The position numbers and the translations under genes were made by a program. A DNA stretch of 41,483 nt. It comes from an uncultured Bacteroidia bacterium (GTDB lineage: Bacteria; Bacteroidota; Bacteroidia; Bacteroidales; UBA932). The notes under the pieces were generated by a model. That model worked only from the letters and a program-made list of their open reading frames with translations, had not been told where the DNA came from and did not search any database. Where the stretch lies: positions 1 through 41,483 of the forward strand of contig CACYZM010000026.1 in assembly GCA_902778855.1 (NCBI GenBank), in the 5' to 3' direction. Below are positions 1 through 41,483 of the stretch, in pieces; the stretch's first letter is position 1, and each line of letters starts with the position of its first letter.

Positions 1-851
1 TAGGCCTCCACCACGTTGGGCATCTCAGCCTTGCAGGGGCCGCACCAGGAGGCCCAGAAATCGACGAGTACCCAGTTGCCCTGGCCGACATACTCGCTCA
101 GCTTGTGCATCTTTCCGTTGGGATCGGCTTCCTCGAGATCAATGAACTTCTGGCCGATAATCGCATTCTTGGCCTTTTCGGCGGCACGCTCTTCGGCGGA
201 CGACTCATCGACCTTGTTCTTGAAGTTCACGACATACGGATGCTGGGTGAAGGGCGAACCGGAAGCCATCAATTCATCAAACTTGTCATAACCGACGAGG
301 GAAGGGATAGCTTCGATCTGGGAGACCGGAATGAGGTTGTCCTTGTTGTCCTCGATCGCCTGGAGGAGGAAATCGATATATTCATCGACCTTGTCCTGAT
401 ACACAACGGTAAACGCTTCTTCCTGCGCCTGCTGCTCCGCTTCGGGGAGTGCGAGGAAGGCCTGGATCTTCTCATTCAAATCGGTAAGGATGGCGCCGCC
501 CTGCCTGTCCACATCGGAGAGTTTCACATTGAGCGGAGAGCCGGTCACGGTGCTGTCGGCGAGGTTGATCTTCACGGCCTTGCCATCATTGAAGAGCGGG
601 AACATCCATTCCCAGCCTTCCACGTCCACCCGCAGGAAGGCATCCTTGTCGGCCTTTCCCTTCATCTGGAAAGCTCCGTTGGCAACAACGGCACTGTCGA
701 TGGGCGTATCGCTGATTCGGTCAATCAGGAGAACACGGGCGCCGTCGACCGGCGCGTTGATACCCGAAATGTCATACTTGGCACCGTCTCCGGAGCAGGC
801 CAGCGCAAACGCAGCCGCGAGCGCCAGCATAAGGATAGAAGTTTTTTTCAT
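1..851 (-). CDS. TlpA-like thioredoxin-fold lipoprotein (C-terminus cut by window edge)
   Basis: The frame opens at ATG 851 and runs off the window, so the C-terminus is missing. Residues 1-20 form a lipoprotein signal ending in a lipobox-like ALACS. An all-beta N-terminal part of the DUF4369 type follows, then a charged helical linker. The thioredoxin fold begins near residue 250 (GQKFIDLEEADPNGK), with the active site WCGPC after VDFWAS (bases about 34-60). Family members of this DUF4369-TlpA type are periplasm-facing thiol-disulfide proteins of Bacteroidota; the substrate is unknown. The gene starts 13 nt after the stop of the minus-strand gene at 865-1614 and is probably co-transcribed with it. 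Start and active site are clear; the specific function is not. Confidence 0.85.
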   Translation of the reverse strand, partial: MKKTSILMLALAAAFALACSGDGAKYDISGINAPVDGARVLLIDRISDTPIDSAVVANGAFQMKGKADKDAFLRVDVEGWEWMFPLFNDGKAVKINLADSTVTGSPLNVKLSDVDRQGGAILTDLNEKIQAFLALPEAEQQAQEEAFTVVYQDKVDEYIDFLLQAIEDNKDNLIPVSQIEAIPSLVGYDKFDELMASGSPFTQHPYVVNFKNKVDESSAEERAAEKAKNAIIGQKFIDLEEADPNGKMHKLSEYVGQGNWVLVDFWASWCGPCKAEMPNVVEA

Positions 852-864
852 ATACGGTTTGGTT

Positions 865-1614
865 TTATTGTTTCTGTGCTTTCTTGCCTTCCTCCCGCGC
901 GTGTTCCAGCACCTGCATGCGTTCCGTCATCTCGCGCAGGAACGGGTTCCCCTCCTGATCCACCGCATCCGATTGCATGGCTTCGCGGAGCTTCTGCTGC
1001 TCGGCGCTGAACACATCGAGTTCCGCATCGCTGACCTTCATCATCAGCTTGCATTGCTCGAAATCCGCCTGCATCTCACTCCGCAGCGACTGGCTGTAGA
1101 GCAGGAAGATTGTGGAGTCGAATTCCGACAGGCTGTCGTAAAGCCTGATTGCTTCCGCGGCATCCTTCATAAAATCGGAGACCACATTTTTTTTATACAT
1201 GGCCCGTTTATCGTAGAACGACGAGACAGTCTGGACAAACAGGACGCTGCCCAGGGTATTGATCGTCTCGATACTGGATTTGAAGATATTTTCCGTGGTA
1301 ACGGGGTATTCCAAGACCGGAGTATTAGCGGCCAACTGAGCAAAACCGACCTGCTGATAGCGCTGCGGATGGGCGACCAGGTCGACCTGCAGGTCAAAGA
1401 AATCGCGCATTTTCTGCTCGCACTGGGCGATTCCGTCCAGCGTCTGGCGCATGTCATACATCACCATCATCACCATTTCGCGCTTCTCGGCGTTCTGCTT
1501 CTTGCGCTCGACGATGGCGGTGGTGCCGAAGGTGAGGATGATGGAGATCGTGGTGGCGGCCAGCGTCATCAGGAATCTTTTCAGCTGGGAGGGTTTTCCG
1601 CTTTCCTTTTTCAT
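865..1614 (-). CDS. Membrane-anchored protein of unknown function (paralogue of the gene at 20547-21806)
   Basis: 249 aa. A positively charged N-terminus (MKKESGKPSQLKR) is followed by one membrane helix at about residues 14-36, then a mostly helical domain, probably extracytoplasmic, rich in charged residues and ending in a coiled-coil-like tail. I recognise no family. It resembles the first half of the protein at 20547-21806: same N-terminal anchor, then VMMVMYDMRQTLDGI against TMVVYDIDEMIREM, VDLVAHPQ against MSLVSHPEK, and SSFYDKRAMYKK against TRFYDNVQKCYLR. It is the first gene of a two-gene minus-strand unit with the thioredoxin-like gene. ATG 1614 is the natural start, with an AT-rich upstream region containing TAACTTTA as a weak -7 candidate. 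Confidence 0.7.
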   Translation of the reverse strand: MKKESGKPSQLKRFLMTLAATTISIILTFGTTAIVERKKQNAEKREMVMMVMYDMRQTLDGIAQCEQKMRDFFDLQVDLVAHPQRYQQVGFAQLAANTPVLEYPVTTENIFKSSIETINTLGSVLFVQTVSSFYDKRAMYKKNVVSDFMKDAAEAIRLYDSLSEFDSTIFLLYSQSLRSEMQADFEQCKLMMKVSDAELDVFSAEQQKLREAMQSDAVDQEGNPFLREMTERMQVLEHAREEGKKAQKQ

Positions 1615-1664
1615 AAACGCTTAGGTTCAAAGTCGTAAAGTTAGCATTTTTCCGAATAAAAGCG

Positions 1665-1672
1665 TATATTTG
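1665..1672 (+). promoter_or_regulatory. Bacteroidota -7 element (TATATTTG)
   Basis: TATATTTG matches the TAnnTTTG consensus and lies 18 bp upstream of ATG 1691. It would drive the 43-aa ORF and the cation transporter. No clean TTTG -33 box is visible. Confidence 0.5.
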
Positions 1673-1690
1673 GTTTCATAATCAAGGCCT

Positions 1691-1822
1691 ATGAAAAAGA
1701 TATTGATTTCCATGACGGTAATTGCCTTTGCCTGGATCGCGGGGGCGCAGAATCCGACCGTCGTTGACCTTTCCGTGGTGACGCAGATGCACCTGACAAC
1801 CATCGACGAAGCGGCGAAATGA
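1691..1822 (+). CDS. 43-aa ORF with signal peptide, translationally coupled to the CDF transporter
   Basis: The frame encodes MKKILISMTVIAFAWIAGAQ followed by 23 residues (NPTVVDLSVV...IDEAAK). The first 20 residues look like a typical Bacteroidota Sec signal with cleavage after GAQ. The stop (TGA 1820-1822) overlaps the transporter start (ATG 1819) as ATGA, which suggests translational coupling. A good -7 element sits upstream. It could be a genuine secreted peptide, a leader that sets transporter translation, or the 5' stub of a larger gene whose body was deleted. The short mature part has no recognisable motif. Confidence 0.45.
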   Translation: MKKILISMTVIAFAWIAGAQNPTVVDLSVVTQMHLTTIDEAAK

Positions 1823-2703
1823 CGCGGGAAAAGGAAATCTATAAGGTCACGATGATTGGCGGAATCGCCAATCTGCTGCTGGTGGGATTTAAATTCGCCG
1901 CCGGCATCGCCGGTCATTCCGGCGCGATGATGGCCGATGCCGTCCACTCGGTCTCCGACTTCGTGACCGACGTCGTGGTCCTCGCCTTCGTCGGCGTCAG
2001 CGCCCGGCCGCAGGACCGTTCGCACGATTTCGGCCACGGCAAATTCGAGACGGTCGCCACGCTGTTCATCGGCCTGGCCCTGGCCGCCGCGGCCATCGGC
2101 ATTGTCATCAACGGCGCCGGCAAGTTCGCGGCCTGGCTCCAGGGCGAGAGTCTCCCCTCGCCTGGCAAGATCGCTCTCTGGGGCGCACTGATATCCATCG
2201 CCGTCAAGGAAGCGATCTACCGCTACACAGCAGCCAAAGGGAAGAAACTCGAATCGAAAGCCGTCATCGCCAACGCCTGGCACCACCGCTCCGACGCCCT
2301 CTCTTCCATCGGCGCCGCCATCGGCATCGCCGGCGCCATCTTCCTCGGAGAGCGCTGGACGGTGCTCGATCCGCTGGCATCCATCGTCGTGGGCGCGATG
2401 CTGATCAAAGTCGCCTGGGACCTGCTCGGCCCCAGCCTCGGAGAGCTCACGGAGCAATCGCTTCCCGACGAAACGGAGAAGGAAATCCTGGACCTCGTGC
2501 AATCCGTACCCGGGGTGTCCGACCCGCACAACCTGCGTACCCGCCGCATCGGCAATCACATCGCCGCGGAGGTGCATATCCGGCTCGACGGGTCGATGCC
2601 GCTGAGCGAGGCGCACGACAAGGCGTCGGCCATCGAGCGCCAATTCAAGGAGCGCTTCGGCCCAGAAGCCCACATCATCATCCATATGGAGCCTGCGCCG
2701 TAG
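1819..2703 (+). CDS. Cation diffusion facilitator (CDF) family metal exporter
   Basis: 294 aa, the usual length for bacterial FieF/YiiP-type CDF proteins, which exchange divalent metal for protons at the inner membrane. Transmembrane segment 2 carries ADAVHSVSD (H43, D47) and segment 5 carries HHRSD (H155, D159). Together they form an HD-HD tetrahedral site, where E. coli YiiP has D in place of H43. The conserved loop HDFGHGKFE follows segment 2. The C-terminal ~85 residues form the cytoplasmic metallochaperone-like domain (VHIRLDG..., ending HIIIHMEP). The HD-HD arrangement is the one associated with zinc selectivity in eukaryotic ZnT proteins, so Zn(II) is the most likely substrate by inference. 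It is coupled to the upstream 43-aa ORF by ATGA. Confidence 0.93.
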   Translation: MTREKEIYKVTMIGGIANLLLVGFKFAAGIAGHSGAMMADAVHSVSDFVTDVVVLAFVGVSARPQDRSHDFGHGKFETVATLFIGLALAAAAIGIVINGAGKFAAWLQGESLPSPGKIALWGALISIAVKEAIYRYTAAKGKKLESKAVIANAWHHRSDALSSIGAAIGIAGAIFLGERWTVLDPLASIVVGAMLIKVAWDLLGPSLGELTEQSLPDETEKEILDLVQSVPGVSDPHNLRTRRIGNHIAAEVHIRLDGSMPLSEAHDKASAIERQFKERFGPEAHIIIHMEPAP

Positions 2704-2713
2704 CGGCGGGCGG

Positions 2714-3583
2714 TCAGATCAGCATCCGCGTCTGCTTCCGGTACTCGGCGTAGCCGGGCTTGCGCTCAAGCTGGCGGCGCTCCATCATCGGTATGCTGAT
2801 GAAAAGGAAGAGCGCGGTCATCGCGACAGGCGCCAGGATGAGCCAGTCGATGCCGCGGAGCGACGCGTACATCAGCCACACACCCCACCACATCTGCACT
2901 TCGCCGAAATAATTGGGATGGCGGCCGTGTTTCCACAGGCCCACATTGCAATACTGCCCCGGGTGCGCATTGCGGAAGCGATGGATCTGCGTATCGGCCA
3001 CGAGCTGGATGGTCGCGGAAGACAGGCAGACGATGAAGCCCAGCCAGGTAAGCCAGTTCGCAGAAGCAGCCCCTGCCTCGGACGCATCAAAGAGACCGAA
3101 GCCCGGCAGCATGCAGGCAAAGACCAGCAGCGTGGGCATCATATTCAGGCCGAAGAAATTGATCAGGTGGAACACCAGCGGCGACTGCGTCTCGCGATAG
3201 CGGGTATAGCGCCAGTCTTCGTGGTCCAGGCCCTTGAACGTATAGGCCCAGTTGCCCGTGAGCCGGATGCCCCAGTACCAGACGGCGATCAGCAGGAGTA
3301 CGACGGGCAGCGTGAAGCAGTCCTTATACACGGCCCAGGCGGTGAACATCACCGGCGGGGCGACGCTCCAATACGGGTCATAGACCGACACATTGCGGAA
3401 TACCAGGCCGAAAAACCAGGTGATGACCGTGGCCACCACGTCGGCCAGCAAGAGAGCCCACAATTCGGCCATCGAGGCCGCGGCCCAGCCGAACACCAGA
3501 AAACCTGCCCACGCAGCGACGGCATACACGGCCGCGATGATGGCGATACTGAGAGATCTTTTCACGGAAAAATGACGGTTCAA
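2714..3583 (-). CDS. DUF1295 / steroid 5-alpha-reductase C-terminal-like membrane protein
   Basis: About 289 aa with six or seven hydrophobic helices. The family signature lies near residues 215-240: LWKHGRHPNYFGEVQMWWG, matching the RHPNYFGE motif of DUF1295 and isoprenylcysteine-methyltransferase-like proteins. The C-terminus, MMERRQLERKPGYAEYRKQT, is also typical. Members are integral membrane oxidoreductases or methyltransferases of mostly unknown substrate. The start is uncertain: the open frame begins at TTG 3583, and GTG 3565 (VKRSLSI) is an alternative; there is no upstream ATG in frame. It converges on the CDF gene with only 10 nt between stops. Confidence 0.85.
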   Translation of the reverse strand: MNRHFSVKRSLSIAIIAAVYAVAAWAGFLVFGWAAASMAELWALLLADVVATVITWFFGLVFRNVSVYDPYWSVAPPVMFTAWAVYKDCFTLPVVLLLIAVWYWGIRLTGNWAYTFKGLDHEDWRYTRYRETQSPLVFHLINFFGLNMMPTLLVFACMLPGFGLFDASEAGAASANWLTWLGFIVCLSSATIQLVADTQIHRFRNAHPGQYCNVGLWKHGRHPNYFGEVQMWWGVWLMYASLRGIDWLILAPVAMTALFLFISIPMMERRQLERKPGYAEYRKQTRMLI

Positions 3584-3629
3584 GGTTTTATTCGGCCATA
3601 AAAATAATCATTTTTCCGCGTTCAATTCG

Positions 3630-3637
3630 TATCTTTA
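3630..3637 (+). promoter_or_regulatory. Bacteroidota -7 element (TATCTTTA)
   Basis: TATCTTTA is a 7/8 match to TAnnTTTG and ends 4 nt before ATG 3642. Transcription would start at or just inside the start codon, so the message for the Nim-like gene may be nearly leaderless. Confidence 0.5.
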
Positions 3638-3641
3638 GGGT

Positions 3642-4118
3642 ATGAAAGAATTCCGACCGCTCCGAAGAATCAAACAGTCCGCTTCCGAGGAGGAATGCCT
3701 GTCGCTGCTCCAATCCGCCCCGCGCGGCATTCTGTCCGTGACGGGAGAAAACGGCTACCCCTACGGGGTTCCGATGAATTTCGTCTACCGCGAAGGGAAG
3801 ATCTACTTCCACTGCGCCCGCGAAGGCCATAAGCTCGACGCCATCGGCGCCGACGACAAGGTGTGCTTCACCGTCCTGTCCGAACCCGTCCGCAACGAGG
3901 GCGAATGGTGGTACTGCCTCACCAGCGTCATCATTTTCGGCCGCATCGCCGTCCTCTCCGACCCAGCCCGGGTCGACGTCGGGCTCCGCGCCATGGCCGC
4001 CAAGTACTTCCCCGACGACTACGACCTCGAGACCGACCTCAAACGCAACGCGCCCCATGCCCTGGTCCTCGAACTCACCATCGACCATATGACCGGCAAA
4101 CACGTCCGGGAAAAATAA
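3642..4118 (+). CDS. Nim-like pyridoxamine 5'-phosphate-oxidase-fold flavoprotein
   Basis: 158 aa, the usual length of NimA-type proteins. The N-terminus LRRIKQSASEEECLSLL, then GYPYGVPMNF and the strand KIYFHCAREGHKLDAI (H57, H63), match the NimA/YbjP-like branch of the PNPOx split barrel. Nim proteins bind flavin and have been linked to reduction of 5-nitroimidazole drugs. Many chromosomal relatives have no known resistance role, so I assign only the family. The gene is followed after 6 nt by the GH27 gene and probably shares its transcript. Confidence 0.85.
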   Translation: MKEFRPLRRIKQSASEEECLSLLQSAPRGILSVTGENGYPYGVPMNFVYREGKIYFHCAREGHKLDAIGADDKVCFTVLSEPVRNEGEWWYCLTSVIIFGRIAVLSDPARVDVGLRAMAAKYFPDDYDLETDLKRNAPHALVLELTIDHMTGKHVREK

Positions 4119-4124
4119 CTCGCT

Positions 4125-7100
4125 ATGAAAAGGAAAGCCATCCCCACGATTCTGCTTCTGTTCTTCCTGAGCCTCTTCACGGCCTTCGGCCAGGAGGTGA
4201 CGGTTTCCGACGCCCGGTTCTGCAAGGGCGACGACCCGGCGTTCAGCGCCCCGGGCTACGATGACGCGACCTGGCCGGTCCTCTCGCTCGAGAAGGACTG
4301 GACAAAGCAAGGCATCGCCAACGCCTATGGCTACGGCTGGTACCGCATCCACGTGGTCATCCCCTCGTCGCTGAAGAAAGGCGCGGCCGACAAGGTCGTC
4401 CTCGACCTGGGCCCCATCGACGACAACGACGAGACCTGGTTCAACGGCCGCTTCGCGGGCAAGACCGACGGGTGGAACAAGCCCCGCCGCTATCTGGTCG
4501 ACGCGAAAAGCGTGAACTGGGACAAAGAGAACGTGATTGCCGTCCGCGTGTACAACGGCGGCGAGCCGGGCGGCTTCTACGAAGGCCCGGCCCGCATCGG
4601 CAAACCCGTGCTGAGCGACTTCGTGTCGATGTCGCTCACCGGCGGGAAAGGCGCCTGCAAGATGACGCTCCAGTCGGCCGTCAAATCGTCGGGCACCGTC
4701 AATATGAAAGTCATCAATCCGCTGACGGGCGAGACGGAAAACGCGCAGATGCGCCCCGTCCGGCTCAGCCCGAAGCAGCCGGTGACCCTCTCGTGGCCGA
4801 CGGAAGAGCAACGCATCGTGTCGGTAACCTATCGCGATGACAAGATCGACGGGGCGCTCGCCGCCAGTTACGAAGTGCCGTACATACTCACGCCGCCCGC
4901 GCCGGCTTCGCCGCGCTACAACGGCCCGCTGGTGTTCGGCGTCCGCCCCGGCTCGCCGGTGATCTTCCGCCTCGCCTTCTCGGGCGAGCGGCCGATGAAA
5001 TTCGCCGTGGAAGGCCTTCCGGCCGGCGTCAAGCTGGATGCGGAGCAGGGCGTGCTCAGCGGCAGCGTGAAGGAAAAGGGCGACTATCCGCTGGTGCTTG
5101 TCGCCACCAACGCGCACGGGGAAGTCCGGCAGGACTTCACCCTGAAAGTGGGCGACAAGATCGCCCTCACCCCGCCGATGGGCTGGAACTCCTGGAACTG
5201 CTGGGGCCTGAGTGTCTCGCAGGAGAAGGTGATGTCGTCGGCCGCCGCGCTCATCAACCGCGGCCTGGCCGATTACGGCTACGCCTACATCAACGTCGAT
5301 GACGCCTGGGAAGCCGAGGAGCGCGCGGCCGACGGCCGCATCGTGTGCAACGAGAAGTTCCCCGACATGAAGGGCCTGGGCGACTGGCTCCACGGCAACG
5401 GCCTCAAGCTGGGCATCTACTCCAGCCCGGGCGACCGCACCTGCGGCGGCTATCTCGGCTCGATCGACCACGAGAAGCAGGATGCCGAGACCTGGAACGA
5501 ATGGGGCGTCGACTACCTGAAATACGACTGGTGCGGCTACAGCAAAGTGTTCAACGCGCAGAACGACCGCTCCGTGTCTTCCTACATCCGCCCCTATCTG
5601 AAGATGCAGGAATTCCTGCGCCAGCAGCCGCGCGACATCTTCTACTCCCTGTGCCAGTACGGCATGGCCAACGTCTGGACCTGGGGGCCTTTCGTCGATG
5701 CCAACTCCTGGCGCACGACGGGCGACATCACCGACACCTGGCAATCGCTCTACCGCATCGGCTTCGAGCTGCAGCCCGAGCTCTACCCCTACGCCGGCCC
5801 CGGCCACTGGAATGACCCGGATATGCTCGTCGTGGGCAAGGTGGGCTGGAGCAACAACCTGCGCGACAGCCGCCTCACGCCCGACGAGCAGTACACCCAC
5901 ATCACCCTCTGGTCGCTGCTGGCCGCCAACATGCTCATCGGCTGCGACATCGCCCAGATCGATGACTTTACCTTCAACCTGCTGTGCAACAACGAGGTGA
6001 ACGCCGTCAACCAGGACGTTCTGGGCGTCCAGGCGCACCGCGACATCGATGAGGACGGCGTCCAGATCTGGAGCCGCCCGCTGGCCGACGGTTCCACGGC
6101 CATCGGCATCTTCAACCTCAACGACCAGCCGGTTCCGGTGAACATCGCCGGCGCCCTGGGCAAGCTGGGCCTGGCCGTTCCGGCCACGGTCCGCGACCTC
6201 TGGCGCCAGCAGGACATCGCCCCCGACACCTATGTTATCCCTCGGCACGGCGTGCGCTTCATCAAGTACTGCGCGCCCCAGCCGAAGGAGCCGGATCCGA
6301 AGTACATCGTCCAGATTTCCGTCGGCCACTGGAAAGCCCCGACTTTCTCCGCGGAGCAGATCATCGCCCGGCTCGACACCGTCAGCCGTCTGATCCCCAT
6401 TGAGAAGGTCATCATCGGCTGGAGCCTCGACAAAGACCTTTACAAGAAAGTCGGCGCGTACCTGCACGAGAAGGATATCCATATGCTCCTGTGGCTGCCG
6501 GTCTTTGCCGAGACCGAAGGCGTGCTCGACAATTCGCCGGCCGTAGACCTCTGGGGCCGGCTCCCCGCCGAGTATGCCGCGGGCGGCTTCCGCTTCAACT
6601 GCCCCACCGATCCGCATAACCTGGCCAATGTCGTGTCCCTGTACGACAAATGTTTCAGCGACTGCGGCTTTGACGGCGTATTCCTCGACCGCGTCCGCAC
6701 ACAGTCGTTCGTGAGCGGCGTCGGCGGCGTGCTGAACTGCGGCTGCCCGATTTGCGCCGCGCACTACGCTGCCGAAGGCGTCGATCTCGAGGAAGTGCGC
6801 AAGGCCTGGGAGCAGAAAGGCGACGATTTCCTGTCGGTCTCGAACTACGATCCGGTCACCGGTTTCGAATTCGCCGATCCGCTGGCAGCCGACTTCTTCC
6901 GGGCGAAGGGCCACATCGTGAGCAACTCCGTGGCGGCTGTCTGCGACAGCTTCCACCACCGCGGCCTCGAGGTCGGCCTCGACCTGTATGCGCCGTTCAT
7001 GGCGCCGTTCGTCGGGCAGGACTACGACATCCTCTCGCGCCACGCCGACTTCATCAAGCCGATGCTCTACCGTATGACTTTCGCGCCTGCCGGCATGGGC

Positions 7101-7385
7101 TATGAATACGACCTGCTGCGGAAAGCGATTCCGGGTGCGAAGGGTTACCCCGACCTCAAGATGGACGTGGACTTCCTGGAATCCCAGCTGGAAGCGATGG
7201 CAGACTGCCCGTGCGCCAAGTATCCGGGCATCGAGATCAATTACCGGGCGGACATCGTCCCTACCTCGCCGGAATATGTGGCCGAATCACTGGCAGCGGT
7301 CATGCGCTACCACTTCGACGGCCTCGACCTGTCGTGGAACATTATGGAAGCGCCCGACGCGCATATCGCGTGTTTAGGGAAATAG
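4125..7385 (+). CDS. Secreted GH27 alpha-galactosidase with an additional C-terminal TIM-barrel
   Basis: 1086 aa. Residues 1-22 are a signal peptide. Residues ~25-175 look like a jelly-roll galactose-binding domain (WYRIHVVIPSS, VIAVRVYNGGEPGGFYEGP). Residues ~265-345 form a putative Ig module (FAVEGLPAGVKLDAEQGVLSG). The GH27 barrel starts at LTPPMGWNSWNCWG (~348). It carries nucleophile D468 in YLKYDWCGY and acid/base D534 in RTTGDITDTW, aligned with D170 and D231 of human alpha-galactosidase A, and also has GPGHWNDPDML. Residues ~720-1086 look like a second, uncharacterised glycosidase-like barrel (GFDGVFLDR, then a CGCPIC cluster, MLYRMTFAPAG). The substrate is probably an alpha-galactoside of plant or mucosal origin. 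The 3' end overlaps the convergent gene by 44 bp. Confidence 0.9.
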   Translation: MKRKAIPTILLLFFLSLFTAFGQEVTVSDARFCKGDDPAFSAPGYDDATWPVLSLEKDWTKQGIANAYGYGWYRIHVVIPSSLKKGAADKVVLDLGPIDDNDETWFNGRFAGKTDGWNKPRRYLVDAKSVNWDKENVIAVRVYNGGEPGGFYEGPARIGKPVLSDFVSMSLTGGKGACKMTLQSAVKSSGTVNMKVINPLTGETENAQMRPVRLSPKQPVTLSWPTEEQRIVSVTYRDDKIDGALAASYEVPYILTPPAPASPRYNGPLVFGVRPGSPVIFRLAFSGERPMKFAVEGLPAGVKLDAEQGVLSGSVKEKGDYPLVLVATNAHGEVRQDFTLKVGDKIALTPPMGWNSWNCWGLSVSQEKVMSSAAALINRGLADYGYAYINVDDAWEAEERAADGRIVCNEKFPDMKGLGDWLHGNGLKLGIYSSPGDRTCGGYLGSIDHEKQDAETWNEWGVDYLKYDWCGYSKVFNAQNDRSVSSYIRPYLKMQEFLRQQPRDIFYSLCQYGMANVWTWGPFVDANSWRTTGDITDTWQSLYRIGFELQPELYPYAGPGHWNDPDMLVVGKVGWSNNLRDSRLTPDEQYTHITLWSLLAANMLIGCDIAQIDDFTFNLLCNNEVNAVNQDVLGVQAHRDIDEDGVQIWSRPLADGSTAIGIFNLNDQPVPVNIAGALGKLGLAVPATVRDLWRQQDIAPDTYVIPRHGVRFIKYCAPQPKEPDPKYIVQISVGHWKAPTFSAEQIIARLDTVSRLIPIEKVIIGWSLDKDLYKKVGAYLHEKDIHMLLWLPVFAETEGVLDNSPAVDLWGRLPAEYAAGGFRFNCPTDPHNLANVVSLYDKCFSDCGFDGVFLDRVRTQSFVSGVGGVLNCGCPICAAHYAAEGVDLEEVRKAWEQKGDDFLSVSNYDPVTGFEFADPLAADFFRAKGHIVSNSVAAVCDSFHHRGLEVGLDLYAPFMAPFVGQDYDILSRHADFIKPMLYRMTFAPAGMGYEYDLLRKAIPGAKGYPDLKMDVDFLESQLEAMADCPCAKYPGIEINYRADIVPTSPEYVAESLAAVMRYHFDGLDLSWNIMEAPDAHIACLGK

Positions 7386-8403
7386 CGATGCTGAGGGCGG
7401 CGATCAGCAGGCCGACCGGGACGATGGCCCAGACCGGAACGTCCATCCCGATGCTGACAGAGGCGATCACCAGCCACTGGACAATGTAGATGACATTCAG
7501 GCGCCGCGCGACGGCGCCTATTTTTTTCTGGAGCCAGCCGTGCAGACCCAGGGAAATACGGTAGCAGAGGAACAGCTGGAGGCCGACGACCAGCAGCGTC
7601 CAGAGCGACACCGGGAAGCGCTGGACGTAATAGATATCGTCGGCCAGCGCAAAGTTGTCGAGCAGATTCCAGCCTGTCAAAACCATCCCGAGGCTGACTG
7701 CGACCAGCCCGGCCGCCGATACCAGCGCCAGGCGGTTGTACATCTTCCGCTTATCCGAAACGGTCTGCAGGAACTCGCCGAACAGGACGCCGAAGGCCGG
7801 ATACACGAACCAGAGTGACAGCGGGAAATACACGTTCGGGCTGGTGTAGAACACCAGGCCGACGGCGTACCGGGCCACGCCGGGCAGCGCGTCGAACCGG
7901 TGCAGCAGCAGCGTCCCGAGCGCCTGCAGCAGCAGCGCCACCGCCACCACGCCGTAGCGGCCGACTTTCAGCCGCGTGAGCAGCGCCATCAGCAGGAACG
8001 ACATCCCCGCGAACTGGAGGATGTCCACCATACAGATCGAATCGACCCACGACCAGCCGTACCAGGGATGCCCCTGTAGGCTCGAGAGCAGATACTGGCT
8101 GCCCCACACGGCCAGATTCAGCAGATAGCCGATCAGCAGCAGTCGCAATCCGCGCAGCGCGAACGCCCGCGGGTTGCAGTGCCGGGTATAGACCATGCCC
8201 ACCCCCATCGCGAACATAAATACCGGCGCCGCCAGCGGCCCGCCCAGAAACTCGAGCAAGCCGCGGAACAGGCTGTCGGGCCGGACGTCATAATCCACCA
8301 CGCTCAGCTCCTCATACACGTGGATGATCACCATGTACGGGATGGCGAGCGCCTTGGCGACGTCCAGTTCCCCCTGCCGGCCGGTATTGATCCGTTCGCG
8401 CAT
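7342..8403 (-). CDS. Multi-pass membrane acyltransferase-like protein (DUF1624/HGSNAT superfamily)
   Basis: 353 aa with about ten hydrophobic helices. The N-terminus ELDVAKALAIPYMVIIHVYEE resembles the 'D-ilRGlail-mvl-HvF' start of the heparan-alpha-glucosaminide N-acetyltransferase/DUF1624 and OpgC-like families, in which a histidine in the first helix takes part in acyl transfer across the membrane. Family placement rests on this motif and the topology only. Start ATG 8403 follows directly after the stop codon of the CE7-like esterase (8404-8406), so the two are translationally coupled. The C-terminus (last 44 nt) overlaps the end of the convergent GH27 gene. A role in acylating a surface glycan, paired with the esterase, is inference. 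Confidence 0.6.
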   Translation of the reverse strand: MRERINTGRQGELDVAKALAIPYMVIIHVYEELSVVDYDVRPDSLFRGLLEFLGGPLAAPVFMFAMGVGMVYTRHCNPRAFALRGLRLLLIGYLLNLAVWGSQYLLSSLQGHPWYGWSWVDSICMVDILQFAGMSFLLMALLTRLKVGRYGVVAVALLLQALGTLLLHRFDALPGVARYAVGLVFYTSPNVYFPLSLWFVYPAFGVLFGEFLQTVSDKRKMYNRLALVSAAGLVAVSLGMVLTGWNLLDNFALADDIYYVQRFPVSLWTLLVVGLQLFLCYRISLGLHGWLQKKIGAVARRLNVIYIVQWLVIASVSIGMDVPVWAIVPVGLLIAALSIAISLNTRYARRALP

Positions 8404-9723
8404 TTATTCCATTCCGAAGCGGGCTTTCAGCCAATGGAGGGCCTGTTCGGTCTGCCAGGGATAGAGCCAGTGGCCGGTGTCTCGCGCGACCTTGAGGGTC
8501 TTGGGCGCGGTGATCACGTTATAGGCCGAGAAGGTGGACGAAGGGCAGCAGACGATGTCGTTGAAGCCCCAGGCATAGAAGCCGGGCTGCGTGAGGAAGC
8601 GCGCGAAGTTCACGACGTCGTAGTATTTCGACACGGCGACCTTCTGTTCGATGAGCGGGTCGCTGCGGTCGATGAACAGGTGCGGCCAGCCGCCGCTGCG
8701 GCCGTAGTAGTAGCCGGTCACGTCGCAGAAGGCGGGATAGTACGCGAACAGGGCGCTGATGCGCTTGTCGAGCGACGCCGTCACGATCGACAGCATACCG
8801 CCCTGGCTGCCGCCATAGCAGGCGATGCGCGCCTGGTCCACGTCGGCTCGGGAGCACAGATAGTCGACGGCACGGACGCAGCCCAGGTACGAGCGCTTGT
8901 AGTAGTACGTGTCGCGGTGCTCGATGCCCTTGAGCACGTAGCCAGACATCGAGCCGTTCTCCAGCTGGCGGTACATCTCCGTAGCCTGGTCCACCGGGAT
9001 GCCGTGGACGCCGATGTTCAGCACCACGAAGCCCTCATAGGCCAGCGGATCGATGCCGCTGAACTTGCGCACGGCCGCGCCGGGCAGGCGCAGAATCGCG
9101 GGCTTCGGGCCCTCCGTCTTCGGAACGGACAGCACGCCGTACACATAGTTGCCCACGCGGTACGACTGGATGCGGACGTAATACACGTCCACGCGGTCGT
9201 CGCTCTCTTCGGGCGCATAGCGTTCGCGAACCAGCATCGGCACCTTGGCGGCCTTCGCCTTGGCGTCTTCCCAGAACTCCGTGAAGTCGGACGGCAGCGA
9301 GGTGGTCGGCTGGATCTTGTCGGGATCGAAGCCGATGTTGGTCATGCCGGTATATTTCTTCCCGTCCCAGGTGACACTCACGTTGACGGTCGTGAATCCG
9401 GGCACCTTGCGGCCGGGAACCTTGATGCGGGCGTAGCCGTTCTTGTCGGTCGTCACCTTGCCGGTCTTCTCGGCCTTCAGCTTCTCCGGGCCATAGCTGT
9501 ACTCGATTTCCGTGAGCGGCATCCGCACGTTTTCCTTCACGGCATACACCGTGAACTCCGCCTGCTGCCCGCAGGCATACACCCAATCGGCATGATCAGG
9601 CTCGGCATACACCGTAACATATTGTTTCGACGGCTGGGCGAAGGCGCTCAAGGCCATCGCCAGCAGGATTGACAAAGTCAGGCTGCATCTCAGGGCGACT
9701 TTGGAAGTCTGGGGTTTACGCAT
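8404..9723 (-). CDS. Secreted acetyl-xylan-esterase-like (CE7 / AXE1) alpha/beta hydrolase
   Basis: 439 aa from ATG 9723; the open frame extends to 9771, but the promoter at 9756-9786 makes that start unlikely. Residues 1-29 are a signal peptide (LLAMALSAFA). Residues ~33-135 form a beta-sandwich. The CE7/AXE1 catalytic domain follows (SDFTEFWEDAKAKA at ~146). It carries nucleophile S306 in YGGSQGGM, D389 in WGFNDIVCCPSS and H418 in DTGHW. CE7 enzymes deacetylate xylan, xylo-oligosaccharides and cephalosporin C. Immediate coupling to a membrane acyltransferase-like gene and proximity to the GH27 gene suggest a carbohydrate-processing cluster, although no SusC/SusD pair is in the window. Confidence 0.88.
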   Translation of the reverse strand: MRKPQTSKVALRCSLTLSILLAMALSAFAQPSKQYVTVYAEPDHADWVYACGQQAEFTVYAVKENVRMPLTEIEYSYGPEKLKAEKTGKVTTDKNGYARIKVPGRKVPGFTTVNVSVTWDGKKYTGMTNIGFDPDKIQPTTSLPSDFTEFWEDAKAKAAKVPMLVRERYAPEESDDRVDVYYVRIQSYRVGNYVYGVLSVPKTEGPKPAILRLPGAAVRKFSGIDPLAYEGFVVLNIGVHGIPVDQATEMYRQLENGSMSGYVLKGIEHRDTYYYKRSYLGCVRAVDYLCSRADVDQARIACYGGSQGGMLSIVTASLDKRISALFAYYPAFCDVTGYYYGRSGGWPHLFIDRSDPLIEQKVAVSKYYDVVNFARFLTQPGFYAWGFNDIVCCPSSTFSAYNVITAPKTLKVARDTGHWLYPWQTEQALHWLKARFGME

Positions 9724-9755
9724 ATCTTTCGGGAATTGATGGTTTCTGTAAAATG

Positions 9756-9786
9756 TAAATTTACTCAACATTCACCTTTTCGCAAA
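9756..9786 (-). promoter_or_regulatory. Promoter of the CE7 esterase operon (TTTG -19 bp- TAAATTTA)
   Basis: On the minus strand, TTTG (9783-9786) lies 19 bp before TAAATTTA (9756-9763), fitting the Bacteroidota -33/-7 layout. Transcription would start near 9750, favouring ATG 9723 for the esterase. Confidence 0.6.
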
Positions 9787-9794
9787 AATCTTGT

Positions 9795-9802
9795 TAAATT
9801 TG
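9795..9802 (+). promoter_or_regulatory. -7 element for the glsA-like/glsB-like pair (TAAATTTG)
   Basis: TAAATTTG matches TAnnTTTG. The predicted start point (~9808) lies inside the first possible ATG (9806), so ATG 9827 is the better start for the downstream gene. The promoter is divergent to the esterase promoter. Confidence 0.6.
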
Positions 9803-9826
9803 TAGATGTTACGAAGTCCAGCGGAT

Positions 9827-10684
9827 ATGGTTAAGGATTATTCAGCTTACGGCCCGGCGTATCGGGGGTTCAAGGTGCAGGAGGAGGTTTTTGTGCCGAA
9901 GCCGATCGAGGAGTTTTCGGGGGAGAATCCGTTTACGCGGATGGCGCCGATTCGGGGAGAGAAAAAGGAGATCAATTTCGACGGGACGTATCCGTATCTC
10001 GACAAATCGCTGAAGTTCAAGTTTCTGCATACGCTGATCTATCTGGTTCTCTGGTTGGTCGCCTTTCCGGTGAACTGGATCCGGTTCGGGCTGAAGATCG
10101 AAGGCCGGGAGAAGATCCGAAAGAATCGGAAGTTGTTTGCCGGCGGGGTAATGACGGTTTGCAATCACGTGCACCGGTGGGACATGGTCTGCGTGCTGCA
10201 GGCGATGCGGTACCGGATGGCCTGGATTCCGATGTATGCGGAGCCGTTCAAGGGAAAGGACGGTTTCAAGATGAAATATGTGGGCGGCATCCCCATCCCC
10301 GAGTCGATCAGCGGGCTCGGCAAGTTCAATGAAGCGATGCAGGAGCTGCGCGACCGCAAGAAGTGGATCCACATCTTTCCCGAAAGTTGCAGCTGGAAGT
10401 TTTATGCGCCGCTGAGGCCTTTCAAGACCGGCGCTTTCAATATGGCCTACCGGTTCGCCTTTCCGGTCGTGCCCCTGATCATCACGTTCCGGGAGCGCAC
10501 CGGGTGGCGCAAGTGGTTCGGCAACGGCGAGCCGCTGCTCACCATCCACGTGGGCGATCCCATCGTCCCGGATCCCAAGGCGCCCCGCAAGGAAGAGACG
10601 GCGCGCATCCGCGATCTGGCGCACAAGACGATGCTCGACATGGCCGGCATCGTATCGAATCCCTGGCCCTCCTGTATTGACTGA
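9827..10684 (+). CDS. glsA: PlsC-family O-acyltransferase, probable glycine-lipid GlsA
   Basis: 285 aa from ATG 9827. A ~60-residue N-terminal extension and a membrane helix (LIYLVLWLVAFPVNWI, ~71-86) precede the PlsC domain. Acyltransferase block I is NHVHRWD (H114, D119: HX4D). Block III is IFPESCSW, followed by a PVVPLIITF strand. PlsC enzymes esterify a hydroxyl with an acyl group at the inner face of the membrane. The gene is followed after 13 nt by an OlsB-like GNAT N-acyltransferase. In Bacteroides thetaiotaomicron, such a pair (GlsB N-acylating glycine, GlsA adding the second acyl by O-acylation) makes glycine lipids. The assignment rests on this neighbourhood and family match; another lysophospholipid acyltransferase role is possible. 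Confidence 0.82.
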   Translation: MVKDYSAYGPAYRGFKVQEEVFVPKPIEEFSGENPFTRMAPIRGEKKEINFDGTYPYLDKSLKFKFLHTLIYLVLWLVAFPVNWIRFGLKIEGREKIRKNRKLFAGGVMTVCNHVHRWDMVCVLQAMRYRMAWIPMYAEPFKGKDGFKMKYVGGIPIPESISGLGKFNEAMQELRDRKKWIHIFPESCSWKFYAPLRPFKTGAFNMAYRFAFPVVPLIITFRERTGWRKWFGNGEPLLTIHVGDPIVPDPKAPRKEETARIRDLAHKTMLDMAGIVSNPWPSCID

Positions 10685-10697
10685 CACTCCCCATCTT

Positions 10698-11786
10698 ATG
10701 AAACCCATCATCGATCCCGTACCCGTCGAGTTGCTCAAGGCGGAACTGACGCCCTCCAAGAAGCTGGAAGATACCAACAAGGGGCACAACGAGCTGTACA
10801 TCGTCACCTGGCAGGATTCGCCCAATGTCGTCACGGAAATCGGGCGGCTGCGCGAGCTCGTGTTCCGCGATGCCGGCGGCTCCACGGGCAATGAGATCGA
10901 TCTGGACGAGTACGACAAGATGGAGAAGCCCTACAAGCAGCTGATCGTCTGGGATCCCGATGCCGAGGAGATCATCGGTGGCTATCGGTTCATCTTCGGC
11001 TCCGATGCGGTTTTCGACGAGAACGGGCAGCCGATGCTGGCCAGTTCCCATCAGTTCCGTTTTTCGCAGAAGTTCATCGACGACTATCTGCCGTATGTCA
11101 TCGAGCTCGGCCGCAATTTCGTGGTTCCGTCCAAGGATGGCAAGCGGTCCATCTTCGCCCTCGACAATTTGTGGGACGGTCTCGTGGCTGTCATCATGAA
11201 GCATCCCAATCTGCTGTATTTCTTCGGCAAGATTACTATCTATCCCGCCTATGACCACATCTCCCGCGACCTGATCTATCATTTCCTCTGGAAGCATTTC
11301 GGCGACAAGGAAGAGCTTGTCCGGCCGTGGGACGATCAGGCGCTGATGCCCGATTCCGATCCCGAGCTGATGGATCTGGTGCTCAACAAGGAAGATCCGG
11401 CGGAAGATTATCTGCTGTTGAAGAATGCGGCCAAGTTGCGCGGCGTCACCATCCCGCCCAACATGACCGCCTATCTCTCCGTCACTTCCCAGATGATGAT
11501 GTTCGGCACCGCCGTCAACCGGCTGATGGACAACATCGAGGACACCGCCGTCCTCCTCCCCTTCGACGCCATCTACCACGAAAAGAAGCAGCGCCACATC
11601 GGCGCCTACCTCCGCTTCTTCCAATCGCGCAAGCACCGCAAAGCCGCCACCGCCGCACTCGCCCCGGCGAAACCCCAAGCCGCCGAAACCGCCGCCGAAA
11701 CCGAAGAAGAAATGGTCAACGCCTGGCTCGCCCACCGCAACCGCAAAGTCAAACGCCTCCTCAAGAAAATCGGCCGCAAACTCTAG
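10698..11786 (+). CDS. glsB: OlsB-like GNAT N-acyltransferase, probable glycine-lipid GlsB
   Basis: 362 aa from ATG 10698; an upstream TTG at 10677 is less likely. The core follows the OlsB/hemolysin-type GNAT pattern: IGRLRELVFRDAGGSTG, then LIVWDPDAEEIIGGYRFI, FIDDYLPYVIELGRNFV and LFYFFGKITIYP-like strands. A long alpha-helical C-terminus ends in an Ala/Glu linker and a basic tail (RKVKRLLKKIGRKL) suited to membrane contact. Bacteroidota proteins of this group transfer a 3-hydroxyacyl chain from acyl-ACP to the amino group of glycine. It is the second gene of a two-gene unit with the PlsC gene. Confidence 0.82.
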   Translation: MKPIIDPVPVELLKAELTPSKKLEDTNKGHNELYIVTWQDSPNVVTEIGRLRELVFRDAGGSTGNEIDLDEYDKMEKPYKQLIVWDPDAEEIIGGYRFIFGSDAVFDENGQPMLASSHQFRFSQKFIDDYLPYVIELGRNFVVPSKDGKRSIFALDNLWDGLVAVIMKHPNLLYFFGKITIYPAYDHISRDLIYHFLWKHFGDKEELVRPWDDQALMPDSDPELMDLVLNKEDPAEDYLLLKNAAKLRGVTIPPNMTAYLSVTSQMMMFGTAVNRLMDNIEDTAVLLPFDAIYHEKKQRHIGAYLRFFQSRKHRKAATAALAPAKPQAAETAAETEEEMVNAWLAHRNRKVKRLLKKIGRKL

Positions 11787-11807
11787 GAATCTGGACAGGC
11801 GGGGTAA

Positions 11808-11955
11808 GTCCCCAGGCAAAACGGGCAAGGTCCCCAGGCAAAACGGGCAAGGTCTCATTTGAGGCCCGACACCTTGCCCGCCCGAATGGCCTCCCACGGC
11901 TATCTGGCGCAGATTTCCCGGGCAAGGTCCGCTATCTGAAATGAGACCTTGCCCG
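11808..11955. repeat. Structured repeat family B, copy B4 (arm CGGGCAAGGT)
   Basis: Two tandem 22-bp units (11808-11829, 11830-11851) end in the arm CGGGCAAGGT. Hairpin 1 pairs arm 11844-11853 with ACCTTGCCCG 11871-11880. After a ~38-nt spacer, hairpin 2 pairs the same arm (11919-11928) with 11946-11955. In addition, 11844-11860 is a perfect 17-bp inverted repeat of 11939-11955. The layout is that of the copies at 24.7, 32.3 and 32.8 kb, but with a different arm. The 100 bp that follow (11956-12060) hold several GTCA/GTCAGCC repeats and no gene. Confidence 0.75.
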
Positions 11956-12060
11956 CAGAGGCCCCAGCCTGTCACGCTCCAAGTCTGTCACTCGCCATCT
12001 GTCAGCCACCCGCCGCGCCGTCAGCCGGCACACAGTCAGCCGACGGCTTCTCTGACTTAC

Positions 12061-12205
12061 CCGAAAATCACGGAGCGCGGTCTACCCATTCCCAGGGCCC
12101 TCGCTGGCCCATACTCACGCGCTGCGAGGCCAAATGGGCGCACGGAGCGCGGCAATAGTCGTCTCGTGCTCTATTTCATCGATTCAGGCGCTCTGTGATT
12201 TTCGG
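12061..12205. repeat. Nested inverted repeat element E
   Basis: An 18-bp outer inverted repeat (12061-12078 with 12188-12205, one G-T pair) encloses a second stem: CCCATT 12085-12090 with AATGGG 12133-12138, and GGCCCTCGC 12096-12104 with GCGAGGCC 12124-12131. The arm CACGGAGCGCGG occurs twice in direct orientation (12069-12080 and 12141-12152). No coding potential is evident. Confidence 0.65.
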
Positions 12206-12223
12206 TTTGCCGTATCTCTGGCG

Positions 12224-12480
12224 AAGCCCTGTCGGGAAGGGACAATTCCTCCGCTCAGGCTGTCGAAAAAGGGAGCGGCATCGGGAGCTTGACGGCGAAC
12301 TCCTCCTTATCCGGGCCGCAAGGGCCCGGAACGTTCGTCGAACAAAGCGCCGTCATGGCCCGAGAGGGCCGCAGGTAATCCCTGCGGCCCTCTCGCTACG
12401 GCCACCGCTCCCTGCACAGGCCCACCCACGTCCCTTTTTCGCCAATTCGCTCCGGAATTGTCCCTTCCCTCCTTGGGCTT
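12224..12480. repeat. Structured repeat family A, copy A1 (~257 bp multi-stem element)
   Basis: The outer stem AAGGGACAATTCC (12237-12249) pairs perfectly with 12454-12466. A second long stem pairs CGAAAAAGGGAGCGG (12264-12278) with CCGCTCCC (12405-12412) and CCCTTTTTCG (12432-12441). GACGGCG (12291-12297) can pair with CGCCGTC (~12349-12355). Two terminal hairpins follow: TCCGGGCC-GCAA-GG(G)CCCGGA (12310-12330) and a perfect 15-bp stem 12361-12375/12381-12395. The copy at 39364-39634 keeps the fold with changed stem bases. Confidence 0.8.
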
Positions 12481-12604
12481 ACCGAAATCGAAAGGGGCAG
12501 GAATTTCGGCTCACCTGCAATTATCCGTGGCTGACTATAATTAGTGTAGTTTGAAGATTTGATTGAGAATGGTTATCTTGCAGGTTGTAAACACCTGTTT
12601 TTTC

Positions 12605-13036
12605 ATGAATCAAGATTGTAAACCCGTTCTGCACTTCACTTTTGGAATGATGCTTGCCTCCGTTGTAGCATTCCTTATGCATCCTCTGTTATGGATACAG
12701 GCAGGGCCCTATTTTGATTGGAGTTTCCTTTGGGTGGGCGTTTTGTACATTTTTGTTTATGGCGCCGTTGGCATGTTTATCCGGTGGAAATGGTGGAGGT
12801 TTACCTGGAAGAAACAAGCAATTATCGTGCTCTTTATTGTCAATACAATCTTGGCTATCGCTCTTCTAATTTACCTTTATTGGCCTCGGTATATTGAGAT
12901 TGACGGAGTCCGGGAGCGATGGTATATGGATGGATTGACAGGTATGATGATTTTGTCAACCAGTGCCGTGGCAGCCCTTTTTTCTGCCATACCGATATCC
13001 CTTTGTTGCTACTGGTTTAAACGAAATCGGGAATAA
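12605..13036 (+). CDS. Small multi-pass membrane protein, unknown
   Basis: 143 aa from ATG 12605 (MNQDCKPVLHF); the frame is open back to TTG 12563 and ATG 12569. Four hydrophobic helices are visible: MMLASVVAFLMHPLLW, FLWVGVLYIFVYGAVGMFI, AIIVLFIVNTILAIALLIYL and MMILSTSAVAALFSAIPISL. A short basic C-terminus (WFKRNRE) ends it. I recognise no family. It is clearly more AT-rich than the genes before 11.8 kb and sits alone after three structured repeats, which suggests acquired DNA. Confidence 0.55.
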   Translation: MNQDCKPVLHFTFGMMLASVVAFLMHPLLWIQAGPYFDWSFLWVGVLYIFVYGAVGMFIRWKWWRFTWKKQAIIVLFIVNTILAIALLIYLYWPRYIEIDGVRERWYMDGLTGMMILSTSAVAALFSAIPISLCCYWFKRNRE

Positions 13037-13141
13037 CAGGCGATGTCCATCTCTGTCGCGCAATCGTGGGTTTCTACCCAAAGATTGTGCTTGGGTTTTG
13101 TGACCTTTTACTAGGTAACCTCCTTCTTAGTTAAAAATTAT

Positions 13142-13184
13142 GGGGTAATTGAAGTTAAGTGATTTATTATCAATCACTTACCCC
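13142..13184. terminator. Hairpin between convergent genes, possible terminator
   Basis: GGGGTAA (13142-13148), after a 10-nt bulge, and GTGATT pair with AATCACTTACCCC (13172-13184), giving a 13-bp stem with a 7-nt loop. On the minus strand it is followed by ATAATTTTTAAC. It lies between two convergent AT-rich genes; the rest of 13037-13286 shows nothing recognisable. Confidence 0.4.
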
Positions 13185-13286
13185 TGTATTCAAAAACTTG
13201 GGATAGTCGCAAGGGAAGTTTGAGGCAGGCTGAGATGCCACCAACTAACTGTATACAATTACAACTACTACCCCCAGACAGATTAG

Positions 13287-14504
13287 TTATTCTATCCAAT
13301 CTGATAATGACACTTTCTCCTTTGTTTTGTCATAAGGGAGGAACACTGTTTCGCCTGTGCACCAGGATGTCCGGAGGTCGGCAACAACCCCATCGTCATA
13401 GAGATAAAGACTGAATATTTTCGGCATAGATTCAAAATGCCAATACCCACCCCAATGGCCTCTGTTAACTTGGATAAGATACCTGAGTTCAGTTAATCTG
13501 TCCTCATTAATCTTTGTCCATTTAGTATAGTCTAAAACAGCATCCTCATCAGACTCACAGACACCTCCAACATATAGTGAAAGGAGCCTGTCAATTTCTG
13601 ATGTTATGTATACAATCTCCTTATCAGAATCAAAACTTGGAACATAAGCAAAACGGTCTGATGCTTTCATCATATAATCCCATTTGAGAGTCATATCCCA
13701 AAGAGCATCAAAAGGGTATTCATTGAAGGTCCCAGAATACCTCCTGACCTCTATGCTGCCAGGCAATGAACAAATAGCACAACTGTCAGGAATACTTTTA
13801 TTGTATTCAATGAAAATTCTTTTAACGGCCTGATTATCAGTTGAAAAAGACCTTAATTGTACGGACCAATTCTTCCACTCCTTGAGAAAGGCTTTGAAAT
13901 TCTTCTCAGTTAAGGAATGATACTTCTTGGTAAATGATGGCTTGATAGGAGTCGTTATTACCAGTGTGTCCGGATGTTCTGATTCCCATTGTTTATACTC
14001 CTCATCCATTTCTTCTCCATATGTTTCCTTCCAATTGGAAACACCCCAATTGCCATCTATGAACTTATAATGGTATTCTTCCCAATCAGCAATATTACGA
14101 GCAAGGTTAAAGAAAGGTATGGTATGGAAGAATGCGAAAGAGGAATATGTTAGAAATGTTGACTTTTTCCCTGTTTTTTCAAAGACATCAGGAATAGATT
14201 CTTCCAGTTTATCTTCTGATACAATAAACTTAACCCCATTTATGATAACCTGTCCAAATAGACTGTCCTTAACCATCCAGGTGCTAGGATGCTCTGGGCT
14301 AGCAATAATGGAATTTCTAGTGGTATTGGTATATATGAACATCTCTGGAGTATTAGACTTGGCCTTCTCTTTATCTGCAATTTCTTCGAGCCAAGATCTC
14401 ACATTGTTATCAGCAATCTCGACCTTGTCAACTCTCATTATGCGGAAGTTCAAGCAAACAAAGACAAGCATAGCAATCACAATAGTAATTACTATGGCAA
14501 TCAA
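13287..14504 (-). CDS. Membrane-anchored hypothetical protein with a disrupted 5' end
   Basis: About 405 aa. A hydrophobic helix (LIAIVITIVIAMLVFVCLNF) at the N-terminus is followed by a large, probably extracytoplasmic domain rich in Trp, Tyr and charged residues, with no motif I know. The frame is open upstream to TTG 14606, but that stretch overlaps the end of an ISAon1 fragment and looks like IS-derived reading. There is no ATG before the membrane helix; TTG 14504 is one possible start, and ATG 14471 would cut the helix. The native 5' end may have been lost when the IS fragment arrived. AT-rich, unlike the flanking operons. Confidence 0.45.
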   Translation of the reverse strand: MIAIVITIVIAMLVFVCLNFRIMRVDKVEIADNNVRSWLEEIADKEKAKSNTPEMFIYTNTTRNSIIASPEHPSTWMVKDSLFGQVIINGVKFIVSEDKLEESIPDVFEKTGKKSTFLTYSSFAFFHTIPFFNLARNIADWEEYHYKFIDGNWGVSNWKETYGEEMDEEYKQWESEHPDTLVITTPIKPSFTKKYHSLTEKNFKAFLKEWKNWSVQLRSFSTDNQAVKRIFIEYNKSIPDSCAICSLPGSIEVRRYSGTFNEYPFDALWDMTLKWDYMMKASDRFAYVPSFDSDKEIVYITSEIDRLLSLYVGGVCESDEDAVLDYTKWTKINEDRLTELRYLIQVNRGHWGGYWHFESMPKIFSLYLYDDGVVADLRTSWCTGETVFLPYDKTKEKVSLSDWIE

Positions 14505-14584
14505 ACAATATGACTTCTTTGATTTACTATTCCTCCTCCTTCTCCAGGAGGACTTCCTCCAAAAATGGGAAATATTTGGGAAGT

Positions 14585-14978
14585 AAAAAGACAAAAAAAG
14601 CCGCAAACTCTGCGGAATAGCGGGTGCCGGAAGCGACCAGCGGATACATGTTCAGGATGACGTTCTTGCCGTCCGGAGTAAGCCACCTCCGACGGCGGAT
14701 GTGCAGTTCCACCCGGCGCTCCGTATCGGAAAGTCCGTGAGGATTGTCGGCTCGGTAAACCCATTGGGCCTGAGTTCCTGCATATCCTCGGTGCGATTGT
14801 CCCGCTCATCAAGGTGAATAAGGAGTTCGCCCGTATACACGATATCCTTCTGGCTCTCTCTAGAATCGAGAGATTGGCTCTCCACCCAAACCAGATCGAA
14901 GAAGTCCAACAGACCTTCCGGAAGAAAAAAGCTGATGAAGTGCTTGTAAAGCTCGAGTTGTGTGGTATCCTTATCCAT
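14585..14978 (-). pseudogene. ISAon1-family N-terminal ORF remnant, frameshifted
   Basis: From ATG 14978 the frame reads MDKDTTQLELYKHFISFFLP, EGLLDFFDLVWVESQ and FTEPTILTDFPIR, matching the 'ISAon1 family transposase N-terminal region' proteins. Near 14715-14735 a one-base shift is needed to continue into VELHIRRRRWLTPDGKN and LVASGTRYSAEFAAFF, the conserved second half of the same protein. The catalytic ORF of the element is absent; the sequence runs directly into the neighbouring gene at ~14585. It is a dead fragment, not an active element. Confidence 0.8.
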
Positions 14979-15082
14979 ATCCGCAAAGGTACAATCTTTC
15001 ATTGACAGTTCCTCGAAGGATATACTTTTAACTCATCCTAAACACGGAACTTTGCAGATGACCAGGAATTTCAGGAGTTTTG

Positions 15083-16144
15083 TCATAATGCCGGCAGCAG
15101 ATAGTCCCAGATGAGGTTCAGTTCCTGACGCATATTGGGGATATCTGCCGTCGTAACGATGACGGCATCCTGCTCGGGAAGAATCAATATATATTGGCCG
15201 TTGGCTCCATCAGCACGGAAGGCGCCATGGCGGCAGCGCCACATCTGATAGCCATAGCCTTGTTGCCAATCATTCTGTTCGGGATCAAACATGGCGTAGA
15301 CCGGGTGGGACGGGTCCTGTCTGATCTCGGCGACTTGCCGTTCATTGACTCCGGCGTTTACCGACGGAACCTGGGCGGCAGACATTTCTTTTACCCATTC
15401 TGCAGGGATTACCTGCTGGCCGCGGAACTTGCCCCCGTTCAGCAGGCAGAGACCCATCCGGGCCAGGTCTTCCGTTTTCAAATACAAACCCCAGCCGCCC
15501 GTATTGATACCGGCAGGACTCTCCTGCCAATAGGGCTTTTCGATACCCAGCGGATGCCACAGACGCGACTCCAGATAGTCGACCACCTTCTGCCCGGTGA
15601 CTTTCTGGACAGCCGCAGACAGCACATAGGTACCCAGACTGTTATAGCAGTAGCAAGTGCCCGGTTCATACGCAATCGGCCACTCCATGAATGTCTTGAT
15701 CCAGTCTCCCTGACCGGAGCGGGTGGCGGATGTCGGATCTTTTCCATGTCCGGAATTCATGGTCAACAAGTGACGGATGCAGATTCTTTCCAGTGTGTCA
15801 GACACATGGGCGGGCAGGCTTTCCGGGAAGAGATCCACGATCCGGTCGTCCAGGGCAAGCAATCCTTCGGAAATGGCAAACCCCACAGCCGTAGCCGTAA
15901 AGGTCTTGGACACAGAATTCAGAATATGCGCCGTATCAGGCACGAAGCTTTTTTCCATAAGAACTTTGCCGTGCTGCAAGACCATGATACTGTGCAACTG
16001 TTCGCTGCTGTCGGCAACAGCTTGAAGGTAGGCGGCAAAGGCGTTTTCCATTTTTGCCGAAGCCTTTCCGCGAGGAAGCGGAGCGTCCGGATGCGAACAA
16101 GCGGCCGAAAAAAAGAGGACGGCCAGCAGAAGGATGCGATTCAT
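15083..16144 (-). CDS. Class-C beta-lactamase-like serine hydrolase lipoprotein
   Basis: 353 aa from ATG 16144, 2 nt after the stop of the M13 peptidase. The lipobox is SAAC (C16). The beta-lactamase/D-Ala-D-Ala-peptidase fold has the catalytic SVSK (S77, K80), Y167-N168-S169 as YxN/YNS, and a C-terminal HGAFRADG in place of the KTG-like box. Such proteins are estyerase, peptidase or lactamase relatives acting outside the inner membrane; the substrate cannot be told. It is the last gene of the five-gene minus-strand operon, and the lipobox places it on the periplasmic or outer-membrane side. Confidence 0.88.
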   Translation of the reverse strand: MNRILLLAVLFFSAACSHPDAPLPRGKASAKMENAFAAYLQAVADSSEQLHSIMVLQHGKVLMEKSFVPDTAHILNSVSKTFTATAVGFAISEGLLALDDRIVDLFPESLPAHVSDTLERICIRHLLTMNSGHGKDPTSATRSGQGDWIKTFMEWPIAYEPGTCYCYNSLGTYVLSAAVQKVTGQKVVDYLESRLWHPLGIEKPYWQESPAGINTGGWGLYLKTEDLARMGLCLLNGGKFRGQQVIPAEWVKEMSAAQVPSVNAGVNERQVAEIRQDPSHPVYAMFDPEQNDWQQGYGYQMWRCRHGAFRADGANGQYILILPEQDAVIVTTADIPNMRQELNLIWDYLLPAL

Positions 16145-16146
16145 AA

Positions 16147-17982
16147 TTACCAAATTTTAGTGCGGCGTTCGGGAGGGAGGTAGAGGAGGTTGTTGCGGTC
16201 GACGTCGTAGAGGTCGTACCAGAGGTCGGTGTTCATGACGACGCCGTTGACGCGAAGACGGGCGTGGGAGTGGACATCGGTTTTCTGCAAGACGCTGAAC
16301 TTATCGTCCCCATACTGAACGGACCAGATGTGGGCGTAGGATTCGTAGAACTTGCGAAGCTGGTTCTTGAACTCTTCGCCGCCGAAGCCTTGTTCATGGA
16401 GACGGGCCTGGTAGGCGTCGAGGACGGTGAGGAAACCTCCGAGATCGGCGATGTTTTCCGTCAGGGTGCGGGTTCCGTCGCCATAGATGCCGCTGCGGCC
16501 GAGGACGCCGGGTTCCATTTCCAGATGACTGTAGCAGTTGATGAGATTCTGGGTGCGTTCCTCGAAGGCCATCCGGTCGGCGACGGTCCACCAGTCGAGT
16601 TCGTGCCCATATTTATCGTATTTCGAGCCCTGTGAATCGAATCCGTGGGTGAGTTCATGACCGATCATGGCGAACGCGGCATAGAAGCAGGCTTCGCTCA
16701 TCCCCTCTTCCGGGGTGGCGGGCGGCATCATCAGGGCCGGATAGATGACCACGCAGTTGAAAGCGGGCATGTACATGGCGTTGCACAGCGTGAGGTCGGA
16801 AGATAAGACCGCACCGTTGCTGTCCATAAAGACACTGGCGATCTGAAAAGAGAAGACATCATTGGTGCCGGCCAATGTCTTAATCAGGAGAGCGATGTTG
16901 CGGTTGTTCCGGTGGACGGCTTCCACCAGGGTTTCACAATTGGCATACGAGGAAACGCAGTCTTCATACCACTGGTCCGGGTAGGCCACATAGAGACCGC
17001 AATGGGCCAGTTTGTCCAAGGCATTGGTCTTGGTGGTCTGGCTCAGCCAATCCACTTTCTCGATGCGATGCGCCAGACTCGCCTGAATCTCCCGGGTAAT
17101 GCCCACTAACTTCTCCTTGAATTCTTCGGCAAGGAACTGCTTGGCGAAATGGTAGGAAATCGTGTAACCCAAGGAAGCCCGTGCCGTGCTCCGGACTCTC
17201 GAAAGACTGGCCGTCCCCATTTTTTCGGGACTCACGTACACCTCATATCGATCCCAGGCTTCGTCGATCATCTGACAAAGCTGTTCCAGCGTCTTGTTTT
17301 CAAACACCGACCAGAAACTCAGCGTAAGGGAGTTCAAATAGACTTCGGACGGATCCAACCCGATTCCCCGGGCAATCAGTTCCGGGGCCGATTCGCCGGC
17401 TTTGGTCTGTACAATCGGCACCAGTGTTCCCGGAGCAGGCGGATTGGGCATCGGCATATCAGGAAACACGATCGGCGGAGTCAAGGTAGCCACCAGGTGA
17501 TCTTTGTCCCAAGTCATGTTCAATGCGGGCATGATGGCGGCACCCCAGGGATCCACGCCGTCGGCAATGAGCCGGCCCAAGGTCAGGTAGGCTTCTTCCT
17601 TGGTCTGAGGCCGAGCTATCTTAGCCTTCTGGGCATCGATATAGGCCTGAGATGCCTCGGGATTCGTGTGGATCGCATCGAGCAGTTCGAAGAAATGCCC
17701 AATGTCGGGAACCGTTTTCTTCAGGGTTTCGATGCGTTCCTCCATGGCGGGATCCGCATCGTAATAGCCTCCGATAATCTTGTCGGGGGCGGGAATGGGA
17801 TGATTCTTCAGCCAGGTGCCGTTGCAGTAGTCGAAAAAGCTGTCACCGGGATCGACCGATAAATCTTTGCGTGCCGTGTAGTCCGCAGGATACGGGAGCG
17901 GGTCCGTCGCATCGAAGGGTGAGACACAGGCGCTGAGCCCAGCGGCAACAATGACAAGCGTCAGGAGGGAAAGGCGTTTCAT
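16147..17982 (-). CDS. M13-family (neprilysin/PepO-like) zinc metallopeptidase lipoprotein
   Basis: 611 aa, close to the usual ~650-680 aa of bacterial M13 enzymes. The lipobox is LSAC (C19). The N-terminal half carries the family start SVDPGDSFFDYCNGTWLKN. The zinc site is HELTH in AMIGHELTHGFD (near residue 440), with the third ligand in ENIADLGG (~508). The C-terminus has the conserved HARLRVNGVVMN segment, but the usual final 'CRVW' is replaced by RRTKIW. Members cleave small peptides in the periplasm or at the surface. It is the fourth gene of the operon, 15 nt after the YARHG gene. Confidence 0.93.
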   Translation of the reverse strand: MKRLSLLTLVIVAAGLSACVSPFDATDPLPYPADYTARKDLSVDPGDSFFDYCNGTWLKNHPIPAPDKIIGGYYDADPAMEERIETLKKTVPDIGHFFELLDAIHTNPEASQAYIDAQKAKIARPQTKEEAYLTLGRLIADGVDPWGAAIMPALNMTWDKDHLVATLTPPIVFPDMPMPNPPAPGTLVPIVQTKAGESAPELIARGIGLDPSEVYLNSLTLSFWSVFENKTLEQLCQMIDEAWDRYEVYVSPEKMGTASLSRVRSTARASLGYTISYHFAKQFLAEEFKEKLVGITREIQASLAHRIEKVDWLSQTTKTNALDKLAHCGLYVAYPDQWYEDCVSSYANCETLVEAVHRNNRNIALLIKTLAGTNDVFSFQIASVFMDSNGAVLSSDLTLCNAMYMPAFNCVVIYPALMMPPATPEEGMSEACFYAAFAMIGHELTHGFDSQGSKYDKYGHELDWWTVADRMAFEERTQNLINCYSHLEMEPGVLGRSGIYGDGTRTLTENIADLGGFLTVLDAYQARLHEQGFGGEEFKNQLRKFYESYAHIWSVQYGDDKFSVLQKTDVHSHARLRVNGVVMNTDLWYDLYDVDRNNLLYLPPERRTKIW

Positions 17983-17997
17983 CGGGGAAAGGGTTTC

Positions 17998-19698
17998 CTA
18001 TTTTTCGGCGGCTTTGATCAGATCGACATTAAGCTGTTCGATGAAAGAGAGTTGAATGTCGGCGTTGTTGGCGGCGGGGCGGTACCAGGACTGGGAGCTG
18101 AAGTATTCCTTGAGGTCTTTCGACTGAAAGACGTAACCGTGACGGGCTAAGATGGCGTTGCGCATCAGTCGCAGCAGTGACTTATCGTAGCGCAAGAGGC
18201 CGCCGTTCAGCACAATGCCGGAGGTAAAATCGAAACGGGGCTGGCCGTTGTCTTTCCAGACCAGCCGGTATTCCACGCCGGTCGGTTTGTACCAGAAGGT
18301 ATCCTCATCGAATACCATCTCGCTGACCTTCAGACCCTCTTTTGTAGGTTCGAGCTTGAACGAGCCCTTCAGCGGGCCCTGCCCCTCAAGCGACACGACA
18401 CCCATCACTTCGCCATTGAAAGTTTCCACTTTCATCGGGACGCGCTGGCCGTCAATAGTCGCCCAATCCCATTCCAGTTTGACGGTATGGCCGCCGGCCA
18501 CCGTATATTCGCCGCAGATCTGCGGCACCCACTGGTTGATATTCAGTTCCTGCGAATCCGCCTCGCTGCTCACCAGCCACATCGCGTCGCAAAGGGAGCC
18601 GTCCGCTCCATAGAAGCAAAGCACGTCCCATTCCCCCGCTTCCCGATAGACCACCTTCTCCGCGCGGTCTTCGTACTCGTTCAGGGCATCCATGAGCGGA
18701 TCGGCGATGCGGTAGGTATCGGCCGCTTCCGGCGTGGGAATCAGCAGGAATCCCATCTCCTGGCCTTCGGACATCGCATAAAACGCAACGTTCCCGTCAT
18801 CGGCTTTTTTGGCGGAGTAGATGTTACTGCCGCTATACCAACATCCTTCAATGTCGTGCGGTTCATCAAAAGGATTGGATGAAACCCTGCCGGCGAGCGT
18901 AAGCTTGCCCGCATTCCACACATACGTCTCCTCCTCCATCAAATCCGGGCCGTTAAAAAAGCGGCAAGTGATGGTCTTCGCGACAGGATCCACATCGGGC
19001 TCGACCAGGCCGTCCGTAGAGACCGGATCAAAAGCGTATTTGTCAGGATTCCAAACATAACCGAATTCGAGACTCGGGACGCCGCGGGTAGGTAAGAGCC
19101 CCAGATAGACCATCAGGTCGGGAATCCCGTCGAAATTCAGGTCGATTTGGTCGTCTACCCACTTGGTGACCCGTTTCAGGTAGGCATCATCAATCGGCTG
19201 GGCCAGCTGCAACTCCGTCTCGAACTCAGGGGCGAGGGACGATCCGGCCGACCCCTTGACCACGATGCGGTCGTATTCGCCGGGGCGCTCTTGAAACGGC
19301 ACGAAACTCGTCTCAAAGCGGAAGGCCCGCCGCTCCACGACCGGGCGCAGGGCCGCGATGACGTTGTATTTCGCATCCATCACGGCCAGGATCATATTGC
19401 CATCCTCCCGCGAAAACATCACCGTGTCGCCGAAATCCGCGCCGGCAAACGGGGAATCGTCGGCCTGGCGCGAAGGGACCAGGGTATAAACCCCCTCCTC
19501 CGCTTCGAATTTTTTGAGCGTCAGTTCATCGTCTTGTGCCGTGGTCATATAGACGATGGTCCCCATCCGGATCTCCTGGACGGTCCAGGTCCTGAATTCA
19601 TCGGCGAATTTGTCGCCTTTGCGAATCGTTTGCGCAAGCACGGGATGCAGCTGAAGCAGCGCTGCGACTGTCAACAAAACGGGAAGAAGTCTTTTCAT
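17998..19698 (-). CDS. Secreted YARHG-domain protein
   Basis: 566 aa from ATG 19698; the longer frame to 19731 reads back into the preceding gene. A signal peptide (MKRLLPVLLTVAALLQLHPVLA) is followed by a beta-rich region containing DLNFDGIPDLMVYLG, an EF-hand-like acidic turn resembling the XAC2610/integrin-repeat type. The C-terminal ~70 residues match the YARHG domain (LRLMRNAILARHGYVFQSKD, then YFSSQSWYRP), an extracellular domain of unknown function. It is the third gene of the operon, 4 nt after the alpha/beta hydrolase. Confidence 0.82.
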   Translation of the reverse strand: MKRLLPVLLTVAALLQLHPVLAQTIRKGDKFADEFRTWTVQEIRMGTIVYMTTAQDDELTLKKFEAEEGVYTLVPSRQADDSPFAGADFGDTVMFSREDGNMILAVMDAKYNVIAALRPVVERRAFRFETSFVPFQERPGEYDRIVVKGSAGSSLAPEFETELQLAQPIDDAYLKRVTKWVDDQIDLNFDGIPDLMVYLGLLPTRGVPSLEFGYVWNPDKYAFDPVSTDGLVEPDVDPVAKTITCRFFNGPDLMEEETYVWNAGKLTLAGRVSSNPFDEPHDIEGCWYSGSNIYSAKKADDGNVAFYAMSEGQEMGFLLIPTPEAADTYRIADPLMDALNEYEDRAEKVVYREAGEWDVLCFYGADGSLCDAMWLVSSEADSQELNINQWVPQICGEYTVAGGHTVKLEWDWATIDGQRVPMKVETFNGEVMGVVSLEGQGPLKGSFKLEPTKEGLKVSEMVFDEDTFWYKPTGVEYRLVWKDNGQPRFDFTSGIVLNGGLLRYDKSLLRLMRNAILARHGYVFQSKDLKEYFSSQSWYRPAANNADIQLSFIEQLNVDLIKAAEK

Positions 19699-19702
19699 AC
19701 TA

Positions 19703-20533
19703 TTATTCTGATTCGGAGAAGAATTCGACAATCCGGCGGACGACTTCGTCGCGCCGGTTGGTTATGGTGTGGTTTTCACCTTTGATGACAACCAGTTCGG
19801 CGCGGTCGCCGTAGGTTTCCTTATACTGTTCGCTGCACCACATCGGGACGATTTTATCTTTGGTGCCGTGGAGGATGCGGACCTTGCCTTCATACGCGGC
19901 GGCGGTTCCGTAGATATCCAGGTCCTGCGTGGTCAGGAGGTATTCGCGGCCGAGCTTCATAAAGCCCCAGCAGCGGATGAATTCCGGCGGATCCTTGGGG
20001 TCGAAGCGGGCGTTGAAGAATTTGCCGTTCTGGCAGGCGTTTTTGATGACGGCGCCGGGCGCGATCAGCACCAGGCGTTTGGGCGCATCCTGGCCCTGCG
20101 CCGCCAGGCGGCCGGCCGCCATGGAGGCGACCACCCCGCCCTGGGAGTGGCCCAGGAAGCCGATCTCCGACACATACGGCAGCGCCTTCACATAGTCATA
20201 GACGGCCATCGCATCGGCAATCTCCTTCTCGATCGTCATATCCTGCATCCGCCCCTCGCTCGTGCCGTGGCCGTTGAAGTCGAAACGGAGGGAGGCAATG
20301 CCCGCCTTGGCCAGGCCCTTGGCGATGGCCGGCATCGGGTTGTAATCCTTGCTGGAGAAAATGCCGTGCATCAGGATGACCATCGTGCACTGATCGGTTT
20401 CCGGATTGAAATCCTCCGGCAGGCAGATCTTATACGCAATGGCGCCCTCCGGCCCCGGAATCTGCGTATCCTTCACATCCTTCCCCTGCGAACGGAGAAA
20501 GGAACCCAATATAAGTAGTAGCGTCAGTAACAT
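19703..20533 (-). CDS. Secreted alpha/beta hydrolase (serine esterase)
   Basis: 276 aa from ATG 20533 (a TTG at 20542 is also in frame). A signal-like N-terminus (MLLTLLLILGSFLRSQG) precedes the fold. HGIFSSKD marks the oxyanion region, nucleophile S130 lies in GHSQGG, the acid is D226 in GTKDKIVP, and the histidine is H255 in ENHTI. It resembles BD-FAE/feruloyl-esterase-like hydrolases of Bacteroidota. The natural ester is unknown. It is the second gene of the operon, between the membrane-anchored protein (13 nt) and the YARHG gene (4 nt). Confidence 0.88.
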   Translation of the reverse strand: MLLTLLLILGSFLRSQGKDVKDTQIPGPEGAIAYKICLPEDFNPETDQCTMVILMHGIFSSKDYNPMPAIAKGLAKAGIASLRFDFNGHGTSEGRMQDMTIEKEIADAMAVYDYVKALPYVSEIGFLGHSQGGVVASMAAGRLAAQGQDAPKRLVLIAPGAVIKNACQNGKFFNARFDPKDPPEFIRCWGFMKLGREYLLTTQDLDIYGTAAAYEGKVRILHGTKDKIVPMWCSEQYKETYGDRAELVVIKGENHTITNRRDEVVRRIVEFFSESE

Positions 20534-20546
20534 CGGTTTCAAATCA

Positions 20547-21806
20547 TTATTTCGGTTTCCGAATCAATTGCAGACGGACCGCTTCGGGCTGGCTGGTCGA
20601 AGAGGTTACCTGATATTCCCAGAACATCCGATCGCCTGTGAGGTCGAACGAGACATTGGCCCGCAAATCATCGCTTAAGGCCTGCAGATACTCGTTCAAC
20701 TGCTGACGATAAGCCGCCTGCCACTCCTCTCCTTTCGCACGAGCCGCTTCCGACAGCCCGTCCAGGTTCAGGTCAACCGACAGGATTTCACAATTCCCGG
20801 GTTTAACGACCGTATGCAAAACATCTCCCTCAAGCTCCCATTCTCCAACCATCCGATAGGAAACCGGCACATCCATCCGGACCTCCCGGTCTTCCGATTC
20901 CACGCGGAATTCCGCCACGGCGACAAACGCGACCGTAACGTCCGATGTGTGGTCCGGCTTGAACCAGAACGTCTCCGTCGCCGCGTTTGTCTGCGCTTCC
21001 CAAACACCGGCAACCAGCGCAGGCGTAGCGGACTTGGTCTTCTGGACATTTTTCCGGATATAGGCCTCGATCTCTTCGTCCGAGATGGACATCAGGAACT
21101 TGTTTTCCTGATTCAACCGGGTCAGTTCATCGATCAACTCGTTGTAAACCATGTTGCGCAGTCGATACTCTCTGAGATACCGGACCGTTTCCGGCTTGTC
21201 GCACATTTGCTTCACCAATTTGCGGAGAGACTCCTCGGACAGGCTCCCGTCGTCGGACAGATCATCGATCGTGATTCCGGCAACAAACCGGTCAAACAGC
21301 GCCTCGGAGATGGGACGGCGGAAAACCAAATCCTTTTGAACGGTCCGGAACAAATCCGCCCGCCGGAGGTAGCATTTCTGCACATTGTCATAGAACCGGG
21401 TGTTCTCCAGATTCTGCCAGGCCTCCATTCCGCCGGTAAAGGCTTTTTCCTTCGTATCATTGGCCCAGTCAGGAATCGAGGTGACGTCTTCCAACAAATA
21501 GGCGACGGCCTGCTTGATCGAATCGATCGACACGACATCCACCTTTTCCGGATGGGAAACCAGTGACATCGCAACCGGGTACAGCGTCTTCTCCCATTGC
21601 AGGTCTTCTTTCATCTCCCGGATCATCTCGTCGATGTCGTAAACGACCATCGTGGCCGTCTGGCGCCGAACCTGCGCTTTTTTGTGATTGTCCACCATAT
21701 TGCTCACGGCGAAGGTCAGACCCACACCGATGGCCGTGCCCATCACGCCGGTCAGAAACTGTCTCCACCAGTCATTGAGGAAAGCCGATTTCTTCTTTTC
21801 GCTCAT
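20547..21806 (-). CDS. Membrane-anchored protein of unknown function (first gene of five-gene operon)
   Basis: 419 aa from ATG 21806; the promoter at 21827-21834 excludes the longer frame. A basic start (MSEKKKSAFLNDWW) and one helix (FLTGVMGTAIGVGLTFAVSNM) are followed by a helical domain homologous to the protein at 865-1614. A C-terminal part from about residue 265 is unique to this copy (GVWEAQTNAATETFWFKPD, LNLDGLSEAARAKG). The family is not known to me. The anchor plus large outer domain, and the operon with four exported enzymes or domains, suggest a role at the cell envelope. Confidence 0.7.
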   Translation of the reverse strand: MSEKKKSAFLNDWWRQFLTGVMGTAIGVGLTFAVSNMVDNHKKAQVRRQTATMVVYDIDEMIREMKEDLQWEKTLYPVAMSLVSHPEKVDVVSIDSIKQAVAYLLEDVTSIPDWANDTKEKAFTGGMEAWQNLENTRFYDNVQKCYLRRADLFRTVQKDLVFRRPISEALFDRFVAGITIDDLSDDGSLSEESLRKLVKQMCDKPETVRYLREYRLRNMVYNELIDELTRLNQENKFLMSISDEEIEAYIRKNVQKTKSATPALVAGVWEAQTNAATETFWFKPDHTSDVTVAFVAVAEFRVESEDREVRMDVPVSYRMVGEWELEGDVLHTVVKPGNCEILSVDLNLDGLSEAARAKGEEWQAAYRQQLNEYLQALSDDLRANVSFDLTGDRMFWEYQVTSSTSQPEAVRLQLIRKPK

Positions 21807-21826
21807 TTCTAATCGTTCTATCCTCA

Positions 21827-21834
21827 CAAAGATA
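21827..21834 (-). promoter_or_regulatory. Promoter of the five-gene minus-strand operon (TATCTTTG)
   Basis: The minus strand reads TATCTTTG, a full TAnnTTTG match, 20 bp before ATG 21806. It lies back to back with an identical box on the plus strand at 21848-21855, 13 bp away. Confidence 0.75.
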
Positions 21835-21847
21835 CACAGAAAATGGT

Positions 21848-21855
21848 TATCTTTG
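21848..21855 (+). promoter_or_regulatory. Promoter of the Memo-AMMECR1/radical SAM operon (TATCTTTG)
   Basis: TATCTTTG ends 4 nt before ATG 21860 and 7 nt before ATG 21863, so the transcript is probably leaderless or nearly so. Its upstream half overlaps the divergent promoter at 21827-21834. Confidence 0.7.
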
Positions 21856-21859
21856 TCTA

Positions 21860-23350
21860 ATGATGGATACTTCGAAAATCAGAAAGCCGGCCGTTGCCGG
21901 ATCGTTTTATCCTTCGTCGGCGAAGGAAATCCAGGAAATGATAGCGGCGTGGCTGCATCAGGCGCCGGGCGGGCCCGAATCGGGCCGGCCGGCCGAAAGC
22001 GGGCCGGCGCCGCAGGCGCTGATCGTGCCGCATGCTGGGTATGTGTTCAGCGGCGAGGTGGCGGCGGCGGCGTTCAGCCGCATTCCGCGGGGTCACGATT
22101 ATAAACGGATCTTCCTGATCGGGCCGAGCCATCGGGTCGGGTTTGCCGGGGCGAGCGTGGATACGCTTTACAATTATGCCGGAACGCCGCTGGGCAACGT
22201 CAGGATCGATGTCGCCACGGGGCAGGAACTCATCCGCAAGGGAGCGAGCGCGTTTATCTGCCGAAACGATGCGCACAACCGGGAGCACTGCCTGGAAGTG
22301 CAGTTGCCTTTCCTGCAGCTGGTTTTCGAGGAGGTTCCGCCCATCGTGCCGATTGTGGTCGGAACCCAGCGCTTGGGCATCCTTCAGCAGATTGCCGAAG
22401 TGTTGGAGCCCTATTTCAACGAGGAGAATCTCTTCGTCATCAGCTCGGACTTCTCGCACTATCCTTCGTATGAAGATGCCAGGACCTCTGATCTTTTCCT
22501 GGCCGAAGCCATCACCTCCGGCGGCCTGGTGGCATTCCTCAACGCGATTTCGGACCTCGACAAGAAGAATTTCCCGGGCGAAGATACGGCGGCCTGCGGG
22601 GCCAGCGCCATTGCGATCCTGCTCTCCATAATGGATGCGCAGGGGCGCGGGAACTTCGCGGTCGAGCACGTGATGTACCGGAATTCCGGCGACTCGCCGT
22701 ACGGCGACAAGGACAGCGTTGTGGGGTACAACGCCATCGTCGTGAGCCGGGCTGGCGCCCGGGTAATCGACCAAGAAGACGGGCATCTCTTCCATTTCTC
22801 CGAAGAAGAGAAGGCCCGGATGATCGCCACGGCCCGGGCAGCGATTTACACCAAGCTCGGCCTCGCTTTCGAGGGCGACGCCTCCCCCGTCGGGATCCTG
22901 AAAGAAAAAGGCTACGGTGTGTTCGTGACACTCAATCTCGACGGCCGCCTGCGCGGCTGCATCGGGCGATTCACCGCCTCGTCCAGCCTCTGGTCCACGA
23001 TCCGGGAGATGGCGCTGAGCGCCGCGTTCGACGATCTGCGGTTCCCCGCCCTGTCCCGGAAAGAGGCGCCCCAAGTCAAAATCGAGGTTTCCGTGCTCTC
23101 GCCGCTCAAGCGGATCGCATCGCTCGACCAATTCAAACTGGGCCGCGACGGCATCTATATGATCAAGGGCTACAACCACGGCACCTTCCTGCCCCAGGTC
23201 GCCACGGAAACGGGCTGGACCACGGAGGAGTTCCTGGGCCACTGTGCCCGCGACAAGGCCGGCATCGGCTGGTTCGGATGGAAAGACGCCGAGCTCTACA
23301 CCTATCAGGCCGAAGTCGTGAAGGAATCGGATCTTGCCGGGAAATTATGA
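21860..23350 (+). CDS. Memo-AMMECR1 fusion protein (AmmeMemoRadiSam system B+A)
   Basis: 496 aa. Residues 1-290 are the Memo domain: RKPAVAGSFYP, IVPHAGYVFSGEVAA, IGPSHRVGFAGA, DAHNREHCLEVQLPF and ISSDFSHYPSYEDA. Its His/Asp/Cys pattern matches metal-binding MEMO1 relatives of the extradiol-dioxygenase fold. Residues ~310-496 are the AMMECR1 domain: GVFVTLNLDGRLRGCIGRF, RFPALSRKE, and GTFLPQVATETGW near the end. The two are separate genes in many genomes and one fused gene here. The radical SAM partner follows with an ATGA overlap. The system is widely conserved but its reaction is unknown. ATG 21863 is an equally good start. Confidence 0.93.
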   Translation: MMDTSKIRKPAVAGSFYPSSAKEIQEMIAAWLHQAPGGPESGRPAESGPAPQALIVPHAGYVFSGEVAAAAFSRIPRGHDYKRIFLIGPSHRVGFAGASVDTLYNYAGTPLGNVRIDVATGQELIRKGASAFICRNDAHNREHCLEVQLPFLQLVFEEVPPIVPIVVGTQRLGILQQIAEVLEPYFNEENLFVISSDFSHYPSYEDARTSDLFLAEAITSGGLVAFLNAISDLDKKNFPGEDTAACGASAIAILLSIMDAQGRGNFAVEHVMYRNSGDSPYGDKDSVVGYNAIVVSRAGARVIDQEDGHLFHFSEEEKARMIATARAAIYTKLGLAFEGDASPVGILKEKGYGVFVTLNLDGRLRGCIGRFTASSSLWSTIREMALSAAFDDLRFPALSRKEAPQVKIEVSVLSPLKRIASLDQFKLGRDGIYMIKGYNHGTFLPQVATETGWTTEEFLGHCARDKAGIGWFGWKDAELYTYQAEVVKESDLAGKL

Positions 23351-24210
23351 AAGAAGCCAGGTTCTATACCATGACGGAAGCGGGCGTGCAGTGCCTGCTC
23401 TGCCCGCACCACTGCCGGATCCAGGAAGGCGGCCGGGGCATCTGTCGCAGCCGCGAGTGCCACGACGGCAAGCTCTGGGCACTTTCCTACGGAATCCCCT
23501 GCGCCCTCGCCATCGACCCCGTCGAGAAGAAGCCCCTGAACCGGTTTCTACCCGGGACGTACTGTCTCTCCCTGAGCTGCACCGGCTGCAACCTGTCTTG
23601 CCGCTGGTGCCAGAACAGCGACATCTCCCAAGTCGCTCCGGAAGAGGCCGAGCGCACGCACCTGTCCCCCGCCGACGCGGTGGACCTCTGCCTCCGCCGC
23701 GGCCTCCCCGCCCTGGCCTACACCTACACCGAGCCCTTCACCTGGTGGGAATATATGTACGACATCGCGGTCCTCGCCCACGGCAAAGGCCTGAAAAACA
23801 TCCTGGTCTCCGCCGGCTATGTCGAAAAAGAGCCACTCCGCGAAATCCTCCCGTACCTTGACGCCGCCAACATCGACATCAAGGCCCTGGACGACGCCTT
23901 TTACCGCAAATACTGTGGCGCTACTCTTACCCCCGTGCTCGAAAACATCCTGGCCATGAAGGCGGCCGGCGTCCACGTCGAAATCACGAGCCTTCTGGTT
24001 ACCAGCCTCAACGACTCGGCGGACACTGTAGCCCGCCTCTGCCAGTGGATGGCCGACAACGGCCTCCACGACGTCCCCCTCCATTTCAGCCGCTACTTCC
24101 CGCGGTACCGGATGAAAGAGCCCGGCCCCACCCCGGCCGCGACGCTCTTCGCGGCCCGGGAGACGGCGCTGTCGATGGGGATCAGGGATGTGTTTTTGGG
24201 AAATATCTAG
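23347..24210 (+). CDS. amrS: AmmeMemoRadiSam system radical SAM enzyme
   Basis: 287 aa from ATG 23347, which overlaps the upstream stop as ATGA. The N-terminal cysteines CLLCPHHC and GICRSREC precede the radical SAM cluster C81-x3-C85-x2-C88 in CNLSCRWCQN. A glycyl-radical-activase-like barrel follows (LVSAGYVEKEPLREILPYLD, NIDIKALDDAFYRKYCG, ITSLLVTSLNDS). The C-terminal HFSRYFPRYRM is characteristic of the AmmeMemoRadiSam enzyme. It acts with the fused Memo-AMMECR1 product; the substrate is not established. Confidence 0.95.
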   Translation: MKEARFYTMTEAGVQCLLCPHHCRIQEGGRGICRSRECHDGKLWALSYGIPCALAIDPVEKKPLNRFLPGTYCLSLSCTGCNLSCRWCQNSDISQVAPEEAERTHLSPADAVDLCLRRGLPALAYTYTEPFTWWEYMYDIAVLAHGKGLKNILVSAGYVEKEPLREILPYLDAANIDIKALDDAFYRKYCGATLTPVLENILAMKAAGVHVEITSLLVTSLNDSADTVARLCQWMADNGLHDVPLHFSRYFPRYRMKEPGPTPAATLFAARETALSMGIRDVFLGNI

Positions 24211-24212
24211 AC

Positions 24213-24620
24213 CCTTTTCTGGGGCAATCCGGCGGCGGTTTTGCCGTGCAAGGCGATGCCGGCGCCGACATGGTGGTCCTCGTCGATTCTGAGGCCGCCC
24301 TGGCCGAGTTCGTTCCGAATTACGACGCAATGAAAGAAATCGACGGCCGCGGCCTGATCATGACCGCCCCTTCCCAAACGTATGATTTCGTCTCCCGCTG
24401 CTTCTACCCCAAACTCAACGTCCCGGAAGACCCCGTCACCGGCAGTGCCCACACCCAACTCACCCCCTTCTGGGCCGAACGTCTCGGCAAACAGGAAATG
24501 ACCGCCAAACAGATCTCCCGCCGCGGCGGCATCCTCCGCGTCTCCCTCCAGAACGGCCGCGTCTTCATCACCGGCAACGCCGTCCTCTTCATGGACGGCG
24601 AGATTCCCTTCGACCTGTGA
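24213..24620 (+). pseudogene. PhzF-family isomerase, C-terminal fragment
   Basis: About 135 codons with no start of their own; the frame continues upstream only antisense-like through the radical SAM gene. The sequence matches the second half of PhzF/YddE proteins: RGLIMTAPS, YDFVSRCFYPKLNVPEDPV, TGSAHTQLTPFWAERLGK, SRRGGILRVSLQNGRVFITG, ending in FMDGEI. Full-length relatives are ~260-300 aa with an N-terminal catalytic Glu; that half is missing. It ends exactly at a repeat boundary (TGATCCGGCGAGGATC at 24618). Confidence 0.8.
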
Positions 24621-24835
24621 TCCGGCGAGGATCCGAAGCCTTGATTCATTCTCCGGGGCTTGATCTCATTCTTTGGCAACGAAAGGGACGGTTTATCCAT
24701 CTCGTCCCTTTCGCTGCCAATAATGCGGGAGTTTGGGCTTTTTCTGGCAACGAAAGGGATCAAGCGGCGCCCTCATGGATTTCGCTGCCACCTCAACGCC
24801 GCAATCCATAGACTGCCTCTGATCCGGCGGGGATC
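24618..24835. repeat. Structured repeat family B, copy B1 (arm TGGCAACGAAAGGGA)
   Basis: Hairpin 1 pairs TGGCAACGAAAGGGACG (24674-24690) with 24703-24719, one mismatch. Hairpin 2 uses the identical arm (24745-24759) and pairs with TTTCGCTGCCA (24780-24790). The loop-2 sequence GCGGCG (24764-24769) is complementary to CGCCGC just downstream (24797-24802), so a pseudoknot is possible. The unit is bracketed by near-identical palindromes TGATCCGGCGAGGATC (24618-24633) and TGATCCGGCGGGGATC (24820-24835). No ORF is supported. Confidence 0.75.
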
Positions 24836-24930
24836 AACGTGCCGGATTATTCTGTACTTTTGTAGGTCAACAGAACAATAAAAAATGGGAATGATTTACC
24901 TGTTTACACCAATTATTTCGTATAACATTG

Positions 24931-24962
24931 AAGTCCAGGCTGAAAAAGTCTGGACTTTTTTG
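24931..24962 (+). terminator. Rho-independent-like terminator
   Basis: AAGTCCAG (24931-24938) pairs with CTGGACTT (24950-24957) around a GCTGAAAAAGT loop and is followed by a T run. It lies upstream of the IS1595 fragment and may protect it from outside transcription. Confidence 0.6.
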
Positions 24963-25011
24963 AAAGATTCCAATAGGTTTAAGGTATAAGTAGATAGAAA
25001 TACCTTGAACT

Positions 25012-25491
25012 ATGAGACTTGCACTTGAACATTTCAACTCCCTTATCTCCCTCGTCAACCATTTCAACAATGATAAGCGTTGCCGTGACTTCATCACCGA
25101 GCAGCGTTGGGGCAAGGTGGTAGTGTGCCCGTTCTGCGGATGCACCCATATCTATGAGTGCGGCAACGGTGACAATCAGTTCAAGTGTGCCCATTGCCAC
25201 AAGCGTTTCTCCTGCCTTGTGGGAACCATCTTTGAGAACACCAAACTTCCGTTGCAGAAGTGGTTTATGGCTATGTATCTTATCAGCAGCCACAAGAAGG
25301 GCATATCCTCCCGTCAGTTGAGCCGTGACATTGATGTGACGCAGAAAACCGCGTGGTTCATCCTCCATAAGATTCGCACTCTCTTCACGCAGGAAGATGT
25401 GGTTCTTGATGGTGTGGTGGAGTGCGACGAAATGTATCTTGTTGCAGGTACGAGTATTCTTGCTAAATCACCAACACTCCTTAAATATTGA
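25012..25491 (+). pseudogene. IS1595-family transposase, 3'-truncated
   Basis: The 159-aa frame starts correctly (MRLALEHFNSLISLVNHFNN). It contains the zinc ribbon C39-P-F-C42...C59-A-H-C62, then KRFSCLVGTIFENTKLPLQK and SSHKKGISSRQLSRDIDVTQ, all typical of IS1595 transposases of Bacteroidota. The first catalytic Asp region follows (GVVECDEMYL). After ~25440 the sequence no longer matches: the rest of the DDE domain (about half the usual ~300 aa) is missing and the tail VAGTSILAKSPTLLKY is chance sequence. No right end is visible. Confidence 0.85.
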
Positions 25492-26045
25492 GAGACATTT
25501 AGATGATTGTGTTTTCGGTTTAGAATTTCGTGGTTTCCGCCCCTTTTCACCATATCGGTGGCGTAATCGTCAGGATTCTCTTGCAAAACATTATGAATGA
25601 AATAAATCGTTTCCCCGCAACCATCTTGGCTTGTAGGGCTAGTGTGCTGAATCCAATAATCTTCGTTGTCACAAAAACACCACCCAACCATTCCAAGCGT
25701 ATGTGCCTCTTCAAACGATGTCGGCATATTGATAGTTACATCTTCATCTTCGGCAACAAGCGTAGATAGCCATACCTGCTTTACATCTTCTGTTTTATAT
25801 GTTGTTGAGCGAAATATGCCCTTCTCGTTTTCTTTGTATAAGACTGTGTAATCCTTTCCTTCCAAGGACTTATCCCTTAGCCAATCTTCTATTTCGTATC
25901 TCTGCCAAAAAATTGATTGAAGGGTTTGCTCATCAACACCTTCTTCGTATAGTTCAACTATTATGTCTATGAAGTGCTTATCATCTGTCTTATCAAGGTA
26001 AAGCAGACGCTCTTTTAGACTCGTTATCTTACTATTCGCATTCAT
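25314..26045 (-). CDS. Hypothetical protein, C-terminus replaced by antisense IS1595 sequence
   Basis: The frame starts at ATG 26045 (MNANSKITSLKERLLYLDKT) and encodes an acidic, helical protein of unknown family (YEEGVDEQTLQSIFWQRYEI, GWCFCDNEDYWIQHT). Down to about 25450 it reads as genuine sequence of ~195 residues. The last ~45 residues (TTPSRTTSSCVKRVRILWRM...) are the reverse complement of the transposase gene and cannot be native. A deletion or insertion joined the two truncated genes tail to tail. AT-rich composition. It may still be expressed as a fusion, or be dead. Confidence 0.5.
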   Translation of the reverse strand: MNANSKITSLKERLLYLDKTDDKHFIDIIVELYEEGVDEQTLQSIFWQRYEIEDWLRDKSLEGKDYTVLYKENEKGIFRSTTYKTEDVKQVWLSTLVAEDEDVTINMPTSFEEAHTLGMVGWCFCDNEDYWIQHTSPTSQDGCGETIYFIHNVLQENPDDYATDMVKRGGNHEILNRKHNHLNVSQYLRSVGDLARILVPATRYISSHSTTPSRTTSSCVKRVRILWRMNHAVFCVTSMSRLN

Positions 26046-26081
26046 TCAGATATAAATAGTCAAATACCTGAAATTCTTGAC

Positions 26082-26089
26082 TATATTTG
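26082..26089 (+). promoter_or_regulatory. -7 element (TATATTTG)
   Basis: TATATTTG, 14 bp upstream of ATG 26104. It supports that ATG over the longer frame from 26077. Confidence 0.55.
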
Positions 26090-26103
26090 CAAAAAATACA
26101 GAT

Positions 26104-26478
26104 ATGGGTAAGTTTACTTTCATAAAGAACACGGATGACATTGAAACCTCTGATTATTTGAAGGAATTTGCCGTCCCGTCACCTGACAAAGACTATATCT
26201 TGGTTATGAAATACTATAGATATAGACAATTATCAGAAGGTGATTATCAAACAAGGGTTTTTCCAAACTTCTATTCCGAACTCTTTTTATACATTAGGAA
26301 AAAAGACGAGAATACTTTTTCTGTTTTCAAATACCTTGGGAATGTATGGGTTCATCGTCATATTGAAAACAGTATTCTGTATGATGACATTATGAATCTT
26401 GCAGAAGTTTCTACCGATGTTCAAAACGAATGGAGTTATTTGGTAGGCTTCGTAAAACAAGAAAACGCACCCGAATAG
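26104..26478 (+). CDS. Small hypothetical protein
   Basis: 124 aa from ATG 26104 (MGKFTFIKNTDDIETSDYLK), acidic and aromatic-rich, without signal peptide or membrane helix (YILVMKYYRYRQLSEGDYQ, FSVFKYLGNVWVHRHIEN). I do not recognise it. It is AT-rich like the divergent gene at 25314-26045, with which it shares a 58-bp intergenic region; the pair may have arrived together. Confidence 0.6.
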   Translation: MGKFTFIKNTDDIETSDYLKEFAVPSPDKDYILVMKYYRYRQLSEGDYQTRVFPNFYSELFLYIRKKDENTFSVFKYLGNVWVHRHIENSILYDDIMNLAEVSTDVQNEWSYLVGFVKQENAPE

Positions 26479-26538
26479 AATGCGTTTCTTCATTTAGTGC
26501 AAACTAGTATATCGTTCCCTAAAAAATCAAATCATATC

Positions 26539-27342
26539 ATGAGAAAACAGTTTTTCTATTTTGCGACAATCGTGGCCTTTGCGCTGACCGGGTGCGGCGG
26601 ATGCTCGGATTTTTCGGCGATGTTTGAGGGCAAACCGGTTACGAAAGATTTCGAAGTGGCCGGGGATTATACCAGCCTCGAGGTCTCCCACGCGTTCGAT
26701 GTGACCGTGAGCGACGCGGTCGACAAAGTGCAGGTCACTGCGGGCGAAAAGATCATGCCGAATGTCCAGGTCGAGTTGGTGGGAAATACGCTCCGGATCT
26801 ATCTCGAACCGCAGAAACCCACGCTTCACGCTTCGATGAAAGTACTCCTTCCCTATAATGCCGCACTGACGGACATCGATTTTTCGGGTGCTTCGGATTT
26901 CCATTCCAGATTCGGTCTGGAAGGCGCGAAAGTAACCGTGTCGCTCTCCGGCGCCTCCGACTGCGAATGTGACATCCGTGCGGAAGAAATCGAAATCAGC
27001 GGCTCCGGCGCTGCCGACTATGAGGGCAAAGTGACGGCCGCTTGCCTCAAACTCGATATGAGCGGCGATTCCGACGCCGAGATCAAAGGCGAAGTCGGCA
27101 AGCTCATCCTCGATCTGTCCGGCGCCAGCGACCTCGAAAGCCCCGTCGTCAACAAGCGCTACGGCCTGGTCTGCAATAGCTGCGAAGGATCCCTGAGCGG
27201 TGCCAGCGACGCCTACCTCCACTGCGACGGCACCATCAGCCTCAGCCTCTCCGGCTCCAGCGACCTCTACTACACCGGCGACGCCACCACCAGCACCTGC
27301 TCCACCTCCGGCGGCTCAAGCATCAAACACGAGAGGCTGTAG
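26539..27342 (+). CDS. GIN-domain (DUF2807) lipoprotein
   Basis: 267 aa from ATG 26539. The lipobox is ALTGC (C18). The remainder is the DUF2807 'putative auto-transporter adhesin, head GIN' domain: KDFEVAGDYTSLEVSHAFDV at the start, then seven spaced turns of the form SGASD (DFSGASDFHS, SLSGASDCEC, SGSGAADYEG, DMSGDSDAEI, DLSGASDLES, SLSGASDAYL, SLSGSSDLYY). This fits a right-handed beta-helix. Such lipoproteins sit in the Bacteroidota envelope; the partner is unknown. GC content returns to that of the core genes here. Confidence 0.9.
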   Translation: MRKQFFYFATIVAFALTGCGGCSDFSAMFEGKPVTKDFEVAGDYTSLEVSHAFDVTVSDAVDKVQVTAGEKIMPNVQVELVGNTLRIYLEPQKPTLHASMKVLLPYNAALTDIDFSGASDFHSRFGLEGAKVTVSLSGASDCECDIRAEEIEISGSGAADYEGKVTAACLKLDMSGDSDAEIKGEVGKLILDLSGASDLESPVVNKRYGLVCNSCEGSLSGASDAYLHCDGTISLSLSGSSDLYYTGDATTSTCSTSGGSSIKHERL

Positions 27343-27438
27343 CTACTACGCTGGCAGCCCATTCAGTGGCGCAACCAGCGGATCCGCCAGCGTGTCTTCA
27401 ATTTACCAACGCCAGAAACGATAGACCCGTTGCTGGAC

Positions 27439-27472
27439 GAATACACCCCCCGCTACAGCAGGGGGTGTATTC
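27439..27472. repeat. Hairpin repeat family C, copy C1
   Basis: GAATACACCCCC (27439-27450) pairs perfectly with GGGGGTGTATTC (27461-27472). The right half, from CTACAGC to the end of the stem, is shared exactly with the copy at 32489-32508. It may act as a terminator for the GIN lipoprotein, but no T run follows. The rest of 27343-27622 shows no gene. Confidence 0.55.
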
Positions 27473-27584
27473 AATTAAGTTTCAGCAAACGCCGGTTATC
27501 GATCATTAACTCCAAAATTGCTTTTTCGTCGGTTCGCTATGGAATGTTTTGCGTTCCTTTGCAAGCATTGAAGAACCGTTATTA

Positions 27585-27616
27585 TTTGGAAATTGTTTAC
27601 TAATTAGTTAACTTTG
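27585..27616 (+). promoter_or_regulatory. Promoter of the toxin-antitoxin pair (TTTG -20 bp- TAACTTTG)
   Basis: TTTG (27585-27588) and TAACTTTG (27609-27616) are 20 bp apart. The start point would fall at or near ATG 27623, giving an almost leaderless toxin message. Confidence 0.65.
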
Positions 27617-27622
27617 TGCTGA

Positions 27623-27985
27623 ATGAAGAAGGAATTCGTGAGACAGGTGGTCGTATTTGAGAATCACTTTAAGGAATTTAGAAAAACGCTGAACAGGGAA
27701 ACGCTCAAGAAACTATATCAGGTGCTAACCTTGATTATGATGGTGGAAGAAGTTCCAGCTCAGTTTCTGAGAGCCATCGTGGGAAGAAAAGGACTCTTTG
27801 AGATACGAGTAGAAAACGGAAACAACATCTATCGGGTATTCTGCTGCTTTGATGAAGACAAACTTGTAATCCTGTTCAATGGTTTCCAAAAGAAGACGCA
27901 AAAGACACCCGCGGAGCAATTGGATAAAGCAGAAGCACTGATGAAGAAGTATTATGACCAGAAAAGCAACCGAACCAATGGATAA
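27623..27985 (+). CDS. higB: HigB/RelE-superfamily toxin (Gp49-like)
   Basis: 120 aa. The sequence FENHFKEFRKTLNRETLKKL, then PAQFLRAIVGRKGLFEIRVE and NNIYRVFCCFDEDKLVILFN, then GFQKKTQKTPAEQLDKAEAL, matches the phage-derived Gp49-like/HigB group of type II toxins, which cleave ribosome-bound mRNA. The basic pair and the 'FQKKTQKTP' box are intact, so it is probably functional. Toxin precedes antitoxin, as in higBA, with an 8-nt overlap. Confidence 0.9.
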   Translation: MKKEFVRQVVVFENHFKEFRKTLNRETLKKLYQVLTLIMMVEEVPAQFLRAIVGRKGLFEIRVENGNNIYRVFCCFDEDKLVILFNGFQKKTQKTPAEQLDKAEALMKKYYDQKSNRTNG

Positions 27986-28286
27986 GAAAGACCTCAAAAA
28001 GATGAATCTGACCCCTATCGAAGACCTCATCGAAGAGGACTTCGGGGCCGTGGGGACACCGGAACGTGACCAGTTCGAGATGGAGTGTGATGTCTTCGTG
28101 ATCGGAGAGCAGCTAAAGGACGAGCGCCTTAAAGCCGGTCTCACGCAGGAACAGCTGGCAGAGAAGATCGGCACCAAGAAGAGTTTCATTTCCAGAGTGG
28201 AAAGAGGCCATGCCGACATTCAGCTCTCCACCCTCGTCAAGCTATTTCGAGGGCTAGGCCGTCAGGTAAGCATTCGGGTTCTTTAA
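27978..28286 (+). CDS. higA: HigA-like XRE-family antitoxin
   Basis: 102 aa from ATG 27978 (MDKKDLKKMN); ATG 27954 is an alternative that would overlap the toxin more. The N-terminal toxin-contact region (TPERDQFEMECDVFVIGEQL) is followed by a Cro/C1 helix-turn-helix: LKDERLKAGLTQEQLAEKIG, TKKSFISRVERGHADIQLST. It neutralises the upstream toxin and should repress the shared promoter. The following ~30 bp to the convergent DUF4434 gene hold nothing notable. Confidence 0.9.
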   Translation: MDKKDLKKMNLTPIEDLIEEDFGAVGTPERDQFEMECDVFVIGEQLKDERLKAGLTQEQLAEKIGTKKSFISRVERGHADIQLSTLVKLFRGLGRQVSIRVL

Positions 28287-28318
28287 TCCGATGCCAGCGA
28301 AGAAAGGCTGTAGCCGCC

Positions 28319-29437
28319 TCACATTCCGAAATACTCCCGATAGCGCGCATACAGATGTCCGGCCTGGAGGTAGGCGGACTGGGGGCTCATGAAGTGGGAG
28401 AATTCGAAGGTGATGGCTTTGTCGTAGCCGCAGCGGGCGGCGGCTTCGAGTTTGAGACGGAGTTTGTCGAATTTGATGGGGAGGAAGCGGATGGGCATGT
28501 CGCGGTCGAAGGTCTCGGCGTTGGTCCAGCACTGCATCCCGTAGCGGTCCGCCAGCTTTTTGTTGACGGAGAAAAAGGCGTCCAGTTCGTCATAGTCGAT
28601 GTGGCCGTCCTGGAAGGCGCAGGCGTCCACGTATTCGTGGATGCCGTCGAAGATCTCGTTCCACTCGCGTTCGTGCTGCTCCACCGACACGGCCTGCGCC
28701 CGGGTCAGGGAGCCGCTCGCGGCATCGACGGCTTTCTTGCCGTCGATCCACGGCGAGATGAACGTGGGCAGGCCGCCCGACACCTCCTTGCACTGCCGCC
28801 CCATCGTGCGGAAGCTCTCGATGGCGCCACGCGTGGCGCGGGAGATCTCTCCGGAGATGTACCAGCCGCCAAAGCTCTCGTACTTGCTGCCGTATCGCTC
28901 CCACACCTCGTCGATCACGAATTTGTTCGCCTCCACCTCATAGCTCATGTCGCCGGTGTCCCAGTAGCGGCCGGAGTCATAGAGGCCCAGCATGAACTTC
29001 ATCCCGTATTTCTGCGCCAGGCGGCAGAACATGTCGATCAGGTCGACCGACGGCAGATAGCATCCCTTCTTCAGGAGATACGGCGATGGATACGTGATGA
29101 ATTTCCGGTATCCGCAGCGGATGTCGATCATCGTGTCGATGCCGATCGCTTTCATATAGCGGAAATCCCGGTCCCACTCCCGCTCGCCCCAGTTCTGGTG
29201 CGGTATGTCGTGGGAAATCTCATCGAGGAACGTCCCCGTGATGGGGAGCGCCCTCCCCTTGCCCGGCTCGACGAGCAGCCGGCTCCTCACGGACGGATCC
29301 GCCTCAATGCCCCACCGGTCACCACCGTGCTCCGCCTCCGGCCTGACGCGCCGCTCCGGTCTGCACCCCGCCGCCACCAGCGGCGCGGCCGCCGCCGCCA
29401 ACGCACCTTTCTTCAGGAAATCTCTTCGGTTTGCCAT
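28319..29437 (-). CDS. Tat-exported DUF4434-type putative glycosidase-like protein
   Basis: 372 aa from ATG 29437. The twin-arginine signal NRRDFLKKGALAAAAAPLVAAGC ends in a possible lipobox Cys. The mature part matches DUF4434 (TIM-barrel related to glycoside hydrolases): ALPITGTFLDEISHDIPHQ, REWDRDFRYMKAIGIDTMI, KFMLGLYDSGRYW, FGGWYISGEISRAT and FEFSHFMSPQS. No reaction is established for DUF4434. Its promoter (TAAATTTG, 29467-29474) is divergent to the DUF418 gene. Confidence 0.85.
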   Translation of the reverse strand: MANRRDFLKKGALAAAAAPLVAAGCRPERRVRPEAEHGGDRWGIEADPSVRSRLLVEPGKGRALPITGTFLDEISHDIPHQNWGEREWDRDFRYMKAIGIDTMIDIRCGYRKFITYPSPYLLKKGCYLPSVDLIDMFCRLAQKYGMKFMLGLYDSGRYWDTGDMSYEVEANKFVIDEVWERYGSKYESFGGWYISGEISRATRGAIESFRTMGRQCKEVSGGLPTFISPWIDGKKAVDAASGSLTRAQAVSVEQHEREWNEIFDGIHEYVDACAFQDGHIDYDELDAFFSVNKKLADRYGMQCWTNAETFDRDMPIRFLPIKFDKLRLKLEAAARCGYDKAITFEFSHFMSPQSAYLQAGHLYARYREYFGM

Positions 29438-29466
29438 AAATCTCTTGGTTGTTCTGGAATCTGTAC

Positions 29467-29474
29467 CAAATTTA
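29467..29474 (-). promoter_or_regulatory. -7 element of the DUF4434 gene (TAAATTTG)
   Basis: The minus strand reads TAAATTTG, a full TAnnTTTG match, 29 bp before ATG 29437. Confidence 0.6.
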
Positions 29475-29508
29475 CTGAAATTAATCGTAACTTGCACTCC
29501 GTTGCACG

Positions 29509-30675
29509 ATGTACCAGTCTAAAGGCATAGCTAACAGCCGGATCGAGGTCGCGGACGCCCTGCGGGGATTGGCCGTGGCGGGGATCATTCTGTATCATTC
29601 GGTGGAGCATTTCAACGTGGGTTATCCCGATGCGGTCACGCACACGCTGCCGTGCGACGGGACGATGTTCAACTTGTGCACGGTGCTGTTTTCGGGCAAG
29701 ATGTACGGGATCTTCGCGCTGCTGTTCGGTCTGAGCTTTTTCATCATGCGCGACAACCAGGCGCAGAAGGGCAAGGATTTCTCCGCGCGGTTTTTCTGGC
29801 GGATGGTGCTGCTGCTCGGGTTCGGCATCCTCAATCTGGTATTCTACAACGGCGACATCCTGACTTTCTATGCCCTGTTGGGATTGCTGATGATTCCGGC
29901 GGGATATCTGAGCACGCCCGTCCTCTGGGCCGTTTCAATTTTCCTTCTTGCGCAACCGATCGAGATATACAGCCTGATCTCCGGCTGGAAGCCCGACCTC
30001 TCGGCGCTGGGCGGCTATTATCAGAAGATGGGACCCGCCCTGGAAGAAGGCAGCTTTTGGGAGGCGGCCGCGGCCAGCCTGCGCTACGGCTTCCGCTGCT
30101 CCTGGCTCTGGTTCCTGGCCCACGGCCGGATCACCCAGACCGTCGGCCTGTTCTTCCTCGGGATTCTCGTCGGCCGGCACCGGCTGTTGTACAACGAAGG
30201 GAAAAACCTGAAGACCTGGCGCGTCGTGCTGGCTTTCTCGCTGGCCGCGGTCGTGGCCGGCAGCGTGCTCGGCGCCGCCGAACACGGCAGCGTCCACTTC
30301 GGCCCGCTCGACGCCCTGCTCCACCCGCTCTACAATCTGGCCATCCTTCTGCTGATCGTCTCCGCCGTCGTCCTGCTCTGGTACGGCTTCGCCGGCTTCC
30401 GCCGCAGCCTCACCCACATCTGCTTCTTCGGCCGGATGTCGCTCACCAACTACCTGCTCTCCTCCCTGATTGGCACTTTCCTCTTCTACGGCTGGGGCCT
30501 CGGCCTCTACCGGGAACTCGGCGTCACCTGGTCCTTCCTCGTCGGCATCGCCATCGTCACCTTCCAAATCCTCCTCCTCCGCCTCTGGTCCCGCCACCAC
30601 CCCCGCGGCCCCCTGGAAACCCTCTGGCGAAAACTGACGTGGATTCAGATAAAGCCTCCGAAAGCCGAAAGATGA
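29509..30675 (+). CDS. DUF418 (YeiB-like) multi-pass membrane protein
   Basis: 388 aa with about ten membrane helices. The start RIEVADALRGLAVAGIILYH and SGKMYGIFALLFGLSFFIM, and the C-terminal FGRMSLTNYLLSSLIGTFLFYGWGLGLY, are hallmarks of DUF418/YeiB proteins, relatives of membrane acyltransferases with unknown substrate. The stop overlaps the next start as ATGA (30672-30675). TAACTTGC at ~29488 is a weak -7 candidate. Confidence 0.9.
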   Translation: MYQSKGIANSRIEVADALRGLAVAGIILYHSVEHFNVGYPDAVTHTLPCDGTMFNLCTVLFSGKMYGIFALLFGLSFFIMRDNQAQKGKDFSARFFWRMVLLLGFGILNLVFYNGDILTFYALLGLLMIPAGYLSTPVLWAVSIFLLAQPIEIYSLISGWKPDLSALGGYYQKMGPALEEGSFWEAAAASLRYGFRCSWLWFLAHGRITQTVGLFFLGILVGRHRLLYNEGKNLKTWRVVLAFSLAAVVAGSVLGAAEHGSVHFGPLDALLHPLYNLAILLLIVSAVVLLWYGFAGFRRSLTHICFFGRMSLTNYLLSSLIGTFLFYGWGLGLYRELGVTWSFLVGIAIVTFQILLLRLWSRHHPRGPLETLWRKLTWIQIKPPKAER

Positions 30676-31820
30676 AAGCCCGTTTCATTCTGACCCTCGC
30701 CTTTTTCCTGTTGACATTCGGTTATGTCGTCTGGCACTTATGGCGGATTACACCCGCAGGTTGGCCGGGGAAACTGGGCGTGGCCGGGCTTTTTGTGCTG
30801 TGGTTCTTGGCATTCGTGGCGGGAATTGGGTTCAGCGAGCGGTTTTCTTTGCGGACGGCAACCGTCCTGTATGAAGCGGGATCGCCGTGGCTGATCGCCT
30901 TCCTCTATCTGTTCCTGCTTTTCGTCGTCGCCGACGTTGCGTCGCTTTGCCATTTGATTCCCAAGACGCTGCTGAGAGACAGCGCGGCCGGCCTCGCTTT
31001 CGCCGCGGCGTTGGTCACCCTCCTTCTGGTGGTCGGGAACGCGCATTACAAGCACAAGTATCGAGAAGAGCTGACGATCGAGACGGAGAAGCCGCTGGCG
31101 CGGCCGCTGACAATCGTCCTGGCCAGCGACCTGCACATCGGCTATCACAACCGCCGGGCCGAATTGGCCCGCTGGGTCGATCTGATCAATGCCGAGCAGC
31201 CCGACCTGGTGCTATTCGGCGGCGACATCATCGACCGGAGCATCCGCGCGGTCGAAGAAGGCGGCTTCGCCCCCGAATTCCGGCGCATCGCCGCGCCGGC
31301 CTACGCCGTCCCGGGCAACCACGAATATTACAGCGACCTCGCCCGCGCCAAGCAATTCTACGCCGCTGCCGGCATCACGATGCTGCAGGACGAATGCCTT
31401 GACGTGGCCGAAATCCGCCTCATCGGCCGCGACGACCGAACGAACGCCAGCCGAAAGCCCCTGGCGGAGCTGGCGGAACTGGGGGATCTGGCAGATCTGG
31501 CAGAGCCGACGAAGCCGACAGAGCCGACAGAGCCAACGAAGCCGACGGAGCCCACAGCCTTCACCCTCCTCCTCGACCATCAGCCCTATCATCTCGAAGA
31601 AGCCGAAGAGGCCGGCATCGACTTCCAGTTCAGCGGCCACACCCACCGCGGCCAAATCTGGCCCGCGTCCTGGGTCACCGACGCCCTCTACGAAAAATCC
31701 TGGGGCCGCCACACCCGTGGCCAAACCCAATACTACATCTCCTCCGGCCTCGGCCTCTGGGGCCCCAAAGTCCGCCTCGGCTCCCGCTCAGAATATCTGG
31801 TCGTACATTTGGAGAATTAG
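30672..31820 (+). CDS. Membrane-anchored calcineurin-like metallophosphoesterase with an in-frame repeat insert
   Basis: 382 aa from ATG 30672, translationally coupled to the DUF418 gene. Four helices fill residues 1-125. The YaeI/YkuE-like phosphoesterase domain has D153-x-H155 (ASDLHIG), G184-D185 (LFGGDIID), G215-N-H-E218 and GHTH 322-325, so all metal ligands are present. YaeI-type enzymes remove the pyrophosphate from UDP-2,3-diacylglucosamine or act on related lipid substrates; which applies here is unknown. Residues ~263-295 are a low-complexity insert (ELGDLADLAEPTKPTEPTEP...) encoded by a degenerate tandem repeat between two domain strands. Confidence 0.9.
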   Translation: MKARFILTLAFFLLTFGYVVWHLWRITPAGWPGKLGVAGLFVLWFLAFVAGIGFSERFSLRTATVLYEAGSPWLIAFLYLFLLFVVADVASLCHLIPKTLLRDSAAGLAFAAALVTLLLVVGNAHYKHKYREELTIETEKPLARPLTIVLASDLHIGYHNRRAELARWVDLINAEQPDLVLFGGDIIDRSIRAVEEGGFAPEFRRIAAPAYAVPGNHEYYSDLARAKQFYAAAGITMLQDECLDVAEIRLIGRDDRTNASRKPLAELAELGDLADLAEPTKPTEPTEPTKPTEPTAFTLLLDHQPYHLEEAEEAGIDFQFSGHTHRGQIWPASWVTDALYEKSWGRHTRGQTQYYISSGLGLWGPKVRLGSRSEYLVVHLEN

Positions 31821-31838
31821 AATCTATTCGTACCTTTG
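31808..31838 (+). promoter_or_regulatory. Promoter of the candidate small RNA (TTTG -19 bp- TACCTTTG)
   Basis: TTTG (31808-31811) and TACCTTTG (31831-31838) are 19 bp apart, a textbook Bacteroidota promoter overlapping the 3' end of the phosphoesterase gene. No ORF follows, only the structured sequence and a terminator. Confidence 0.7.
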
Positions 31839-31844
31839 CATCAG

Positions 31845-31982
31845 GAAACAAACCGCGATCCGGATGAGGTAATTCGATCCGTGCGAAGTCCCCGCCCCGA
31901 GCCTCACCACCCACCTGGTAACCATCCGCCGCGTATTCCTGGGGCAGTTCTAAAGGATGACCGAGCTTGGTCATCCTTTTTT
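31845..31982 (+). ncRNA. Candidate structured small RNA (~135 nt)
   Basis: It is bounded by a strong promoter (31808-31838) and a strong terminator (31952-31982), with no ORF. A long-range stem closes most of it: CGCG 31854-31857 and CGGATG 31861-31866 pair with CATCCG 31923-31928 and CGCG 31930-31933, leaving small bulges; AGGT 31867-31870 can extend it with ACCT 31913-31916. The interior is GC-rich (GTCCCCGCCCCGAGCC). The rod-like shape could suit a 6S-type RNA, but I see no feature that proves this and assign no family. Confidence 0.5.
31952..31982 (+). terminator. Rho-independent terminator
   Basis: AAAGGATGACC (31952-31962) pairs perfectly with GGTCATCCTTT (31969-31979) around GAGCTT and is followed by T's. 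It ends the candidate small RNA. Confidence 0.85.
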
Positions 31983-32200
31983 ATTACTATGCCTCCAACG
32001 CAGTAATGCAGTATTGAACTTTCTCGTGGGTTCGACGTTTTACCCCTACCGTCATCCTTACAGTTCCAATACCCGGACAGTTATAGCTCATAATAAGCAT
32101 TTTTTCAAACGGTCTTTGATTGGCTCTCGCCTTAGTCCCGAATGGCAATCTCTTCCGGGGTATTTCCTTGAGGTATGTTGATAATCTCCGTCACGTTTTA

Positions 32201-32224
32201 ATCTTTGTCCACTATGACAAAGAT
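32201..32224. other. Perfect 9-bp inverted repeat containing promoter-like boxes
   Basis: ATCTTTGTC (32201-32209), a 6-nt loop, then GACAAAGAT (32216-32224). The minus strand reads TATCTTTG at 32218-32225. No good gene starts nearby. The region 31983-32271 otherwise shows no supported feature. Confidence 0.35.
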
Positions 32225-32271
32225 AATGTGCCAACTTCACTTCCCTCCGACAAAAAAGCAATTTATCTAGC

Positions 32272-32418
32272 CTTGATCCCATTTCCTGTCAGCGACGCGC
32301 ATGGTTTATCTGTCTCATGACCGTCGATGACAGAAATGTGGGGTTTGGGGCTATTTCCCGGCAGCGACGCGCATAAAGCGGCGCCGCCATTTGCTTCGCT
32401 GACGACCCAGCGCCGCAT
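32272..32418. repeat. Structured repeat family B, copy B2 (arm GTCAGCGACGCGCAT)
   Basis: Hairpin 1 pairs CTGTCAGCGACGCGCATG (32286-32303) with 32316-32333 (15 of 18 positions). Hairpin 2 uses nearly the same arm (GGCAGCGACGCGCAT, 32360-32374) and pairs with TCGCTGAC (32396-32403). Loop 1 (GGTTTATC), the spacer (ATGTGGGGTTTGGGGC...) and loop 2 (AAGCGGCGCC) match copy B1 at 24.7 kb, although the arms do not. GCGGCG in loop 2 can again pair downstream with CGCCGC (~32411-32416). Confidence 0.75.
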
Positions 32419-32474
32419 CTGTCAGAGTGTCCGCAAGGAGTACGTCTCAGAGGGGATTAATTCTCGGACTGGCT

Positions 32475-32508
32475 GAAGACACCACCCTCTACAGCAGGGG
32501 GTGTATTC
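32475..32508. repeat. Hairpin repeat family C, copy C2
   Basis: GAAGACACCACCCT (32475-32488) pairs imperfectly with AGGGGGTGTATTC (32496-32508). The segment from CTACAGC (32489) to the end is identical to copy C1 at 27.45 kb. The left half begins with GAAGACAC, a motif repeated at 32548, 32945 and 32973. Confidence 0.5.
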
Positions 32509-32539
32509 AGGGGAGCTTAGCAAGATATTGCCTGATTCG

Positions 32540-32565
32540 GGTCAGTTGAAGACACGCCGGCGGAA
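32540..32565. repeat. Direct repeat, left copy (GGTCAGTTGAAGACAC...)
   Basis: This 26-bp sequence recurs at 32937-32962 with three differences. The two copies bracket the 39-aa membrane peptide gene and repeat B3, so the ~400 bp between them may behave as one unit. Confidence 0.55.
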
Positions 32566-32606
32566 ATGGCAGAAAAATAAAAACCCGAAGGCAAAGCTCT
32601 TCCGAT

Positions 32607-32726
32607 TTATGCGTTTTTATCCCCTTCTTTCTCGTCCGAATGGATCAGGGCGAGGACGAAGCTGACGATCATGGCGACGAGGCCGATGCCGAGGAGGATG
32701 AGGAGGATGGTGAAGAAGGTTTGCAT
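32607..32726 (-). CDS. 39-aa single-span membrane peptide
   Basis: ATG 32726 opens MQTFFTILLILLGIGLVAMI followed by VSFVLALIHSDEKEGDKNA: one hydrophobic helix of ~25 residues, then a short charged tail. A full TATCTTTG box lies 12 bp upstream on the same strand. Downstream, on the minus strand, an imperfect hairpin (GAAG...CTTC) is followed by GGTTTTTATTTTT, a likely terminator. Promoter, helix and terminator make this a credible small gene. The role could be a small membrane regulator or a type I toxin-like peptide; neither can be shown. Confidence 0.6.
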   Translation of the reverse strand: MQTFFTILLILLGIGLVAMIVSFVLALIHSDEKEGDKNA

Positions 32727-32737
32727 AATCCAATAGA

Positions 32738-32745
32738 CAAAGATA
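32738..32745 (-). promoter_or_regulatory. -7 element of the 39-aa peptide gene (TATCTTTG)
   Basis: The minus strand reads TATCTTTG, 12 bp before ATG 32726. Confidence 0.65.
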
Positions 32746-32794
32746 CGATAATATTTCTCCCAGAGCAATCTGCCGGAGTAATCTACCCAGTAGT

Positions 32795-32911
32795 TTTGTC
32801 GCGACAGGATCAGGAAACCGTAGGCAATCCTGTGGCGGCGGCATTTGGGGCGAAAAAGCCGAAAATCCTACCACGACAGGACTTCCAGAGGCGCCCCCAA
32901 TCCTGTCGTGG
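32795..32911. repeat. Structured repeat family B, copy B3 (arm CGACAGGA)
   Basis: Hairpin 1 pairs CGCGACAGGAT (32800-32810) with ATCCTGTGGCG (32827-32837), 10 of 11. Hairpin 2 pairs CCACGACAGGA (32871-32881) perfectly with TCCTGTCGTGG (32901-32911). The shared core CGACAGGA appears in both hairpins. The spacer (GCATTTGGGGCGAAAAAG) resembles that of B1 and B2, and loop 2 contains GAGGCGCCC. Confidence 0.65.
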
Positions 32912-32936
32912 CAAAAGTTGAGCGACAAGTGCGTCA

Positions 32937-33037
32937 GGTCAATTGAAGACACTTCGGCGGAAGGGGGCAGCCGAAGACACTTCGGCGGAAGGGGGCGAAG
33001 CGGCCGAAGCGGGAGCCGAAGGGGCCGAAGCGGGAGC
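32937..33037. repeat. Direct repeat right copy plus GC-rich tandem repeats
   Basis: 32937-32962 repeats 32540-32565. The part GAAGACACTTCGGCGGAAGG is then duplicated in tandem (32945 and 32973). A degenerate run of CCGAAGCGGGAG units follows to ~33037. No ORF is supported; it sits just upstream of the lipoprotein promoter. Confidence 0.6.
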
Positions 33038-33056
33038 ATGATTGGACTTAATTGGT

Positions 33057-33064
33057 TATCTTTG
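33057..33064 (+). promoter_or_regulatory. -7 element of the lipoprotein gene (TATCTTTG)
   Basis: Full TAnnTTTG match, 41 bp before ATG 33106. No -33 TTTG at the usual spacing. Confidence 0.6.
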
Positions 33065-33105
33065 TATGTGAGAAGTTGTTGTAATTACCTTAAGAGACGC
33101 CCAAG

Positions 33106-34491
33106 ATGACTCGGTTTACTCGATTTACTCGATTTACTCTATTTACTCTATTTCGATTCCTCGCCCTGATTCTGTGGATTTGCTGGCTGTCAGCGATGCT
33201 TGCAGGTTGTGATCCGTTCAGAGGGGTCGGACGCGGCGAGAAACCGGAGGAGCCCGATGCGTACGGGGAGCTCATCGGAACTTTCTTTGTCGAAGGCCGC
33301 AACATGCATTTGCGGCTGCTCGACATCACGGATCTGTACCAGCAGGTGTGTTACATCCAGTGGGCTGTTCCCGTGAGCCATACGCACTTCGACAGTTTGC
33401 CGGAACCGTTGAAGGAGATCGTCAAGGGCTTCGCGTTCTCATTCCCTACGCAAGTGTACCGGATGCAATGGAAAGGCGAAACGGTATACCATCTGATCTG
33501 TCGCTTGTGGGATGATTATCAGTGCGTTTTCAGACCTTCGGGTGAAAATGTCAAGTTCAAGACATTGCCGGACTACAATCAGTTTCTTCAGGAAGTCCGC
33601 GATGTGAACTGCGTGCTGATCATCGACACCCAAGTGGTGAAAAGCGCCGAAGGCGCCCCCAACCTGCTCGTGGGAACCTGGCAGACGGACTGGGAGCATC
33701 TGCACCACGACAACATCGACGAGCAGGTGACGCTCTACGACAAACTGCCCTTCACCCTGACGGAAGTATGTCATTTCGAAGCGGACGGTACGGGCTATCT
33801 GCGCAGCGTGAAGACGTTCAAGGACGGCAAACGGGAAGTCTCCCTGGATCCGTTTACGTACTGGCTGACCGACTATCGGACGAATGGCAGCGGATCTTCC
33901 GCCTATCACAGCTATTATTACCTCTGCCGATTCGCAGCCGGCGATACCATCGAGTTTTCCGCCAGGTCCCGCGACGGATTTACCCAGACATTCGACCGCA
34001 GTTTTACGTTCGTGACGTATCCTTGGTACAAGAAGCGGTCGGATCCTTTTTCGGGCGGGAAAGGTAATCAGAAGTACGGGAATCCCGGAAAAAACAAGCA
34101 GTCCCCGATCGTAGGACGCTGGACGGGAACCGGCTTGAGCGCCGCCTATATATTCGGCATCAATCGCTACACCTGGGTTTTCCGCAGTGACGGAACGGGC
34201 TATCAGCTCCTGGGACGCCAATTCGTTCAATCCTTCGCCTATACCGTTGAAGGAAATGGCGATGCGCCACTACTGACCATCTATAAATACGACACGGGAT
34301 TTATGAGCGAGGACGGTTTCTGTAAAGAAGGAGATTGGACCTTCAGCTTCGTACCGCAACCCACGCCCCAAGGCAAGACAATGAAGGCCAGAATCTACGA
34401 CGGCGGCAACCGCCTGGAACTGGAAGGCTGCGCCACACACGCAGCCGACCTGACCCTGATTCCCACCGTATTCCAGCGGGTAAATCCCTAA
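33106..34491 (+). CDS. Lipoprotein with beta-rich domains and a repeat-encoded N-terminus
   Basis: 461 aa. The first 17 codons are a 9-bp tandem repeat (unit CGATTTACT), giving MTRFTRFTRFTLFTLFRF. A hydrophobic helix and lipobox LAGC (about C35) follow. The mature protein has two similar beta-rich halves: LLVGTWQTDWEHLHHDN...FEADGTGYLRSV and IVGRWTGTGLSAAYIF...FRSDGTGYQLLG. Both resemble the lipocalin-like 'lvGtW...f..DGtg' pattern common in Bacteroidota lipoproteins. Function unknown. The repeat could allow slippage that changes the signal-peptide length in steps of three residues. Confidence 0.8.
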   Translation: MTRFTRFTRFTLFTLFRFLALILWICWLSAMLAGCDPFRGVGRGEKPEEPDAYGELIGTFFVEGRNMHLRLLDITDLYQQVCYIQWAVPVSHTHFDSLPEPLKEIVKGFAFSFPTQVYRMQWKGETVYHLICRLWDDYQCVFRPSGENVKFKTLPDYNQFLQEVRDVNCVLIIDTQVVKSAEGAPNLLVGTWQTDWEHLHHDNIDEQVTLYDKLPFTLTEVCHFEADGTGYLRSVKTFKDGKREVSLDPFTYWLTDYRTNGSGSSAYHSYYYLCRFAAGDTIEFSARSRDGFTQTFDRSFTFVTYPWYKKRSDPFSGGKGNQKYGNPGKNKQSPIVGRWTGTGLSAAYIFGINRYTWVFRSDGTGYQLLGRQFVQSFAYTVEGNGDAPLLTIYKYDTGFMSEDGFCKEGDWTFSFVPQPTPQGKTMKARIYDGGNRLELEGCATHAADLTLIPTVFQRVNP

Positions 34492-34527
34492 AACCGTCGG
34501 GAGCTTTTCTTTCTCAAAATTTAATCG

Positions 34528-34535
34528 TATCTTTA
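34528..34535 (+). promoter_or_regulatory. -7 element (TATCTTTA)
   Basis: 7/8 match to TAnnTTTG, 33 bp before ATG 34569. Confidence 0.5.
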
Positions 34536-34568
34536 TAGGTTGTTTGCAGCAATCAAATCACTCATCAT

Positions 34569-36800
34569 ATGGAAAAGACCTCTTATCCCTGGACCTTTAC
34601 TTCGGTCGGCGGGACGGTGCGTGTGAAAATCACCTCCGGCGCCGACATCGCCCATCTGGGCGAACTGGACCGTAAACTGTGGACGGTCCTCAGTTGCCCG
34701 ACGCGCAATCTGGAATTCGACCAGAAGACCCTCGACCTCCTCGACACCGACCACGACGGGAACATCCGCGTGGACGAAGTCATCGCCAATGCCCAGTGGC
34801 TGACCGGCATCCTGAAGGATCCGGACACGCTCCTGGCCGGCGGCACCGAAATCCCGTTCTCCGCCTTCAACGAGGAGAATCCTGACGGCGCGAAGCTGCT
34901 CTCCTCCGCCAAGCAGATCCTGAAGAATCTCGGCCTGGAGAAAGACAGCATCGCACTGGAAGACACGGCCGACAACGTGAAGATCTTCGCCGACACGAAG
35001 TTCAACGGCGACGGCATCATCACGCCGGCCAGCGCCGACGATGAGGCGCTCGCCGCCCTGGTCACCACCATCACGGAAACCATCGGCAAAGCGATGGACC
35101 GCAGCGGCAAGGACGGCGTGACGGCCGAGCACATCGAAGCGTTCTACACCGCCCTCGGCGAATACGCCGCCTGGCAGGACGCCGGCACGAAGGACGTCTT
35201 CCCCTTCGGAGACAAGACCGCCGACGCGCTGGCCTCGGTCGAGGCGCTGAAAGACAAGGTCGCCGACTATTTCATGCGTTGCAAGCTCATCGGCTTCGAC
35301 GCCGGCACGGCCCCGGCCGTGGACGTCGATGTCGAGAAGATCAAGGCCATCGAGGGCAACCTGGCGCTGGCCTCCTCCGCCATCGGCGAAGAGCCGCTGG
35401 CGAAGCCCGCGGCCGACGGCAAGCTGCCGCTCGACGCCGTGAACCCGGCCTGGAAGGCCGCTGTGAACGCGATGCGCGCGCTCGTGCTGGAAGAAGGCAC
35501 GAAGACGCTCACCGAGGACGCCTGGGCAGGCATCCTCGACAAGTTCGCCCCCTACACCGCCTGGATGGCCGAGAAGAAAGGCGCCGCGGTGGAAGGCCTG
35601 GGCATCGACAAAGTGAAGGAGCTCCTGAAAGCCGACCAGAAAGACGCGCTGCTCAAGCTCGTGGAAGCCGACAAGGCGCTCGAAGAGGAAGCGCTTTCGA
35701 TCGAGGCGGTCGACAAGCTGCTCCGGCTGTATCACAATTTCTACGACTTCCTGAACAACTATGTGGTGTTGTCCGACTTCTATGCGGAAGACCGCAAGGC
35801 CATGTTCCAGGCAGGCCGGCTGTACATCGACCAGCGTTCCACCGACCTCTGCGTCCGCGTGGACGGGCCGAACCCCGACATCACGAATCTCAGCGGAATG
35901 TATATCCTCTACTGCGCCTGCAAGAGCGAGAAGCTGGGCAAGACGATGAACATCGCCGCCGTCCTGACCGACGGTGACGTGGAAGGCATCCGTCCCGGCA
36001 AGAACGCCGTGTTCTACGACCGCGACGGGAACGACTGGGGCGCCGTAGTCACGAGCATCGTGGACAATCCCCTCTCCATCCGCCAGGCCTTCTGGTCGCC
36101 GTACAAGAAGGCGGCGCGCTGGATCTCCGAGAAGATCGGCAAGGTCGCTTCCGACAAGGCCGCGAAGGGCGAAGGCACGCTGAGCAACATCACGGAAAGC
36201 GCCACCACCGCACCCGCCGCCGGCGCCGAAGCCGCTACGAAGGCTGCGCCGTTCGATATCGGCAAGATCGCCGGCATCACTATCGCGATCGCCGCCGTGA
36301 CGGGCGTCGTCACGGCCATCGTCGCGACGCTCAAGACCCTCGCCTGGTGGCAGTGGATTGTGCTGATCGTCGCGCTGATGCTGGTCATCTCGCTGCCCGC
36401 GGTATTCATCGCGTGGCGGAAGCTCCGCCGGCGCGATCTGGGCCCGGTGCTCAATGCCAACGGCTGGGCCATCAACGCGGCTTCGTTCGTTCGCGGCAAG
36501 TTCGCCAAGGGGCTGACCAAGCTGGCCGTCTATCCGAAGCTCACGGAGGTCGATCCGGCCGCCCGTCGCAAAGCGGCCTGGCGCAAGTTCTGGTGCTGGC
36601 TGATCGCCATCCTGGTGGTGGCCGGGCTGGGGCTCTATTTTACCGACCATCTGAAGTGCATCGGTCTGCCGTTCCACAAGGAGAAGCCGGTGGAGGAAGT
36701 GGTTGAAGAGGCGGCCGAGGCCACCGAAGCGGCCGTGGAAGATGCCGCTGCGGCAGCAGAAGCCGTTGAAGCGCCTGCCGAAGAAGCTGCCGAGGGCTAG
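34569..36800 (+). CDS. 743-aa EF-hand protein with C-terminal membrane helices
   Basis: No signal peptide. Residues 59-70 form a canonical EF-hand loop (DTDHDGNIRVDE: D59, D61, D63, G64, I66, E70). Two further degenerate loops follow (KFNGDGIITPAS, DRSGKDGVTAEH). The middle is a long helical region rich in Ala, Lys and Glu. Residues ~425-480 form a compact beta-containing domain (GRLYIDQRSTDLCVRVDGP, KNAVFYDRDGNDWGAVV). Three membrane helices lie at about 566-587, 592-616 and 673-692. The last ~38 residues are an acidic Ala/Glu tail (EEVVEEAAEATEAAVEDAAA). I do not know the family. Calcium binding at the first loop is likely. The domain order suggests a mostly cytoplasmic protein tethered at its C-terminus. 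Confidence 0.85.
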   Translation: MEKTSYPWTFTSVGGTVRVKITSGADIAHLGELDRKLWTVLSCPTRNLEFDQKTLDLLDTDHDGNIRVDEVIANAQWLTGILKDPDTLLAGGTEIPFSAFNEENPDGAKLLSSAKQILKNLGLEKDSIALEDTADNVKIFADTKFNGDGIITPASADDEALAALVTTITETIGKAMDRSGKDGVTAEHIEAFYTALGEYAAWQDAGTKDVFPFGDKTADALASVEALKDKVADYFMRCKLIGFDAGTAPAVDVDVEKIKAIEGNLALASSAIGEEPLAKPAADGKLPLDAVNPAWKAAVNAMRALVLEEGTKTLTEDAWAGILDKFAPYTAWMAEKKGAAVEGLGIDKVKELLKADQKDALLKLVEADKALEEEALSIEAVDKLLRLYHNFYDFLNNYVVLSDFYAEDRKAMFQAGRLYIDQRSTDLCVRVDGPNPDITNLSGMYILYCACKSEKLGKTMNIAAVLTDGDVEGIRPGKNAVFYDRDGNDWGAVVTSIVDNPLSIRQAFWSPYKKAARWISEKIGKVASDKAAKGEGTLSNITESATTAPAAGAEAATKAAPFDIGKIAGITIAIAAVTGVVTAIVATLKTLAWWQWIVLIVALMLVISLPAVFIAWRKLRRRDLGPVLNANGWAINAASFVRGKFAKGLTKLAVYPKLTEVDPAARRKAAWRKFWCWLIAILVVAGLGLYFTDHLKCIGLPFHKEKPVEEVVEEAAEATEAAVEDAAAAAEAVEAPAEEAAEG

Positions 36801-37468
36801 GCTTTCTTCTTCTGTCCGTGCCGCCGGTTGGCGGTTTCGAAGTAGTATTGTAGATCCTTATTTTTCAAGATCGGATCGCGGAAGCGCTCGAACCATTCAG
36901 CGAATGATTCGAGCGTTTCTCCTACGTAGAAGTCTTCGTCGAGTTCGCGGGTATAGGTACCGCCGCCGGTGACGCTGGCGGCCCATCCGGTGCAGACGTC
37001 ATCATAGTAGCGGTAGGGTTTCCCTTTGTCATCGAAGCGGATTTCGAGGCGGGTGCCGGTGTCGTGTTCTTCGTCGCGGTACCAGCCGATGAAGATGTCG
37101 GCGTGGCGGAATTCGAGGCCGAGTTCTTTTGCGAAGCGTTCGCCGAAGCTGTCGTACCAGCCGCGGACGAGGACGTGGTTTTTCTTGAGGAGCGCTTTGA
37201 GTTGCGGGGTGACGGCGATGGCCTGGACGTTATAGTGGATGATGATATACTGGAGGGCCGGGAAGGCTTCGAGGAAGCCGGGGCCGACTTCGGTGATGTC
37301 TTTGGTGAATTCGACGCCAGTATATTCTCCCGTCCAGGCGCGGTCTCCGGGCTTATCGCCTTGGCGGTCGAGGTCTTTTTCGCAGACTTTCCCTTTACCG
37401 AGGACTTCCAGGGCGTATCGCCAGTTGGTACTATATTCGATTATGGGGTTATTGGCAGATTGTCTCAT
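36797..37468 (-). CDS. Hypothetical protein, 223 aa
   Basis: Starts at ATG 37468 (MRQSANNPIIEYSTNWRYAL). A soluble, mixed alpha/beta protein rich in aromatic residues (FPALQYIIIHYNVQAIAVTP, KNHVLVRGWYDSFGERFAKE, HADIFIGWYRDEEHD). No motif I know. It has its own promoter (TATATTTG, 37553-37560). A 16-codon upstream ORF (MKNTPISRETALETQA) ends just before the start. The stop overlaps the convergent EF-hand gene by 4 bp. Confidence 0.7.
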   Translation of the reverse strand: MRQSANNPIIEYSTNWRYALEVLGKGKVCEKDLDRQGDKPGDRAWTGEYTGVEFTKDITEVGPGFLEAFPALQYIIIHYNVQAIAVTPQLKALLKKNHVLVRGWYDSFGERFAKELGLEFRHADIFIGWYRDEEHDTGTRLEIRFDDKGKPYRYYDDVCTGWAASVTGGGTYTRELDEDFYVGETLESFAEWFERFRDPILKNKDLQYYFETANRRHGQKKKA

Positions 37469-37552
37469 CGTGTTTATGCTTGGGTTTCAAGGGCCGTTTC
37501 GCGGGAGATGGGGGTATTCTTCATAGGTTTTCGTTCCTGATTATTGTGGTAA

Positions 37553-37560
37553 CAAATATA
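37553..37560 (-). promoter_or_regulatory. -7 element (TATATTTG)
   Basis: The minus strand reads TATATTTG, with TTTC about 18 bp upstream as a poor -33. It drives the 223-aa gene, 84 bp before its ATG. Confidence 0.55.
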
Positions 37561-37598
37561 GGAATTCTTTGGTTGAAAGAGAAATGAGCATTATTACT

Positions 37599-37647
37599 TT
37601 CCCGAAATTTAGGAATTTTTTTCAAATTATTTCCTAAAATTTAGGAA
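37599..37647 (+). promoter_or_regulatory. Two near-identical palindromic operators three helical turns apart
   Basis: TTCCCGAAATTTAGGAA (37599-37615) and TTCCTAAAATTTAGGAA (37631-37647) agree at 15 of 17 positions. The second, extended by one base each side, is a perfect TTTCCTAAA-A-TTTAGGAAA palindrome. Centre-to-centre distance is 32 bp. The second ends 6 bp before the -7 box of the ATPase gene, so a bound dimer would block the promoter. Confidence 0.65.
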
Positions 37648-37653
37648 AGTTAT

Positions 37654-37661
37654 TATCTTTG
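37654..37661 (+). promoter_or_regulatory. -7 element of the ATPase gene (TATCTTTG)
   Basis: Full TAnnTTTG match, 15 bp before ATG 37677. The -33 region lies inside the palindromic operator. Confidence 0.75.
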
Positions 37662-37676
37662 CAAAAAAACCGAGTC

Positions 37677-38981
37677 ATGACACTCAAGGAAACCATCAAA
37701 TCGCTAATCGCCATCAAGCAGCAGGAAATACCCGTTGCATACAACCCTCGTGACGTTGAATTACCCATAAATACAAAGAAAATTATCACTGTTGTGGGTG
37801 TTCGCCGATGTGGGAAATCCACACTGATGGAACTAAGTATCGAACGCTTGTTAAAAGCGGGCATCAGTCCCAGGCAGATTGCCTGGATCGGCTTTGACGA
37901 TGAGCGCTTCGACGCCATGCAAGCCGCGGACTTCAATTCCATTCTTGAGGCGTATATGGAGATGTTTCCGGACATTCCAATAAAAGACGTCTACTTCTTC
38001 TTTGATGAGATTCAGCGTATCAAAGGATGGGAACTCTTTGTGCTGCGCCTTTTCAAGAATTACAGCAAGCATATTTTCATCTCGGGAAGCAACGCCGACA
38101 TGCTTTCTGAGGAGTTGAATACCGCCCTTCGTGGTTGGCCTTTGGAATACAAGGAGTATCCCTTGTCCTTCAAAGAATATTGTCAGTTTACGGGAGTCCC
38201 TACTGATAGTTATCTGGAAAAGGACTTAGCTTTGATTCGCTCCTCCTTCGAATCTTTTGTTCGCGAGGGGGGATATCCTGAAGTCGTGCTGGAGCCCAGC
38301 CGGGTAATGAAGGACAAACTACTGCAAGGCTATTTCAACGCAATGATCTTCAGAGATTTGGTGGACCGCTATAAGTTGTCTAACCCAGAACGCGTCAAGT
38401 ATGTTATTAAACGTTTGATGGCAGGAATGACCAAGCCGGCATCAATCAATGCCATCTATAATGACATGCGCTCGCAAGGGAGAAAAGTATCCAAAGATGA
38501 TTTGTATGACATTGCCGATAAGACTTGCTCCATCTTCCTCTTGTACAAAGTAACTAAGTTTGACCAATCTTTCAAGAAAGAAACAAGCGCCCTTCCTAAA
38601 TACTACTGTGTTGATAATGGTCTTCGCCAGTCAGTTCTTCTCCCTGGCAAGGACGATGACGGAATTCTTTTTGAGAACGTGGTGTTCCTTCATCTGTTGC
38701 GAAGTCTTCCTGATGGTCACAAAATATGCTACTATCGTGGGGATAAAGAATGTGATTTTGTCGTCCAAAACGATACGACAGTGGTGGAGTTGATTCAAGT
38801 CTGTTGGGACATGAAAGAAAAAGAGACCCGCGATCGTGAGATAAACGGTATTCGTGAAGCAGCGTCTTTCACCGGATGCAAGAAGATGACAATTGTTACT
38901 CGCGAAGAGGAAGAAATTGTCCCGGATACGTTTGGGACAGTAAATATAGTGCCTGCCTGGAAATGGTTTTTAGGGCGCTGA
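37677..38981 (+). CDS. AAA_14/DUF4143 ATPase
   Basis: 434 aa from ATG 37677. Walker A is GVRRCGKST (G41-T49), Walker B VYFFFDEIQ (D110, E111), and a sensor ISGSNADML follows. The first ~190 residues are AAA_14. A winged-helix linker (PERVKYVIKRLMAGMTKPAS) leads to the C-terminal DUF4143 domain with the nuclease-fold-like pattern GILFENVVFLHLLR, YYRGDKECDFVVQ and VVELIQVCWD, which carries D/E-x-K-like acidic residues. These ATPases are abundant in Bacteroidota and of unknown function; a link to mobile or defence DNA has been suggested. More AT-rich than neighbours. Its promoter carries the double operator; the protein has no obvious DNA-binding repressor domain beyond the winged helix, so the repressor may be encoded elsewhere. 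Confidence 0.92.
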   Translation: MTLKETIKSLIAIKQQEIPVAYNPRDVELPINTKKIITVVGVRRCGKSTLMELSIERLLKAGISPRQIAWIGFDDERFDAMQAADFNSILEAYMEMFPDIPIKDVYFFFDEIQRIKGWELFVLRLFKNYSKHIFISGSNADMLSEELNTALRGWPLEYKEYPLSFKEYCQFTGVPTDSYLEKDLALIRSSFESFVREGGYPEVVLEPSRVMKDKLLQGYFNAMIFRDLVDRYKLSNPERVKYVIKRLMAGMTKPASINAIYNDMRSQGRKVSKDDLYDIADKTCSIFLLYKVTKFDQSFKKETSALPKYYCVDNGLRQSVLLPGKDDDGILFENVVFLHLLRSLPDGHKICYYRGDKECDFVVQNDTTVVELIQVCWDMKEKETRDREINGIREAASFTGCKKMTIVTREEEEIVPDTFGTVNIVPAWKWFLGR

Positions 38982-38990
38982 AGCAGATAT

Positions 38991-39311
38991 TCAATCCAGT
39001 TTTACCGCCGTACCGGAAGCAGTGACCATCAGCATACCATTGTTGGTGCCGAGGACTTCATAGTCGAGGTCAATGCCTACGATGGCGTCGGCGCCGAGCA
39101 TTTCGGCGCGTTCGCGCATTTCGCCCATGGCGGCAGATCTAGCCTGGATGAGTTCATCTTCGTACGACGAGCTACGGCCGCCGACGAGGTTGCGGAAACT
39201 GGCAGCGATGTCTTTCAGGAAAACGACACCGGCGATTACTTCGCCGAAAACGACGCCCTGGTATTCTTTGATGGTGCGTCCTTCGATTGTAGGGGTGGTT
39301 GTGAGGATCAT
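38991..39311 (-). CDS. YbjQ/UPF0145-family protein
   Basis: 106 aa, the usual length. [20 protein letters not shown] and [20 protein letters not shown], then [20 protein letters not shown] and [20 protein letters not shown], match the UPF0145 (putative heavy-metal-binding) family, which forms pentamers; the role is unclear. Promoter TAACTTTG is at 39331-39338. It converges on the ATPase gene with a 9-bp gap. Confidence 0.95.
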
Positions 39312-39330
39312 AGTCTCAGATTATTTGAAA

Positions 39331-39338
39331 CAAAGTTA
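39331..39338 (-). promoter_or_regulatory. -7 element of the YbjQ-family gene (TAACTTTG)
   Basis: The minus strand reads TAACTTTG, a full TAnnTTTG match, 19 bp before ATG 39311. Confidence 0.65.
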
Positions 39339-39363
39339 GTGAATTCTCGATAGTATTCAAATG

Positions 39364-39634
39364 AAGCCCTATCGGGAAGCCCTTGTCGGGAAGAAACATT
39401 CCTCCGCTCAGATGGCGAAAAAGGGAGCGGCATCGGTCGCTTGACGGCGAACTCCTCCCTTTTAGCCTCGCCAAGGCGAGTCTAACGGTCGTCAAACATA
39501 ACGCCGTCATGGCCTCGGTAGGGCCGCAGGATTCCCTGCGTCCCTACCCTACGGCCACCGCTCCCTGCACAAGCCCCCACACGTCCCTTTTTCGCCAATT
39601 CGCTCCGGAATTGTTTCTTCCCGCCGGCGGGCTT
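39364..39634. repeat. Structured repeat family A, copy A2 (~271 bp)
   Basis: Same fold as A1 at 12.2 kb. The outer stem is AAGAAACATTCC (39391-39402) with 39607-39619; two G-C pairs of A1 are A-T here on both sides. Hairpin 1 is TTAG-c-CTCGCC / GGCGAG-t-CTAA (39462-39485), unlike A1 in sequence but equal in shape. Hairpin 2 is GGTAGGGCCGCAGG (39517-39530) with 39535-39548; two pairs differ from A1 by compensating changes. The left end has a short tandem duplication of CGGGAAG. No ORF is supported. Confidence 0.8.
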
Positions 39635-39651
39635 ATAAGATCGATGACATA

Positions 39652-39727
39652 GAAAAAGAGCATTACTCTGTTGTCAGAATAATGCTCTATAAGTGAAAGC
39701 TCTTTCTCAACGAGCTCCCGATTAACA
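39652..39727 (-). ncRNA. Candidate small RNA, copy 1 of a duplicated module
   Basis: Minus-strand transcript of ~75 nt predicted from a promoter at 39733-39764. It carries a conserved 5' part (TGTTAATCGGGAGCTC, then TTGAGAAAGAGC) and ends in a terminator: AGAGCATTA / TAATGCTCT (39657-39665 with 39680-39688) plus a T run at 39653-39657. The GAGCTC...GAGC part can form a second small hairpin. The second copy is at 41137-41218; promoter, 5' part and terminator arms are kept while the linker and loop differ. Confidence 0.6.
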
Positions 39728-39732
39728 TTTTA

Positions 39733-39764
39733 CAAAGATAGTACACAAATCGGCCAAATCCAAA
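39733..39764 (-). promoter_or_regulatory. Promoter of small RNA copy 1 (TTTGG -19 bp- TATCTTTG)
   Basis: Minus strand: TTTGG (39760-39764) and TATCTTTG (39733-39740) with exactly 19 bp between them, the same spacing as in copy 2. Confidence 0.7.
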
Positions 39765-39771
39765 TAATAGT

Positions 39772-39939
39772 CTACTCTTCCTCGTCCTTCTTCTTATTTC
39801 GATCCATAAAGCCGTTAGCCAATGCAGCAATAAGCGCGATGGCTATAAAGAAATGCGCCAGTTTCTGAGCCCCGGCCTTGTCGGGCAGTAATTGGACAAC
39901 GACCAATGCGCTTGCTTTAACTATTTGTACTTCGTAAAA
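39772..39939 (-). pseudogene. C-terminal frame of an unidentified gene (duplicated)
   Basis: An open frame without ATG ends at TAG 39772-39774. It encodes ...LLPDKAGAQKLAHFFIAIAL, IAALANGFMDRNKKKDEEE: a hydrophobic helix and a charged tail. The same ending, with synonymous and conservative changes, occurs at 41275. It begins only after a stop at 39940-39942 and may be a remnant, or a small protein with a TTG start near 39906. Confidence 0.35.
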
Positions 39940-40109
39940 CTATACTTCTCCCGAAGCACCGCCTTAGTCTCTTCATCCTGATGTGTGAAATAGGCCTTGA
40001 AGCCCGGGCAGAAATTGATGTGCCAGCGCCAGAAACGACCGACGACAGACTTGGGATTCTTGTCGTAGTGAGCCCGGAACTTGCAGGTCTCGCAGGGATA
40101 GCTTGCCAT
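39921..40109 (-). CDS. Small Cys/Trp protein (62 aa)
   Basis: From ATG 40109: MASYPCETCKFRAHYDKNPK, SVVGRFWRWHINFCPGFKAY, then a charged C-terminus ending SFTKYK. It has CETC plus a third Cys in NFCPG and a dense aromatic stretch (FWRWHINF), a pattern I associate with small conserved Bacteroidota proteins of unknown function. A possible metal site cannot be proved. The longer frame to 40205 is excluded by the promoter at 40134-40167, whose start point lies ~20 nt before ATG 40109. Confidence 0.7.
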   Translation of the reverse strand: MASYPCETCKFRAHYDKNPKSVVGRFWRWHINFCPGFKAYFTHQDEETKAVLREKYSFTKYK

Positions 40110-40133
40110 AGGGGTCGATTTGAAGGATTCGAT

Positions 40134-40167
40134 CAAAGATAGCATTATTTTTCGGCTTTTCGCCAAA
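40134..40167 (-). promoter_or_regulatory. Promoter of the 62-aa protein gene (TTTGG -21 bp- TATCTTTG)
   Basis: Minus strand: TTTGG (40163-40167) and TATCTTTG (40134-40141). It decides the start at ATG 40109. Confidence 0.65.
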
Positions 40168-40212
40168 GTGCGCACACCTAATCGGTCCCAGACAACGTAT
40201 TTCATCGACTGA

Positions 40213-40249
40213 CCGCGAGCACCCGCCTTGCAACGGCCACTGCTCGCGG
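40213..40249. other. Hairpin in the intergenic region
   Basis: CCGCGAGCA (40213-40221) pairs perfectly with TGCTCGCGG (40241-40249). No T run is next to it. Nothing else is recognisable between 40206 and 40371. Confidence 0.35.
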
Positions 40250-40371
40250 CCAGGCTGTGTCTGACGCGCCTGCCTCCTGTTTCTTAGTTTTCGGAAATCA
40301 TTTAATTGCCTTTTTGTCGGGCGAGTTCGAATGGTTTTTAGTTACTTAGCAGCACATTTTATATTCAAAGA

Positions 40372-40401
40372 TTTGACATAAATGTAAATTTTGTATATTT
40401 G
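40372..40401 (+). promoter_or_regulatory. Promoter (TTTG -18 bp- TATATTTG)
   Basis: TTTG 40372-40375 and TATATTTG 40394-40401. It reads into the 21-codon ORF and the antitoxin gene; the start point falls near ATG 40404. Confidence 0.65.
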
Positions 40402-40403
40402 CC

Positions 40404-40469
40404 ATGAAAATGCCAGGCTTTATGGATATGCCCTTGATTTACAAAAGTTTGACACCCTATACGAAGTAA
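40404..40469 (+). CDS. 21-aa ORF upstream of the antitoxin gene
   Basis: ATG 40404 opens MKMPGFMDMPLIYKSLTPYT and one further Lys before TAA 40469. It sits where a toxin gene would be expected, 15 nt before the antitoxin. It may be a leader peptide or the stub of a deleted toxin. There is no family evidence. Confidence 0.3.
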   Translation: MKMPGFMDMPLIYKSLTPYTK

Positions 40470-40484
40470 CATTGAAGCGGGAAT

Positions 40485-40748
40485 ATGAAGCGAAATGAAC
40501 TCTTTCGTGAGCAATTGGCGAAAGTCTCCCCTGCCATCAAGCTGGAGATTGACTGGTCGTGTGCAATCGTGGATAAAATCGATGCGATCCTGACAGAGAA
40601 AGGTATGACACAACGCGATCTGGCGAAGGCGATCGGGTGCAACGATACACAGATTACCCGATGGACAAGAGGATTCCCGAACTATACGCTTTCGTCGCTG
40701 GCAAAATTGTCTGAAGCACTCGGCGTACCGCTGATCCAGATACGTTAG
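40485..40748 (+). CDS. Orphan XRE-family antitoxin-like regulator
   Basis: 87 aa: an N-terminal helical part (MKRNELFREQLAKVSPAIKL) and a Cro/C1 helix-turn-helix (LTEKGMTQRDLAKAIGCNDT, QITRWTRGFPNYTLSSLAKL). It is of the HigA/antitoxin type. No toxin gene is adjacent; only the 21-aa ORF shares the promoter. It may act alone as a repressor of its own promoter. Confidence 0.85.
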   Translation: MKRNELFREQLAKVSPAIKLEIDWSCAIVDKIDAILTEKGMTQRDLAKAIGCNDTQITRWTRGFPNYTLSSLAKLSEALGVPLIQIR

Positions 40749-40749
40749 C

Positions 40750-40822
40750 GCACCTCCGGCCGGAGGAGGGTGCTCTCTCCGCTCAGTGGCTCCGGAATTG
40801 TTTCTTCCCTCCGGCGGGCTTT
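40750..40822. repeat. Hairpin plus remnant of structured repeat family A (A3)
   Basis: GCACCTCC-GGCC-GGAGG-ag-GGTGC (40750-40773) follows the antitoxin stop and could terminate it. From 40778, TCCGCTCAG is joined directly to the right end of family A (TCCGGAATTGTTTCTTCCC, then CCGGCGGGCTT), matching A2 at 39604-39634. The internal ~200 bp are missing. Confidence 0.55.
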
Positions 40823-40844
40823 GAGAGATTCTTGTAATTATAAC

Positions 40845-40874
40845 GGAAGGCTGCCCCAATGGAAGCAGCCTTCC
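40845..40874. terminator. Perfect 10-bp hairpin
   Basis: GGAAGGCTGC (40845-40854) pairs with GCAGCCTTCC (40865-40874). T-rich sequence follows only weakly on the minus side. It may terminate the minus-strand ORF at 40920-41063. Confidence 0.4.
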
Positions 40875-40919
40875 GGCCGGATGGCGACAGACCTCAGTTC
40901 ATCGAACTGATTAGTTGCA

Positions 40920-41063
40920 TTACGTCAGCTGACGGAAATGCGCCCTAACGAATTGACGTACGCCATGCCAAATCCTATAGTAGGCCTTGACAAAGACGCC
41001 CTTGGCCCGTCTGCCTTGCAGACTGATGCCGAAGGATAATTGAGCGTTCACCTTAATATTCAT
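40920..41063 (-). CDS. Possible 47-aa basic protein
   Basis: ATG 41063 opens MNIKVNAQLSFGISLQGRRA, then KGVFVKAYYRIWHGVRQFVR and AHFRQLT. Basic, no signal, no known motif. No convincing promoter is seen, but a hairpin lies downstream. It sits between the two copies of the duplicated sRNA module; it could be chance. Confidence 0.3.
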   Translation of the reverse strand: MNIKVNAQLSFGISLQGRRAKGVFVKAYYRIWHGVRQFVRAHFRQLT

Positions 41064-41136
41064 TGTTAATCAGGAAATAGTTGAGAAGACTATCCATTGG
41101 ATCGGAATGAAGAACTAGCACATCCGGCTATCATCT

Positions 41137-41218
41137 CAAAAAAAGAGCATTACCCTGAAATTCAGAATAATGCTCTAAATAAGGTGTTCGCTCTTTCTCA
41201 AGGAGCTCCCGATTAACA
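41137..41218 (-). ncRNA. Candidate small RNA, copy 2 of the duplicated module
   Basis: Same layout as 39652-39727. The conserved 5' part (TGTTAATCGGGAGCTC, TTGAGAAAGAGC) is followed by a variable linker. The terminator arms AGAGCATTA (41144-41152) and TAATGCTCT (41168-41176) are conserved, with a seven-base T run (41138-41144 on the complement). Confidence 0.6.
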
Positions 41219-41223
41219 TACTA

Positions 41224-41255
41224 CAAATATAATATGCAAATCAGCTAAATCCAAA
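41224..41255 (-). promoter_or_regulatory. Promoter of small RNA copy 2 (TTTGG -19 bp- TATATTTG)
   Basis: Minus strand: TTTGG (41251-41255) and TATATTTG (41224-41231), 19 bp apart, as in copy 1. Confidence 0.7.
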
Positions 41256-41274
41256 TGAATCTCAATAAAAATGA

Positions 41275-41483
41275 CTATTCTTCCCCTTTATCTTTCTTAC
41301 GATCCATGAAACCGATTGCCAGCGCAGCAATCAGTGCAATGGCAATAAAGAAATGCGCCAGTTTCTGAGCCCCGGCTTTGTCGGGGATAGTATCCCAAAA
41401 AGTGTGTCCAAATAGGTAAAAGAAAAAAGTCTGTAACTTTAAAGAGTGCAAAAAGAACCTGGTAAGTTCAACTTTAAAGAAAC
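41275..41483 (-). CDS. 3' end of an unidentified ORF (continues past the window)
   Basis: The frame is open from the window edge to TAG 41275-41277. It ends in FWDTIPDKAGAQKLAHFFIA and then IALIAALAIGFMDRKKDKGE-E, the counterpart of the frame at 39772-39939. Similarity to that copy stops at about 41385, where the sequence becomes AT-rich and may belong to an inserted element, so the upstream part may not be native. Confidence 0.3.
   Translation of the reverse strand, partial: FFKVELTRFFLHSLKLQTFFFYLFGHTFWDTIPDKAGAQKLAHFFIAIALIAALAIGFMDRKKDKGEE

What the first reader, a model, noticed from the sequence alone, without database searches (positions are those of the whole stretch)
11808..32911. 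Repeat family B: two hairpins made from the same arm, with the arm exchanged between copies
Four intergenic elements (11808-11955, 24663-24802, 32272-32418, 32795-32911) share one layout: arm-loop-arm', a ~25-40-nt spacer, then the same arm-loop-arm' again. Within a copy the arms of both hairpins are the same or nearly so. Between copies they differ almost completely (CGGGCAAGGT; TGGCAACGAAAGGGA; GTCAGCGACGCGCAT; CGACAGGA). Loop 1, spacer and loop 2 are clearly conserved between B1 and B2 and partly in B3. So four arm segments change together while the frame around them stays. Simple decay of a transposable repeat would not give this. Possible explanations: gene conversion between the two hairpins, a paired binding site whose specificity has diversified with its protein, or an RNA whose arms define a target.
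Basis: partly seen in the sequence, partly recalled or inferred. Interest (0 to 1): 0.85.

Follow-up and report, generated by a model that had tools for sequence, protein, structure and literature searches.

The report
Transposase-matched double hairpins with swapped arms
These repeated double hairpins in a gut-type bacterium appear to be small mobile DNA elements, each built to fit one of a set of related DNA-cutting enzymes, and a few amino acids of the enzyme change in step with the hairpin arms, which makes enzyme-to-DNA matching directly testable.

The parts
11844..11955 (+). B1, family alpha doublet: A1 11844-11860, A2 11871-11880, A3 11919-11929, A4 11940-11955; an extra partial arm lies just upstream (11822-11831)
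   Evidence: sequence; copies at C10, C17 and two in C6; spacing 75 nt (63 in the C6 copies); no cognate RAYT in this genome (best 26%), but RAYTs beside alpha arms in five congeners
24661..24803 (+). B2, family beta doublet, frame class: A1 24674-24689, loop1 24690-24703, A2 24704-24719, A3 24745-24760, loop2 24761-24774, A4 24775-24790
   Evidence: frame model hit 124.5 bits (B2 is one of the 20 rows of the model); alignment A7; RAYT at C13:43556-44488 between two beta doublets
32274..32417 (+). B3, family gamma doublet (variant tip), frame class: A1 32287-32302, loop1 32303-32316, A2 32317-32332 (decayed), A3 32359-32374, loop2 32375-32388, A4 32389-32404
   Evidence: frame model hit 122.6 bits (B3 is one of the 20 rows of the model); alignment A7; nearest arm is that of the RAYT at C19:40518-41474 (GCGACGCAGA against GCGACGCGCAT here), which lies between two gamma doublets
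32792..32918 (+). B4, family delta doublet with CTTTTG...CAAAAG-like terminal inverted repeat and arm CGCGACAGGAT
   Evidence: alignment A2; weak hit of the frame model at 32783-32927, 29.3 bits; RAYT at C1:145023-146033 between two delta doublets

Best explanation
B1-B4 are non-autonomous, REPIN-like mobile units: pairs of hairpins with one arm, recognised by one particular RAYT, a single-strand-DNA Y1/HUH transposase. SHOWN: RAYT genes lie between doublets with the same arm, and dispersed copies carry the arm, or a close variant, of a RAYT present in the genome or in congeners. The four arms covary, and two RAYT residues track arm bases. INFERRED: the RAYT binds the folded hairpin by its arm (residue 69 reading the basal dinucleotide, residue 157 the tip), cuts through its catalytic tyrosine and mobilises the doublet in trans. 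When a RAYT changes specificity, its flanking doublets are recoded at all arms, and new copies made from them carry the new arm; the loops are kept for another step such as cleavage or dimer assembly. The two arm distances, 71-74 and 82-84 nt, suggest that the two sites must face the same side of the helix, as if two protomers meet on the doublet.
Against: No transposition, cleavage or binding was observed. 60 of 162 flanks have no doublet at the threshold. No exact empty site was found. The two doublets of a RAYT locus are mostly in direct, not inverted, orientation: 9 of the 11 frame-class loci oriented on both sides, with beta and zeta inverted; canonical RAYTs have inverted REPs. That H1 and H2 are inverted copies rests on the frame class alone (G.T:A.C 27:9 in H1, 14:29 in H2); over all 65 loci the two hairpins show no such opposition (13 opposite, 16 same sign). 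GT[AG]G is not conserved at the foot (20 of 236, 11.2 expected); copy numbers are low. B3's arm tip differs from that of the C19 RAYT, so its exact partner is unsure. Loop likeness is inflated because the frame class was picked by its loops. One covariation measure, pair types, is only slightly high (60 against 54.3, 23 of 500 shuffles). The code was found by scanning 311 columns against 12 arm positions and is post hoc: by z, 69-4 and 69-5 rank first, but 200-8 outranks the residue-157 pairs. C8 occurs without D/E in 6 loci and T8 without H in 11; independent contrasts are few (69: 3; D/E157: 4; H157: 1 informative of 3). One of four held-out predictions at 157 failed, and the sister clade does not follow the rule. 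Phasing over ten hand-picked families is weak (Rayleigh p about 0.02; a 10.0-nt period fits better than 10.5).
Confidence: 0.85

Rival explanations
1. Concerted evolution of palindromes by template switching or gene conversion alone: the arms copy one another during replication and drift freely; the RAYT neighbourhood is incidental.
For: Arms within an element are near-identical while loops are not; quasipalindrome correction by template switching is an established mutational process (recalled, not looked up).
Against: Arms across the two doublets of a RAYT locus, with the gene between them, are as alike (0.84) as within one doublet (0.82; 19 loci). Dispersed frame-class copies carry resident-RAYT arms or close variants. 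Arm bases track RAYT residues. Drift would not predict this.
Confidence: 0.05
2. A structured RNA (riboswitch, terminator pair, or guide whose arms define a target) made from intergenic transcripts.
For: Strong paired covariation would be expected of an RNA too; the two doublets of a RAYT locus are mostly in direct orientation (9 of 11), so one transcript could carry both.
Against: No Rfam match in the window at gathering thresholds. In the frame class H1 and H2 favour G.T wobbles on opposite strands, which one transcript would not need; over all loci the wobble strand shows no clear bias relative to the gene. Hairpin and nested pairings are equally supported. Transcripts were not examined.
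Confidence: 0.05
3. Ends and deletion derivatives (MITEs) of an ordinary IS200/IS605 insertion sequence.
Confidence: 0.04

Closest known systems
REPIN-RAYT / REPtron systems (RAYTs: PMC2817692; REPINs: PMC3116915; orthogroups and 'orthoswitch': PMC3686654)
   Same: Y1/HUH transposase gene flanked by cognate hairpins; hairpin doublets as the dispersed unit; hairpins that co-diversify with the RAYT; orthologous RAYTs with different REP stems; orphan REPs where the RAYT is gone. P. [quoted passage not shown]
   Different: No GT[AG]G foot; loops kept while arms change; a whole doublet on each side of the gene, mostly in direct orientation; two discrete arm spacings; few copies; proteins about 310-340 aa and unseen by Pfam and NCBIfam; residue-to-base tracking.
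TnpA-Y1 subclass 1.2 of Quentin et al. 2018 (PMC6006769)
   Same: Y motif Y---Q--HH is matched (Y107, Q111, H114, H115); found in Bacteroidetes; low copy number.
   Different: Subclass 1.2 has median 148 aa, HuH motif DH[IV]H and, in that paper's table, no REP; the clade here has 311-337 aa, THxH, and clear hairpin partners.
TnpA-Y1 subclasses 2.4 and 2.6 (PMC6006769)
   Same: RAYTs of Bacteroidetes (2.6 mostly, 2.4 partly) with long or 'atypical' hairpins.
   Different: Y motifs YIxNNP and YIH[QN]NP; clade I here has YVNRQ-LHH. The four PF01797-positive proteins of this genome over the cut-off (C2, C9, C1a, C31; YLYNNP or YVYNNP) are nearer to that kind.

Membership tests
REPIN-RAYT (REPtron) | Y1/HUH transposase with HxH and one catalytic Tyr in a RAYT fold | tested here: met
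REPIN-RAYT (REPtron) | gene flanked by cognate hairpins, copies of which occur elsewhere in the genome | tested here: met
REPIN-RAYT (REPtron) | the two flanking units are in inverted orientation | tested here: not met
   9 of 11 frame-class loci with both flanks oriented are direct, 2 inverted; beta (C13) also inverted
REPIN-RAYT (REPtron) | dispersed unit is an inverted hairpin doublet | tested here: inconclusive
   opposite mismatch asymmetry of H1 and H2 in the frame class, p 2.6e-4 without regard to relatedness; not seen over all 65 loci; hairpin and nested pairing equally supported
REPIN-RAYT (REPtron) | conserved GT[AG]G (or CGTC) tetranucleotide at the hairpin foot | tested here: not met
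   GT[AG]G 20 of 236 feet (11.2 expected); CGTC 3 of 236 (12.6 expected)
REPIN-RAYT (REPtron) | high copy number (tens to hundreds) | tested here: not met
   15 strong frame-class places in 2.41 Mb, six of them RAYT flanks, a lower bound as 150 of 1176 candidates were scored; 5 alpha and 6 delta places found
REPIN-RAYT (REPtron) | RAYT processes its own REP in vitro | not testable with these tools
   needs purified protein
TnpA-Y1 subclass 1.2 | Y motif Y---Q--HH | tested here: met
   Y107, H114, H115 invariant in 59 rows; Q111 invariant in the four own proteins; motif definition from PMC6006769
TnpA-Y1 subclass 1.2 | about 148 aa, HuH motif DH[IV]H, no associated hairpins | tested here: not met
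   311-337 aa with THxH and flanking doublets; definition from the table seen
IS200/IS605 insertion sequence | short TnpA matched by the family models | tested here: not met
   no Y1_Tnp or IS200 hit for the four clade-I proteins at E up to 1; 311-337 aa
IS200/IS605 insertion sequence | transposition of the gene-bearing unit | not tested
   no insertion polymorphism of the gene-bearing unit was examined

The most novel reading that the evidence does not exclude
This annotation-dark RAYT clade reads its hairpins through a small, changeable residue-to-base code. Residue 69 in the helix after the HxH strand sets the basal dinucleotide of the arm (Tyr GA, Leu TC, Asn AG). Residue 157 sets the tip base (Lys/Arg G, Asp/Glu C, His T). 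Evolution has switched the specificity of a single-strand-DNA transposase many times by changing a few residues while recoding all the arms of its doublets, and the doublet is held at whole-helical-turn spacing because two protomers must meet on one face of the DNA.
Probability: 0.43. Interest if true: 0.87.

Novelty: new variant of a known kind. Interest (0 to 1): 0.74.

Why it matters
How a HUH single-strand nuclease chooses its hairpin, and how that choice evolves, is known from few RAYT/REP pairs (an E. coli crystal structure and the three pairs of the SELEX study, PMC8266576). Here 59 natural enzyme-hairpin pairs share one geometry and differ in arm, with 34 distinct arm tips and two residues that track the arm. 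That turns RAYT specificity into a testable code, gives partners to a HUH group that current family models miss, and offers starting points for re-aimable HUH enzymes. It also shows how one genome can keep many RAYT-hairpin pairs of different arms: 14 RAYT-like genes in 2.41 Mb.

Tried and rejected
Rfam on the window at gathering thresholds: no match. Pfam and NCBIfam on clade-I RAYTs: no transposase hit. Sequence search of the PDB with the 59-row profile: none at E up to 1; only the fold comparison found the relative. Foldseek against the PDB was not run; the second-look aligner VIA was used instead, and a family missing from its list is not excluded.

Empty-site test: beyond the B1 neighbour gene no alpha doublet was seen in six relatives (L222-L227; only 198 nt were held for L222), but the sequence beyond the gene differs as well, so this is weak and not counted as proof of insertion. 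The B2 site search gave matches to the element and to single flanks, but no relative spanning both flanks.

Helical phasing over ten hand-picked families is suggestive only. In the spacing list, 63 (L125), 69 (L094 upstream, a CG-rich repeat array) and 70 (L098 downstream, low complexity) are probably spurious.

Rows dropped: of 168 flanks (84 loci), 6 were under 250 nt and left out; of 102 doublets, 84 had equal arm distances, a readable centre and enough flank and were oriented; the covariation alignment holds 18 of the 37 frame-class elements, chosen by me to span the arm types, plus B2 and B3. Single-linkage arm classes merged all but the zeta group; inside the two classes together (205 same-class pairs, near-copies included) arms agree at 0.67 and loops at 0.77.

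Held-out check of the code (loci outside the 59, nearest training protein 55-95% identical, score 24 or more, readable register; duplicates of one protein counted once): residue 69 right in 7 of 7 (L107, L085, L138, L245, L140, L134, L124); residue 157 right in 3 of 4 with a predictive residue (L107, L085, L134 right, L124 wrong). C1b and L111 agree when their register is read by eye, but the script's register failed for them. GA is the majority class (47 of 59), so the residue-69 check is weak. In the sister clade (37-42% identical) readable rows gave residue 69 0 of 1 and residue 157 1 of 4 (L155 right; L151, L150, L159 wrong). Thirty-one of the new loci were identical to training proteins and test nothing; L084/L233, L102, L133 and others had no doublet above the threshold.
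Full report
OBSERVATION. The four elements are real. They belong to families spread over the 2.41-Mb genome of which the window is contig C26: alpha (B1) at C10, C17 and twice in C6; beta (B2) at C17 and twice in C13; gamma (B3) at C3, C19 and, as a variant, C4; delta (B4) at C17, C18, C5 and twice in C1. Each family has its own arm. B2 and B3 share the same loops (TTTATCTATCTC and AAGCGGCGCC types) and geometry; B1 does not, and B4 only weakly.

THE PROTEIN. A search for Y1 transposases found five PF01797 matches in this genome, four over the cut-off. In four of these loci hairpins of one sequence recur on both sides of the gene, and in the fifth on one side. The gene at C54 lies between two doublets with arm TCCGGTCCA, the same layout as B1-B4. 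Using that protein as query brought out further RAYT-like genes, 14 in all over. One at C13 (43.6 kb) lies between the beta doublets and one at C1 (145.6 kb) between the delta doublets. Hairpin scans of the flanks placed gamma doublets around the C19 gene and a fifth arm, zeta (GGACGCTCGATCCAT), around the second C13 gene. The alpha RAYT is absent here (best match 26%), but five congeners carry a 304-314 aa RAYT, 66-76% identical among themselves, beside alpha arms. B1 is therefore probably an orphan whose RAYT was lost, or lies in the part of the genome not assembled.

THE DNA PARTNERS. A scan of 84,980 species genomes gave 80 loci, the best of 108 confirmed, all titled Bacteroidales or Bacteroidia. 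Among 80 genomes around ours, 19 of the 40 of our genus and none of the 40 others had a match at E 1e-40. With our four that makes 84 loci and 162 usable flanks. A geometry score found doublets (25 or more) in 102 of 162 flanks, against 0 of 162 Markov copies. Among these 102, the distance between equivalent arms is 71-74 nt in 79, 82-84 in 20, and 63, 69 and 70 once each; none lies at 75-81. On a maximum-likelihood RAYT tree of 71 rows at least three changes between the two spacing classes are forced, and one locus has 73 on one side and 83 on the other.

ORIENTATION. Of 11 frame-class loci with both flanks oriented, 9 have their two doublets in direct and 2 in inverted orientation; the beta pair at C13 is also inverted. 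Canonical RAYTs are flanked by inverted REPs (PMC2817692). In the frame class H1 favours G.T and H2 A.C mismatches (27:9 and 14:29, one element per locus, p 2.6e-4 without regard to relatedness), as if the two hairpins were inverted copies, as in a REPIN; over all 65 loci this is not seen (13 opposite, 16 same sign).

FRAME AND ARMS. Of 84 oriented elements, 37 from 26 loci bear the B2/B3 frame, picked by their loops. Within an element the four arms agree at 0.79-0.86 and the two loops at 0.28. Between the zeta group and the rest, arms agree at 0.38, loops at 0.64, outer flanks at 0.44 and spacer at 0.40; loops exceed arms in 119 of 120 pairs. In an alignment of 20 such elements with one gapped column, the two-hairpin structure forms 85.0% of cells with 143 double changes (shuffled 53.5), and the nested alternative does as well, 85.8% and 141: all four arm segments change together. 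A covariance model found 15 strong places in our genome, and a sixteenth partial one (C71) that I did not read; by eye the 15 carry beta, gamma or zeta arms, two as gamma variants (B3 and C4); six are the flanks of the three RAYTs, and one lacks the second hairpin.

THE CODE. RAYTs over 80% identical have alike arms; at 60-70% identity arm likeness runs from 0.12 to 0.85. Scanning 311 protein columns against arm likeness with overall identity removed, column 69 stood out (partial r 0.52, next 0.28). Over 59 loci of the 70-74 spacing class: Y (46) or F (1) with GA at arm positions 4-5, L (6) with TC, N (6) with AG, without exception after shifting one locus (L126) whose centre was found one base off. 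Residue 157, picked for the highest excess mutual information (position 8), goes K or R with G in 18 of 21, D or E with C in 10 of 10, H with T in 12 of 12; of 14 columns with enough charged residues none comes near. C8 also occurs without D/E in 6 loci, T8 without H in 11, G8 without K/R in 1. Relatedness inflates such counts: independent pairs give K/R157-G8 5.5 to 0 of 7 (median p 0.03), Y/F69-GA 3 to 0, N69-AG 2 to 0, D/E157-C8 3.1 to 0 of 4, H157-T8 1 to 0 of 3. The chemistry (Lys/Arg with G, Asp/Glu with C) is that of direct base contacts (general knowledge). Held-out loci of the main clade: residue 69 right in 7 of 7, residue 157 in 3 of 4; in the sister clade of about 40% identity 0 of 1 and 1 of 4.

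KNOWN WORK. From passages, RAYTs flanked by two inverted REPs and coevolving with them are established (PMC2817692), as are REPINs (PMC3116915) and orthologous RAYTs with different REP stems (PMC3686654; passages and section 6). PMC6006769 (passages and sections 17 and 18) lists a subclass 1.2 with the same Y---Q--HH motif but 148 aa and no REP. PMC8266576 (abstract and the first part of the discussion) shows that two groups of TnpA-REP read their REPs differently. PMC3733652 was seen in passages. Seven paper searches showed me no description of these Bacteroidales doublets or of such a residue-to-base code; they list titles and abstract starts, and papers outside that library were not searched.

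VERDICT. Works like a REPIN-RAYT system; differs from the canonical kind in lacking GT[AG]G, in mostly direct flanking doublets, in low copy number, in its conserved loops and in its longer, unannotated protein. Hence a new variant of a known kind.

Noticed in passing
window 27439-27473, 32474-32508, 32537-32565, 32934-32990: Repeats with TGAAGACAC / GTGTATTCA arms, like the hairpins around the RAYT-like gene at C35 (L066 2967-3004 and 5026-5081): another REP-like family beside B3 and B4.
   Followed up: partly
window 12261-12481 and 39413-39634: A longer repeat of about 220-260 nt (CGCCAATTCGCTCCGGAATTG core); parts of the first copy match places on C17, C35, C21, C10, C6, C3 and C43 of the genome. 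Unrelated to the doublets; function unknown.
   Followed up: no
L070 (C6) 2860-2942 and about 7520-7660: A further doublet family, arm CCATCCTCAC, spacing 51 nt, sits directly beside two alpha copies; no RAYT assigned.
   Followed up: partly
L065 (C37) 5416-5956: Tandem array of TCGGTGAGCA hairpins (period about 102 nt) near another RAYT-like gene.
   Followed up: no
L038 (C31): The RAYT-like gene is followed by an apparent low-molecular-weight phosphotyrosine phosphatase gene (identified by eye, no search), and the second hairpin unit lies beyond it; the hairpin sits inside a larger nested palindrome of about 110 nt.
   Followed up: no
L094 upstream flank: Tandem array of CAGCGCGCCGCAATCTTTATCAC-like units next to a zeta-type doublet.
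   Followed up: no
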